Below are positions 1 through 64,000 of a stretch of 64,000 nucleotides of DNA, in pieces. The notes under the pieces are model-generated. The model had not been told where the DNA came from. It searched no databases and worked only from the letters and a program-made list of their open reading frames with translations. Made by a program: the position numbers and the translations under genes. The stretch's first letter is position 1, and the number at the start of each line of letters is the position of its first letter. The stretch is from Congeria kusceri (lineage: Eukaryota > Mollusca > Bivalvia > Myida > Dreissenidae): positions 2,435,501 to 2,499,500 of the forward strand of contig CM051030.1 of the NCBI GenBank assembly GCA_027627225.1, given 5' to 3'.

Positions 1-405
1 ATCCATGCTGGAGATATGCTCCGGACAAAGTCTTAAGGATTGATTCCTTATATTTGAACTTTGACCTGGAATTGTGAACTTCACCTTGGACCTAGGGACC
101 AGTTTAATGCGCGTGACACGCCCTCTCACAATGCTTACTAGTAAAGTGCCAAGTTATTTAAAAATCTATCCATGCTGAACAAAGATATGCTCCAGATAAA
201 TTTTTACGTATTTATTTCTTATATTTGACCTTGAAATGTGAACAAGAACTTAGACATAGGGACCTGGTTTTTGCGCGCGACACACCGACTCACCATGCTT
301 ATCACTTCTTCCAAGTTATTTAAAAATCCATCAATGCTGGACAAAGTTATGCTCCGGACAAAGATTTTAACGCCGCCCTCCCGCCAGCCAGGGGCGTTTT
401 CATAA
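1..405. repeat. Dispersed repeat, three partial ~165-bp units
   Basis: 'atccatgctg' recurs at 1, 168 and (as atcaatgctg) 330, with shared 'cttatatttgacctt' and 'gcgcgcgacac' segments. The end carries a GC-rich 'ccgccctcccgcc' tail. Confidence 0.6.
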
Positions 406-873
406 TACAAGAAGAATAAAACTACAGCAACAACAACAAAAACTGGTACAACACTATGATTCGAATGTAGAAAGGAGTAATAAGTTTAAATGGTGTGGCA
501 AAATGTGTAATTTATATCGTGTATTCCTTCAAAATACATGTTATTCTAATTACTGCAATTTAATATTTGTAACAGTGACAATCGTTTAATTTCAGAACAG
601 TTCAACAATCAGATGCTGTTATTTACCTTTTGCCATTTGGTTTGAAAACATTCAAATATTAACAATCAGCAGGAGAGAACTCGTATTAACAGCACAAGGT
701 TCTGTTTAATTCAAAAGGCGTTTCACATTAATACACAACGCTGACGCTATAATTTAATTATGCTCAAACGGTGCCATTACCTAACGTAAAAAGTTACATA
801 CTGCAACCCGTCCCTTCTTTTTGCACGATACATAAAACCGGTTAAGTGAGTGAATTGCGTATACTTGTTTTAG

Positions 874-1067
874 ATTCATCAGCAAGGCTACAATACATGA
901 TACATCCGCATACAACCGGACTGAAGGTAACCTAATCTGCTTAAAGATGAACATATTGCCAGCGTTCGTCGACAGTATAAACAATACTGGCTTTGGCAAT
1001 GTGCAAACACAGTACTACTGGACGGGTATAGTCAGAGCAAGAACCTTGCTTAATAGAACAACGATTG
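874..1067 (+). pseudogene. Copy 1 exon C (frameshifted)
   Basis: Acceptor 'ttttag' precedes ATTCATCAGCA, as in copy 2, and donor 'gtatgt' follows. The block reads D-S-S-A-R, then shifts frame and continues as LICLK...YYWTGIVRARTLLNRTTIG. Both frames are needed to recover the family pattern, so a single-base deletion is likely. Confidence 0.65.
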
Positions 1068-1385
1068 GTATGTACCTTGTATGTTAAATTTAATACGATA
1101 TAATAATAAACGTGTCACATTTATTTTTATAGCTCAACAGTACAATTTTGAATTGCGAGTACTTTGTAAAAAAGTGTTTTATAAAGGAGAAAATAAGCTG
1201 TAAGTGATATCATGATATAAGCTCTGATGCAAGTTCCGACTATTTGTAAAAAAATAAGTATAACGGCACACATATGTTTTAACCAGTTTGTTTTTTAGCA
1301 GCGTAAAATATATAATTAATCAACATATACCATTTCACAATAATAATAAATATAATAATACGATTATTCACTGCTTGTGTTTAAG

Positions 1386-1487
1386 GTAGCACTGCATATT
1401 CAGACGTGCTATACGGATTCTTGGAAGGAATTACAGGGAAATTTAATCTTACAAAAAATGGCACCAAACAAGCTCTTTGCGTAACCA
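1386..1487 (+). pseudogene. Copy 1 exon D
   Basis: 102 nt, the same length as exon D in copies 2-5, reading STAYSDVLYGF...NGTKQALCV. The acceptor is 'tttaag'. The donor GT has become TT at 1488-1489; a cryptic gt at 1481 would break phase. Confidence 0.6.
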
Positions 1488-1734
1488 TTAATATGTGTTA
1501 CATTTAATTTCCGCGGCTTAAAAGTTAGTTATTGTGTTTGATACAGATGTATTTTTTATGTTTGGGTCTTGTGCTACAAAAATATGTAAATCGGTTTTCG
1601 TGTGTTTTCTATTAATTGTTAACCAAATTTTTCGAAGAAAAATTCGGTTATTAGATTGGGTTATGTCGTTTGGCGGGCAAGCGGTGTGGCGGCGTCAACT
1701 TCTCATTTCTGCTCTATAACTCGAAAAAGAATTG

Positions 1735-3650
1735 AGATATTTTATTGAAACTTCGTACATAGATACCTTATATCGAGACCTCGCTTGGGATTGCATATAG
1801 GGTGGGTGGGGTGGAGGTAAAGGTCACCGTTGCTAAAAATGAAAAAACGGTTTCCGCTTAATAACTTGAGAATGCATCGAGATATTTTAATGAAACTTCA
1901 TACATAGATACCTTATATCGAGACCTCGCTTGGGATTTCATATAGGGTGGGTGGGGTGAAGGTCAAAGTCACCGTTGCTAAAGATAGAAAAACGGTTTCC
2001 GCTTAATAACTTAAGAACGCATCGAGATATTTTAATGAAACTTCATACATAGATACCTTATATCGAGACCTCGCTTGGGATTGCATATGGGGTGGGTTGA
2101 TCAATGTCAAGGTCACCGCTACTAAAAAAGAAAAAGGTTTTCCGCTCAATAACTTGAGAAGGCATCAAGATATTTTAATGAAACTTCATACATAGATACC
2201 TTATATCGAGACCTCGCTTGGGATTGCATATGGGGTGGGTTGATCAATGTCAAGGTCACCGCTACTAAAAAAGAAAAAGGTTTTCCGCTCAATAACTTGA
2301 GAAAGCATCAAGATATTTTAATGAAACTTCATACATAGATACCTTATATCGAGACCTCGCTTGGGATTTCATATAGGGTGGGTGGGGTGAAGGTCAAAGT
2401 CACCGTTGCTAAAGATAGAAAAACGGTTTCCGCTTAATAACTTAAGAACGCATCGAGATATTTTAATGAAACTTCATACATAGATACCTTATATCGAGAC
2501 CTCGCTTGGGATTGCATATGGGGTGGGTTGATCAACGTCAAGGTCACCGCTACTAAAAAAGAAAAAGGTTTTCCGCTCAATAACTTGAGAAGGCATCAAG
2601 ATATTTTAATGAAACTTCATACATAGATACCTTATATCAAGACCTTGCTTGGGATTGCATATGGAATGGGTGGGATCAAGTTCAAGGTCACCGCTACTAA
2701 AAACGTTTTCCGCTAAATAAGTTGAGAACGCATGGAGATATTTAAATGAAACTTCATACATATATATCTTATATTGAGACCTTGCTTGGGATTGCATATG
2801 GGGTGGGTGTGGTCAAGGTCAAGGTCACCGTTACTAAATTTAGAAACACGGTTTCTGCTCAATAACGTTAGGATTCATAAAGATATTTTAATGAAACTTC
2901 ATAAATATATACCATATATTGAGACCTCGCTTGGGATTGCATATGGGGTGGGTGGGGTCAAGGTCAAGGTCACCGTTACTAAAGTTAGAAAAACGGTTTC
3001 TGCTCAATAACGTGAGAACGCAAAATGATATTTTAATGAAACTTCATACATATTTACCTTATATCGAAGCCTTGCTGGAGATTGCATATGGGCTGGGCGT
3101 GGCCAAGGTCAAGGTTACAGTTACTAAAAATATAAAATGGTTTCGGCTTAATAACTTGAAAACGCATCAAGATATTTTAATGAAACTTCATACATAGATA
3201 CCTTATTTTATGACCTCTCTTGGGATTGCATATGTGGTGGGTGGGGTCAAGGTCACCGTTATTAAAAATAGAAACACGGTTGTCGCTCAATAACTTGGAA
3301 ATGCATCGAGATAGTTTAATTAAACTTTATACATAGATACGTTATATCGTGACCTCGCCTGGGATTGCATGTAGGGTGGGTGGGGTCTCCATTGCTAACA
3401 ATAGAAAAATGGTTTCCGCTCAATAACTTTAGAATGCATCAAGATATTTGAATGAAACTTGATACATAGATACCCTGTATCTAGACCACGCTTGTGATTG
3501 CATATGGGGTGGGTGAGATAGGTTACTAAAAATACAAAAACGGTTTCTGCTCAATAATTTGAGAACGCATAGAGATGTTTTAATGAAACTTCATACATAG
3601 ATACCTTATAACGAGACCTCGCTTAGGAATGCATATGGCATCAAGAAACT
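1735..3650 (+). repeat. Tandem array, ~145-bp unit, about 13 copies
   Basis: Each unit carries 'gagatattttaatgaaactt', 'catagataccttatatcgag' and 'gcatatggggtgggt', with 'aaggtcaccgtt'. It fills the copy 1 intron between exon D and the stalk. Short ORFs inside it are by-products of the repeat. Confidence 0.85.
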
Positions 3651-4064
3651 TTGTTTCATGTTTGTGCTGACCTTTATGCATTTCGTTCGAAAAATTTGGT
3701 TTTCGTGGAATTTCCACGTTTCTTGTTTGTACATATTGCAATGTGTTAATAATTTATTGGCATTGATTTATTGTAATCTTACTGGTTATTGTAACACTAT
3801 TCGTAATTTTTACGTATACGTGAATTTTTAATGAGCCATTCTGTTTCTAAAGTATTTATGTTATAGAAATTGAGTGAACAAGTACACGAAGTCGTTATCG
3901 TAAAATAAAAACAATACTTTTCATCGTTAAAACAACTCTTAAAACAACAAGAACTTTATTATTTATACAAGTTTTGGATACATTTTATGTTACCATTCAA
4001 TAACTATATTTAATCTATGAATATACATAAAAATATATTCAAATATCATATTTCATGTTTTAAG

Positions 4065-4142
4065 GAACCGACACATCGTGCATGCCCATTTTAACTGAAG
4101 GCCAACCACCCATCAGAGACAAAACCACAATTCAACCCGAAG
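4065..4142 (+). CDS. Copy 1 stalk exon
   Basis: 78 nt between 'ttttaag' and 'gtagaa', reading TDTSCMPILTEGQPPIRDK..., rich in Thr and Pro. It is placed between exon D and the membrane exon as in the other copies. Its last 29 nt and its donor are repeated 128 bp downstream (4242-4270). Confidence 0.6.
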
Positions 4143-4342
4143 GTAGAACACTTATATATGTTTGTTACAAATGAATACACATTAGAAAATATACATTATT
4201 CAGTATATGTTTATACATATACTGAATAATGTATACAAAACCAGAGACAAAACCACAATTCAACCCGAAGGTAGAACATTTATATATGTTTGTGACAAAT
4301 AAATACACAATCGAAAATATACATTATTCAGTATATTTTTAT
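4114..4342 (+). repeat. 128-bp tandem duplication with hairpin
   Basis: The segment from 'cagagacaaaaccacaattc' is repeated at 4242. It includes the last 29 nt of the stalk exon and the 5' splice site. Between the copies is a perfect inverted repeat (4192-4210 / 4215-4233). Confidence 0.75.
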
Positions 4343-4404
4343 TTTATTAGTTCTTATCACATTCATACATTTATGATGACAGTGGTATTGTTTTTTGACC
4401 TCAG

Positions 4405-4495
4405 GGTCTTCAGCTTTAGGAGCAGGCATCGGTGTGTCGGTGGGAGTATTGGTCGTAGCCGGCGGTGCTGTTGTCATAATTGTGCTCAAAAGACG
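4405..4495 (+). CDS. Copy 1 transmembrane exon
   Basis: 91 nt, phase 1 in and phase 2 out. It encodes SSALGAGIGVSVGVLVVAGG followed by AVVIIVLKR: one hydrophobic Gly-rich helix ending in basic residues (stop-transfer). Acceptor 'cctcag', donor 'gtatgc'. Confidence 0.75.
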
Positions 4496-5291
4496 GTATG
4501 CATATGTATGAGTGTATGAATTTAACATGAAGCAATGATTGAGATACATAAATGGCTAATGTTTTATAGCAAATACAGACATTTTCGTTTGGCATTAATG
4601 CACGGAATTGTATATGGCGACAACAATGCAGAAAAGTGTTTATTGTTATTGTAAGATACATATTATATTGTTATTATCGTAATCTTCTGTACATGCTGAC
4701 ACAAAAAAAAATCCGCAGAAGGCACTGTATTTGTCCCTAAGCATTTTAAATACGGATGGCGTATTCCTAACGTATGCATGTTATTAATGTTATTAAAGGG
4801 ACTTTATCATCGAAAAGGGCCTCAAGGGGGCAATTTCTTAAAAAAATATGAAATTTAGATATTAATACTGGCATATAATAACAGTTAAAATAGGGTACAT
4901 ATAATGGGAAAAAATGTACGCATTCTGACGTCAGAATTGTGAGCATTTTGAATAACCATTGTTTACAAACGACACCTTACCAAACAGTTGGTTCAAGTGC
5001 TGTCTACTGTCATTTCTTCGTATGGCTTCTTAGTGCTGAGTTCGATACCCGCTTGGGGTTTTAATTATTTCAGGCTTGTTTGCTAATTTGTTTTTATCAA
5101 ATATCTTATTGTGTATTATATTTATTTTATTTATTTAATGCACATGTCTTAGTAAAGCGCATTTCTATCAAATAATATAATTTATAGTTCAATAGGAAGC
5201 CAATTTCTCGTTGGGATAGTCCCTTTAATATTGGATATTTTGTGTACGCAGAATAGTACGTTTACAGCGTGTTTCATTACAATACTTTCAG

Positions 5292-6000
5292 AAGAAAACT
5301 TCCCAATTGCATGACCAGCAAAAAATGTGAAAAGGAGGTTTTTAACAATGGCGGAAAGTCGTCTTATGAAGTAAGGCTCGATAACTCTGTAGCCAACCAC
5401 AGCTACTGTGTCCTGGAAAAACACACCATCTCAGAGGACGAACCTATGGACCATTACAATACACCAGGGTATCCAAATGAAGTCATTGCGGAAAAGGACA
5501 ATTACAATGCTATCAATGATACAGAGGAGCCACGTGGGAATGTTCAAGGAGACAACAGTGATTATGATTACACAACTAATGGGGCAACACAATCTCCTTG
5601 CAATGCTGACAATGTGTATAATAAAATGAAGCTTGACCGGCACGGGGACTACGACCATGTACAAGGACAGGCGTCAGAGTCGAGAGATGCTCAGGGAAAC
5701 GGTGACTACGACCACGTCAAAGGACAGGGGCAGATGCATAACTTCACAACAAGCAACGACTACAACACAACTGCAGCATTGGCTTCGAAAGCGAGAGGTG
5801 CTCACGGAAACGGTGACTACGACCATGTCAAAGGACAGGGGAAGACTCATTACACCACAGCAAGCAATGACTTTGACACGGCTGCAGCTACATTAGCTGC
5901 ACACGCAAAAGGCAACGAAAGTAATTACAATCACATTCCAACCAGCAAAGTTAATGCAATAATCAAAGACTACATTTTATACTTCACGCAGTGGGTATGA
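5292..6000 (+). CDS. Copy 1 cytoplasmic tail exon
   Basis: Open for 236 codons after acceptor 'ctttcag'. Contains SVANHSYCVLEKH, ISEDEPMDHYNTP, NYNAINDTEEP, then VYNKMKLDRHGDYDHV and two further GDYDHV units, ending in SNYNHI and a short divergent C-terminus. Highly polar and acidic, no Cys-rich or enzymatic domain, so probably a signalling tail. A conserved block follows the stop in another frame (to 6076). Confidence 0.75.
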
Positions 6001-6849
6001 CGTTATCAATGCGAAAAAGTTGACAATTACTCCTGGTGACTCTATCGGCTATGAACACGTAACTAAAGAATGTTGACTTCAGTGGACACATTCTCAAACG
6101 TATTGTTTAAACACGTATAAACCTGTATTTGGATAAATTATTGGTGTATGTATGTATGCAAATGTATATTCAGCGTATATAAAATAATTATCAATTACCT
6201 TGATATTCAACTTTATCAAAACGCCGAAACATATGGTTTCAAATTTTTGAGCAATTACACTGATAAGGTTGAAATATCTAGAACGCTTTTCTTCACAGTT
6301 ATTTCACCAGAATAAAAGTGTATAAGATGTGCCGCACTTTTTATTATCCACGTACTTGAGGACGGATAAAACATTTGCCATTTTTTATCTGTATAGTATA
6401 GCCACACAATATGTACAAGTGTCAAATTGTAAATGCAAATTTAAACCAGATATAATAGCCTGGAAAACTTGCCAACATGTATGTTAAAAGCTTTTATATA
6501 CCGTAAGCTAGGGAAATATAGGTTGCTGATCATCGTGGTAACCCGGATTACACCCGAATATTTACCGTGATCTTTCGGCGAGCTCCGTTTTTTCAATCAA
6601 ATTGCATTGTTTAATATCTTTGCAACGTCTACATTAAATGTCTTAACTTGCAACGCATTGGATGTGGCTTTACATTTTGTACTACAGAAGTGCATGTCTT
6701 TTCATATATTAGTGCATAGGTCTATATTGGTGGATGTAAATGTGTTGAAATAAACCTAAGCAAAACTTAAAACATCTAGACCAACAACAGCTAGAAAAAT
6801 ATTCTTTTTCAGGGAGTTTACATGAATATAGATTGTCTATCATATAGAT

Positions 6850-7530
6850 TAACAAGAGCTGTCTCAGGACAGCGCGCTCGACAATTCATACATCTTTCTC
6901 AGAGTCATGGGCCTTGGCCAGTGACCTTACATAATGACCCCGAAGACATGTGTGACGTTTTAATTGAATATCTGTAGTAATTACAGCTAAATGTACTTTT
7001 TGCACGGCATACTTCACCTAAATATTACAAAAGAGGCATAATTCTGCTAAAATGCAGGTCATTGTTATAGGCCTTGGACTGTGGCCTTATATAATGGCTC
7101 TGAAACATGTGCGGAGTTTTAATTGAATATCTAAAGTACGGTAGATATAGAGATATGAACTTGTTGAACGCAAACCTTAAAATGAATTTTATTACTACAA
7201 AAAAGTGGCAACATTCCGCTAAATTGCAGGTCATGATTATGGGATTTGGTCAGTGACCTTATATAATGACCCCGAAGCATGTGAATGTTCAGTTGAATAC
7301 GTATAGTAGTTACAGAGATATGTACTTGCACGCAAACATAAACCTGAATATTTATAAGTAAAAAAAGGGCATAATTCTGAAAAGATGCAGGTCAGAGTTA
7401 AGGGCCTTGGCCAGTGACCTTATATAATGTGTTAAGTTTTAATTGAATATCTGTAGTATATATAGAGATATGAACTTGTTGCACGCAAACTTTAACCTGA
7501 ATTTTATAAGTACAAAAAATTGTCATTTGG
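6850..7530. repeat. Dispersed bivalve-type element with ~180-bp subrepeats
   Basis: Starts with 'acaagagctgtctcagga' and 'cagcgcgctcgac', followed by repeated 'gtgaccttatataatgaccc' and 'aattgaatatctgtagt' segments. 7530-8060 shows nothing recognisable. Confidence 0.6.
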
Positions 7531-8076
7531 AAAAAGTTCGTTTCATTGATCGTTAGCATTAACAGAAACAACACTGTAATCACCATCATTTTCATTGTCG
7601 TTGTTAGTTTTAATATTCGAGCTTCTTTAATCTTATTAAGGTGCACGGGATGGGAATGTGAATGCTATATCACAATGATCACTAAACTCAGTTGCTTCTG
7701 GAATTATATTGAAATATAATATTGCTTATTTTGAAAGGTACTGAATAGCTCCGCCCTCTCTAACTCCAAATCCTGCAACCATGCCTGTGACCGCCATTCA
7801 CATCAATGCATCTTACAAGGGAAACCATTCAAACAAACCCCCCAAAATACAGCTCAAGTGATCTGCAGCAAAAAGATGATAACTTCCTTCGTGATCCACT
7901 ATGAATTCTTCCTCCTCACGAATATATAATGGTTTGGAAAGGCAATAGGGTTGTAACCTAGAAGAACAAATATGCCTAGTATTTATAGTTAAATGGGGGT
8001 GATTGTGTAGTGGTTTTTAAACATCATTTATCAAAATAGTACATGCTTGTTGCTGGGGTTGCAAGATGGGATTCAG

Positions 8077-8169
8077 CTACTGGTGACTGTCTAACATTCT
8101 ACTACCCAGACTTTGTTTGGCGTCCATGTAATGGAACTGTTTTCAGAACAGTATTTTGTAGCAACCCAG
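8077..8169 (+). pseudogene. Orphan exon E duplicate
   Basis: ATGDCLTFYYPDFVWRPCNG then TVFRTVFCSNP, followed by donor 'gtatat'. It matches exon E of copy 2 and the match runs on through about 100 bp of the following intron (8170-8268 against 16297-16391), so this is a DNA-level duplication. A 9-nt in-frame deletion separates them. An acceptor 'gattcag' at 8070-8076 would keep phase. No partner exon lies nearby. Confidence 0.7.
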
Positions 8170-8267
8170 GTATATTTGATGCAAAAGAAAGTCAAAAGAA
8201 ACAGAGAAACAGACAACAAAAGGAATCAAATAATAAGAACTTGAAACACATTACGTTTACGAAAGAA

Positions 8268-9480
8268 ACAACGTAGCTGCTGCAGCTTATCCCCCTAACG
8301 TAGCTGCTGCAGCTTATACCCCTAACGTAGCTGCTGCAGCCTTATCCCCCCTAACGTAGCTGCTGCAGCTTATCCCCCTAACGTAGCTGCTGCAGCTTAT
8401 CCCCATAACGTAGCTGCTGCAGCTTATCCCGCTAACATAGCTGCTGCAGCTTATCCCCCTAACGTAGCTGCTGCAGCTTATCCCCCTAACGTAGCTGCTG
8501 CAGCTTATCCCCCTAACGTAGCTGCTGCAGCTTATCCCACTAACGTAGCAGCTTAACCCCCTAACGTAACTGCTGCAGCTTATCCCCCCTAACGTAGCTG
8601 CTGCAGCTTATCCCCCTAACGTAGCTGCTGCAGCTTATCCCCCTAAGGTAGCTGCTGCAGCTTATCCCCCTAACGTAGCTGCTGCAGCTTATCCCCCTAA
8701 CGTAGCTGCTGCAGCTGATCCCCCTAACGTAGCTGCTGCAGCTTATCCCCCTAACGTAGCTGCTGCAGCTTATCCTCCTAACGTAGCAGCTGCAGCTTAT
8801 CCCCCTAACGTAGCTGCTGCAGCTTATACCCCTAACGTAGCTGCTGCAGCTTATCCCCCTTACGTAGCTGCTGCAGCTTATCCCCCTAACGTAGCTGCTG
8901 CAGCTCATCCCCCTAACGTAGCTGCTGCAGCTTATCCCCCTAACGTAGCTGCTGCAGGCTTATCCCCCTAACGTAGCTGCTGCAGCTTATCCCCATCGCG
9001 TAGCTGCTGCAACTTATCCCGCTAACATAGCTGCTGCAGCTTATCCCCGTAACATAGCTGCTGCAGCTTATCCCCCTAACGTAGCTGCTGCAGCTTATCC
9101 CCCTAACGTAGCTGCTGCAGCTTATCCCCCTAACGTAGCTGCTGCAGCTGATACCCCTAACGTAGCTGCTGCAGCTTATCCCCCTAACGTAGCTGCTGCA
9201 GCTTATCCCCCATAACGTAGCTGCTGCAGCTTATCCCCCTAACGTAGCTGCTGCAGCTTATCCCCCTAACGTAGCTGCTGCAGCTTATCCCCCTAACGTA
9301 GCTGCTGCAGCTTATCCCCCTAACGTAGCTGCTGCAGCTTATCCCCCTAACGTAGCTGCTGCAGCTTATCCCCCTAACGTAGCTGCTGCAGCTTATCCCA
9401 CTAACTTAGCTGCTGCAGCTTATCCTCCTAACGTAGCTGCTGCAGCTTATCCTCCTAACGTAGCTGCTGCTGCTCTGCAG
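8268..9480. repeat. 27-bp minisatellite, roughly 44 units
   Basis: Unit 'aacgtagctgctgcagctta' plus 'tccccct'. Each unit holds the palindrome-like AGCTGCTGCAGCT. The unit is nine codons long, so short ORFs (GISCSSYVR repeats on the minus strand) are by-products. It begins exactly where the orphan exon's intron homology ends. Confidence 0.9.
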
Positions 9481-10054
9481 ATTATAATTGAATAACTTTT
9501 TGTTTCAAATTTTAGGATCAATTTTTACACGAATTAATATCGAATTCCAAAGTAACAACATCGTGTTATTCAGCTACACACGAGAGTAAAACTTACCCAT
9601 TATTATTTATTAAAAAAACTTGGTTCAAGTTAAACTGCGCCGGTATATAATAAAATAGTTTGATATTATCAACAATCAACAGACTGGGCATCCATGACAG
9701 TGTTTAAAACGAAAAGTTGAATTCTTTATTCAAACATCCCTGGGAATGGGTTCAAAAACGCACGACAGTTAACGATTTTTATATCCTTCAATTTCTTCAT
9801 ATATCTTCTGAATGGCCGGATAAACACTCCTTATTTTAAAGCTACATTACCCATCAAAACCATTTTGTTATTAGGAATACACGTAAAATAATAATAATCA
9901 ATTGTTGTAAAAAACACCATGCTTGAGAATTCTAAATTATACAAAGATATTGATTAGACATAGTCAAAACAATGTGAAATAATTATATGCAAAATATCAA
10001 CATTCTTTAAATAGTAGGGTCGTTATATAATGTTTGTTTATATATTTTTATACA

Positions 10055-10124
<70 letters not shown>
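10055..10124. repeat. (CA)n/(TA)n microsatellite
   Basis: Alternating AC, then long AT dinucleotide run about 200 bp upstream of the copy 2 ATG. Confidence 0.9.
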
Positions 10125-10127
<3 letters not shown>

Positions 10128-10254
10128 CTTAGAATATTATTGCACCCGTACCACTGAAAATGACATTAAAATTTCTTAAGCCAGTGTATAACTATTGGAA
10201 AGCTTAACACGGGAATTCCCGTGCACAAAAACAGCGAGCATTAATACCAATTTA

Positions 10255-10320
10255 TATTCACTGTAACTTCCTTGTTTCGACACACAGTGTTTTTGATGAC
10301 ATCGCTGGAAGAGTGGTACA
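10255..10320 (+). promoter_or_regulatory. Putative 5' UTR / proximal flank of copy 2
   Basis: The 'taacttcc.tgtttc' string at 10264-10277 recurs at 27005-27018, at a similar distance upstream of the copy 3 ATG, which suggests conserved leader or promoter-proximal sequence. No TATA box is claimed. Confidence 0.3.
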
Positions 10321-10375
10321 ATGTGGTGGTACGGAATTCTAGGAGTTTGTCAACTAGTTATTATGTCAGTTAAAG
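10321..10375 (+). CDS. Copy 2 signal-peptide exon
   Basis: ATG at 10321 opens MWWYGILGVCQLVIMSVKG, a short hydrophobic leader with small residues before the expected cleavage point, then donor 'gtaata'. Copies 3 and 5 have leaders of exactly the same 55 nt, which fixes the start. Confidence 0.8.
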
Positions 10376-13300
10376 GTAATAATGTATATCTCATTTTTAA
10401 ATTTTAGTATTTAAATTTAAACTTTGACATATGTTGACTTTCACCAAACATCGTTTTAATTACAGCTACACCATTTAAAATATATGCTTATGCGTAAATC
10501 AAAATGATGCAACAAATGGGCTATATACAGCCTTATTGGGAATTTCATGATTCGTGTTTGATTGTAGATTGTATGGATGCAATATTAATCGGATATCAAT
10601 ATATGTTATTTCATCACCGTTTATATTGTTTTAGACAGGTTTAAACGTAGTGATATTCTGTCAATTAATGTTAGATTAAAGTGAATGTATGTGTCATTAA
10701 ATTTAAATTATTTTTGTTTTGTTTTAAATTTCAAACATATGATAATGCGTAAATCATTAACATGAGATAAATGGGCTATATACAGCCTTTTTGGGACTTA
10801 TTTCTTGATTCGTATTTGCTTATAGAATGTTTATTAATTCTTAAACTTGACTATTAAGTGTGACCTTGGATTCACAGGCTGTTATTGCCTGGGACATATC
10901 CTATCATGATAGTGAGCACTTTATTCCAAGTTATAGAAGAATCCCTCTATGTAGGTTCCATACATGGCCCGATCAAAATATATATTTCTTGACCTTGACC
11001 TTTAAGCTACATGCTTGGTTCTTGCGTGCAGCATACAATCTCATGATTGCCAATATTTCTACCAAGTCAATGGAAAATCCCTTAATGCCAGAAAATATTA
11101 TTCTCCTGACAAAATGTTGACATTTGACCTGAAACTGTGACCTCGACCTTTGTGTCATGTATGCCACACATCATCAGGTTATGTGGAATAACAATCCGAA
11201 GTAATTTAAAATCCTTGCAGGCATTTACAAAATATGAAGCGGAAACAAAATTCAAATATTTAAACTTGGACCTTAAATTGTGACTTTGACCTGTGACAGA
11301 CAAGCATGCGTCATGTACGTAACAAAGCATAAGGTTATGTGAAATAATAATCTGAAGTAATATTAAAATTCTTCCAGGCATTTAGAAGTTATGGAGCGAA
11401 AACGAAATACAAATATTTGACAACGAATTGTAACCTTGACCTTTGACAGACGAGCATGGGCCACATATGTGACACATTATCTGGTCATGGGGAATTCTAA
11501 TATCAAGTAATATTACAATCCCTACAGGCATTTAGAAGTTATGGAGCGGAAACGAATTACAAATATTTAACCTTAGATTATGACCTTGATCTTTCACAGA
11601 CAAACATGGGCCATGTACGCGACACAGTTTTAGTTATGGGGAATAATAATATGAAGTTATATCAAGATCCTTCCTTACATTGCCATTGTTATAGAGCGGA
11701 AACAAAATTAAAGTATTTGACCTTTAACCTTGAATTGTTACCTTGACCACTGATGGACAAGCCTGGGTCATGTACGCGACACATCGTCTGGTCATGGGGA
11801 AAAATAATATGGAGTAACATTAAAATCCTTTCAGGCATTATGAACTTATGGAGCGGAAACGAAAAATTGCATGGCCGTACAGACGTATTGACGTACGGAC
11901 ATTTTGACGTACAGACCAACATGGGGTATAAAACATATTAAGCATTTTTGAACAGTTGAAATTACAAATAATATTTTTTCTTAATGACCCCTTTCGAGCT
12001 AAATACATATACATGTAAGTTGTTTTCAGAACAACAAACACGGGCCATTTACTTGTAATATTAGAACTAAATACATATACATGTAAGTTGTTTTCAGAAC
12101 AACAAACACTGGCCATTTACTTGTAATATTAACATAAGTGTTGATATATCTCTCTATTGTTAACAACTACCTGTAACTTTTTTTTTAATTTTAAAACATT
12201 ATTAGAGGGTTGTTCATAATGGCACATAAATAAACAGTATTTTATTTATAAAAGAACATAGGAAAACATAAACTATCGGTGACATTTTAATTATTTCATT
12301 TGTGAAATACAAACATATGTACATTCAAACCAATAACATTATACAAACAATAAATCAATTACATGGGTAAAAAGAAAACATGTAGTGCACCCGGCAGAGT
12401 TCGAATTACGACTTCCTGATCAAATGTCTATTAAGCTAACCAACAGGCCAGATACATGTAGTCATATAAAAAGAATCTTAACGCTATGTTAAAGATAAAT
12501 ATATTTAGTATTCTAACACGATACTCGCTAATTTTTCTATAGACAAAGAACACAATTATCATTGTTAAACTACCCAATAAACAACGCAAAAAGAAGTCTT
12601 GAATCTGAGCGGAGCATAGTAATAAGTATTTCCAATTACAATTGAATATTTGCTGATGGCTACGTCGACATTGATCTGCTGATGACATACAATTGCTATC
12701 AATCTTCAGGCTGGAGTTGTACAGAATGAAACCACAAAGACCCTTTTTAAAGAAATGTAAAATTACTGCCGAAAAGGCGCAATAAGCTGCATGATAAAAC
12801 TTAAGTTAAAAAAGAGTTCAACACGAAAATAGTTGTGCATGGACAACGCCTATTAGGAATATAAATATATTGACTGTAAATGTTGGTGAGTTTTGTGTTG
12901 ACGATGTAAAAAATATTGGGGATACGGATGGAAAGTACACATTAGAATGAAATACATGTACCAAATTGCACATGTTTATCTTAGAACTCTAAAATACATT
13001 TATCAAACATCTCTCACAAAAGTCTGCTGATACTTTAGTGCATGGAACTATTCACAACAGATTGATAGACTCAAAAATGTTCAAATGAATGATACCACAA
13101 TGATCACCAATGCTTTATATTTTGATCAACATAAACCTCAAATACTTCAATGTCCACGTTTCAAACAAAGTTTCCTGAATTATGTCCTGATTCCCATGTT
13201 TTGTTAAGATATCAAACCAATCCTATCTGAGCGATTTGCTCAATCTTGTCCAGAGAAACTAAACGTTAAGATAAGCAGATGCTATATATTTCACTAATTC

Positions 13301-16300
13301 TAGAACTGGAACACAAAAGCTGATATGTCTATAGATGTTGTAAGCCGAAACCGGTAAAACGCTCTTACAAAAGAATGGATGCATATAACAGATGAAACAT
13401 AGTTGATAGTTTGACTTAAAATATCTACATGTAACTGGTGTTGAGGACTGCTTGTAAATAGGTTATGAACTTAGTTAAATACAAAACAATATTGGATTTA
13501 GGTTTTGCCTTATAGAAATGTATGTGTATGTCTTTTGACACCATGTAGCATAAACAGTTAGGCTGGACCTGACCAGTAGTCCCTGTTTATTATCCATAAC
13601 TACATCAACATTACATTTGGATGCACAACGTGTTCATGGTGAGCTTTTGTGATCGCCTTCTGTCCGTCGTTCGTCGTCCGTCGTGCGTCGTCAACATTTA
13701 CCTCGTTAACACTCTAGAGGCCACATTTAGTGGTCAATCTTTGTGTAACTTGGTCAGAACATTTGACCCAATGAGATCTCGGTCGAGTTCGAATCTGGGT
13801 CATGTGGGGTCAAAAACTAGGTCACTATGTCAAATTGACACATTTTTTTCCCAATCTTCTTGAGACTTGCGCTAAACATTTGTTCTAATGATATCTCAGC
13901 CGAGTTAAAAAATGGTTGCCCTCCGTTGAAAAACATGGCCGCCTGGGGGTGGAGCAGTTTTCCTTATATGCTATATTGAAAACTTTATAAAGTTTTTAAC
14001 ACTGTAGCAGTCGCATTTTTTGCACAATCTTCATGAAACTTGACAGAACATTTGTCCCAATGATATCTCGGCCGAGTTCGAATCTGGGTCATTTTGGGTG
14101 AACAACTAGGTAAAATTGAAGAAAAAGCTTGTTAACACTCTAGAAGTATTATTTTTTGCCCAATCGTCATGAACTTGGTCAGGACATTTGTCCCAATGAT
14201 ATCTCGGCCGAGTTCGAATCTGGGTTATGTGGGGTTAAAAACTAGGTCACTAGGACAAATTGAAGAAAAAGCTTGTGAACACTCTAGAAGTCGCACTTTC
14301 TGCCCAATCTTCATGAAACTTGGTCAGAACATTTGTCATAATAATATCTCGGCCGAGTTCAAATTTGGGTCATGTGAGGTCAGAAACCAGGTCACTAGGT
14401 CAAATCGAAGAAAAAGCTTGTTAACACTCTAGAAGTAACATTATTTGTCCAATCGTCATGAAACTTTGTTAGAACATTTGTCACAATAGTATCTCAGTCG
14501 AGTTCAAATCTGGGTCATGTGGGGTCAGAAACCAGGTCACTAGGTCAAATTGAAGAAAAGCTTCAATTTCAATACGTACTTCCCAAATTTTGAATGTCTG
14601 TCGTCACTTAAGTTTTTCAAACCATGATGATTAAGGCCGCATTTCAATAAGTCCGTATCAGTATATCCATATCCGTATAAAAATCTAACACATGTACAAT
14701 TGTTCGACTAATGAAACTCAGGTGAGCGACTCAGGGCCATTTGATCCTATTGTTTCATGTTTTTATATCTTTGTTTTTATTGCAGCTGAAAATTACAGCG
14801 TAAGCTACTGCTCAACAGAATGGCGTTCAGTTAATTGCGATCTGGCAGAACCGAAGATATTTCCAAATACAGGTTTCTTTGAAGTTGGCGAATCTCTGGT
14901 CATAAATTCTGATGTTTGGATCGGCTATCGACTTGCAAATGTATCCTTTCTATTCATTGGTAACAACGCATTTATTACACTGGGCTTAATTATATTTTGT
15001 AAGTATAGAAATGAGGGATATATATATATAGTTGAAGTGGATACTTTGAAGAAAAAGCAAAAAGATATACCTTGTATTCTAATGGATACACATTCTAAAT
15101 ACATTGTGAATTTGCTTTCAATGTTAGTAAGTAAAACATTTAAAGACCATAATGAAAATACAGAGTTTTCCACATAATGTTGACTACCATGGTCATCTTA
15201 AAATACATACAATACTGTTTTATTTGTTGACTATGTTTTAATGAACATTGCAATGCTTGTGTATAGTTTATGATGAAATACATTTATCTCTTTTTAGCAT
15301 ATACAATTATTTACGTACATATGCTACTTGTGTTCTAATTTTTAAGTTAACTAACTTGGTATACTTTTATTTCTAATTTTCTGTATATTAAAGGATGTTC
15401 AATAATACAAAGCAATCAATCATACACAGTAACCAGCATCGGTTTTTGCTCTACCGTGTGCGGAGATGTTGCATTCGGAATACAACCAGGCAACAATGTA
15501 AATACATTATCTATTTTACAAGGAAGTATACCATATTTAACAGTTAGAATAAATCTTAAAATGTAAAAGACTCAACTTCTGTAATTACCAACAAATGTTA
15601 ATTTAGTGCTGGCAGAAACAACAACAGTCATCTTCCACATATATCTTCTACTCAATAGATAGGTTTAACATGCATTTACACGTATTTATAAAATAAATAT
15701 TTTGTAAGGATTGTTTTGTTTCATTATTTTGTTTCATTTGGTATACATTATAAATAATTAATGATTTATTTTGAAACAGACTCAGATGGAGTGTCGATGT
15801 GCCAACGGAACTGAAATCACAGCATTAAAGAAATGCCCGAACAAGGATGGCTTCTGTAATCAAAGCAACAATGAATGCTTTTCGGTATACACTCAAATAA
15901 AGGGTAAATAAAATAAATAAAAGCACAATATGTTATCACCAAAAAAAAAGTTATATACATAAAAAAAACTACCTGATGTTTTCTGCACGAATAAAACCAC
16001 ACACTTTGGTATCTCCAAAAAAATTAATTATAAAAAATTAATTATTAATACTACGAGTGAGTATTGTTAGCTACATGTATTTCTAGTGTTTGTTTAGCTT
16101 ACATGTTTGTTATATTCATGCAATGCGTTTATATCTTGTAATATATTGTCATGCGCAGTCAACAGTTCAAGTGTGACACACGGCACCGATGTAGCTACTG
16201 GTGATTGCCTAACATTCTACCACCCACATTTTGTTTGGCGTCCATGTAATGGAGCTGTTTACAGAAAAGTATTGTGTAGCAACGGTTCATACCAAGGTAT

Positions 16301-19300
16301 ATTTGATGCAAAAACAAGTCAAAAGAAACAGACAACAAAAGGAATCATATAATAAGAACTTGAAACACATTACGTTTACGAAAGAAATAATATAAATCTC
16401 AAAGGTTGGCTTATAATTTAATTAACAAGACTCAGTTTGAAAAAATGTACTGGCAATTTAGTTTGACTTTCAACTTGCATCTAACACACTGTTTCTAGAA
16501 ATGTATGTCCTTTGGAATTTATGCTCGTTTGTGAATGTAAGTGATCACCGACACTAATCAAATAAATACCTATAATAATATGCAATGCACTTATCCACAT
16601 TTATCAACATTATGTTATTGGTTGTCGGTGTGTATAGTGCCGGCGTTCACAAAACGTGTTTTTCTACATCGCTTTTCTAAATCATTCCATGGGAAAACAT
16701 ATGTGCATTGATATTTAACGGGGAAGCTACAAAACTGTGCACTAGTATTTTTTTCCCACAACAAGCATTAACGGTCTGAAGATTTGAAAAAAAATTGAAA
16801 TAGCTGTACACAAATACATATAATGATAAATGTGTGACCAAATCAAACCATGTCATATTTTACAACTTCAAACCTATCTGCCATTTAGTTGACGCCATAT
16901 CATACAGAGACACGTAGTCGAAGAGAGATAACTGTTAAACTTAGTAATACATAATATTGTCATTCACGTCTTATTCATTTTTAGATTCATCAGCAACTGC
17001 ATCAGTCATAGATACCAATTTACAGTACCAATGGGCTAACGCCACTGCAATGTGTCTGAATAACAACACGTATCCAGCATCTATAGAAAGTATTATAAAG
17101 GCAAATTTTGGTCAAAAGGTGACACAAACACACTGGACGGGAATTATCAGGGCCAACATCATAAGTTCGAAGTCAGCGATTGGTATGTATAGTGTTCTTT
17201 TTTCCTAAAACGTGAAATGCCATTATTTAAATTACTGTCATATTAATGCTTGATATGTTTATCGGATTGTAAATGAAAAACACCTTTATACACATGTTTA
17301 TTGTGTAATGCGGAATGCACATCGGTAAATTCTGATATATTTGTATGATACTTATTGAGTAAAAACAAACATAATTTGTGTATCACTGATATATAAACAA
17401 GTAATAATTTGCATTAACTGATTTCTGAAGCACATACCATAAATCAGTGACGAGTGTATGCGTTTATTTTATCTACTTATTCCTATTGTAATGTAAAGCT
17501 ATATAAATATTCGACATTGCAATATAAAACTTGTATATATGTTTCTTCGAACCCATTACACCATTACAACACCAGGAAAACAAATGAATGGAAACTGATT
17601 TCAGATTGGTATATGACCAAATATATATATAAAAAGTACAAAACTCTTGAATATTTGTTTAATTTGCTTTGTTTGTTATCATTGAGCTGAAAATAAATCG
17701 AATGGTAAAGTAGCTACATGCCTGTCAATTTGACACTTTGTGGTTTCGTTTCGTCAATAGCACACAACCTAAAACCTGTTAATTTGTGTTTCAGGCACCA
17801 CACAATATCTAATCGACGAATATGCATATTTAGAAAAAGACCAAAGGACGATTCGCTTCACAACCTCTGGTAACAAGTATGCACTATGTGTCAAAGGTAT
17901 GTTAAATTACAAGAAGAATTTTATTAAGGAATTGTAAATTGTGGTTATTATAAATAAACCAAATGTGTTTATTAACACAATTACTCGACTGATGGTTGGA
18001 AACAATAATTTATACACATATACCAAACACTTTTCGCCCCCAAATGTAACGCATAATATTAACGAGTATCCAATTCCACATTTTGACTGAGAAAGAGCTC
18101 AAACACCTTGGCAATTGCCATTAAATTGGGCAAATACAATTTTAATTTATGTTAGTGAAATAACTCCTTACTGTACGTGCGTATTTCATATATCATTTAT
18201 TTATTGTTCAACCCTTGATCTACAGGTTCACAACAATATAAAAATATGAAATTAAACATTTCTCGTAGATACAGTCTATAAGCTGAAGACGCGAATGCTC
18301 AAACTGTACTTATAACTGTTTGTTATTGTCTTTTTTATTCAATAAGGGTCCGAAACATTGTTACCAAGGAATACCTGCATAAATGACAAAGGATCCGGAA
18401 ATGACTCAGACGGTACGATGGTTCTATAACAGTTTTATTATTATAAATATGTGCCTGATGTTTAGAGAAAAAAAGAGATAACAAGTGTTTGTCGGCATTT
18501 AAAGCATCATTGAAACATATTATTTTTCAGCTCTAGGAATAGGTATCGGTGTGTCAGTAGGAACCCTGGTTGCATTTGGGGGAGCAGTTGCAATCTTTTT
18601 TCTCAGAAGAAGGTTTGTTGTCGTTTGCCTTTGTTTAGCTTTTTAAATAAATCTGACCACAGACGCAGAGAAGTGACGTCGATGTATGCAAGTTAAGCAT
18701 AATAGTACATATACACATAATAATATATTTATCCTTTGCAATAATTAACGCCGGAATCCTCTGTTGCGAGAGTAGAACTAAAGTGTGTTATATGAGAGTG
18801 TCCGTAGAGGTCTTTTTATGGCTATTGCAAAGGCATCGTTTATTCGAATGCTAATTTTGGGTGCAAGTGACGGTGATCAGTAGGAATTCTACACATGGTC
18901 TCTATCATCACATCCGATCTTAATTGTTTTTTTTTCTTTTTTGTTTGTAAATATGATTTGTTTAGAGTTTCTAAATAACTCATCAGTGAAAACTTACTCA
19001 AATGTTATGCAGATCAAATAAGAGGGAACCATCAAAAATGACTTAATAGTTTTTGTAGATTAATGGTTTTCAGACCATAAAAGGAAATAAATGTTAACAA
19101 ATTGTCTGACATTTTACTTCAAATCATTAGAAATGAAACATTCATTCGCTATAAACTCATGTCGTTTTTGACATTTGAAAGTTCCTACTCTCATTAATAT
19201 TGAACTAACATATAAAATAATTAGGGAATTGACCGAATTCTGGATTGATATGACTTATATAAAAGGTGAAAATAATAAAAGGAATTGTTATTCTAAGAGG

Positions 19301-22300
19301 ATGCAGCTGAATGTATTTTTCTTACATTTATAGTCGAATTAGGGGGAATTATGATGTTAGTCATTTACTGTACTTCACAACAATTATCATACAAAGTGTA
19401 ACTCCAGCTGCAGCAGGAGGAGAGAACTCCTACCAGCAGCACAAGGTCCTATATTTTACAGCACAATACAACAACACTGTACTTCACAACAATTATCATA
19501 CAAAGTGTAACTCCAGCTGCAGCAGGAGGAGAGAACTCCTACCAGCAGCACAAGGTCCTATATTTTACAGCACAATACAACAACACTGTACTTCACAACA
19601 ATTATCATACAAAGTGTAACTCCAGCTGCAGCAGGAGGAGAGAACTCCTACCAGCAGCACAAGGTCCTATATTTTACAGCACAATACAACAACACTGTAC
19701 TTCACAACAATTATCATACAAAGTGTAACTCCAGCTGCAGCAGGAGGAGAGAACTCCTACCAGCAGCACAAGGTCCTATATTTTACAGCACAATACAACA
19801 ACACTGTACTTCACAACAATTATCATACAAAGTGTAACTCCAGCTGCAGCAGGAGGAGAGAACTCCTACCAGCAGCACAAGGTCCTATATTTTACAGCAC
19901 AATACAACAACACTGTACTTCACAACAATTATCATACAAAGTGTAACTCCAGCTGCAGCAGGAGGAGAGAACTCCTACCAGCAGCACAAGGTCCTATATT
20001 TTACAGCACAATACAACAACACTGTACTTCACAACAATTATCATACAAAGTGTAACTCCAGCTGCAGCAGGAGGAGAGAACTCCTACCAGCAGCACAAGG
20101 TCCTATATTTTACAGCACAATACAACAACACTGTACTTCACAACAATTATCATACAAAGTGTAATTCCAGCTGCAGCAGGAGGAGAGAACTCCTACCAGC
20201 AGCACAAGGTCCTATATTTTACAGCACAATACAACAACACTGTACTTCACAACAATTATCATACAAAGTGTAACTCCAGCAGCAGCAGGAGGAGAGAACT
20301 CCTACCAGCAGCACAAGGTCCTATATTGTACAGCACAATACAACAACACTGTACTTCACAACAATTATCATACAAAGTGTAACTCCAGCTGCAGCAGGAG
20401 GAGAGAACTCCTACCAGCAGCACAAGGTCCTATATTTTACACCACAATACAACAACACTGTACTTCACAACAATTATCATACAAAGTGTAACTCCAGCTG
20501 CAGCAGAAGGAGAGAACTCCTACCAGCAGCACAAGGTCCTATATTGTACAGCACAATACAACAACACTGTACTTCACAACAATTATCATACAAAGTGTAA
20601 CTCCAGCTGCAGCAGCAGGAGAGAACTCCTCACAGCAGCACAAGGTCCTATATTGTACAGCACAATACAAAAAGACGTTATAAACACAACACACGCATAT
20701 GAACAAAACTGGGCGCACCGTCTTGGAACGGTCAATGCAAAACATTGGGTATTTAAACCGGTTTACCGGCGCCCAAACCTAACATTTGGCCCAGATTTAT
20801 TTATAATACATGTAAATGTAATTAAATATTAACCTCATAGAATCGCAGTTCAAATTAAACAACAACAATAATAATTACTCAATTCTTAGATTTAGACGAG
20901 AGAAGCGGAACTGAGACTTTCTGAGCTACAATAAAATGAAAGAAAAACAAGTATAAACTACATCTTTTCCTATTAAAACAATTTAAAGACATAACCTTAT
21001 ATTGTTAAATTTTCAGACCATCGTCAGATTCAGTTTCAATTTTGTTAAAGCCACGTTTACCACACTCTAGGGAATTCATGAAGAACAACAATTATTTCAT
21101 GCTATGCAGTGAGTGAGTGGAGAATACCAGTTAATGATAACCCGATCATTTCACTCTGGGTCGAGTGAAATGAACACATTAAATAAAGTTTGATAATTTT
21201 ACTCTGGGTTTTATATAAATACTTTTACTTTTATTACGTTTTTAATTTTTATTTTTTTGAAAGTATGTGAACAAGCTTATCGTCAGTGTAAACATCGATC
21301 TTTTTAAAGAATAGAAAACACAAAAAAAAATTCAATAAATATACAATTACGCGACAATGACACAGGAAATATGGCGCTATTTTACACCACAAAAGTGAGC
21401 GACAATTTTGGAATCATTATGGATTATATTTATGACGTCATGATACACAAACCACTGACGCTTCAGCATATCTCTTGCATTTTCATTTATCGTCCAAAAA
21501 ACAAGAAACAAAAAGAAAATGTGTTGATTTCATTTTAAGATAGTATTTTATTTCATTTGTGGCCATAGAAAACTTACATTTTCACTCGTGGCCCCGCTTC
21601 TCGTGAAAACGTTTTATATGACCACTCATGAAATAGAATACGATCTCACACTGAAACTAACAAATATCCCGTGTATGCAAGCATATAGTTTTTGTAAGAG
21701 TGGAGTGACTAAATGTTCAACGTCTATCGGTGATATAAATTGAACATATGCGGTGATATATATTAAACATATGAACTCTCTGATTTTAAAATGTGTACAT
21801 CGGTTAAATAGCTTGAATTTGCTTATGCACTTAATAAAACACCTTTTAAAGAATGTTCTTCTCATGTACACTTTATATATTATCACCAATAAACTTCTAG
21901 ACCTTTGTTAAAACGCATGTATTTTGAATACGATCTCATAGAAAATTCGCGCATGTTAAATAAATTGCACGATAATGTCGAGAGTTTTAGAACGTGTATC
22001 ATGGTTTTATATTAAACTATAATGTGATGAAAATATAATACCATGTTTTAAATGTTAACATTTTTTTGATTTCAGAGGAACACTAACATGTTTGAAGACA
22101 ACGAATTGTACAAATGCGAAGGACGAACATGTGCTGGAAGGAAGATCGTCTAATGGGGAACGGATCGACAACTCTGTAGCCAACCACAACTACTTGGTAC
22201 TAGAAAAACACACCATCTCAGAAGACGAACATATGCACCACTGTAATACACCAGGCGATCCAAATGAAGTCATTGTGGACGACGATAATTACACTTCTAT

Positions 22301-22691
22301 CAATGATACAGAGGAACCACGTGGAAACGATTACGATTACACAACTAATAGGGCAACAACATCTTCGGACAGGAATCCAGACAATTTATATAATAACCCG
22401 ATGCTTGGTCGGCATGGGGACTATGACCATGTACAGGAACAGGGGCACAGTCAAAACATTTCAACAAACAACGAGTATAACAAGACTGCAGCTACATTTG
22501 CTGCAAAGGCGAAAGGTGCAGGCGCAAACGGTGACTACGACCATGTTAAAGGCCTGGGGAAGACTGATATCATACCAAACAACGACTATGACACAGCTGC
22601 AGCTACTTTAGCTGCACACACAAGAAGCGCAAACGGTGAAGAAAGTAATTACAATCACATTCCACATTCCAAATCCAACCAACACAGTTGA
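10321..22691 (+). CDS. Receptor copy 2 (intact): signal peptide, CTLD-like, WSC, TM, multi-tyrosine tail
   Basis: Ten exons: 10321-10375, 14786-14959, 15394-15497, 15780-15903, 16159-16296, 16985-17182, 17795-17896, 18347-18412, 18531-18612, 22076-22691. They total 1659 nt with all phases matching, giving 552 aa plus stop. Approximate residues: signal 1-18; exon B CTLD-like half 19-76; WSC-like domain 77-152 with eight Cys; exon E (DC/W/C/LC) 153-198; exons C and D, a second CTLD-like module, 199-298; stalk 299-320; membrane helix 321-347; cytoplasmic 348-552. No lesion was found, so this is the best candidate for a working gene. WSC and CTLD are assigned from cysteine and tryptophan spacing only; ligand unknown. 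Splice choices are mine and unverified by RNA. Confidence 0.82.
10855..11930. repeat. ~160-bp tandem dispersed repeat in copy 2 intron 1
   Basis: Repeated 'tttagaagttatggagcgga', 'gaccttgacctttgacagac' and 'tcatgtacgcgacaca'. Ends with 'gtacagacgtattgacgtac'. Typical mollusc repeat, non-coding. Confidence 0.75.
11998..12135. repeat. 68-bp direct duplication
   Basis: 'aaatacatatacatgtaagt' with 'tttcagaacaacaaacac' appears twice in succession. The remainder of intron 1 from 12136 to 13610 shows no recognisable gene. Confidence 0.8.
13621..14743. repeat. Dispersed repeat ending beside exon B of copy 2
   Basis: Four to five ~150-bp units with 'gatatctcggccgagttcga' and 'aactaggtcactaggtcaaa', preceded by 'cgtcgttcgtcgtccgtcg' and closing in 'ctcaggtgagcgactcaggg'. 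It stops about 40 bp before the exon acceptor. Confidence 0.75.
14786..14959 (+). CDS. Copy 2 exon B (CTLD-like N-terminal half)
   Basis: 174 nt, phase 1-1. Reads AENYSVSYCSTEWRSVNCDL, then AEPKIF...SDVWIGYRLANVSFLFIG. The W..xxC and WIG landmarks resemble the first half of a C-type-lectin-like fold. Acceptor 'attgcag', donor 'gtaaca'. Confidence 0.8.
15394..15497 (+). CDS. Copy 2 WSC-a exon
   Basis: 104 nt, phase 1 to 0. GCSIIQSNQSYTVTSIGFCS followed by TVCGDVAFGIQPGNN. The GC..., C...C and FGIQ spacing matches the start of a WSC domain. Confidence 0.75.
15780..15903 (+). CDS. Copy 2 WSC-b exon
   Basis: 124 nt, phase 0 to 1. TQMECRCANGTEITALKKCP, then a CFSVYTQIK ending. Supplies the remaining five of eight Cys and the CxC and C...VY landmarks of WSC. 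Confidence 0.75.
16159..16296 (+). CDS. Copy 2 exon E (CTLD C-half-like)
   Basis: 138 nt, phase 1-1. VNSSSVTHGTDVATGDCLTF leads into FVWRPCNGAVYRKVLCSN. The DC...W..C...LC order resembles the C-terminal half of a CTLD. The block from about 16187 onward, plus the intron after it, is duplicated at 8065-8268. Confidence 0.78.
16985..17182 (+). CDS. Copy 2 exon C (second CTLD-like N-half)
   Basis: 198 nt, phase 1-1. Contains YQWANATAMCLNNNTYPASI, then HWTGIIRANIISSKSAIG. Its end aligns with the end of exon B (WIGYRLANVSFLFIG), suggesting an internal exon duplication. Confidence 0.8.
17795..17896 (+). CDS. Copy 2 exon D
   Basis: 102 nt. TTQYLIDEYAYLEKDQRTIR leads to FTTSGNKYALCVK. One Cys, in the position of the last CTLD cysteine; it could pair with the single Cys of exon C. 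Confidence 0.78.
18347..18412 (+). CDS. Copy 2 stalk exon
   Basis: 66 nt. SETLLPRNTCINDKGSGNDS, polar linker before the membrane. Acceptor 'aataag', donor 'gtacga'. Confidence 0.65.
18531..18612 (+). CDS. Copy 2 transmembrane exon
   Basis: 82 nt, phase 1 to 2. ALGIGIGVSVGTLVAFGGAV then AIFFLRR: one hydrophobic helix followed by arginines. Confidence 0.78.
19367..20670. repeat. 109-bp satellite-like array, about 12 units
   Basis: Near-identical units with 'tgtacttcacaacaattatc', 'aactccagctgcagcaggag' and an AGGAG...CTCCT inverted pair. Lies in the intron between the membrane and tail exons of copy 2. Single diverged relatives occur near 665-705 and 47965-48010. Confidence 0.92.
21140..21660. 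repeat. Dispersed element shared with 51980-52320
   Basis: Both regions share 'ttttggaatcatt', 'tgacgtca', and an end of the form 'cactcatgaaata.aa.acga'. Present in copy 2 intron 9 and immediately upstream of the copy 5 leader exon. Confidence 0.5.
22076..22691 (+). CDS. Copy 2 cytoplasmic tail exon
   Basis: Acceptor 'atttcag', open to TGA at 22689-22691. Holds NYLVLEKHTISEDE, DNYTSINDTEEP, GDYDHVQEQ, GDYDHVKGL, NDYDTAAATLAAH and SNYNHI. No enzymatic motif; the YxxV/I/L series suggests phosphotyrosine docking. AATAAA lies at 22808-22813. Confidence 0.82.
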
Positions 22692-22807
22692 TTGATAAGT
22701 TTGCCTCTTGCAATTGCGGGATTGACCTTAACAAGGCGACACATATCAAATGTGCTCATTGTGACCCATCTGGTTATGGACACTTAACCAAAGAACGAAT
22801 TATGCAT

Positions 22808-22813
22808 AATAAA
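22808..22813 (+). terminator. Possible polyadenylation signal of copy 2
   Basis: AATAAA about 117 bp past the stop codon. Confidence 0.4.
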
Positions 22814-22814
22814 T

Positions 22815-25800
22815 CAATAATATTCTGACTTTTATCGTACACATAGGATAACGGTCAAGTCATTTAATATTTTAATGTATAAATACAATTACAGCAAATG
22901 TAATAATAAAACATATACTAAATAAGTTTCTCAACCTTTTCTGGTATTCTGGTATTTCTGGTGAATATTTACTAGTCACATCATTATACATGCAGCCTGC
23001 ATGCTTGGACAGCATAAAATACCATTTTACTTAAATTGTCTAATCTTTAATAACTGTGGCCTGCCAAAAACGTTTTATTCGTACATGGAGTAACCAATTA
23101 CAATAGTCATTATATGTAAGACTAGAATGCATTCACGACTATGCAGCAAGCATGTTAAAACTAATTCATCACAAGAGCGTTCTAATTTTATGTACGCAAT
23201 ATCATTGAATCATTTCTTGACTGCAACAAAGTATCTTAAATGCAATTTACAAATGATATGCACCCGGTCACTTGTGTTACACATATTGCAGATTTGAACA
23301 TGCTATTATAGATATAACAATATTAGCCAGACATATCTTTATATGTTCTTTCTCGTCTAGGAATGTGTTGACAGGATAAACTTCCAATGGGGGACGCATG
23401 GTCTTTCTCATTGTTACAATATACATTTATTTCTCATCTGAATATTACCGTTAGAGATACATCTTGGTAATTGAACATATTTCCGTTTAAACTTCAAACA
23501 AGCGAGTCATTTTTTTTTCCGAGTGTGTGATATCTGCAGGGATCTATTTACAAGATATAATAGAAATTCCTAAAATGTAATAGGATGTTGCTGCTAGTTT
23601 CTAGTATGTGACGATGTTTATATGGTATGAAATTGTCATAAGGTTGATATTTTCATTTATATCCTACGGCAAACCTGACCTGTTATTATTTAAAAGATCA
23701 GGTCCATGACAACAGAAGCTCAAACTTAATCTTGAAACATGAAACATTGACCAACAAAATTCGGTTTTTGAATTCCATCGGTTAATATTTAAAGTTAAGA
23801 CTAAGTTTGGGATTGAGAAATGGCACAGTGGACTGAGTGGAGGGACCAGGGCCTGAAAAATCTTAAAATTCTCAAATTTAATTATTGCATTTTCTAACAA
23901 AGTAAAGCGTGTTTGGAAGATTTGACATATAATTTTCCATGTAATTCAAAGTGTATTAATATCTAGCATTAGTCATGGAAAGTTTTCCAAGCATAGTGTT
24001 TTAAACACAAATTCTAATTTTGACTTATGTTGAACTTAAGTTAAGAATAGCTTAAGAATCTTGATAGATATGGACCCAGGGGACACGATATAGACGACAG
24101 TGGTATTCTTTGAATTGTACATGTAGTGTCAATTCTAACATTTACTTTATAATATATCCGCTGTACAAACAGGGATGCTGCTACTAGCCAAGATGATTTC
24201 ATTTATGATATAATAGTTCATTATAACAAAATGTCAACATATTTGACCTAATACGAGAAAAAACCTTCAGCAAGCTCGACTTTTCTTGTACAATCAGAGA
24301 AATATGACTTTTTTTCTAAATAATGTTCTCTCTATCAGCAACATTGACTTTGGTCCAACAAATACCTGAGTGGAAACTCTTAGAAATATTGACCTTGACC
24401 GTTTGTGCATAGGACCCTTACATAATCCAACAGCTTGGTCCCACCATATTATGCCCATATAGGAAGTTAAACTAAAACCACTAATTCCGAGTAATGTAAA
24501 AGGAACCATGTTGCTGTTTTAGTAACATCATGGCTGGCCTTTGCCCAATGAACACTAAAGACATACCCAAGTGAGGTCACACCAAAATGTGCTAATACAT
24601 CTATACAGTAGTTTCTGCGAAAACTGCTTATCGAAAAACTTTCTAGCCATTTATCTTTCAATGTAAAATTGCGAAATGAGAACGGTCGCTCATATTTTGA
24701 CAATATCCATACTAGAGTATTACTAGAGGGTAAAGGTATATTTTAAGTTTGAACGAAATAACTCAACCCATTTAAGAGAAATAAGGGTACTGAAAAACTT
24801 TAACCAATGCAAAATAAGGTTTGAATGGAAATTTACGAAGTGCAAAAGGCCCGGGTATTTTGACAAAATTCGAGCTAGAGTTACCAAACTTGGCCAATGA
24901 GCCTTGTTCATACGAGGAATAAATGTTTGAAGGTTGAATGAAATCCCTCTAGCCCTTTTGGAGAAAGTAGTTTACCGAACAACTTTAACCTAGAGCGGAC
25001 GCAATCTCGAGTTAAAATGAAATCTAGTTTAACAAATGATTCACATGGCTTTTGTTGGTAAATGCCCCATGAATTATCAATTTGTACAAATGCTTGATAC
25101 GTAGACTAATCGGATATACATACTTGATTTACTTAAAATTGTACGATTATAAACAGGCGTATCAATTTCAAAGCGGAAAACTGATGAAGCTGTGAACCAT
25201 AATTTCCTTAAGTATTGGGATACCCATCATTGAAAAATTGTTCCTTAATACTAGGACAGATTTTAAAGTGGAATTGTTTTGTCTACCTAAATATTGGGAC
25301 ACCAAAATATGACTGTATTTTGTTACGGTAAAAGCCTTCCATACCCTGCTAATACGACGGTTGCATAGTGACTTGTTACACAGCATATTGCGATTGCTTG
25401 TCTATACACAATAATAAACACCATCAGGGGCCAGTTTCATTGACACATGGTGCAAACTGTGTACGATTACTGGAGCATTGTCTTTAAATTAACTTTCATG
25501 TCTCTAAATATTGGGACGATAAACCAGAGCACCGCCTACGGGTGGTGGACGCTCGACTTTCTCGTATTTGATATAAATAATATTTTATATAAGGCAAACC
25601 GAAATTTTGGAACAGAATTTCGTATTGGGACAATAAACCAGAGTACCGCCTACGGGTGCTGGATGTTCTCCTATTTGATAATATTCTGACCTTTTGGTTA
25701 TACACTGTGATGAAGTGTGTTGAATTTCAAGTCAATACCTCTTGTACATATTGAGAAATTTGACCTAAATATAAAATTCTAAGTTGAACAAGAATCTGTG

Positions 25801-27057
25801 TTTGATAAACACACATGCCCCCGGTTGGTGCTGGATAGAAAATTGCTTAGTCCAAATTAGGCCAAGGTCATGGTCAAAGTGTGGTTGGGTGATATGGGTG
25901 GATTAGGGATAGTCATAAGCAACAAATGTGTAAGTATCCAAGTTTTGTAGCAAGCGATGTTGGTGCTAGATGAAGCGGCAAAATCTACTTAACCAAGAAA
26001 CATCCCATTTGAATTATTCTAAGTGCAAATTAGGTCAAGGTCAAAGTGAGGTTGGGTGATATGGGTGGATAGGGAATGGTCATAAGCAACAACTGTGTCA
26101 GTATCCAGGAGTTGTAGTAAGCGGTGTTGGTGCTAGACGAAACGGTAAAATCTACTTAACCTTGTCACGGACGGAAGGAAAGGACAGACGGACGGACAGA
26201 TTGAAGGATGGACAGGACAATCACTATATGCCTCCCGCATCAAGATGCCGGAGTCATAAAAAAGCAATTAATCCTTTAAAGAGTAACCTCTTCATGTCTG
26301 CAGAATAGGTCAGCACCATAATTATTGAGAAAGTGTATATTTTATAAAAAGTCAACATATTCTAATTTGTAGGTCGAAACAAATGCAGATTACTCTGGAA
26401 ATACAAATCACAGGGTTACCTAAGTGTCCCAATACTTAGGGTTATTACTTCGACATAACGAATTTGATTTCATTTGTATATTAAAATCAAACAGTAGTAA
26501 TATAGATGTTAATGTAACAAAGAATAAACACAAACGACATTTAATCGTTGGTTCATTATATGTACATGGTTAGTCGAAAGTTAATTCGCTTTGACAGAAA
26601 ACATACACGGATAACTTATAAAAGTATTGACATTGCATGTACATTCGCCGACGCGAATTGCAATAAATAACAGTATCCTGCATAATTCGGTATGTGCTTA
26701 TACTTTATGTTAGTTTATATGTATTATTAAAGAAATATATATTATTCAAAATACAATTTAGAAATCACACACGTATTTCCGTTTGGAATGTTTTTAAAAG
26801 AAATATTGTTTCAAAGGAACCATAAGCAATGTATGGTCACTAAAAATAGTATTTATTACACAAATGGCGCCATATTGAAAAGGCAATTGCGACTGATGAA
26901 TGCATTGAGTGTTAATGTTTTAAGTTGATTTTCTTGTTAACAACCACTACTTTCAAAACCGGGAACCCTGAGACCAGTGAAGTAGTACATAATCAACTGT
27001 ATGGTAACTTCCGTGTTTCATTACTGTTTTAGTCGAGATCAATGAAAGTGACACACC
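22815..27057. other. Intergenic spacer, copies 2-3
   Basis: No exon of the family or other convincing gene. 24280-25080 has degenerate dispersed-repeat sequence ('gaccttgacc', 'gagctagagttaccaaactt'). 25495-25680 has an internal duplication ('accgcctacgggtg' twice). 25840-26260 has two ~180-bp repeat units closing in 'gacagacggacggacag', a common bivalve repeat end. Confidence 0.55.
26861..27057 (+). promoter_or_regulatory. Putative 5' flank of copy 3
   Basis: The string 'aaatggcgccatattgaaaa' near 26862 recurs near 36545 in front of copy 4, and the ATG-proximal part resembles copy 2. Conserved upstream sequence of the family; function unknown. Confidence 0.3.
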
Positions 27058-27112
27058 ATGTGGTGGTACGGAATTCTCGGAGTTTTTCTACTGGTGATTA
27101 TGTCAGCAAGAG
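27058..27112 (+). CDS. Copy 3 signal-peptide exon
   Basis: MWWYGILGVFLLVIMSARG, 55 nt, donor 'gtaact'. Open and more leader-like than copy 2, although the gene behind it is dead. Confidence 0.75.
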
Positions 27113-27536
27113 GTAACTATGTATAGCTGGTTGACACGTTTTCTTCATTAGTCTACAAACATTGCCTTGACAAGTAATACAGCACAAGTTAACTACACCT
27201 ATCCGTACAGAAACTCACATCAGCATTTCAGACATGGTAATAACGTTTTTCAGGTAAAAATAATTAGTGTGTGATACTCGAAATTTATAACCTGCCTAGA
27301 AATGTATTATAGTCTTAATCCACAGTAACATAAATATATTAAGCAATATGTATATTAAAACAATAAATTTTAATAAAAAAAACGATGTACAGATTTTATA
27401 TTAACAGCGGTAATACATGCAACATATGTATTAACTTTTATAAAACTGAAACTTTTTAACCAACTTATTGTTTGTGATTATTTATGTTCTCAGTGTGTCC
27501 CATATTTTTCCGTTGAGCGAAATGCTTTTATTTCAG

Positions 27537-27719
27537 GTGCAATTTACAGTGTAAGCAATTACTCATCCGAATGGCTTGTTGCACCTTGTACTCTGGCTTA
27601 ACCAAGACTAAATTACAATAACACATTCTTTGAAGTCGATGAATCCATTGACGAACTATCTATAAACTCAGATGTTTGGATAGGCTACGTCTCTGTTAAA
27701 GTTTCTTTTTTATTCCATG
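27537..27719 (+). pseudogene. Copy 3 exon B
   Basis: Reads AIYSVSNYSSEWLVAPCTLA, stop (TAA for GAA), then PRLNYNNTFFEV and SDVWIGYVSVKVSFLFH. The donor is 'ataat' instead of 'gtaat'. Confidence 0.8.
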
Positions 27720-28025
27720 ATAATACTTTGTATCTTACTTACGCGCATATCATTTTGAAATAATTTATTTCAACTGTCTAACTTATTACATAAGTTAAAT
27801 GAGTGTATGACATTGTAAAAACATCGTCAAATTCTACAAATGTAAAAAAACACCACACACAACATGTATAATGCGTTAGCATGTAACAAATACCTAGTCT
27901 AGCCGAATTAGTAACAGTAAGTATATGTAAGTAAATGAAATTGGAAACACATTTTTTGTATGATGCAGACAGGCGAGCGAGACGTTCCGTGAACGTTACA
28001 TTTTTAATGACGTTAACCTTAACAG

Positions 28026-28153
28026 GTTGTGCAGACGTGCAGAGCGAGATAACAAACAAAGTAACAAGTATCGGTTACTGTCAAACTCTGTGTGGTCATA
28101 CAAGACCATTTGGAATACAGGCACACCACGACGTAGATATCCTAAACCCCGCA
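28026..28153 (+). CDS. Copy 3 WSC-a exon (open)
   Basis: 128 nt, same length as copy 4. GCADVQSEITNKVTSIGYCQ then TLCGHTRPFGIQAHHDVDIL. Canonical acceptor and 'gtaagt' donor. Confidence 0.75.
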
Positions 28154-28403
28154 GTAAGTGTTTACTTACATGTATTTACATGAACATATGTTTTAGTAAT
28201 AAGAAAATCAAAAGTAACAAATAACAAATAATCCAATAGTAACAGGTAACTAAAATATCAATAAAAGATATACAATGCATGTGATAAAATACATAAAAAG
28301 GGAATGAGAGCAGTTATGCAATTTAGACATATGCCCTTTCCTAGACATACACATTATAATGGTCTTGTTAATTTTATTAACATGCATTTAATAAATAATA
28401 ATA

Positions 28404-29430
28404 ATGTGTAGTTTGGTTATGGGTGATACGTTATCCTCGGGTAAGATAATGATAATAATATGTAGTTTGGTTATGGGTGATACGTTATCCTCGAGTAAGA
28501 TAATAATAATAATATGCAGTTTGGTTATGGGTGATAAGTTATCCTCGGGTAAGATAATAATAATAATATGTAGTTTGGTTATGGGTGATACGTTATCCTC
28601 GGGTAAGATAATGATAATAATATGTAGTTTAGTTATGGGTGATACGTTATCCTCGAGTAAGATAATAATAATAATATGTAGTTTGGTTATGGGTGATACG
28701 TTATCCTCGAGTAAGATAATGATAATAATATGCAGTTTGGTTATGGGTGATACGTTATCCTCGAGTAAGATAATGATAATAATATGTAGTTTGGTTATGG
28801 GTGATACGTTATCCTCGGGTAAGATAATAATAATAATATGTAGTTCGGTTATGGGTGATACGTTATCCTCAGGTAAGATAATGATAATAATATGTAGTTT
28901 GGTTATGGGTGATAAGTTATCCTCGGGTAAGATAATGATAATAATATGTAGATTGGTTATGGGTGATAAGTTATCCTCGGGTAAGATAATGATAATAATA
29001 TGTAGTTTAGTTATGGGTGATAAGTTATCCTCGAGTAAGATAATGATAATAATATGTAGTTTAGTTATGGGTGATAAGTTATCCTCGAGTAAGATAATGA
29101 TAATAATATGTAGTTTAGTTATGGGTGATAAGTTATCCTCGAGTAAGATAATGATAATAATATGCAGTTCGGTTATGGGTGATACGTTATCCTCAGGTAA
29201 GATAATGATAATAATATGTAGTTTGGTTATGGGTGATAAGTTATCCTCGGGTAAGATAATGATAATAATATGTAGTTTGGTTATGGGTGATAAGTTATCC
29301 TCAGGTAAGATAATAATAATAATATGTAGTTTGGTTATGGGTGATAAGTTATCCTCGGGTAAGATAATGATAATAATATGTAGATTGGTTATGGGTGATA
29401 CGTTATCCTCGGGTAAGATTAGGATACGCG
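28404..29430. repeat. 54-bp minisatellite, 19 units
   Basis: Unit contains 'tagtttggttatgggtgata', 'cgttatcctcgggtaagata' and 'atgataataatatg'. 54 is a multiple of three, and both strands stay open for about 348 codons, but the peptides are pure repeats. It lies between the WSC-a and WSC-b exons of copy 3. Confidence 0.92.
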
Positions 29431-29711
29431 TCAACAAAACAAGTTAACAAGTAATTACCATTTCTATAACAGTAATCATGATCATGACTTAAAATCGTGC
29501 ATGTGTTTTGTCATTTTTATAGTTTATGCTTTTTGTAGTAACCTTCAAAACATTGTGTATATCTATCTTCCAAAATAAATAGTTTTTATTACTTTAATCG
29601 TATCCACAGTTCAATGTATTTCATTCTATATTTTTTTTTTGTACACAAATTGGTTTTATGCCGCTTATGTTATATGTTGCCTGCAAGATATATCAAAATT
29701 AATATCTGCAG

Positions 29712-29832
29712 TCAGCTATGCACTGTCGATACCTCAATTGATCTGTTGACGATGTCGCGCTTGGATATTGCAACGGGAACAGACACAATCTTTGTACAAA
29801 TGATTGTTATGCCATATTCACTCAAATCACGG
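29712..29832 (+). pseudogene. Copy 3 WSC-b exon
   Basis: 121 nt. SAMHCRYLN, stop, SVDDVAL..., ending CYAIFTQIT. The tyrosine replaces the second Cys of the CxC pair; TGA replaces the conserved Gly codon. Confidence 0.78.
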
Positions 29833-30087
29833 GTAAGTACAATTTATAGTGTCTCCAAAGGTACATTTTGAGTAAAATAGCAAACACTGTATAATAATAG
29901 GTATGGGTTGGCATTCAAGAGATTTTGAGATACATAAAACTATTTATAAATGTATTTGAACGTCTGCCCAACACCAACATACCTTAGAAAAGTATGAGGA
30001 AAACAAATGCATTACCCTAATTACATTATGTTTCATTGTTTATATATTTTCATTTATAATGCTATTGCATCTACTTTTCATACACAG

Positions 30088-30224
30088 TAAACGATTCAAT
30101 TATCAACACAAGTGGCACGGGACAAAGAGGCGATTGCCTTACATATTACTTCTCAGGGTTTAATTGGCAAGCCTGTAGCAGGTCAGACGATATCAAAGTT
30201 ATGTGCAGCGATAAATAGACAAAG
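30088..30224 (+). pseudogene. Copy 3 exon E
   Basis: VNDSIINTSGTGQRGDCLTY then FNWQACSRSDDIKVMCSDK and a TAG. The 138-nt exon of copy 4 is here 137 nt. Confidence 0.78.
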
Positions 30225-31243
30225 GTACTTAGATTAACAGTAAACTAACATTATATATGTTTTGTTCATATTCCACTCGCTTTGCTTTTCCAACTAACCA
30301 AGAAAAACTAAAAACTAAAAATATATGTTGGAAAATAAAAAGGTTTATTGCTATACTGATGAAATAATAATGATTTCAAGTATATATATCACCAAACAGT
30401 TCGTATAAATATATACACCAATTACGTTCGCTTTCAACATTTGATTGAAATGGTTTATGTTTATTAAGTGTAAATCAATTATTTAAAATTTGCTTAATTA
30501 AATTAATATTAATTATAACAAAAAAGTCATTAAACGAACTTTCTATTTTATAATACAGCCGTTGCAGAATATTTAAGATCTTGCATAAAATATTAATAAT
30601 ATATATAAAGATTAAAAAGGAAACCTGTATGGCCTGTTAATTTTTATTGTAACTTGTGTTTCAATCATCATTTACCGTAAGCTTGTTTGTATGACTTTAT
30701 CATTAATCCCAAGTTTAAACGCTTATTCAGACACATGTAAAGCAATACTTTCAGAAAATTTTGATATTTTCCCCTTGCGTTTTTTGTTATGACCGCATTT
30801 GAAACAAAGTCTACATAAAAATATATATCTGTGCTAATTGATGCTTTAATAATTACTGGTATTCTGTAAGTGTCCCAGCCTAGTGTGTCATATTACGAAA
30901 AATACCAAAAAGGAATCTTAACCATTTTTCTATTCGTCTACACATTAAATAACTCAGGCAAAGTCAAATGCTTGATGTGTTGTGCAGAGCATGATAGTGG
31001 CATTACACGGCACCACTGTCCGTTACGGTAGCGAAATAATGAAATATGCAAGTGTTATTGGATTATATATTTGATTTTATGTTCACGTGCGAAAAACCCG
31101 ATTCGTATTTGTAGTTGGGACAGCCTTTGCTGTCCCACCATTAGAACATACAAAAAATAACGACTTGTCCCAATTATTTTAGCATATTAAACGCCTGATT
31201 GACTGATGCGTTACTAACATTTACTTATTTTATTCTTTATCAG

Positions 31244-31437
31244 ATCCAGCAGCCACGGCGACCGTACATTCTAAACATAGCAACACTTGGACCGAAGGGA
31301 ACTTAATATGCTTAAAGTAAAACATGCATCCAGCGTCCATCTAAAGTATTATCAAATCTTGCTTTAGTGAAGTGCTACGACAAGACCACTGGACAGGGAT
31401 AATTAGAGCAACCACACTGATTAATAACGCATCCATG
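31244..31437 (+). pseudogene. Copy 3 exon C
   Basis: Contains NTWTEGNLICLK, stop, NMHPASI, stop, then DHWTGIIRATTLINNAS. The donor has become 'cgtacg' and one base is missing next to it. Confidence 0.78.
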
Positions 31438-32181
31438 CGTACGGACAATATATTGTGTTTTATACGATAACGTAACTATGTTCCTATAGCTATTTAATTA
31501 CTTCAAAATGTTAACACTGTTATATTTTGCATTTGAGTTGTTTGGTTTTAAGAAAGGAATTAAACAAAATTGCAACACGAACTGTTTGTGAAACAGGTAT
31601 GCGCCCCCCTCCCCCCGTTAGGTCTAGAGAAAAATTGGTGCACAACTGACAGGATGGCAATTTAAATGAAAAAAAAACTTATTGAACCATCAGTTTGACC
31701 TTGACTTTTGGCTTTATCACTCAATAATTAATAAGGATCATTTACTTGTCACGACTAACCAATCTACCAAGTTTTCAGAAACTAGGCACACGGGTTCTGT
31801 AGTTATTGTCCGGACAAGAATTTGCATCTATTTGTCATATTTTACACCTTTTGGTTCGTTTGACCTTGACCTTTGATCAAATGACCCAATGAAATCCAAG
31901 CGCGGTGGAAATGCCACATGGTTTGTGTATGACAACGTACATGTAATCAGATATGCTAGTCACTTTAGTGACTACGTTCTTGTCTTTTAGTAAAAGATAT
32001 GAAAAAAGATTATGTTTTCTTACTTCAAACTCGAGTTTTTCTCCAGCCGGCTATACTAAGAAAAAACAACACATTCGTATTATATACGACGTTTCAAAAT
32101 TAATAATAGTCTATCGTAGTATCGAATTTTAATTTGCAATAATTTATAGAGCACAGCATAATTATACATTTTGTGTTTAAG

Positions 32182-32283
32182 GAAACGCACCATATTCTGA
32201 GGTGAAATACGCATTCTTCAACGGCAAAACAAGGAAACTTGCGTTCACAAACACTGGTACCAAAGAAGCACTATGTGTCATGA
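32182..32283 (+). CDS. Copy 3 exon D (open)
   Basis: 102 nt. NAPYSEVKYAFFNGKTRKLA then FTNTGTKEALCVM, donor 'gtaatg' preceded by A instead of G. Confidence 0.65.
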
Positions 32284-32478
32284 GTAATGTGACCTAAACT
32301 TATAGAGTTAAACATGGGAGGATTCTTTTGATTTTCATATATGTTGCTTATCACACAACGTGTCGAATTCCCAGTAAATAGTCCAGTTAAACAGTTTAAT
32401 ATCATTGTTTGTAATCAGACGTTGAAAGCGCACAATAAGTAGGCAAAAACCTAAATTGTAGTTATATGATGTTTCAAG

Positions 32479-32568
32479 GAACCGATTCATCGCGCATGCC
32501 GGTTTCAACTGAGATCCAAACTCCAAACCGTTCTGAAAAAACAGAAGGGACCACAAACAAACGCAAAG
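32479..32568 (+). CDS. Copy 3 stalk exon
   Basis: 90 nt, the longest stalk in the window: TDSSRMPVSTEIQTPNRSEK then TEGTTNKRK, a Thr/Ser/Pro-rich linker. Confidence 0.65.
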
Positions 32569-32680
32569 GTATGTCAAACATTCATGTTTGTAATTAATTT
32601 ATGCATTGGCGGAAACAAAATAATACTGTTCAGTAATGCAAACAACAATTAATGTCTTAATCAGTATTTTGCAATGACAG

Positions 32681-32786
32681 TGCTAAATGGTTTGGCATCT
32701 TCAGCTTTAGCAGTAGGCATCGGTGTGTTGTTAGGGGTTTTGGTCGCAGTGGGAGGAGCTGTGACCATGATTGTGTTCAGAAGACG
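32681..32786 (+). CDS. Copy 3 transmembrane exon
   Basis: 106 nt; the exon starts 15 nt earlier than in copies 1 and 4. VLNGLASSALAVGIGVLLGV then LVAVGGAVTMIVFRR. Confidence 0.72.
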
Positions 32787-33280
32787 GTACGTTTAGTAAT
32801 CGCTTGTAGGAATACAACTCTTGTTTCAAATGTATGCATATATAAAGTGGGAACTATTTCAAACCTACTTGACGTGTAATCATTTTAGCTCAAGATGCAC
32901 ATAATGTAAAAAAGTGAATTGCCTCTAAAATGAGCAATACTATCCATTAAATAATAGTTTAAGAGGATAGACGCATGCCATAGATCTGTATGCCCACAGT
33001 AACTTTCACATCATATAATACGAGATTAATTATAACATGTTTTACACCATTTTGAATTAGTTGTACCTTTTAAACTTTGTATTACATACAAATTTAGGCA
33101 AATACGAATCGTATTGTAATACAAAGTGTGTTATTAGTGACACTTTTTTTGCATGTGCTGACATGATAATTAGACGTAAGCTACCAATATGCTTTCATAA
33201 TTGCATATATTTTTATGTGTCGAACCGTCAATGTCATAATTATGTTTCTACGTTTGCTATGTGCTCCTATTACATTTCAG

Positions 33281-33650
33281 AGGAAAATTTATTTGCTTGG
33301 TGAAAAATTAACAACTGCGAGGGACTTAGCCATGGCGCAAATGAGTCCAACGAGGGAAGAGTAGACAACTCTGAAGCCAACTATTCAGTACTAGAGAGAC
33401 GCAACACATCAGATGAAGAACATATGTATCATCACATTACACAACGTGATTCAAGTTATGCCAACGTGAAAGACGACAACTGATATTCCTTCAATGATAC
33501 AGAACAACCGAGTGAAAATGTCACAGATAATAGCCCGACAACATAAAGCAGAATTTCTATATGTGCAGAGGGTGACGACATTACATTTAAATTACACATG
33601 TCAAATCCAACCATCATGGTTCATGCAGGACTCCACGATACGTGTGAATG
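33281..33650 (+). pseudogene. Copy 3 cytoplasmic exon remnant
   Basis: After 'atttcag' the frame stops at 33309. A shifted frame retains NSEANYSVLERRNTSDEEHM and DDN, stop, YSFNDTEQPSENV, matching the N-terminal part of the family tail. The GDYDHV repeats have been deleted; the far C-terminal match resumes near 33600. Confidence 0.75.
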
Positions 33651-34589
33651 ACGTTATTAATGTGAATAAATGTACATCAAGTTAATTTATGTGTTATGAA
33701 AAACATAATGTTGACGTTATGTAATCAAACCTATGCGTAAATCTCAGTGTTGCCTTTAACAGTTTATATGTTGTGTTGACGAATAATAGATCTGTATGTA
33801 TGCATATTGTTTTTAGAATATATTCGTATAAATGGACGGTATAAATAAACAATTAACAAGGCAATTGACTTTATGAATACACATTTTCAGGGAGCTCGTA
33901 TATTTTGCTTAAAGCCGCAGTCCATAGAACATAAATCAACATATCTTCAATTGACATTAGTTCTAATGAACGTTAATGACGTTTATTCAACTGAAAACTG
34001 TTTCTTATTTACGAAAGGCATCTTATTATATCTATGTTCGAAAACGCTTCCTACGAACGGCATATACACTAATGTACATGCTGATTTACTGTTGAGGCGT
34101 CACCAGCTATCGCATACTAATAATTTTACGATAAAAAGTTACCAAAACGTTATTATTTTACCGATTTCAATGCGTTATTTTGATTGGTAAGATGTCCATT
34201 AGAAACTATTCCTGCAATTTTACATTTTGAATTAACATTTTTCTGGACTGCTGCTATTTTATGTAGTTCGATAGAAAAAAACCTCACACAGAATCAGCAA
34301 GTTCGTTTAGCTAACTATTCCAGGGAAACTTTTCTAGGAAAAACTGAAAAACGAGTGGAATGATAATCATGATAATTTTGTCCTGTTTTATTTGGGACTT
34401 TGTATATATTTTTTAAGCAACAGCAGCCAATATATTATTAAGATGCAGAAATTAAGTCACTGTTTTTCTTTAACGAAATCATTACGAACAATTTGGGATT
34501 AATTAATGGCGTCATAATACTATCAATTATTACCTTTGCAGCATCAGTTGAGATTCACAACGAGGTATCACACATGTTTTGTTTGTTTA

Positions 34590-35400
34590 TAGACAAGTTC
34601 ATCATCACTAGGATGAAGTATGCGGAATTTCAAGTCAATACCTCCTACAATTATTGAGAAATTTGGCCTAAACCTAAAATTGTTAGTTGAAAAACAAGAA
34701 ATAACCTCACGAAACACCTTGAAATAGTTACCTCATTTTGTCTACAGAATGGGTCCATAACTGTGATCAAGTATTTTCAAGTCAATACCTCTTATAGCTA
34801 TTGTGAAATGTGACCAAAAGAGAAAATTATCAGTAAAACAATGGCAATAACCGCACCAAAATCCTTGAAATAGTTACCTTATTTTTCCAACAGAATGGTC
34901 ATAACTGTGACCCAGTGTTTTGAGTTTCAAGTCAATACCTCTTATAGTTATTGTGAAATTTGACATAAAGCGAAAATTCACAGTTGAAAAAAGGGCAGTT
35001 ACTCAAACGAAATTCTTAACAGAGTTACCTCTTCCAGTCTTCAGAAAAAAGTCATCACTGTGGTCAAGTACTTTGAGTTTCAAGTCAATAAGTTATAAAG
35101 GTGTTAGGAAATTTGACCTACAGCGAAAATTGTCAGTTGAAAAAAGGGTAATACCTTGAACAAAATCCTTGAAAGAGTTACCTCCTTATGTCTGCAGAAT
35201 GGGGTAAGCACCATAAACACGTATCTTGAGTTTCAATTTAATGTCTTTGATAGTTATTGAGAAATTTTATAGTTACCAAAAAGTTTTCAAAATAGTCCAA
35301 GTTGTAAGTCCAATCAATTACAAATAACTCTGGGAATAAAAATCATAGGGTTACCTGCCGTGTTGTAATGGATTACCCTTTCGATCATAAAACTTAATGA
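34590..35400. repeat. ~120-150-bp dispersed repeat units
   Basis: Recurrent 'tttcaagtcaatacctctta', 'ttattgtgaaatttgac' and 'agttgaaaaaagggcaat'. Intergenic between copies 3 and 4. 33700-34590 and 35400-36540 show no recognisable gene. Confidence 0.65.
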
Positions 35401-36775
35401 AAGTTCGAATGCATACCTTTAATAGTTTTTTTAGAAATGGACTCTGACAAAAAACTTAAAGAGGGACTGTACGATTTTGTAGGAAAAGTATAATGTAAAA
35501 CCATTCATTGATTAAAATGACGTCAGTATATTTTTATAATAATATTATAATAAATGTTGAGACTAACATATGTTCAGAAATGCGTATTAAGAGAGGAATT
35601 TAAAACTGAAATAATACTTCGTTGTGCAGCGAAATATTATATACATATATACACAGCGTCTAGACGAGTCAGATTGGTTGATGACGCATGCACAGTCCTT
35701 ATTGTCTCATTCAAAACCGAATGTAGTCGCTGATGTAAGATAAACGGGTCTGTATCAACAAAAAATATGTGTTTTCATTTTTCAATAAGAGAAATAATTT
35801 GTGTCGCTGTTTCTGTTTATTTATGTTATATAAAACGTTAGTGGGAAATGAACGAGACATGATATGAATCTATACAAATCAGAAAGTCGCTCTTTAACCA
35901 AAAAAACATAACCAACGCAAGCGCTGACGCAGACGACAGAGCGACGACAATAATTCGACTTGTTTTCTTCGAAAAGTCGAGCTAATAAACGAAAAATAGT
36001 ATTACATCTATTACACTATTCAAACACCAGTCATGTTACCAATGATTCAACTATTAATAGTCTACTTTTCATAGCAGAGTTTGTCAGCAGGATCTTGGCA
36101 AAGTGCGTATATGTATTCGGCCACTGACCGTACGTATATTGGAGATTTGCATTAGCCAGACACATCTTTATAGTTTCATCCTCTTCTAGGATTGTAATGC
36201 GGTTTTGAGAACAGGATGTATGTTTAAATGCAAGGTGGTGATACACGAGTTTTTCTAAATCACAGAATATACATGTATTTTCCGTCCAAGTATAAACGGA
36301 AATATTTTATTGTTCTAGATGTATCATGCTCATTGCTCATATCCTGTCCAATTTTGAAACTAGCAAATCATTTTCTTCAGAGTGCGTGGTATCTGCAGAG
36401 ATCTTTTAACAAGATATGTTTTAAATGTAAATAGGATACTGCAAGGGACGTTTAAAAACTGTACATGCTGAAAAATCATTTTAAGTCTAAATATGTAAGT
36501 TACCATATATATTATATAAGTACTTTAACTTATATTTGTTACGCAAATGGCGCCATATTGAAAATGTCATCGGGACTTTGTTGGTGTGTGATACACACAA
36601 TGCAAAACAAGTAGTTGTATCTGCCTAGAACTATATGTCTATAAATAGATGTGATACGCATGCAACATATGTATGCATTTCTCTTATGAAACTCAAATAT
36701 TCAAATCATTTAATACTGTTGATGTTTATCAATATGCCCATACGTTTCTTCAGGTATATTTTATTTGGATTTCAG

Positions 36776-36958
36776 CTAAACAGTACATTGTAAGCAATGA
36801 CTCAAGTGAATGGCTTTTCGCGAATTGTACTCTGGCTGAACCAAGGCTAACTTACAAGAACACATTCTTTGAAGTGACCGAACCCATTGACGTTTTATCT
36901 TCTAATTCGGATGTTTGGATAGGATACGTCTCGGTGAAAGTTCCATATTTATTCCGAG
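36776..36958 (+). CDS. Copy 4 exon B
   Basis: 183 nt, open. AKQYIVSNDSSEWLFANCTL, AEPRLTYKNTFFEV, SDVWIGYVSVKVPYLFRG. Acceptor 'atttcag', donor 'gtaata'. Confidence 0.75.
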
Positions 36959-37276
36959 GTAATATTTGTTATATTTTGTCTCTGAATATTAGCTCAATAT
37001 TTTTTTAAACAATTTATTTAAATTGCCTCGTTTATAATATAAGTAAATTAGCATATTCTGAAATTTCTAAACACAAAACAACATTTAGGATACGTTAACA
37101 TGTTATATGTTACAAATCTATCCGAATTTTCTGAGAACAAGTACATGTAAGTTAGTGTAGTAAGAAAATATTGCTGCATTTTGCAGACACGTGAATAAAA
37201 GGTTATGTTAAACGTTATATTTTTATTAACATAAACAATAAACAGAGCATTTAATTTAAATCCCGTTACGCTTAAA

Positions 37277-38479
37277 GACGTTCGCAACAATTTCCTTCAA
37301 TTTTTTTCCAACGACAGATTTTCTTAAAACTTGGCACAAACATGCATTAATGTATCCTAAAACTAAACCAGTCTTAAAAAATAGGTGTCACCGGCCTTTT
37401 CCCGGAAATATTCAATTTTAAAAACGGTACCTGTCGAAGCCTTTTTTTTCAGTTTGTGTTACTTAGAATGTTGAATTATATAAAGCGTTTATATTCAAAC
37501 AAAGATTGAGATTTTTAAAGGCATCGTTTTTCAAGTTTCTTTGGTAATATACAAGTGCAGTTTAATGATAAAACGCGCTTTATCTACAGTTATCATTTAC
37601 CAAATAACTTGTAATGAACGCTTAACGAGGTGAATTTTGCACTAAATTTGCCTCTGAAAACATCAATAATTTATTAAATATACGAATATTTTTTGTTCCA
37701 AAAGACCGATTTTGTCAAAAGATTCCACATACATGCGTCATTGAATACTGAAACTAAAACAGTCTTTAAAAATAGGGGTCACCGGCCTTGTTCCGGAAAT
37801 ATTGGGTTTTGAATACGGTACCTGTCGAAGCCCCTTTTTCCGTTTGGATTTTTATCAATGTTTTAAGTATATATGATAGTTATTTTTTAAACAAGGTTAT
37901 GGTTCTTTCAACTGATATGTTTGTACAAGCTTTGTTTGGCAATATACATGTGTATGTTGATCATAAAAACGTGTTACCTACATTTACTACTTAAATAATA
38001 AATTTGACTGGACATTTAAGTGTGCCAAATGGGAACTAATAATGCTTTCTGAAACTTCATTTTTATCAAATGCATATTTTGTTCCAAACGACGGATTTTC
38101 TTAAAATTTCTCACAGACATGCACCAATGTATATTTACACCAAAACATTAATAAAAAGAACGGCTCACGGAACTTGTTTGGGGAATATTGGATTTCATAC
38201 CCGGTAACTGTGTAGGCTGTTTCGTTTTAGCATACATAAACAACGTATCTATAGAATGAAGATATTTAATGGATCATTTATGAACTAATTTGTTTGGAAA
38301 TACATTGCATAGTGTGTTTCTGATTATTATATATGCTTTATGAACTTTTACTATTAAAAATATTCATTTTGAATGGACATTAGAGCGGAAATTAGTATAT
38401 TGTAACCTATATACAATAAATAAAAAATCGATGCAAAAGGAGAAATTAACCCAAATATTTTATTTTTCTTGCGAACGTC
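37277..38479. mobile_element. Putative non-autonomous element with 11-bp terminal inverted repeats
   Basis: Ends 'gacgttcgcaa' (37277-37287) and 'ttgcgaacgtc' (38469-38479) are perfect inverted copies. Inside are three ~390-bp units each with 'ttccaa.cga..gatttt'. No transposase ORF, and no target duplication could be made out. Confidence 0.5.
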
Positions 38480-38487
38480 GTTACCAG

Positions 38488-38615
38488 GGTGTGCATATGT
38501 GAGCAGCAAGACAACATACTCAGTAACAAGTATCGGTAACTGCCAGATTCTTTGCGGTCATCGCGGGATCTTTGGAATAAATGCATCTAATGGCGTAGAT
38601 ATCTTACACCCATCA
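38488..38615 (+). CDS. Copy 4 WSC-a exon
   Basis: 128 nt. GCAYVSSKTTYSVTSIGNCQ then ILCGHRGIFGINASNGVDIL. Its acceptor lies 8 bp past the end of a terminal-inverted-repeat element. Confidence 0.75.
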
Positions 38616-38689
38616 GTAAGTGTTTACGTTTATGTTAATACACATATTTCCCCCCAAAACAAACAAGCCCTACAAATAAGCCAATACCC

Positions 38690-39410
38690 AGCAAGCAAGC
38701 CCATATGGGCACAATATGGGCTAAACCTGGGCAAATATACCATATGGGGACCCATAAAATATGTCTCTGACCATATCGCGCCCATATCGGACCAAGCAAG
38801 TAAACTAACATGGGTTGCCTGAAAATATGCCCATATGGGTCCCAGTAAGCCATCCCATGTGGGCCCAATATGGTTTTACCTGGGCTGATAAACCACACGG
38901 GCCCCATGTGGGACCCCTATGCGTTGTATTGCCCATACCATACCCAGTTGGGTCCCAGGCAAGCAAGCCCATATGGGTCCTGCATGAAAGCCTTAATGGG
39001 CGCCTAACAAGTAAGCGCATATGGGTCCCAGCATAAAAAGCCCATATAGGTCCCCAACAAGTAAGCCCATATGGGTGCCCAACAAGCAGGCCCAAATGGG
39101 TCAACAACAGCAAGATCACGTGGGTTCCTGCAAAGGAGCCCATATGGGTACAAACAAGCAAGTTCATATGGGTCTTAGCAAGAAGGCCCATACAGGTCCC
39201 CAACAAACTAGCAAGGAACCTAATATGTGTCCCATCAAAGCAACCCATATGGGTCCTGCAAGAAAGCCCAAATGAGCGCCTAACAAGAAGACCTAGATTG
39301 GTCACCAATAGCAAGCCCATATGGGTCCCAGCATAAGAGACCATATGAGTTCCTAACTAGCAAGCCCGTATGGGTCCCAGCAAGCATGCCCATATCGGTC
39401 TGATGAGTGC
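38690..39410. repeat. CCCATATGGG-rich degenerate tandem array A
   Basis: About 20 occurrences of 'cccatatgggt' or close variants spaced by 'cccagcaagcaag'-like linkers. Lies in the copy 4 intron between WSC-a and WSC-b. Confidence 0.85.
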
Positions 39411-39419
39411 TTCTCTTAC

Positions 39420-42400
39420 CAGTTTCTGGCAATTATCCACGGTGGTCATCTTGACTTTTGTTTTATAAACTCAGACCTGTTTCCTCCTACGGATTGTCCG
39501 TATTTGCTTCGATTTTACCACAGAAACTACGCGCTACGAATTGATATTAAAATTCCTACGGAAATCGGTCATTTGCAGTAAAAAAATTCGTTTTATTGGC
39601 TTCTTTTCGTTAATTATACCACATTTCGCTGTTAAGTGCATCAGTGTTATATAAAATCGGAGTCTCCGATGCGCAATTTCTTATCAGTATATTTTGCTTT
39701 ACGTATAATTGGTACAAGCAAGCGCTTGTCACTTCAGTTAACGATTTGTTGCTAAGTTACGCAGCTGTGTAGGTCCGAGACATGCCCAACAATCTGAGTT
39801 TGCTGTCTCGCAAAAGGCCTCTATTCAATGTTTGCTTATTGTAGGGATGAAAACGAACGTTAATAACAAGATTTTAAATCAATTTTTAATTTTTAATTAA
39901 TGTGTGTATCTTTTGTCTGGTGAAAACTAACGCTCACGCTATTCTGTTGTTTCTGTTCACTCTGCTCCGAACTTTATATTGATAAGTCATCTTTTTTATC
40001 CATAGTGTTTTGCTAAAAAACGTCTACAAACCTCAGACACTTTTAAACGGAATTTTAAAAAATTCGAAATTCTACGGGATGTTTTAGTCGGGTCCATAAT
40101 CATCACGACTGTCGAAAACTTAGCATCTTTTTCTGGTTTTAAGTTTTATTTACAGCATCTTTCGTTAGTATACCCTTTAATCGTTAAAACAGTCACCGCA
40201 GAAAATAATGCTCTGTACAGTACGTACGTCTTTAACATTTGACGCGTGTAGGCCCGACGTGCACGAGGAAATTTTCCCGCCGTTTTTGCGAGAACAAAGC
40301 ATGGATAATATACATGGATTTTAATCAAGATCTTTATAATGCACCAATTATCCAATCAGTACTACAAGTTCAACTGTGGTATCGATTAAAACAGTAAAAA
40401 AATACTAAACACATGTCCATATGAACCTAATTAATCGAATAAAAAAGGCTCCATAGGAAGATCGAGTGTAACTTTACGATTCGATAACGACGAGAATAGT
40501 GGGTTTGACCGTGACGTCACTTCGCGCACTAGTCATAAAAATCCGGAAAACAATGATAACTTTCAGTTTCGCAACAACAATGACGTTTTTGCTTTTAAAA
40601 CGCTAGAGGTATACAATACCGTTTAAGCGTTGAGGTTTCGTGTATTTTATTTCGTTTAAATAATTACAGAAAAACAAGAAAACGTGTTAGCCTTAATTTT
40701 AAGAGGTAAAACGCTCTAGATAACGTCATTTGAAACGGCGTGCTGCATTAAACAAATCGACGTATACACCGCACTAACCCACCCCTCGGAACCGGAGCGC
40801 CTGCAAAAATATAATGTGGTAAGCACTGTTGAGAAATCAGTAGTAAACACGTATTATTGTAAGCTTTATCAGTTGTGTAATGCTGAACTTTATATTTATT
40901 AATATCCAATGTTGTAATTTTGTGGTTAATAAATCTTTGTTGTGTAAACCACTGGTTTACTGTTAGTTACTAATGACAGATACAAAAAACTACTGATACA
41001 ACTTTGTCAGACTACTGGCAAAGCTTGAAAGGGGTAAACAGGTCTGTCAACTGCATTTTTTTTTCGAGGAGCACAATGCAGCCTGCATTCCTTAAATAAC
41101 AAGTAAGTAAATGTGTGTTTTGCAATTGGAAAAATTGTGTTTCATAACTTAATTATCATAGTTGCTCATACAATCATAGTTGAAGTAATTATATCTCTAG
41201 TGTCATGTATTTTAACGACTTTTTCAAAAATTTATCTTCACCTATCACATTTACAACTATTTGTTTGTTGTTTTGTACATGAAATCTTTGTGGTAATAAG
41301 GCATAGGTTATCTGTAGAAAAACAATAAAGTTGCTTTTGTTGAAGCTGCATGACTTATCAAAATGTACATCATATGGCAATACATTGAATAATGTTGGAA
41401 AATAATTTCAGTCCGCATATTTAAAACAATAAATTTCATGCATTTGAGTTGTGAAGTATAAACAGTTAAATCTCTGCGCGGAGGTTGCGTGTCGGTAGAT
41501 CATTGTGTCGACACAGGTCTAACCCACAGACTCCAACCTCCGCGCAGAGATTTAACTGTGTCCCAGCATAGCTGGTTTAAATCGCTACCGGTATGAAATT
41601 CCAAATGACCATAGGCAAACAGCGCGAAATAAAGTCGTGGACAAGCACATGATAAAAACGTGGACAACGTAAAATCCTTGCTGTGTTATGTTTACCTTAT
41701 GCTGTGCTATAGAGTCACATCAAGCGTTAGGTTTGTCCACACTGTGCTTGGCTTTTGAATGTGTCTGAATATACTCATGAAGTGTTATTCTTTGATTTCT
41801 GTTTTATTGTGTCACATATGTGCAGTTCACAAGCTTGCTTCTTTTCCAAAATTGCATCTTTCTAGACTAGTTAATATGATCTAAATGATATGGTCCATTT
41901 TTGTAACACAGGCCAAAATGTCATCATGGATATGTAATGTTCTTTATTTTTCCTGTTTACATGAAGAAAACAAGTGATTGATTGTACATATTTAGTACAT
42001 AAATGAATTGTTCGGTTTTAATTATGCATAAAGGAACTAACATATATATTGAATACATTTTAAGGAAAACATACATATGATTATTACTAGTCTTACTGGT
42101 TTACTGGTTAATTTGGCAAATCGGCATGAGCAATGCCTTTGGCCATTTACAAAACACATCATGAAAGATGGCCATTAGCAACATTACAAGTTCAAAATAC
42201 ATAATTCCAATTATACAAGGCAGGCTTTATAAAAATATTGTACAAAAACATATCTATCTATAAAGTGGATTGATTAACTTATGTTATAAGTAGGTTAAGA
42301 AGCAACACTATCTAGGGTTTGGGAACGTCGTAACATCGCACAGTACGTCAATTTTGAAAGTCGTCTAGTAAGTGTTATATTCTGCAAATGGCAATCCAAT

Positions 42401-42540
42401 TAAAGTAAGAAAGGATTACATGTGTCTAATTATGAAATTTAGATCTATATTCTCCACCGCTTGTGAGTAACGTTCATAGAACAGTTAGTGTTTATTGTAT
42501 TTTGCAATACATCATGTATGTATAACAAACAGGATCTTTA
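39420..42540. other. Long intron interior of copy 4
   Basis: No exon recognised. Contains a strong 26-bp inverted repeat at 41462-41559 (listed separately). Otherwise AT-rich unique-looking sequence between the two CCCATATGGG arrays. Confidence 0.4.
41462..41559. repeat. 98-bp foldback with 26-bp perfect arms
   Basis: Left arm 41462-41487, right arm 41534-41559, exactly complementary and GC-rich ('tctgcgcggaggttg'), in AT-rich surroundings. The loop holds 'gtgtcgacac', itself a palindrome. Confidence 0.85.
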
Positions 42541-42544
42541 CATA

Positions 42545-43095
42545 AACGAAACCCACATGGGACCCATGCAATCAACGTTAGCAAAAACCAACTGGGTCCC
42601 ATATAGAATTCCCATAGAGGACCCATATCGAAACCAGGATGGGTCATATTTGAGCAACTCATATGGAAACAAGTGGGGTTTTGCAAACCTCTTTTGCATG
42701 GGTCCCATATGGGTAACATGTAATGGAGGCCCATATTAAATCCATATATTAAATCCATATAGGACCCATATCGGTCCCATATTGCAACCCATCAGGGACC
42801 CATGCAAAAACAGTTTGCAAAATCCCACATGGCCCATATGGGTTGCCCATACAGGACCCATATCGAAGCCAATATTGGACCCATATGGGTAGTCCATATA
42901 GGATCCACCTTGGGTCCAAATGGGACCCACATGGGCCCCATATTGCAACCCATCTGGGATCCATGCAAAAACAGTTTGCAATATCCAATTTGTCCCCATA
43001 TGGGTTGCCCATACAGGACCCATATCGAAGCCAATATTGGACCCATATGGGTAGTCCATATAGGATCCACCTTGAGTCCATTTGGGACCCACAAT
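42545..43095. repeat. CCCATATGGG-rich array B with 162-bp higher-order unit
   Basis: 'gggttgcccatacaggaccc' recurs at 42840 and 43002, with 'cccatatgggtagtccatat' in each. The short motif is the same as in array A, about 3.1 kb away in the same intron. Confidence 0.8.
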
Positions 43096-43501
43096 ATATA
43101 ATATTGCTCTTTTTAGGTCCCAAACATGAATTAATATACATTGTATTATAAATGTGATATTTGTATAAATATGTTATATCGCCATTTCGCCAATCGCAAT
43201 GCATTAAGCTGTGGTTGGAAATATATACATTAATCTACAACCATGTTTATTTATAAAGGGACTATGTTTTGGAAAAAGGCCTTATAGCATAAAATATGTT
43301 AACAATTTTATATAATTTACTTAATAAACAATAAATTAAAATGATGGGTCTAACACTCTTGACTGAAGCCTATATATTAGATATATTTTTTCTAAAAATG
43401 TGATGATCGTTTTAACTTTACCATATGTTAATATACGTATTGGTTACATGTTGCCTATGTTGTATGCTGCCTGCATAATAAATCAAAATTAATATCTGCA
43501 G

Positions 43502-43622
43502 TCAGTAATGCTCTGTCGATGCCTCAATGGATCTGTTGACGACGTCGCGTTTAGAAATTTCAACGGAAACCAACACAATCTTTGTACAAACGACAGTTAT
43601 GCCATCTTTACTCAAATCACGG
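43502..43622 (+). CDS. Copy 4 WSC-b exon
   Basis: 121 nt. SVMLCRCLNGSVDDVAFRNF then NLCTNDSYAIFTQIT; 4.9 kb of intron separates it from WSC-a. It has the CxC pair that copy 3 has lost. Confidence 0.75.
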
Positions 43623-43934
43623 GTGAGTACAATTTATAGTGTCTGCCAAGGTACATTTTGAGTCAAATAGCAAACACTGTATAATAATAGGCATGTGTCG
43701 GCATTCAAAGAGATTTTGAGATACATATAACTATTTCTGAAAGTATTTAAACGTCTGCCCAACAACAATATTAGCGCGATATTGGTGGCAAAATGCGTTG
43801 TGTCTAACATATCTTTAACACTTACGATACCTTAGAAATGTATTAGGACACATATGCATTACCCTAATTATATTGTGTTTTATTGTATATATGTTTTCAT
43901 TTATAATGCTATTTCATGCACTTTTCATACACAG

Positions 43935-44072
43935 TAAACGATTCAATTATCAACACAAGTGGCACGGGACAAACCGGCGATTGCCTTACATATTACTTCC
44001 CAGGGTTTAATTGGCAAGCCTGTAGCAGGTCAGACAATATCAAAGTTATGTGCAGCGATAAAACGGACACAG
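43935..44072 (+). CDS. Copy 4 exon E
   Basis: 138 nt. VNDSIINTSGTGQTGDCLTY then FNWQACSRSDNIKVMCSDKT. Open, with acceptor 'acacag' and donor 'gtactt'. Confidence 0.78.
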
Positions 44073-45199
44073 GTACTTAGATTTACATTACATAAATATT
44101 CAATCATTCGACTAAATGGCGTCATAAATGATTCCAAAATTGTTTACGTAAGTATGGTGGGGGAAAAAAAAGCCATAATGTGTGCGTCGTTGTTGCTAAA
44201 TTTAATTTTTGTTGAATTTTATCATTTGCTTTATGTAAACAAATGTATGTAAATACTGTAAATGTATATACATTTGCCAAAGGAGGTAAACCACTACTAG
44301 TAGATTGATGCGATGGATAGAACAATAATGCTTCTTATGTGATATTTTTACTCCAACAGTGAAAATGGTTTAAGATTATTAAGTGTAAATCGATGATTTA
44401 ACATTTGCTTTCAAAATATATTGTAACAAAACGTCACTAAAAGAATTTTCTAATACTATACCATTTATTTTGGGGTCGGCATTATTAAACAGACAAGGAA
44501 TGTCGACCGGGCTATAAGAAAAATAAAACCAATCTTAAATAGTAGTGTACGGATTAGAGTCTGATTTTGCCTGCATGTATTCGCTGGTGGATCATGACAA
44601 ACGATACTTACATCGACGACTTTGTAAGTGTGTCGAACAGAAACGTTGTAGATCTTGCAAAATATATAAATATTATTTATATTAATAGTAAATAAGAAAA
44701 CTGTCAGGTGTTTAGCCTGTCAATTTTTATTGTTAGTTGTGTTTTCCCATTATCATTATCTTTAGCTGGTGTTTTGACTCAGTATAATATCAAACACAAC
44801 ACCTCTACCTAAGAAACCAAAACGCTTATCAAGACACATAAACAGCAAAACATGCAGAAAAGTGTATTATTTTTTTTATTCTGCAGCCTTATTGATATTT
44901 TCCCTTGCGGTTTTTGTTGTGACCGCATTTAAAACAAGGTCCACATTAAAATATATACCCTTGCCAACTGATGCTTTAATCATTATCGCTATTTTAATGT
45001 TTCCCAATATTTTCTGTATCATTCAGTTTTTACGACAGCTACTAAAACGAATCCAAACCATATTTTTCTAATAGTCTAAATATTAATAAGTTCATTTTTT
45101 GTGTTGTGTAGAACATGATAGTGTCATTACACGGCATCACTTTCCGGTACGGTAGCGAAATGATGATATATACAAGTGTTATTTAAGAAATAATATTTT

Positions 45200-45330
45200 T
45201 CAATCGTCATTTGTTGTCGAATAATCCACGGTCAGGAGTATAGAAGCGTAGGAATTAAATCACGAATGCGAAACACGAGTTATTTGATAATACGTGGGTT
45301 ATTCGACAACAAATAATCATAGAAATATTA
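45200..45330. mobile_element. MITE-like palindromic element
   Basis: 'atttgttgtcgaataa' and its complement 'ttattcgacaacaaat' bound an interior with 'gtgggt/ccacg' pairing. A relative with ttgttta/taaacaa arms lies near 54815-54985. Confidence 0.5.
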
Positions 45331-46016
45331 TTTAGCTTCTAACATGATGTTATTTTTTCTTAGTCTGTATTTTAAAAAATAATAAATGAGAACTATATTT
45401 ATCTATACGTTTCAGTGACGTCAATGAATCATAACAAAACAATATGACGTGAGCTTCATTCATAAAAATTGAGCGAATTACATCAAATTCATGGATAAAA
45501 ATCAAAGAATAAATATGACGTAATTTGTACTGGTACTTCAACGAAAGTAACTTGCTAATGAATACAATACAATTGTTATAACGTGCAAACGTAATAATAA
45601 AATGTTTCATCAAATATTTATTATGTGTTTTTGTTTCAAGACATTATACAGTAATTGCAAGTTACGATTTTGCTAGAGCACGTTTAAGTACCTGCATTTT
45701 ACTGTACAATTTCCGCGAATTCTACAGAACTATTTTCCAAACAATAGGTTTCGCCAATAATTATTTCAGAATAACCCAGAAGCTAAACTTGATTTTTTTC
45801 TTTGTCTATCAAAACAAGCTGCGTGTCGTGTTACAATGGATAATATATTTGATTGCATGATCACTTAATAAACACCCGATTCGTATTTGTAACTGGGACC
45901 ACCTGTCCCACCGTTTAGAACATCAAATATTACCCTTTTGTATCAATTATGGTAAAATAATAAACGGTCGGATGACTTATGCATTACTAACATTTACTTG
46001 TATTATTCTGTATAAG

Positions 46017-46210
46017 ATCCAGCATCAAGGGCGACTATACATACTAAACATAGCAACACTTGGACCCAAGGGAGCTTATTATGCTTAAAGGATAACATTA
46101 TCCAGCGTCCATCTCACGTATTATCAAATCCGGCTTTGATGATAGGCAACGACAAGACTACTGGACAGGGATAATTAGAGCATCCACGTTGATTAATAAA
46201 GCAGCCATAG
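46017..46210 (+). pseudogene. Copy 4 exon C (frameshift, GC donor)
   Basis: DPASRATIHTKHSNTWTQGS LLCLKDN, then a one-base slip, then YPASISRIIKSGF and YWTGIIRASTLINKAAIG. The exon end reads AG|GCACGT, compatible with a GC-AG intron. Confidence 0.75.
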
Positions 46211-46746
46211 GCACGTACAGTATGCTATGTTTATCTGATAACGTAACTATGTACCTATAACTATTTAATTACTCATACTTCAAAATGTTAACACTGTTTT
46301 ATCACATACTATACCTTGTCTCCAGTGTAATACAACCATTACGAATATTTTTATCTTCGTCCTGGAAATTCGTTGGTAACAGAATTCCTGAACTCGTTTA
46401 ATAAAATATGGTATGTAATGACAACTCGTGTCAGATCCTATCCATAGTTTGCTATTGAGGTGTTTAGTTTTACGAAAGGGATTGAACACAATTGTGATAC
46501 GACACCACGTATGGTGGACCTGCCAAGTTGTTTTCAGAACATATGAAATAGGATATTCTTGCTAAACTATCAATTGCCCATTGTCACGTATTGTCTGAAA
46601 TGTTCTCTTTTTTTTATAAATCCAGTTTGTTTTAAACTAGGTATACTGACAATTATCTACAAATAGATCTATTATTTTGTGATTAATATAACAACTGCCA
46701 ATCTACGATAAACTACAAACCATTTCATAAATACACAATTTTGAAG

Positions 46747-46848
46747 GTAGCAAACACTATTCGGGGCCGGAATACGCATTTGTACAAGGATATACAAGTA
46801 GAGTTCAGCTCACGAAAAATGGAACAAAACAAGCCCTATGTTGCACAG
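46747..46848 (+). CDS. Copy 4 exon D
   Basis: 102 nt. SKHYSGPEYAFVQGYTSRVQ then LTKNGTKQALCCT, with an extra Cys next to the conserved one. Donor 'gtaaag'. Confidence 0.72.
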
Positions 46849-46977
46849 GTAAAGTTTCCTAAAAATAATGTTTAACTAATGGGAATCCATTTATGAATGG
46901 CATAATTGCACATACAGTTATACAATAATATACAATATAATATGTGGCAAAATTTTTAAAATAAGTGTCAAGTCTAG

Positions 46978-47760
46978 TTAAAACCATTTAATATCTTTAA
47001 GATAAACAGCTTTGCCACCATTGATGTTATTCGGACATTGAACATTATAAGAATACGATGTACACAGTACGCCTATGGCTATGTTGTTTTAAGGAACGTG
47101 CATGCCTACTACAACTGAGATCCCAAAGTCAACCCGTAATGAAGAAAAAGAAAGGACTACCAAAAAGACCAAAGGTATGACATAATACAATTATTGACTA
47201 GATGGCCATTGGGCATTGGAAATGCTCTGATGTAAACTAGGTGAAACTCATGTTGACCGAGGCGTTAGCTAACATCAGACCATGTCCAATGGTCATCTAG
47301 TTAACAAATGTTTTGTTATATAATCTATAAATATTTTAACTAGCAAAATCACAGAACTGATAAACTTATTATATTTAATGTTGATCTGTTATTCAATTTA
47401 GATCTATCTCAACACATTCTGATCCGGTTAAAACCATGTAATATCTTTAAGATAAACAGCTTTGCCAAAATTGATGTTATTCGGACGTTGAACATTATAA
47501 GAATACGATGTACACAGGTATGACATAATACAATTATTGACTAGATGGCCTTTAGACATGATCTGATGTTAAATGGTTGAAACTCATGTTGTCCGAGGCG
47601 TTAGCTGACATCAGACCATGTCCACCGGTCATCTAGTCTACACATGTTTTGTTATATAATCTATAAATAGTATTACTAGCAAAATCATCGAACTGATAAA
47701 CTTATTATATTTCATGTCGCTCTGTTATTCAATCTATATCTATCTAATTAAATTCTGATC
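46978..47760. repeat. Tandem duplication around the copy 4 stalk exon
   Basis: Unit 1 46978-47423, unit 2 about 47427-47760. They share 'ttaatatctttaagataaac', 'gaatacgatgtacacag' and 'gtatgacataatacaattat'. Unit 2 lacks the 107 bp (47068-47174) holding the stalk exon. Each unit contains a foldback ('gactagatggccattgg' / 'ccaatggtcatctagtta'). Confidence 0.82.
47094..47174 (+). CDS. Copy 4 stalk exon
   Basis: 81 nt. TCMPTTTEIPKSTRNEEKER then TTKKTK; charged and Thr-rich. The surrounding DNA is tandemly duplicated downstream without this exon. Confidence 0.65.
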
Positions 47761-48039
47761 AATTAAAAAAAAAACTACTAAATTAAACGAAACACATAAA
47801 ATGACGTCATGAAAATCAACAAAATGACGTCATTGTTGTATGTAAACAGAAAAGTACGTCGTGCTAGTTTTACTGTTTCTTGTAAAGTGTTCAATGCACA
47901 TGTCGGGAATCAAAAGAGAAATTCCAAAAAAGTATTTTTAGCCCATATGATATTAAATCCTAGACACATCAGCAGGAGAAAAACCCTTATTAACATCCTC
48001 AGGACCTTTAGTTGAGGCAAGTGATTAATTGCCTATAAA

Positions 48040-48595
48040 ACACAGTACAAATAGTAGGACACGGATGCCTCCACATTGTCACACAAATTTGCTGATGTCG
48101 GAAAAACTGTACCAAAAATACCCAGTTAACATGCTGATTAATATGTTTATAAAGTTTCATCACTCTAGCAATAATACTTATTGAGTTACACACGACACTA
48201 GTCCAAAAATGTATTTAAAAAAAAAGAAAAAGGACCATAACTCCGCTGATATCGGAAGAAACTGCACCAAAATACGCAGGTGCACAAGTTCACATGCGGA
48301 TTAATATGTTTATAAAGTTTCATCACTCTAGCAGCAATACCTTTTGAGTTACACGCGACACAAGTCCAAAAATATCATTTTTTTCTAAAAAGGGCCATAA
48401 CTCCGCTGATGTCAAAATCTGCACCAAAATACCCAGGTGCACAAGCCCTGATGCCAATGAATATGCTTATCAAGTTTCAGCACTCTAGCAGTTATACTTT
48501 TTGAGTTATGCGCGACACAAAAATCCGACGGACGGACGGACGTACAAGGGCAAATCTATATGCCCCCCCCCTCTAAAGTGGGGGCATGAATAACA
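48040..48595. repeat. Dispersed repeat, three ~165-bp units
   Basis: 'gccataactccgctgat', 'tttataaagtttcatcactc' and 'ttgagttacacgcgacac', ending in 'cgacggacggacggacgta' and 'tatgccccccccc'. Sits in the copy 4 intron before the membrane exon. Confidence 0.75.
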
Positions 48596-48760
48596 CACCA
48601 CATCACGAAACAACATGATTAAAACTGGGGTCACCGCCCTGGAATGGTTGATGAAAATCGTAAGAAACATTTACCACCTTGAAGTTTTTTTTCTCTGTTG
48701 ATAAATGACGTGAAAGTTAGGCGGAATTATTATTTATATTTTAATAATTTTCCTTCCCAG

Positions 48761-48851
48761 AGTCTTCAGCGTTAGGAGCAGGCATCGGTGTGTTGGTAGG
48801 GATATTGGTTTTAGTAGGAGTAGCTGTTGTCGTCTTTGTGCTCAGAAGACG
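48761..48851 (+). CDS. Copy 4 transmembrane exon
   Basis: 91 nt. ESSALGAGIGVLVGILVLVG then VAVVVFVLRR. Acceptor 'ttcccag', donor 'gtaagt'. Confidence 0.78.
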
Positions 48852-49011
48852 GTAAGTATATTTTTACTTACCACGTGTATGACGGCATATAAAGCTAGCA
48901 TTGTGTAAGAAGTAGGCATAACTGGGACACATAAATAGTAAAGCATTATATTAACTATACAATGCGGTTTCTCGAAGATAATTTGTGTCTGTATGCTTCT
49001 ACATTTTTTAG

Positions 49012-49648
49012 GTGTTATCGTTATTGTACGAAAAGGAATGCCTATGAAAAGGAGGGTCTTACACAAGACGGAAAGGCGCCTACTGAAGCAAAAGTCGGTA
49101 ACTCTGTAGCCAACCACAACTACTTTGTACAGGAGGAACACTCCATCTCAGAGGACGAACCTGTGGATCATTATAATACACCAGACGATCCAAATGAAGT
49201 CATTGCGGACGAGGACAATTACAAGTCTATCAATGATACGAAGGATCGACCACGTGGAAACGTTCAAGGCGACAACAGAGATTACGATAACACAACTAAC
49301 GGGGCAACAAAATATCCTGGCAGGAATCCAGACAACGTATATAATAAACTGAAGCTTGACCGGTACGGGGACTACGACCATGTTCATGGACAGGGGCAGA
49401 TGTATAACTTCACAACAAGCAACAACTACAACAAGACTGAGGCTACATCGGTTTCGATGTCGCGAGGTGCACGCGCACAAGGTGACTACCATCATGTGAA
49501 GGTACATGGACAGATTCATAACGTCACCTCAAGCAACGACTATGACACAATTTCAGCTCTACCGGCTGTGGCGGCGAGAAGTGCAGGTGCAAAAGGTAAC
49601 GAAAGTACTTACAATCACATTTCAAATCCAACCAGCAAGGTTCATTGA
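49012..49648 (+). CDS. Copy 4 cytoplasmic tail exon
   Basis: 637 nt, open, 212 codons. NHNYFVQEEHSISEDEPVDH, DNYKSINDTKDRPRGN, VYNKLKLDRYGDYDHV, GDYHHVKVHG, NDYDTISAL and STYNHI. The spacing Y-N-K-L, seven residues, Y-D-H-V is ITAM-like. Strong conservation suggests the copy lost function recently. Confidence 0.78.
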
Positions 49649-49769
49649 AGAAGCAAGGATACCTATGCTGCCAAAAATAGTGAAATGACATTATTAGTGC
49701 GACGAACTTTAAATGTGCTACATGTGACCCATCGGGTTATGAACACATCACCACAGAATGTTGATATTA

Positions 49770-52448
49770 AGCAAAAACCAACGCACACTTATAAGTGAAA
49801 TACTTAGTTTCTTAAGACAGCATATTTTGCATATTAAGAAATGTATTTTAATAAATAGACTCATTGGAACAATTATAATATATGTTTTAATTACTTTGCT
49901 CAACAAGTCTGTGTATTCACAGTGAATGGTAAATCATATAGTCCCTCATAATCAGAGAGACTACTTTTGTAAATATATACTTGTAAGATCAGAATATTCG
50001 CAGTCTGTAAGTTTAAATATATCATTAGAACTGGCAGTTCTCTACGATCGGCTAGTTTTCTATTTCTGACAAACATGTAACACAGTTTGAAGAACCTCTT
50101 AATATAGTCATTATAATTATGTAAAACTAGATTTCAGTAACGACAATGCAACATATACATGGAAACTAATTAGTTTTAGTTTAAGTACATCGGAATTTAT
50201 TTTCCGCATGATCATTTAATAATTTCCTGAATGCAACATTTCATCATACATACCACTAGTCAGATAAAGTGGTTGAGTTTTAAAGTGTGTATGTACGATC
50301 TTTCAGCAAATGTTATCGGTAATGAAAGGCCACTGGCCCAAAATACAACCAATAGTACATCATACGTGTTAGCGTAGTTGTAAATATCAAAAATATGTCA
50401 ATATAAACTATATTAAAACAAAGTATAATTGATAAAATATAACTGATCTGCAAATGAAAACGTACAACGCATAAGGAAGTCATATTTGGACGGTGTAAAT
50501 TAAATGTCCCATATCTAAGTGCTTAACCTAAAAATAACATGATTTAATTGATCTTTTCTCAACGTAAATGCATTTTATAAATACTTTATTAGGGGACTTA
50601 TTCTATCACATCTAGTGCCAGTTATTATCGATATATATAACTGATCACTAATAATGCGTCAGGAAAATACATTTGCCGAAGGTCGTTATATACTGGGCAC
50701 ACAATAAGAAAGCATAAAATCATTGACACATTTTATTGCATAGCAAAATTACATTCAGAATTTTGCTGCAATCGTGTTAAGGAAATGACTGCTGATGCAT
50801 TTCTTCACATTCTTGCAAGCAAAAGGCTACACACTAATCAACGTTAAACAATTTAATTGAATGTTTAATATGATTTAAAAGTAAAACAAGTATGCTGAAC
50901 TGATAACTGGCATACGAATAACATTCGTTTATATTATAGAACGATTACCTCTGTGGTACACTGCAGATCCGTTATATCGCGATTCGCGGGGTCCATGGAT
51001 CATTATCGCGATATATCCGGATCGCGATAAAACTTGTCAGGTCATCATGTACATATAGATATACATGTATACACTAGCCTATTGTCACGATCTCAAAACA
51101 TACACGTAATTAACTCACCTTTTGCATTGTTATATCCATACGTAAAATATTCCATTTTAAATAAAATATAATATTATTCCTTGTAATTAATTTCAAATTG
51201 CGTATAATAAATTCCAACTCCGAAGCGCCTACCCGAATTTTACTATTCACGTGAAGTAAACACAAATCCTATTTACAATAAAACTGCACATGTATTTCGT
51301 GTAAATGCTTTGTTCTGCTAGAAAAGTGCGCGAAAATTATGCTGACATGTTCGACGTCACGTCATCTTCATGGAAAGCGTGTATTTAGGATTACTATTGC
51401 TTACGAAATGTACCTATACAAATTCTTTACAAGTACTGAGAAACAGGTTGGAACTGAGCTTTACTGCTAAATGGCGTCATAGATTTCGTTTGTTTCTTGA
51501 CAGATGATGGTGATAATGATGACGATGATTAAGATGACAATGATGATGATGATGAGGAGGAGGAGGATAACGACAACGACAATGACGACGAAGATGACGA
51601 TGATGATGATGACGGCGATGACGATGAAGATGATGATTATAAACGCCATGGAAAGCATTTACAAGAAACATCGCGTCAGTTACTATATGCATTGTACGAT
51701 CACTTAAGAGACTATTTATTACGCGCGTCAATTGAAAAGTCATTGACAATGATAGATCGATTAAGTGTTTAATATACTTATTTATAATATGCTTTTCAGT
51801 GAAATATCAAATTGTATTGGTGAAATTAAATTTTATATTTTCACTTTTGGAGCAGTGAAAATATAAGATTTTATATTTTCACTGCAGTTAAAATATAACA
51901 TAAAACGGACGTTTTTTCTATAAATAGCATCGATTTACAAGTAGTGGTTTACAACCCTTGGCAAATTTATATACATGTACAGTATTTAACATTCAACAAA
52001 ATTATAATTAAGCTGCAACGACTCACAAAATATGGCATTTTTTTCCCACCATACTAACTTGTGACAGTTTTGGAATCATTTATGACGTCATTTTTATTAC
52101 GTCAGAATATACGAACTTGTGACGTTTAAGCTTATCTCGCGCAATGTTATTCATTGATTGTCCAAAAGCATAAAATACAATTATTTTTTTTGTTGATTTC
52201 GGTGTAAGATCATATTTTATTTCACTCGTGATCATAGAATTTGTTTTTCAGTCATGGCTGCGCTACTCGTTAAAATATAATTTCCTATGAACACTCATGA
52301 AATAAAAAACGAGCTTATGTGTGTGTGTACCACCCACAGCAGGAAGGGAGGCTCTTAAAAACCCATCACATTGCACATAATTGTCTCGATTGTTTCTTCC
52401 TTGCAGCGCATCAGTTTGTGTTCAACAATAACGGACGCAATGTTGGAA
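49770..52448. other. Intergenic spacer, copies 4-5
   Basis: No family exon until the copy 5 leader. 50960-51030 has a small 'atcgcgat'-rich foldback, 51500-51640 a GAT/GAC microsatellite, and 51980-52320 the element shared with 21140-21660. Confidence 0.5.
51500..51640. repeat. (GAT/GAC)n imperfect microsatellite
   Basis: About 140 bp of gatgat and gacgat trinucleotides on the + strand. Apparent Met/Thr, His-rich or Ile-rich ORFs here are by-products. Confidence 0.9.
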
Positions 52449-52503
52449 ATGTCTTTTTACGGTTTTCTAGGTCTTTTGTTTTGGGCGTATATCCCAGTGA
52501 AAG
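52449..52503 (+). CDS. Copy 5 signal-peptide exon
   Basis: MSFYGFLGLLFWAYIPVKG aligns with MWWYGILGVCQLVIMSVKG of copy 2 and is the same 55 nt, followed by 'gttagt'. An ATG three codons upstream (52440) could also start (MLEMSFYG). Confidence 0.7.
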
Positions 52504-55500
52504 GTTAGTATTTATGGTTCATGTTCGTATATGTTTTAAATTCACACAGCTTAACATTTAATTAAAAATTGAATAGAATTTTTCTGCCTTTCATTGGTGT
52601 ATGAACTTAGGAAATTACGCCTAATTTGCATAAACACCGACGGCGTTTATAAATGCATACATTAGGCGTAATTTCCCCCATCCACAGTTCAAACACCAAT
52701 AAAAATGCAGAAAAATAGTATTCAATTCTTATAATTACAATCAAAGGTGGATAAAAACTTTACTTTTAATTGTCTAAGGGCCGCAACTGGCGCGCAGCCT
52801 CTGGCGTAGTAATCCCCTTTTTAGTTTCGGTTTCCTTTTTGTCGAAAGGCATTTCTAATATCTCGTCAGACATTGCAAACCGTTGTTGATAATTTTTATA
52901 GTGGAGTTTCTGGTAAAACAATTCAAACTTTCCAATATGCGTTAACAATTTCATCGTCTGCAACACCGGCGACCGATAAATCAGCTATTTTGTTTACGAA
53001 CAATAGTGTATACATCGTATGCGTTCACGCAAAACAATGGGGTCATTCGCAAATAGAGAATGAAAGAAAACATCGTTAAGGTTCGCGCAAAACAATGTCT
53101 TCAATTCTCAAATACATAATGAAAAATTAGTACGGTCATGAATAATAACGAGGTAATTTGCATACGCAGCCGATACATCGGAGTATGAATGACAGGTCAC
53201 GTGGGCGAATTATCCAATCAGAATGCAGCGCTGACGTGAAAATGCAAAACGTTGTAATTATTAAACCTTTACACCGAACTGTATCGCATAGGTTATTTAT
53301 GCATATTTAGATTTGCTTTTAAACATTTTCTTGTAACTCTTCAAACCACAATGATTTGTCCAGATGCAATTTTGTTATTAGTTATAAGCTATATTAGATT
53401 TGCTATGAAGTTAAATTTTATTAATAATTGTGTGAATGTGATTAGCTCGGGGCTAAGTGTGAGGTTCGGCATGCCTTAAAACCGGTTTGAACCCATCGCT
53501 TTGCATTGACTGTTCCCCAATTTTAATAATTTTTTATGTTTTGTGTTTTGTTGTGCGTATTGTACTGTATATTTGTTCGCTTGCATCAAATAAAGGATCT
53601 GCGGATGTTAATAAGGACTTATCTCGTGGTGATGTCTCCGGAGTTTTATTTTTGTTATATTACATCAATTTGTTTCGAATGAGTGCAGTTCTTATTGCAA
53701 ATAGATTCTACTACAAAACAGTAATAAATTCGTCTCTTGTTCTGAAACGATATTTAACATGAAGCACACATATTAGGTTTGTGATAGTTTTCTTAGTTTA
53801 TATTAACAATGCTATTTGTGTTGCTTTTTTTACATAGAAAAATCGTATGTTTCTAAAGTGTTTAAATCACAAGCGTTTTATTTTTCATTTCAGCTGACAA
53901 CTTTAGCGTGAGTAGTAACCTAACAAACTGGCATTCAGTCCACTGTGTTCTGGCAGAACCAAAGCTTTCTTTGCAGAACGACTCTTTTCAAGTAAAAGAA
54001 TCCTTCGATTCATTTGGAAATGACTCTGTTTGGATCGGCTATATTTCCACAAAGGTTCCGTTTTTATTTCTAGGTAATGATCTACCATTTTGTTCAGTGT
54101 TAAGATGCAAATGGTATTTGGTACAAAATAATATACATAGGTTTAGAGATTTAAAGGCATTTCTAAAGAAGGTTTTGATAAATTGACAATCTTTACTTAC
54201 AGCAATACTATAAAACACACATTTTGTATGTAGGTTTTCTTGCAAACCTATGTTTTATGGCGACAATGACATTAATATATTGTGTAAAGTAAACCTGTGT
54301 GTTGAAAACTATCGTTTGACATCCATGAGGAATACGGCATCTGTGGAAATAAATGATTTGCATCATTGGTCAGTTGGTTATTTGTTATTTACAATATTGG
54401 ATTTTTTCTGTATTTTAAAAAAAAAAAGAAGGTCGGTGGATCCGAGAAACTAACTTAAAATCAACAAACTGTAATTGTATTAATTTAGGGTGCGCACACA
54501 TCAACAACAAGACGTCATACACAGTAACGAGTATTGGTTATTGCAACAACATCTGTGAAGGCGGGATATTTGGTATCCAGATAATCCAGGATACAAATGT
54601 AATACAAATACAAGTATAGTATTGACCTAATTGTGTACTCATGAAAAGTTAAAATTCTTGGACATAAATATGAATGTAATTTTTGTAAATAAATGACACA
54701 CATATTTTATTATATTTTGAGTGTGTTATTATTATGTATATATTAAAACATTTTTAAAATCGTGTATGGTGAAATAACGGACATCTGATGAAAGGTTTTA
54801 ATGTTTGATTAAGAAATATTTTTCGATTTGTCGTTGTTTATAGGTCAATAAACAACGATTTGGAGTTCGGATGCATAGGAATTAAACCTTGAGGGCGTTA
54901 GTCCGAGTTGTTTAATAGCGACGCATCAGAACGACAAAGAGTTGTTCATTGGCCAATAAACAACGATAATGCGATAATTATTTCGATTCTAACATGATTG
55001 TACATATATATTTTTGCAATTGTAATTGGAACTACTTTTTACTTTGCTCCGCCCAATTTGGGACTTCTTTTTGCGTTGTTTATTGGGTAGTTTAACAACA
55101 ATAATTTTATTCTTTGTCTTAAGAAAAATTAGCGAGTATCATGATAGAATATAATTTTCTGCATGTTTTTCGAAACACTAAACTGCACCAATAATAAATG
55201 TTGTAATACATTTATTTTTATTGTTAATTAATTACTGATTATTAATGTTTGCTGAATTTTATTTACGTCATGTTTCTGTTACCGCTTAGAATCAAACTCG
55301 ATTGGAGTGTCGATGTGTAAATGATTCGAAGAATACAACGTTAGGGAAATGCTCTTCGGACAAGTATAGATGTTACGTTTTATACACTGAAACAAATGGT
55401 TAGTGGCATGTTTTAACACATGTATTATTTATATCGACTGTGCACAACTCGTTTCTGAACATTCAATGCAATGCGCACTATAATCAATTTTTGATAATGA

Positions 55501-58500
55501 TGCTACTTGTTTATCAAGATGCTAATTATTTATTTAGAGCGTTTTTGTAATGATGAACGTTTTCCGTACAAAGAAAACATCGTCATAGATTCTGGACCAA
55601 CCGATGAGCCAACCGGAGATTGTCTGACATACTTCTCTCGATCTTTCGTATGGTTTCCATGTAGCAGCGTCACCACATCGCCATATGTTTTGTGCAGCAA
55701 CGCATCTTTCTCAGGTATTTAAAAACAGTGTTTAATTTAACGTCCATATATTTTTGGTGTTGGACAATTTAAAGAAATCGAACATATTGAATCCATACGT
55801 AGGTTCCTTACTTACCAACTATTAAATGTGTATAATGCATAAAAAAATATTGACACAATTTATGGAAATACTAATCCACAGAAAAGCCGTGTTTTGTCAA
55901 AATGAAATAGGTGTACAATACACACGAATTAACGAAGTTAAAAAGTAAAAGTGGTTGTGAATAGTCTATAACTACCTCGTAAATTTGAATCACAAGTTTA
56001 AACGCTGAATAAACCATCTCTAACCATATCAAGCACCGATATTAAAATTGGAATCATTAATATTCACAGATTTATCGGCAATGGCGAAAGTTAATGAGGT
56101 AACAAAGAATCGTTGGACTGATAGCAATGAACTGTGTTCGAATAATAGCAAATATCCAACGTCGTTACGACATATACTTAATGCTAAGTTTGGCGAGGAC
56201 AAGAATAAATACTTTTGGACAGGGGTTATCAGAGCAAACACCTTGATCAGCAGAACACAAATCGGTGAGTTTTTTGTTATTTCTTGTATAATACATGTAC
56301 TTTATGGCTTTAAGCATACAGAGTAGTGATTTTGATTGACGTATTTTTTATAAGGTCAATATATAGAGAATATTAGGTGAGTGTTAGATAAAGAAAACGT
56401 TTATCATGCGAGGCTTAGAAACAGATAAGCGCGATGCTTTATCATATTATGCTATGCTCATAAATCAGGTAAACCACATGAAAATATGCCCTCCCCCCAA
56501 AAAAAAATAATAAATAAATAAATAAAATAAAATAAATATTACGTTTCCTAGTTTTAAAACTGTTTTTGTTTACTACAAACGTCATCATTTGGTATGACGT
56601 CACATTGAAATACATAGCGTTCTAAAAATAACGATCGAAAAAACTTGTGCTATAAATAGCGATCGGATAAAACTTAAGTATATACGATGGGTTGTTATCC
56701 GATCGATTCGGCTGTAGTAATAGGGTAAGAAATGATTTTGCAAAACACGACAGTACATTTAAAAACGACACTATTAATCATAATCACGAGAGGTTTATCC
56801 GTTAAACAGAATCTTACTTAAATTGATTGCCTGAAGTGTTTTATTACTGTATTTTCTTTACTTTAAATTGTTGACCTAGTTTACAAACCGAAGAGCACTA
56901 TTGTTTCCGACACCCTGTGATCTACTTTCCGGAACAATGATTACCATGCCACCCACAAACGACAGGGATAGCAAATCACTGTGTTCCCCATTTAAAGTAC
57001 ACTTAAGTTTGTGCAATGATTCATCCATTGTTCGATTGTGGTTAATTTATTTGATAGTAACTTTGACGTTATTTTTATTTAATATGCAGAGTGAAGTTAT
57101 ATGCGGGAATATTTTGCAGACTAGAACTCCGCGAGTCTGATGCGTCACCTGACGGGGCATAACTCAAGTACAATAAAAGCAATTATGCCGAAAACCAAAC
57201 TTAACCTTCTTTTGCCTACTAACACTTCCCTAAAGCTTCATAATGATTGCACAAATACTTCTAAAGTTATTGCTTGCACAAACCTTACTTGAACTTTTTA
57301 AAATAAAGGGGCATAACTCATGTACGGTATGAGCAGTTATGCCGAAAACCGAACTTAATCTTCCTTTAACGCCTTCTAACACTTCCTTAAAGTTCCGTAA
57401 TGATTGCACAAAAACATCTGAAGTTATTGTCTGCACAAGTCTTATTTGAACTATTTTTAACAAGGGGCATAACTCAAGTATGATAGACCAATTATGCCGA
57501 AAACCAAACTAATCCTTCCTTTTTATGTCTACTAACACTTCTCTAAAGTTTCGTAATGATTGCACAAACATTTCTCAAGATATTTTCTGTACAAGTCTTA
57601 TTTGAACTACTTTATTTTGTTTAAAAAGGGGCATACGAGAACAGCTATTATGCCGAAAATCGAAGTTAACCTTCCTTTAATGCCTTCTAACACTTCCCTA
57701 AAGTTTTATAATGATTGCACAAAATCGCTGCAGCCGCTAAAAACGCCGCCGATGCCGACTAAAGTAATCCCTATATGTCACCATTTCAGGCGACACAATA
57801 CAATTGACTACTTTTTTATGAGACAGTTATTACAACCTGCTAGTATTTTTGTTTAAGGAAACGCATCAAACCCAGACATGCAATATGTATATATCAACAT
57901 GAGAGACAGGGTACTTCAGTTCACCAACAGCAGCAACAAAAAAGCTCTATGTGTGAACGGTAACACATTATGTATTTTGTGTTTGAATTAAACATTAGCG
58001 CATAGATAGGCAGTTGATTTACATTTTATTGTACCAAGAGTTTTCTAAGTTAACAACTTAAAGCAGCAATCCAGAAATATGTAAACAAAAAAATGTGGAC
58101 ATTCCACCTAAGCCTACGCCACACTAATAAAGGAAAGGATGCCAAGTGAATGTCATAGATATGGCTAAGAAAACAAAAACTTAATTCGTTCTTGAGCCGA
58201 TAAGCACTAGCTACTTTTTTATTTTCAGTGACCCACCCCATAAGGAATCCCAACAGAGGTCTTGATATACGGTATCTACATATGAAATTTTCATTACAAT
58301 ATCTCAATTCGTTCTCAAGTTATTAAGCGGATTTTTTTTTCTATTTTTAGTAACAGTGACTTTATATGCAATCCCCATATGCAATCCCAAAAAGGTATCT
58401 ACTTATGAAGTTTCATTACAATATATCAATTGGTTCTCAAGTTATTGAAAAAAAACAAGGGTTTTAGCTATTTTCGGTAAGTGACCTTGACCTTTACCCA

Positions 58501-60805
58501 ACCCACCCTTTATGCAATTCCATGCGAGGTCTCAATATAAGGTACTAGTATCTATGTGTCATTGAAATATCTCAGATCGTTCTCTAGTTATTGAGTAGAA
58601 ACCGGTTTTTTCTGTTTATAGTAGCTGTGACCTTGACCTTCACCACACCCACCCAATATGCAATTCCAATCGAGGTCTTATTATAAGGTACCTACATATG
58701 AAGTTTCATTACAATATCTCAATTCCTTCTCAAGGTATTGAGGGGAAACCTTTTTCTTGGTTTAGTAACAGTGACCTTGACCCCACCCGCCCGATATGCA
58801 ATTCCATGCGAGGTCTTGATAAGAGGTATCTACAAATGAAGCTTCATTAGAATATCTCAATTCGTTCTCAAGTTATTGAGCGGAAACCATTTTTCTATTT
58901 TTAGTAACAATAACTTTGACCTTAACAACACGCACACCATACCCATTGCCAAGCAAGGTCTCGTTATAAGTTCTACATATGAACTTCCATTAAAGTATTT
59001 CAATTCGTTCTGGAGTTATTGAGCGGAAACTCGCTGACCGCCTGCCGCCAGGAGACCAACAACATACAATTATTCTATGGACTGCGGCTTTAAGAAAACT
59101 AAATAGTTCCGCTTCAACGTACGCGACCAAAACATGCAAACACTATCAATCCATAAACTATTATTCAAGTGGAAAGTATAATTTATAATTGACAGGACAA
59201 ATCATTTACGCAAACGTTTTCATTTTTTTTTATATTCAGATATTGAACAGTCATCGCCAACGGTTACACATACCAAATCTACACCTGAAACCGACAAAGG
59301 TATGCGTTACATATATACCTGTTTAACCGCGTACTTCTCGTTGTATTATTGAATTATAATACTACAGCATACGATGATTCTAATTTTTTATGTTGTACAC
59401 TATCTATCGAATTCGAATAATTTTATACCCGAGGACATATTGTACATACATTTATGAAGTATGCGTTACATATATACCTGTTTAACCGCGTATTTCTCGT
59501 CGAATTATTGAATTATAATACTACAGCATACGATGATTTTAATTTTTTCTGTTGTATACTATCTATCGAATAATTTTTATATTCGAGGACATATTGTACA
59601 TACATTTATGAGCAAAAGTGGAAATAATTTCGGGTTTGGTATATTCAATCTAGAGTTTCCAGTAGTATGAGTAGTCATCGGTGTGTCGGTTGGGTTGATG
59701 TTGATAGTTGGAGGAGCACTTTTAATGAATATACTCAGAAAACGGTTTGTAGTCTTTCTTTACGTATTGTTTTTATTAAGAGATTGTTTTTCTGTTCTCG
59801 TACTGGGTGCAAGATAAACATATTGCATACTAGGAAAGCAAATAAGAACAACAGACATAGATATTCAACATTTAATTCAACACAAATGAAAGTTATTTGA
59901 GTCCTTGTATCAGTCTTGATGGTGGTGCCTCTCATTTGAAACGACTTAACCAACTGGACTGATATCGTTATGTTTTGTGTTCATCTACCACATAAATACA
60001 GCAAGTCTTTTTGCATATCTATTATTGTTTAACCACATTAGGTGACTTTGTTGTCACGTGATTATGATTATCGTTTCTTTTCAGAGGTACATTACAACTG
60101 TGCATGAAGGAGAACAATGGTAAATTGTCTAACATCAACCATTCATTGGAAAAAGGACCGTCTAATGAAGCAAGCGTCGATAACTTTGTAGTCAAGGATA
60201 GCAACCTTGTACTGGAGAAACACATGATCTCAGAGGACGAACCTATTGACCATTGCATCACACCAGGCGATCCAAATGAAGTCATTGCGGACGAGGACCA
60301 TTATCATTCTATCAATGATACAGAGGTACAACGTAGCCATGCAAACAGCAAAAACGGCGAATACGATTACACAACTAATAATGCAACCACTTCTGTCAGG
60401 AATGCAGACAATGTGTATAACAAACTGAAGATTGTCCGGCACGGGGACTACGAACATGCACATGGACAGGGGCAGACTCATAACATAACAACAAGGAACG
60501 ACTATAACACATCTGCAGCGAGGGATGCTCATGGAAACGGTGACTATGACCATGTAAAGGGACATGAACATAACGTCACAACAAGCGAAGACCGTGACAC
60601 AACTGCAGCCATTGCTTTGAATGCGTGGGATGCTCACGGAACAGGTGACTACGACCATGTCAAGGGACAGGGACATGAACATAACGTCAAAACAAGCAAC
60701 GACTATGACACTACATTGACTGCAAACGCAAACAATGCAGGTGCAAACGGTGACGAAAGTAATTACAACCACATTACAAATCCAACCAGCAAAGTGTGTG
60801 AATAA
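52449..60805 (+). CDS. Receptor copy 5 (open if a shifted TM acceptor is used)
   Basis: Exons: 52449-52503, 53894-54073, 54489-54598, 55290-55398, 55538-55714, 56070-56264, 57858-57959, 59240-59299, 59675-59744, 60085-60805. Sum 1779 nt, in phase, 592 aa plus stop. Approximate residues: leader 1-18, exon B 19-78, WSC-like 79-151, exon E 152-210, CTLD-like C and D 211-309, stalk 310-329, membrane helix 330-352, tail 353-592. The acceptor homologous to other copies (exon start 59654) would put TGA 59668-59670 in frame just before the helix; a downstream AG at 59673-59674 removes it and keeps phase. The most diverged copy here. Function inferred as for copy 2. Confidence 0.75.
52568..52727. mobile_element. 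~160-bp MITE-like foldback
   Basis: Outer arms 'gaatagaatttttctgcctt' and 'gcagaaaaatagtattc' and inner arms 'ggaaattacgcctaa' (52610-52624) and 'ttaggcgtaatttcc' (52662-52676) are complementary. It lies in copy 5 intron 1, just past the leader exon. Confidence 0.75.
53894..54073 (+). CDS. Copy 5 exon B
   Basis: 180 nt. ADNFSVSSNLTNWHSVHCVL, AEPKLSLQNDSFQV, DSVWIGYISTKVPFLFLG. Acceptor 'atttcag', donor 'gtaatg'. Confidence 0.8.
54489..54598 (+). CDS. Copy 5 WSC-a exon
   Basis: 110 nt, phase 1 to 0. GCAHINNKTSYTVTSIGYCN then NICEGGIFGIQIIQDTN. Confidence 0.75.
55290..55398 (+). CDS. Copy 5 WSC-b exon
   Basis: 109 nt, phase 0 to 1. NQTRLECRCVNDSKNTTLGK then CSSDKYRCYVLYTETN; eight Cys in the two WSC exons together, as in copy 2. 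Confidence 0.75.
55538..55714 (+). CDS. Copy 5 exon E
   Basis: 177 nt, longer at its 5' end than in other copies (ERFCNDERFPYKENIVIDSG), then TGDCLTYFSRSFVWFPCSS and YVLCSNASFS. The extra N-terminal Cys is unique to this copy. Confidence 0.77.
56070..56264 (+). CDS. Copy 5 exon C
   Basis: 195 nt. KNRWTDSNELCSNNSKYPTS then YFWTGVIRANTLISRTQIG. Acceptor 'ttcacag', donor 'gtgagt'. Confidence 0.8.
57150..57740. repeat. ~150-bp tandem dispersed repeat, four units
   Basis: 'ggggcataactcaagta', 'ttatgccgaaaaccaaactt' and 'agttccgtaatgattgcaca' recur. Located in the copy 5 intron between exons C and D. Confidence 0.75.
57858..57959 (+). CDS. Copy 5 exon D
   Basis: 102 nt. NASNPDMQYVYINMRDRVLQ then FTNSSNKKALCVN; several NxS/T sequons. 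Confidence 0.77.
58050..59090 (-). repeat. Inverted relative of the 145-bp array at 1735-3650
   Basis: Units read as the reverse complement: 'tgaccttgaccttcaccaca', 'ccacccaatatgcaattcc', 'gaagtttcattacaatatct', 'cgttctcaagttattgagcg'. In the copy 5 intron between exon D and stalk. Confidence 0.82.
59240..59299 (+). CDS. Copy 5 stalk exon
   Basis: 60 nt, the shortest stalk: IEQSSPTVTHTKSTPETDK, Ser/Thr/Pro-rich, probably O-glycosylated if surface exposed. Confidence 0.65.
59300..59610. repeat. ~158-bp direct duplication
   Basis: 'tatgcgttacatatatacct' followed by 'gtttaaccgcgta' occurs at about 59300 and 59459, both followed by 'aatactacagcatacgatga'. It ends just before the copy 5 membrane exon. 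Confidence 0.8.
59675..59744 (+). CDS. Copy 5 transmembrane exon (shifted acceptor)
   Basis: 70 nt from AG at 59673-59674. VIGVSVGLMLIVGGALLMNI then LRK: a helix of about 21 residues. Starting at 59654 would give the 91-nt length seen in copies 1 and 4, but with an in-frame TGA. Confidence 0.6.
60085..60805 (+). CDS. Copy 5 cytoplasmic tail exon
   Basis: 721 nt, 240 codons plus TAA. EKHMISEDEPIDHC, HYHSINDTEVQ, VYNKLKIVRHGDYEHA, two GDYDHV units, NDYDTTLTANANNAG and SNYNHI. AATAAA overlaps the stop codon (60801-60806). Confidence 0.82.
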
Positions 60806-60806
60806 A
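60801..60806 (+). terminator. Possible polyadenylation signal overlapping the copy 5 stop
   Basis: AATAAA spans the TAA stop. Its position makes it weak evidence; a second one lies near 61144. Confidence 0.25.
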
Positions 60807-62988
60807 GCATCGATACGTGTGCCCTCTAAAACGGAGGATATGACGTTTACAATGCGACGTAGTTTTAATATGCCCCATGTGAACTATCGGGATATGGACA
60901 CGTCACCAAAGAATGTTCATGTTTTCTATGTATTTCCTTAAACGGTTATGTACATATACTTTGCATAAACAATATTATTAGTTTGATTGTTTAATATTCA
61001 ATATTACTTTAGTTTTTTGTTGTGGTAAGTTTTCTTTCTTAAATCAATTACATCTGTAATACAACTGAATAGTTGTTGTGTATCAGCAAACTCATAAAAT
61101 ATGCTCGAGACTTTAGGAATATAGACACTCGTGTTTAGGAGCGAATAAAGACTAAGTTTGGCGGCCGTGAATGCGATCCTCATCTTGACAGTTTCTCCAT
61201 CAGAGGTTATCTGTCATTATAGTGAACACGTTTAACATCGAACATGAACACTCTACAAAACACAAAAATACGGATTTGGAATTTTTGCTTCTTTGGTAAA
61301 GATTACTGATTGTTTCTGTTGAAAAAAAAAGTTACAATAAAACAGAAACTAGCAAAATAATTTTAATGTTTTTAACCGACCATCATTAGTAACTGAAAGT
61401 AAAACCTTAGTATTCCATATTGCACTAAGTAACATATTGTTCAAGTATAAATTGGGTAACATCTTATAGTGTGAGAGTCACATTGAGTTTATTTACACCA
61501 ACCCATTTCAATGTTAGTAAAACTAAATAGAGTAGCGAATAAACCCGATACGTCGTGGATCCTAATGCATTGGGTCCAATCTCATTAAAATCGTCTCTAG
61601 TCTGACGCTACTATATTATCCGCTGACTGGATCTGATGACTCCGCATTAGGGGTCACGTTCAGATGACCTTTTCAGGAGCCAATCAAACTGTTGCCTTCA
61701 ATATCATGCGGTATACCTTCATATAAAAAAACCACAAATACTATGCACGAAATTAACGTGATCTTTGGATGTTTACTCGTCTAAGGTACCACTTTATTCT
61801 TTGTTATCCCCGTGAAAATTAACTGTAAATGATTTATTCCCGAGGATGAGCTGGAAATGCATCACTTTTCATAAACCGTGGCCAAACATTGCTGTGCAAA
61901 AGGCAATTTCGTTCTGCGCAGCAGAGCTGATGTTTTATTGTTCGGAAGTTCATTTGAACGTGACCTGTTATACGATGTCTTCAGATCCTAAAAATGTTAG
62001 GATTTGATTTTACTGAGATTGCCTTGGGTCGGAATTGCTTAGCGCCAATCATATTTATGTCTTTAGTTTTATTTATAGTCAGGTGTAGAGAAACGTAGTT
62101 CGAATAGATGAGTTTACAATCAATAAGGGATTTACCTTCCGTATCGAGATATTTTACCTGTTTATATTTAGTTGAACGAATATTGCATCCTGATTCAGAT
62201 TTAATGTGTGTTTTGTTGCGGATGGAGATACCAGTTTTGCAATGCGTTTGTTGAAATTATTTGGAGTTTTGACATTTGTTTTGGCAGGAGAATGTACGTC
62301 TTTCTGGTTTATTAACAATATATTGATGTGCATGATAATGATGTTCATCAACCTACTATATCCACAGGTTACTGCTACTTCGGTGGTGGGTGTTTTACAC
62401 ATTTTGTTAGACAAAGACTGTACATAGAACACGCACAATGTCATTTCTACCTTTTTACAATTCAGACCATATACAAGAAAAAAACACAGTCTACTGTTTA
62501 AACATTTACTTAACATTTAATGATTACTTCACAATCTAGCTTAGCTTGAATACAGTAAGAAGTGTTTAAAAAAAAGTTCGATTTGTGGTCATCAGAATCA
62601 TATAAAGCAACAACAATATAACATATATGCAGTCTTTATATTTAAGAATGATGAATGCAACTGGTATACATAATTACACCGTAAATGTAGCAGAATGGGT
62701 ATGTCATTTGACACAGGCCAAATTAATTTTATAACTAAACAATTTTGTGTTGTCGAAACGTTTTGAAATCCCTGTCAAAACATATAATTATATATTATAT
62801 TTTGTTTTCAAAAGCATTGTATTTATGAATTGTGACCATCACATCTCCACTTTTTAAATTTACAATTATTTTAAAATATTTAAAATAGTATAACATTGAA
62901 CAGGAAGTTTATATTGAGTATGAATTTATGTAACTAATAAATAAAGATGGTACACTTGTCCTCAAGTGGCTTTCTTCGGCTTTAAAAC

Positions 62989-63142
62989 AGGTTATATTTA
63001 AAACATATCCTTACCCTTGCCAAAGAGGTTATATTTAAAACATATCCTTACCCTTGCCAAAGAGGTTATATTTAAAACATATCCTTACCCCTGCCAAAGA
63101 GGTTATATTTAAAACATATCCTTACCCTTGCCAAGGAGGTTA
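62989..63142. repeat. 37-bp direct repeat, four units
   Basis: 'aggttatatttaaaacatat' then 'ccttacccttgccaaag', almost identical each time. Confidence 0.9.
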
Positions 63143-63192
63143 TGTTTTGTCGCCGTTGATTTGAGGTTTTATATGTTTGATTAGATTTTGGT

Positions 63193-63208
63193 GGTGATCC
63201 GGATCACC
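63193..63208. repeat. 16-bp palindrome
   Basis: 'ggtgatccggatcacc' is a perfect palindrome, possibly part of a dispersed repeat that begins at about 63145. Confidence 0.6.
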
Positions 63209-63695
63209 GTCTGAATCCAAGAATATTGTAAAACCTCTTTATTATTAGGAGATAATGAAAGGGAACTTGGTGGAGCTCTATGCTCTCCAAGTGCTTTATA
63301 GTTACATGTACATATTACATTTATTTGTTATCGTACAAGAGACTCGCAGCTATGTCGAATTGCCAGTTCAAAGAGCAAAGATACACCTACGATAAGCTGC
63401 GATAATGTACTAAATATCTATTCAGTGAACTAATCACATACGAGTGCTGATAATTATTGCATAATTATATTATCAAATGTACCATTAGATTAATTTGAAC
63501 CGGTCATAGTAACTCAATGCATGCATTTGAATTGTCTGACAACGAACTAAGTAATAATTAAAACGTTGTTTGTGACGATTATATTAACATATAGCAGGTG
63601 CAAATATTTTAACGCGTATGCAATTCACGTATAATAGAACGCTTACATGTTTGTCATTCGTTAAATGTTGAGAGCAACGTTTGTATACATTTCAG

Positions 63696-63875
63696 GACAA
63701 TACATTTTAAGCAATATATCAACGAAATGGAATGATGCAGAATGTTATCTGGCCGAACCAGAACTTGATTATAAGAACGACCTCTTTGAACTGAAAGAAA
63801 CTATTGACGTGCTGCCTTTCGATTCTGATGTCTGGATCGGCTATATCTTGGCAAAGGTTCCCTTTCTGTTCTTAG
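63696..63875 (+). CDS. Receptor copy 6, exon B (rest beyond window)
   Basis: 180 nt, phase 1-1. GQYILSNISTKWNDAECYLA, EPELDYKNDLFEL, SDVWIGYILAKVPFLFLG. Acceptor 'atttcag', donor 'gtaaat'. It shows that the array continues to the right. No leader exon could be assigned to it within the window. Confidence 0.78.
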
Positions 63876-64000
63876 GTAAATTGTTAATGTTTTTTTTTTT
63901 AGACATTTCAACCATTTAAACTACAAAGTTGAATATGTATGAGTTATATTATACACGTAAGTTGTTGTAACACTTATATTGTAATAAATGTATAACAGAT

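Follow-up and report, generated by a model that had tools for sequence, protein, structure and literature searches.

The 64-kb window of Congeria kusceri, by which we mean the whole stretch of DNA analysed here, contains a series of gene duplicates encoding an uncharacterised family of cell-surface proteins, with intact and broken copies among them (Table 1). We recovered the exon families by comparing all stop-to-stop open reading frames of the window against one another; copy 1 and copy 5 matched in their tail exons at E = 2e-68, which means that the exon families did not arise by chance. Splicing the ten exons of copy 2 gives a protein of 552 aa with a terminal stop only, and splicing those of copy 5, including the hinge exon G that was the sole candidate above our scan thresholds, gives 592 aa. 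Both models use AG-GT borders throughout and reproduce the lengths reported in a preliminary description of this DNA. Phases are identical in the two copies: 1 at the S-A and A-B junctions, 0 at B-C, 1 at C-D, D-E, E-F, F-G and G-H, and 2 at H-T. The spliced models also bear out the plan proposed in that description, of a signal peptide, ectodomain, single transmembrane segment and tyrosine-rich tail: the sequence opens with a signal peptide, and a cysteine-rich ectodomain is joined by a variable hinge to a single transmembrane helix and a long tail with YxxPhi motifs.

Of the five copies in which more than one exon is visible, only two are intact in this assembly, the other three being broken at places where sequencing error is possible. 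The array had been described as six copies plus an orphan exon on one ten-exon plan. The plan, its phases in copies 2 and 5, and the orphan exon all hold, but copy 1 crosses the left edge of the window, with exons E to T visible, and copy 6 is represented by exon A only, after which the window ends. Likewise, copy 3 had been called dead and is indeed decayed, with stops in several exons and a truncated tail, but it is not the sole broken copy, as copies 1 and 4 carry lesions of their own in exons E and F or in exon E (Table 1). Signal exons were located in copies 2, 3 and 5, and a search for one in copies 4 and 6 found none. A tRNA scan of the window found no tRNA, and an Rfam scan found no family reaching the gathering threshold.

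Table 1. Positions of the gene copies and their exons in the window; "about" marks approximate borders.
Feature	Position	Strand	Exons and remarks
Copy 1, 3' half only	874..6000	+	E 874-1067 (frame-shifted), F 1386-1487 (GT donor missing downstream), G 4065-4142, H/TM 4405-4495, tail about 5292-6000
Orphan partial exon D and downstream intron	8075..8271	+	exon to 8169; 85% identity to copy 2 at 16193-16390
Copy 2 exon S	10321..10375	+	signal peptide MWWYGILGV...
Copy 2 exon A	14786..14959	+	N-terminal half of putative CTLD-like domain 1
Copy 2 exon B	15394..15497	+	putative WSC-like module, part 1
Copy 2 exon C	15780..15903	+	putative WSC-like module, part 2
Copy 2 exon D	16159..16296	+	C-terminal half of putative CTLD-like domain 1
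Copy 2 exon E	16985..17182	+	N-terminal half of putative CTLD-like domain 2
Copy 2 exon F	17795..17896	+	C-terminal half of putative CTLD-like domain 2
Copy 2 exon G	18347..18412	+	hinge
Copy 2 exon H	18531..18612	+	transmembrane helix
Copy 2 exon T	22076..22691	+	cytoplasmic tail, 5 YxxPhi; stop 22689-22691
Copy 3, decayed, borders approximate	27058..33480	+	S 27058-27112, A from about 27537, B about 28026-28132, C about 29712-29832, D about 30088-30218, E about 31245-31439, F 32182-32283, G about 32480-32569, TM about 32697-32787, truncated tail from about 33310
Copy 4, broken	36776..49648	+	A 36776-36958, B 38488-38594, C 43502-43622, D 43935-44072, E 46017-46210 (frame-shifted, donor GC instead of GT), F 46747-46848, G 47094-47174, H 48761-48851, T 49012-49648
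Copy 5, intact, 592 aa	52449..60805	+	S 52449-52503, A 53894-54073, B 54489-54598, C 55290-55398, D 55538-55714, E 56070-56264, F 57858-57959, G 59240-59299, H 59675-59744, T 60085-60805
Copy 6, exon A only	63696..63875	+	window end follows

Relatives in the zebra mussel

A protein search with words from the copy 5 ectodomain returned seven proteins of the zebra mussel, Dreissena polymorpha, encoded by six genes (LOC127860952, LOC127861059, LOC127861186 and LOC127859844, with LOC127842184 and LOC127832243 as fragments), and no other species was among its matches. Five of the seven, from four genes, lie on one 67-Mb contig. A search with the whole of copy 2, in which 8000 candidates were scored, yielded nothing; repetitive words from the tail may have crowded out the relatives. 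Ectodomain identity to copy 5 is 31-37% for four of the D. polymorpha proteins, and the zebra mussel protein P0002 is 41% identical to copy 2 and 37% to copy 5. The zebra mussel proteins are annotated merely as "uncharacterised"; they share segment order, transmembrane helix and style of tail with the window copies, though the tails of P0002 and P0003 are shorter. With zebra mussel proteins as the nearest relatives, a bivalve source of the DNA is supported.

The preliminary description had considered that the exons might belong to separate transcripts, a reading that the zebra mussel gene models contradict, since there the same segments are joined in single proteins. In isoforms X2 and X3 of LOC127861186 the F and D segments are missing, and the borders of these skipped segments coincide with the exon ends in the window. 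Because exons D and F are both of phase 1-1, either could be skipped, and skipping would remove one half-domain per transcript.

Composition of the ectodomain

In both species the ectodomain stays below the reach of standard domain detection. Pfam placed no domain above cut-off in copies 2 and 5 (the latter without its hinge) or in four zebra mussel proteins; CFEM, DUF6548, Podoplanin and other names that appeared below the cut-off were taken as chance. Lectin_C (PF00059) reached at best 16.3 bits and E 0.017 in one of six members (alignment A9) against a cut-off of 22.6, and at best E 0.029 in one of seven members of alignment A10, again below cut-off. AlphaFold2 applied to the seven zebra mussel proteins gave a pLDDT of 26.9 and no usable model.

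An ectodomain combining WSC and C-type lectin-like (CTLD) modules had been proposed, and profile comparisons lend each kind of module partial support. Exons B and C together resemble WSC by profile comparison only: hhalign against a two-sequence WSC profile gave a probability of 62.8%, E 7e-5 and a score of 28.0, which tops all 200 shuffles (the best of 100 plain shuffles scored 15.6, the best of 100 cysteine-fixed shuffles 25.4). Pfam, by contrast, did not list WSC (PF01822), whether whole proteins were searched with an E limit of 5 or isolated modules with an E limit of 10, and the B+C profile retrieved no WSC chain from the PDB, although the PDB holds WSC chains. This segment has eight cysteines in copy 2, P0001, P0002, P0003 and P0005, seven in copy 5 and six in the broken copy 4. 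With the WSC domains of Wsc1 and Kremen-1 it shares the order of the cysteines, including C-x3-C and C-x-C, an FGI/FAL-type stretch that precedes C-x-C and, in four of seven family members, a closing S-[VI]-Y; it differs from them in the spacing of its last three cysteines, in lying below Pfam detection and in apparently being inserted into a CTLD-like domain.

The CTLD evidence is all sub-threshold, with PDB profile matches that are mostly to CTLD proteins (E 0.045-0.84), and its most informative part concerns the arrangement of exons A to D. When exons B and C were removed and A was joined to D, all four PDB matches were to LY75 (positions 3-103, E 0.053-0.15), while the same seven sequences with B and C left in gave a clean control with no match at all. 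With A joined to the wrong partner, F, two of six matches were to LY75, at E 0.71 and confined to the A part, and in this control an unrelated flagellin protein reached E 0.014. Since the joined A+D matches lectin-type domains end to end, the uncut form none and the wrong join only over A, the WSC-like module appears to be nested in the first CTLD-like domain—an order that, if correct, departs from the simple series of WSC and CTLD first proposed. The joined form was not favoured by hhalign against five CTLDs (20.4, versus 22.6 for uncut A-D, there over the A part only); without the second CTLD of LY75 it scored 17.0 over 47 columns, and two of 100 shuffles scored higher. CTLDs carry four canonical cysteines in order, and A+D has four invariant cysteines in 7/7 rows, whereas E+F keeps the outer pair only (6/6).

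Downstream of the first domain, the sequence suggests a second, short CTLD-like domain, after which come the hinge, one transmembrane helix and the YxxPhi-rich tail. All three PDB matches of E+F were to the mannose receptor or NKG2-D, covering the N-terminal half only; with relatives added to the profile the signal fell, and two of three matches were CTLDs and one was RGS5. A whole-ectodomain profile run against the PDB gave two matches to the transmembrane region and no CTLD, and as it lost the E+F matches too it provides no clean control. A profile comparison of the family's domain 1 with its domain 2 found no match. The calcium and sugar motifs of CTLDs are EPN/QPD and WND. A WND-like string occurred in none of nine sequences (copies 2 and 5 being scanned over the ectodomain), and EPN-like strings were absent from the ectodomains, the few that occurred lying in the tails of P0001, P0005 and P0006; both CTLD-like domains lack the usual motifs.

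Tyrosine motifs and turnover of the array

The tails in the window hold 5-7 YxxPhi motifs each, against shuffle means of 1.3-2.0 (p 0.001-0.0115), several of them in YDHV-type repeats; across the family, six of eight tails are enriched and two show no significant enrichment. A strict ITIM, of consensus [ILVS]xYxx[ILV], occurs once per tail in all four window copies and in none of the four zebra mussel tails counted. A last small exon encoding a conserved GYEHVTKEC peptide was considered and rejected: its donor and acceptor phases misfit by inspection, and we regard it as an out-of-frame relic. At its C terminus P0005 retains a DYAHV peptide, which the window copies carry out of frame.

YxxPhi doubles as an endocytosis signal, and, on the pattern of the mannose receptor family, the proteins could be endocytic scavenger receptors whose ectodomain captures glycoproteins or particles and whose YxxPhi binds the clathrin adaptor AP-2 and not SH2 proteins. 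The motif's enrichment in most tails would fit, as would CTLD matches that fall mostly in that family (LY75, MRC1, PLA2R). Nevertheless, we consider this unlikely: two short CTLD-like domains stand against the 8-10 CTLDs of mannose receptors, the EPN and WND motifs are missing from the ectodomains, and YDHV-type repeats over about 200 residues exceed the need of one sorting signal.

The tandem turnover claimed earlier is supported by duplicated copies standing intact and broken side by side. Copies 3 and 4 are 96% identical in exon D, 85% in C and E, 64% in F and 59% in the alignable tail; judged by these identities, exon blocks are unequal in age, like those of mosaic birth-and-death arrays. 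The tails agree more at four-fold sites, for which reason gene conversion of the tails was considered. No tail-flanking intron match above 200 bits was among the matches listed, and synonymous constraint or older exchange may account for the agreement.

Such decay could also mean that the array is largely a relic, a family with little present function in which the two open copies are survivors. The three broken copies (1, 3 and 4) and the leftover orphan exon speak for a relic, but two copies are open across ten exons with every splice site kept, tail dN/dS point estimates are below 1 in all six pairs (0.42-0.69), and the zebra mussel has several annotated genes, which together make a relic quite improbable.

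Candidate roles and comparison with known systems

We interpret the locus as a tandem array of type I single-pass membrane receptors whose family, as far as searched, occurs only in C. kusceri and D. polymorpha, and whose most likely role, with about even confidence on our part, is innate recognition of microbes or parasites. The immune or self-recognition role proposed in the preliminary description is plausible. The ectodomain, in which a WSC-like module would replace the long-loop region of a CTLD-like domain and a second short CTLD-like domain would follow, may bind a glycan or a protein carried by a microbe or by another cell; the tail tyrosines would then recruit SH2 adaptors or phosphatases and signal in haemocytes or other surface cells, and turnover by exon-block duplication and decay would supply lineage-specific receptors. 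More tentatively, and with considerable doubt, the family could be a class of receptors specific to Dreissena: a WSC-like module that binds carbohydrate would take the place of the CTLD ligand loop, exon skipping could dismantle either CTLD, and the mosaic, fast-turnover cluster would form an individual-specific recognition repertoire.

Rapid turnover is also compatible with reproductive recognition, that is, with gamete-surface proteins that mediate sperm-egg compatibility and diversify under sexual conflict. We regard this as improbable, as our analysis found no link of the family to the quagga LG13 sex-determining region or to gonads and long signalling-type tails are atypical of gamete adhesion proteins. 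Self/non-self receptors, polymorphic between individuals, would likewise be expected to form a tandem array of intact and broken copies with mosaic exons and tyrosine tails. However, we know of no case of allorecognition in solitary mussels, and this role is very improbable here; a literature search for a comparison with Hydractinia found no paper.

The preferred reading, innate recognition, can be set beside several known systems. The mannose receptor family (LY75, MRC1, PLA2R) and NKG2-D/Ly49 give weak CTLD profile matches, and Ly49 arrays, like the one in the window, mix intact genes with pseudogenes. In contrast to the window family, these proteins have no WSC-like insert, mannose receptors have many CTLDs and NKG2-D/Ly49 are type II; there is no significant sequence relationship. 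If the nesting of a WSC module in a CTLD is true, a new binding face would have arisen in an unusual way. As D and F are skipped in gene models of the zebra mussel, existing RNA-seq can be used to test the architecture.

Bivalve proteins that combine CTLDs with extra domains have been reported, with WSC named in the discussion, and bivalve-only combinations are described there as uncharacterised, some being modulated in mussel experiments (PMC10140915). Such proteins resemble the window family in joining a CTLD to other domains, WSC included, and may overlap with it; the portion of that text available to us does not give a nested arrangement, a tandem array or, for the WSC type, a tyrosine tail. 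Beyond that paper, the entries listed by our literature searches describe neither such a family nor a nested CTLD.

Molluscs have no antibodies, and their means of detecting parasites at the cell surface are mostly obscure, the snail loci GRC and PTC2 being among the few with a phenotype. In Biomphalaria, according to the parts of the two papers we draw on, these are clusters of polymorphic, fast-diverging single-pass transmembrane genes linked to parasite resistance, and the PTC2 genes have no known domains beyond the transmembrane segment and no homology outside gastropods (PMC4361660, PMC7494358). The window array is likewise a molluscan cluster of fast-diverging single-pass transmembrane genes, known from the sequence of one assembly, whereas polymorphism and phenotype have been shown for the snail loci. 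The lineage of the invasive zebra mussel provides a bivalve counterpart in this array, which combines candidate binding modules with a tail of signalling type.

Gene models and exon-block turnover

Recurring exon families on the + strand were delineated by an all-against-all comparison of stop-to-stop ORFs, with 11–17 kb between tail exons, in a window that is AT-rich and eukaryotic in look, carries introns of multi-kilobase size, and gave neither a tRNA nor any Rfam match at the gathering threshold. Models of copies 2 and 5, assembled from splice sites and reading frames, each comprise ten exons (S, signal; A–F; G, hinge; H, transmembrane (TM); T, tail) with AG...GT at internal exon borders. 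They encode 552 and 592 aa, respectively, with the terminal stop only, exactly the lengths for which the preliminary description had called these copies fully open. The signal exon (MWWYGILGV...) came to light as two matching sequences, one upstream of copy 2 and one upstream of copy 3, and was then recognised in copy 5 as well; the hinge exon of copy 5 is the sole candidate from a scan of the F–H interval. Copy 3, described earlier as dead, does have stops in several exons, and copies 1 and 4 are broken too: exon E is frame-shifted in both, though not at the same position; in addition, copy 1 lacks a GT behind exon F, and the exon E donor of copy 4 is GC. Only exon A is visible in copy 6.

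Judged from sequence comparison, the array is a mosaic shaped by birth and death of exon blocks, because identities differ from exon to exon and a partial orphan exon D, intron included, is 85% identical to copy 2. Between copies 3 and 4, nucleotide identity is 96% for D, 85% for C and E, 80% for TM, 79% for A, 72% for G, 69% for B, 64% for F and 59% for the tail (251 alignable bases), the borders of copy 3 exons being approximate; between copies 1 and 4, it is 81% for TM and 80% for the tail versus 67% for E and 64% for F. In three pairs, four-fold-degenerate sites agree at 18/42 (A–E), 13/27 and 13/29 (both A–D) positions in the ectodomain versus 29/39, 35/43 and 32/43 in the tail (Fisher p 0.007, 0.007 and 0.014; pairs not independent), a contrast that misaligned ectodomain residues would bias in the same direction. 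Relic decay is a rival explanation of the array, to be read beside point estimates of tail dN/dS of 0.42–0.69 in all six pairs; in the ectodomain, dS frequently reaches saturation, and the ratio exceeds 1 in three pairs for the short exons F and H.

Tandem arrays of ~138–172 bp occupy introns and spacers, and we take them to be reminiscent of bivalve satellite or Helitron core repeats.

Repeats and tail-adjacent peptide regions in the window
Feature	Coordinates	Remarks
~138–172-bp array	1706–3638	inverted relative of 58392–59030
~138–172-bp array	6899–7429	
~138–172-bp array	11156–11864	
~138–172-bp array	13989–14563	
~138–172-bp array	34628–35267	
~138–172-bp array	48124–48520	
~138–172-bp array	57154–57724	
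~138–172-bp array	58392–59030	
27-bp minisatellite	8270–9474	44.7 copies; directly 3′ of orphan exon D; one frame reads AAAYPPNV
109-bp array	19367–20670	12 copies, 98% matches; long H–T intron of copy 2; apparently a recent expansion
54-bp array	28394–29443	95% matches; B–C intron of copy 3; both strands open in frame, ~350 codons
GYEHVTKEC-like peptide	6000–6076	copy 1
GYEHVTKEC-like peptide	22695–22800	copy 2
GYEHVTKEC-like peptide	49650–49764	copy 4
GYEHVTKEC-like peptide	60806–60915	copy 5

Ectodomain modules

The WSC-like assignment of B+C stood in profile–profile comparison and not in Pfam or PDB profile searches, which gave no Pfam WSC match and no WSC chain. Against a reference profile of two sequences (Wsc1 and a Kremen-1 piece), B+C reached a probability of 62.8% (E 7e-5, score 28.0); this score exceeds the maxima of 100 column shuffles (15.6) and of 100 shuffles that kept the cysteine columns in place (25.4). 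The same profile gave 0.1% against both A+D and E+F, and 41.5% against uncut A–D, located over B+C.

When A and D were joined with B+C removed (profile of seven sequences), all four PDB matches at E up to 10 were lymphocyte antigen 75 (LY75), aligned over positions 3–103, across the A–D junction, at E 0.053–0.15; the uncut control with the same seven sequences had no PDB match. In LY75, a long loop runs from WIGL to the second cysteine, the place where this family has its WSC-like module. A wrongly joined A+F control gave six PDB matches, two of them LY75 (E 0.71, positions 3–62 only) and four unrelated, led by a member of the flagellin family (E 0.014), so an E of 0.05 means little alone. By hhalign against five CTLDs, joined A+D scored 20.4 and uncut A–D, aligned in its A part only, 22.6; once LY75 CTLD2 was left out, A+D scored 17.0 over 47 columns (2/100 shuffles higher) and E+F 16.7 (0/100). 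All three PDB matches of the E+F profile from window copies were mannose receptor or NKG2-D; with zebra mussel sequences added, they were mannose receptor, RGS5 and PLA2 receptor. No EPN or WND motif occurs in the ectodomains tested, and AlphaFold2 on seven sequences gave no usable model (pLDDT 26.9). The earlier CTLD-like reading draws some support from PDB matches that are mostly CTLD proteins, and is weakened by the A+D E-values, indecisive hhalign scores and RGS5; we therefore retain the label ‘CTLD-like’.

Zebra mussel relatives

Among 1182 candidates from ~5.8 billion proteins, the copy 5 ectodomain matched four Dreissena polymorpha proteins (E 1.5e-45 to 1.2e-39, identity 31–37%), and all seven matches of the family profile among 3456 candidates (E up to 10) were from this species, in a search that relies on shared 5-residue words and could let distant relatives escape. 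Five of the proteins (four genes) share one 66,979,997-bp contig, and two other contigs carry one each. The window itself probably comes from a dreissenid. Isoforms X2 and X3 of LOC127861186, which like other X isoforms are RefSeq predictions, lack the counterparts of exons F and D, and the borders of the missing stretches coincide with phase-1 junctions of window copies. On another contig, P0007 (LOC127832243 isoform X6, 189 aa), nearly identical in its first part to the relative P0005, terminates behind its WSC-like module, where the C-terminus differs, and is possibly a soluble product.

Cytoplasmic tails and proposed function

That these genes encode type I receptors is our firmest inference. 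YxxPhi motifs (Phi = I, L, V, M) were counted in copies 1, 2, 4 and 5 and in four zebra mussel relatives (P0001, P0002, P0003, P0005). They number 7 in copy 1 (shuffle mean 2.0, p 0.001), 5 in copy 2 (1.3, p 0.0045), 6 in copy 4 (2.0, p 0.0065) and 5 in copy 5 (1.5, p 0.0115); enrichment is significant for P0005 (p 0.0015) and P0001 (p 0.0315) and not for P0002 (p 0.13) or P0003 (p 0.25). Window copies have 2–4 YDHV-like strings. Every window tail counted contains a single strict ITIM string, a motif absent from all four zebra mussel tails. Just 3′ of the tail stop, the same four window copies share a conserved peptide in a shifted frame, and P0005 has a similar C-terminal end (DYEVINGQK...DYAHV) in frame.

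Our first choice of mechanism is that the tails would act through phosphotyrosine signalling in innate recognition. Endocytosis by AP-2 is a rival for the tail motifs, and gamete recognition and allorecognition are rivals for the role of the receptors. In the accessible text of PMC10140915, bivalve-specific CTLD proteins with extra domains are described, WSC being named among them, and in that of PMC4581086 a protein with a WSC domain appears in a list of transcripts from mussel gill. Going by the portions available of PMC4361660 and PMC7494358, the nearest functional analogue of the window array is found in the GRC and PTC2 clusters of Biomphalaria.
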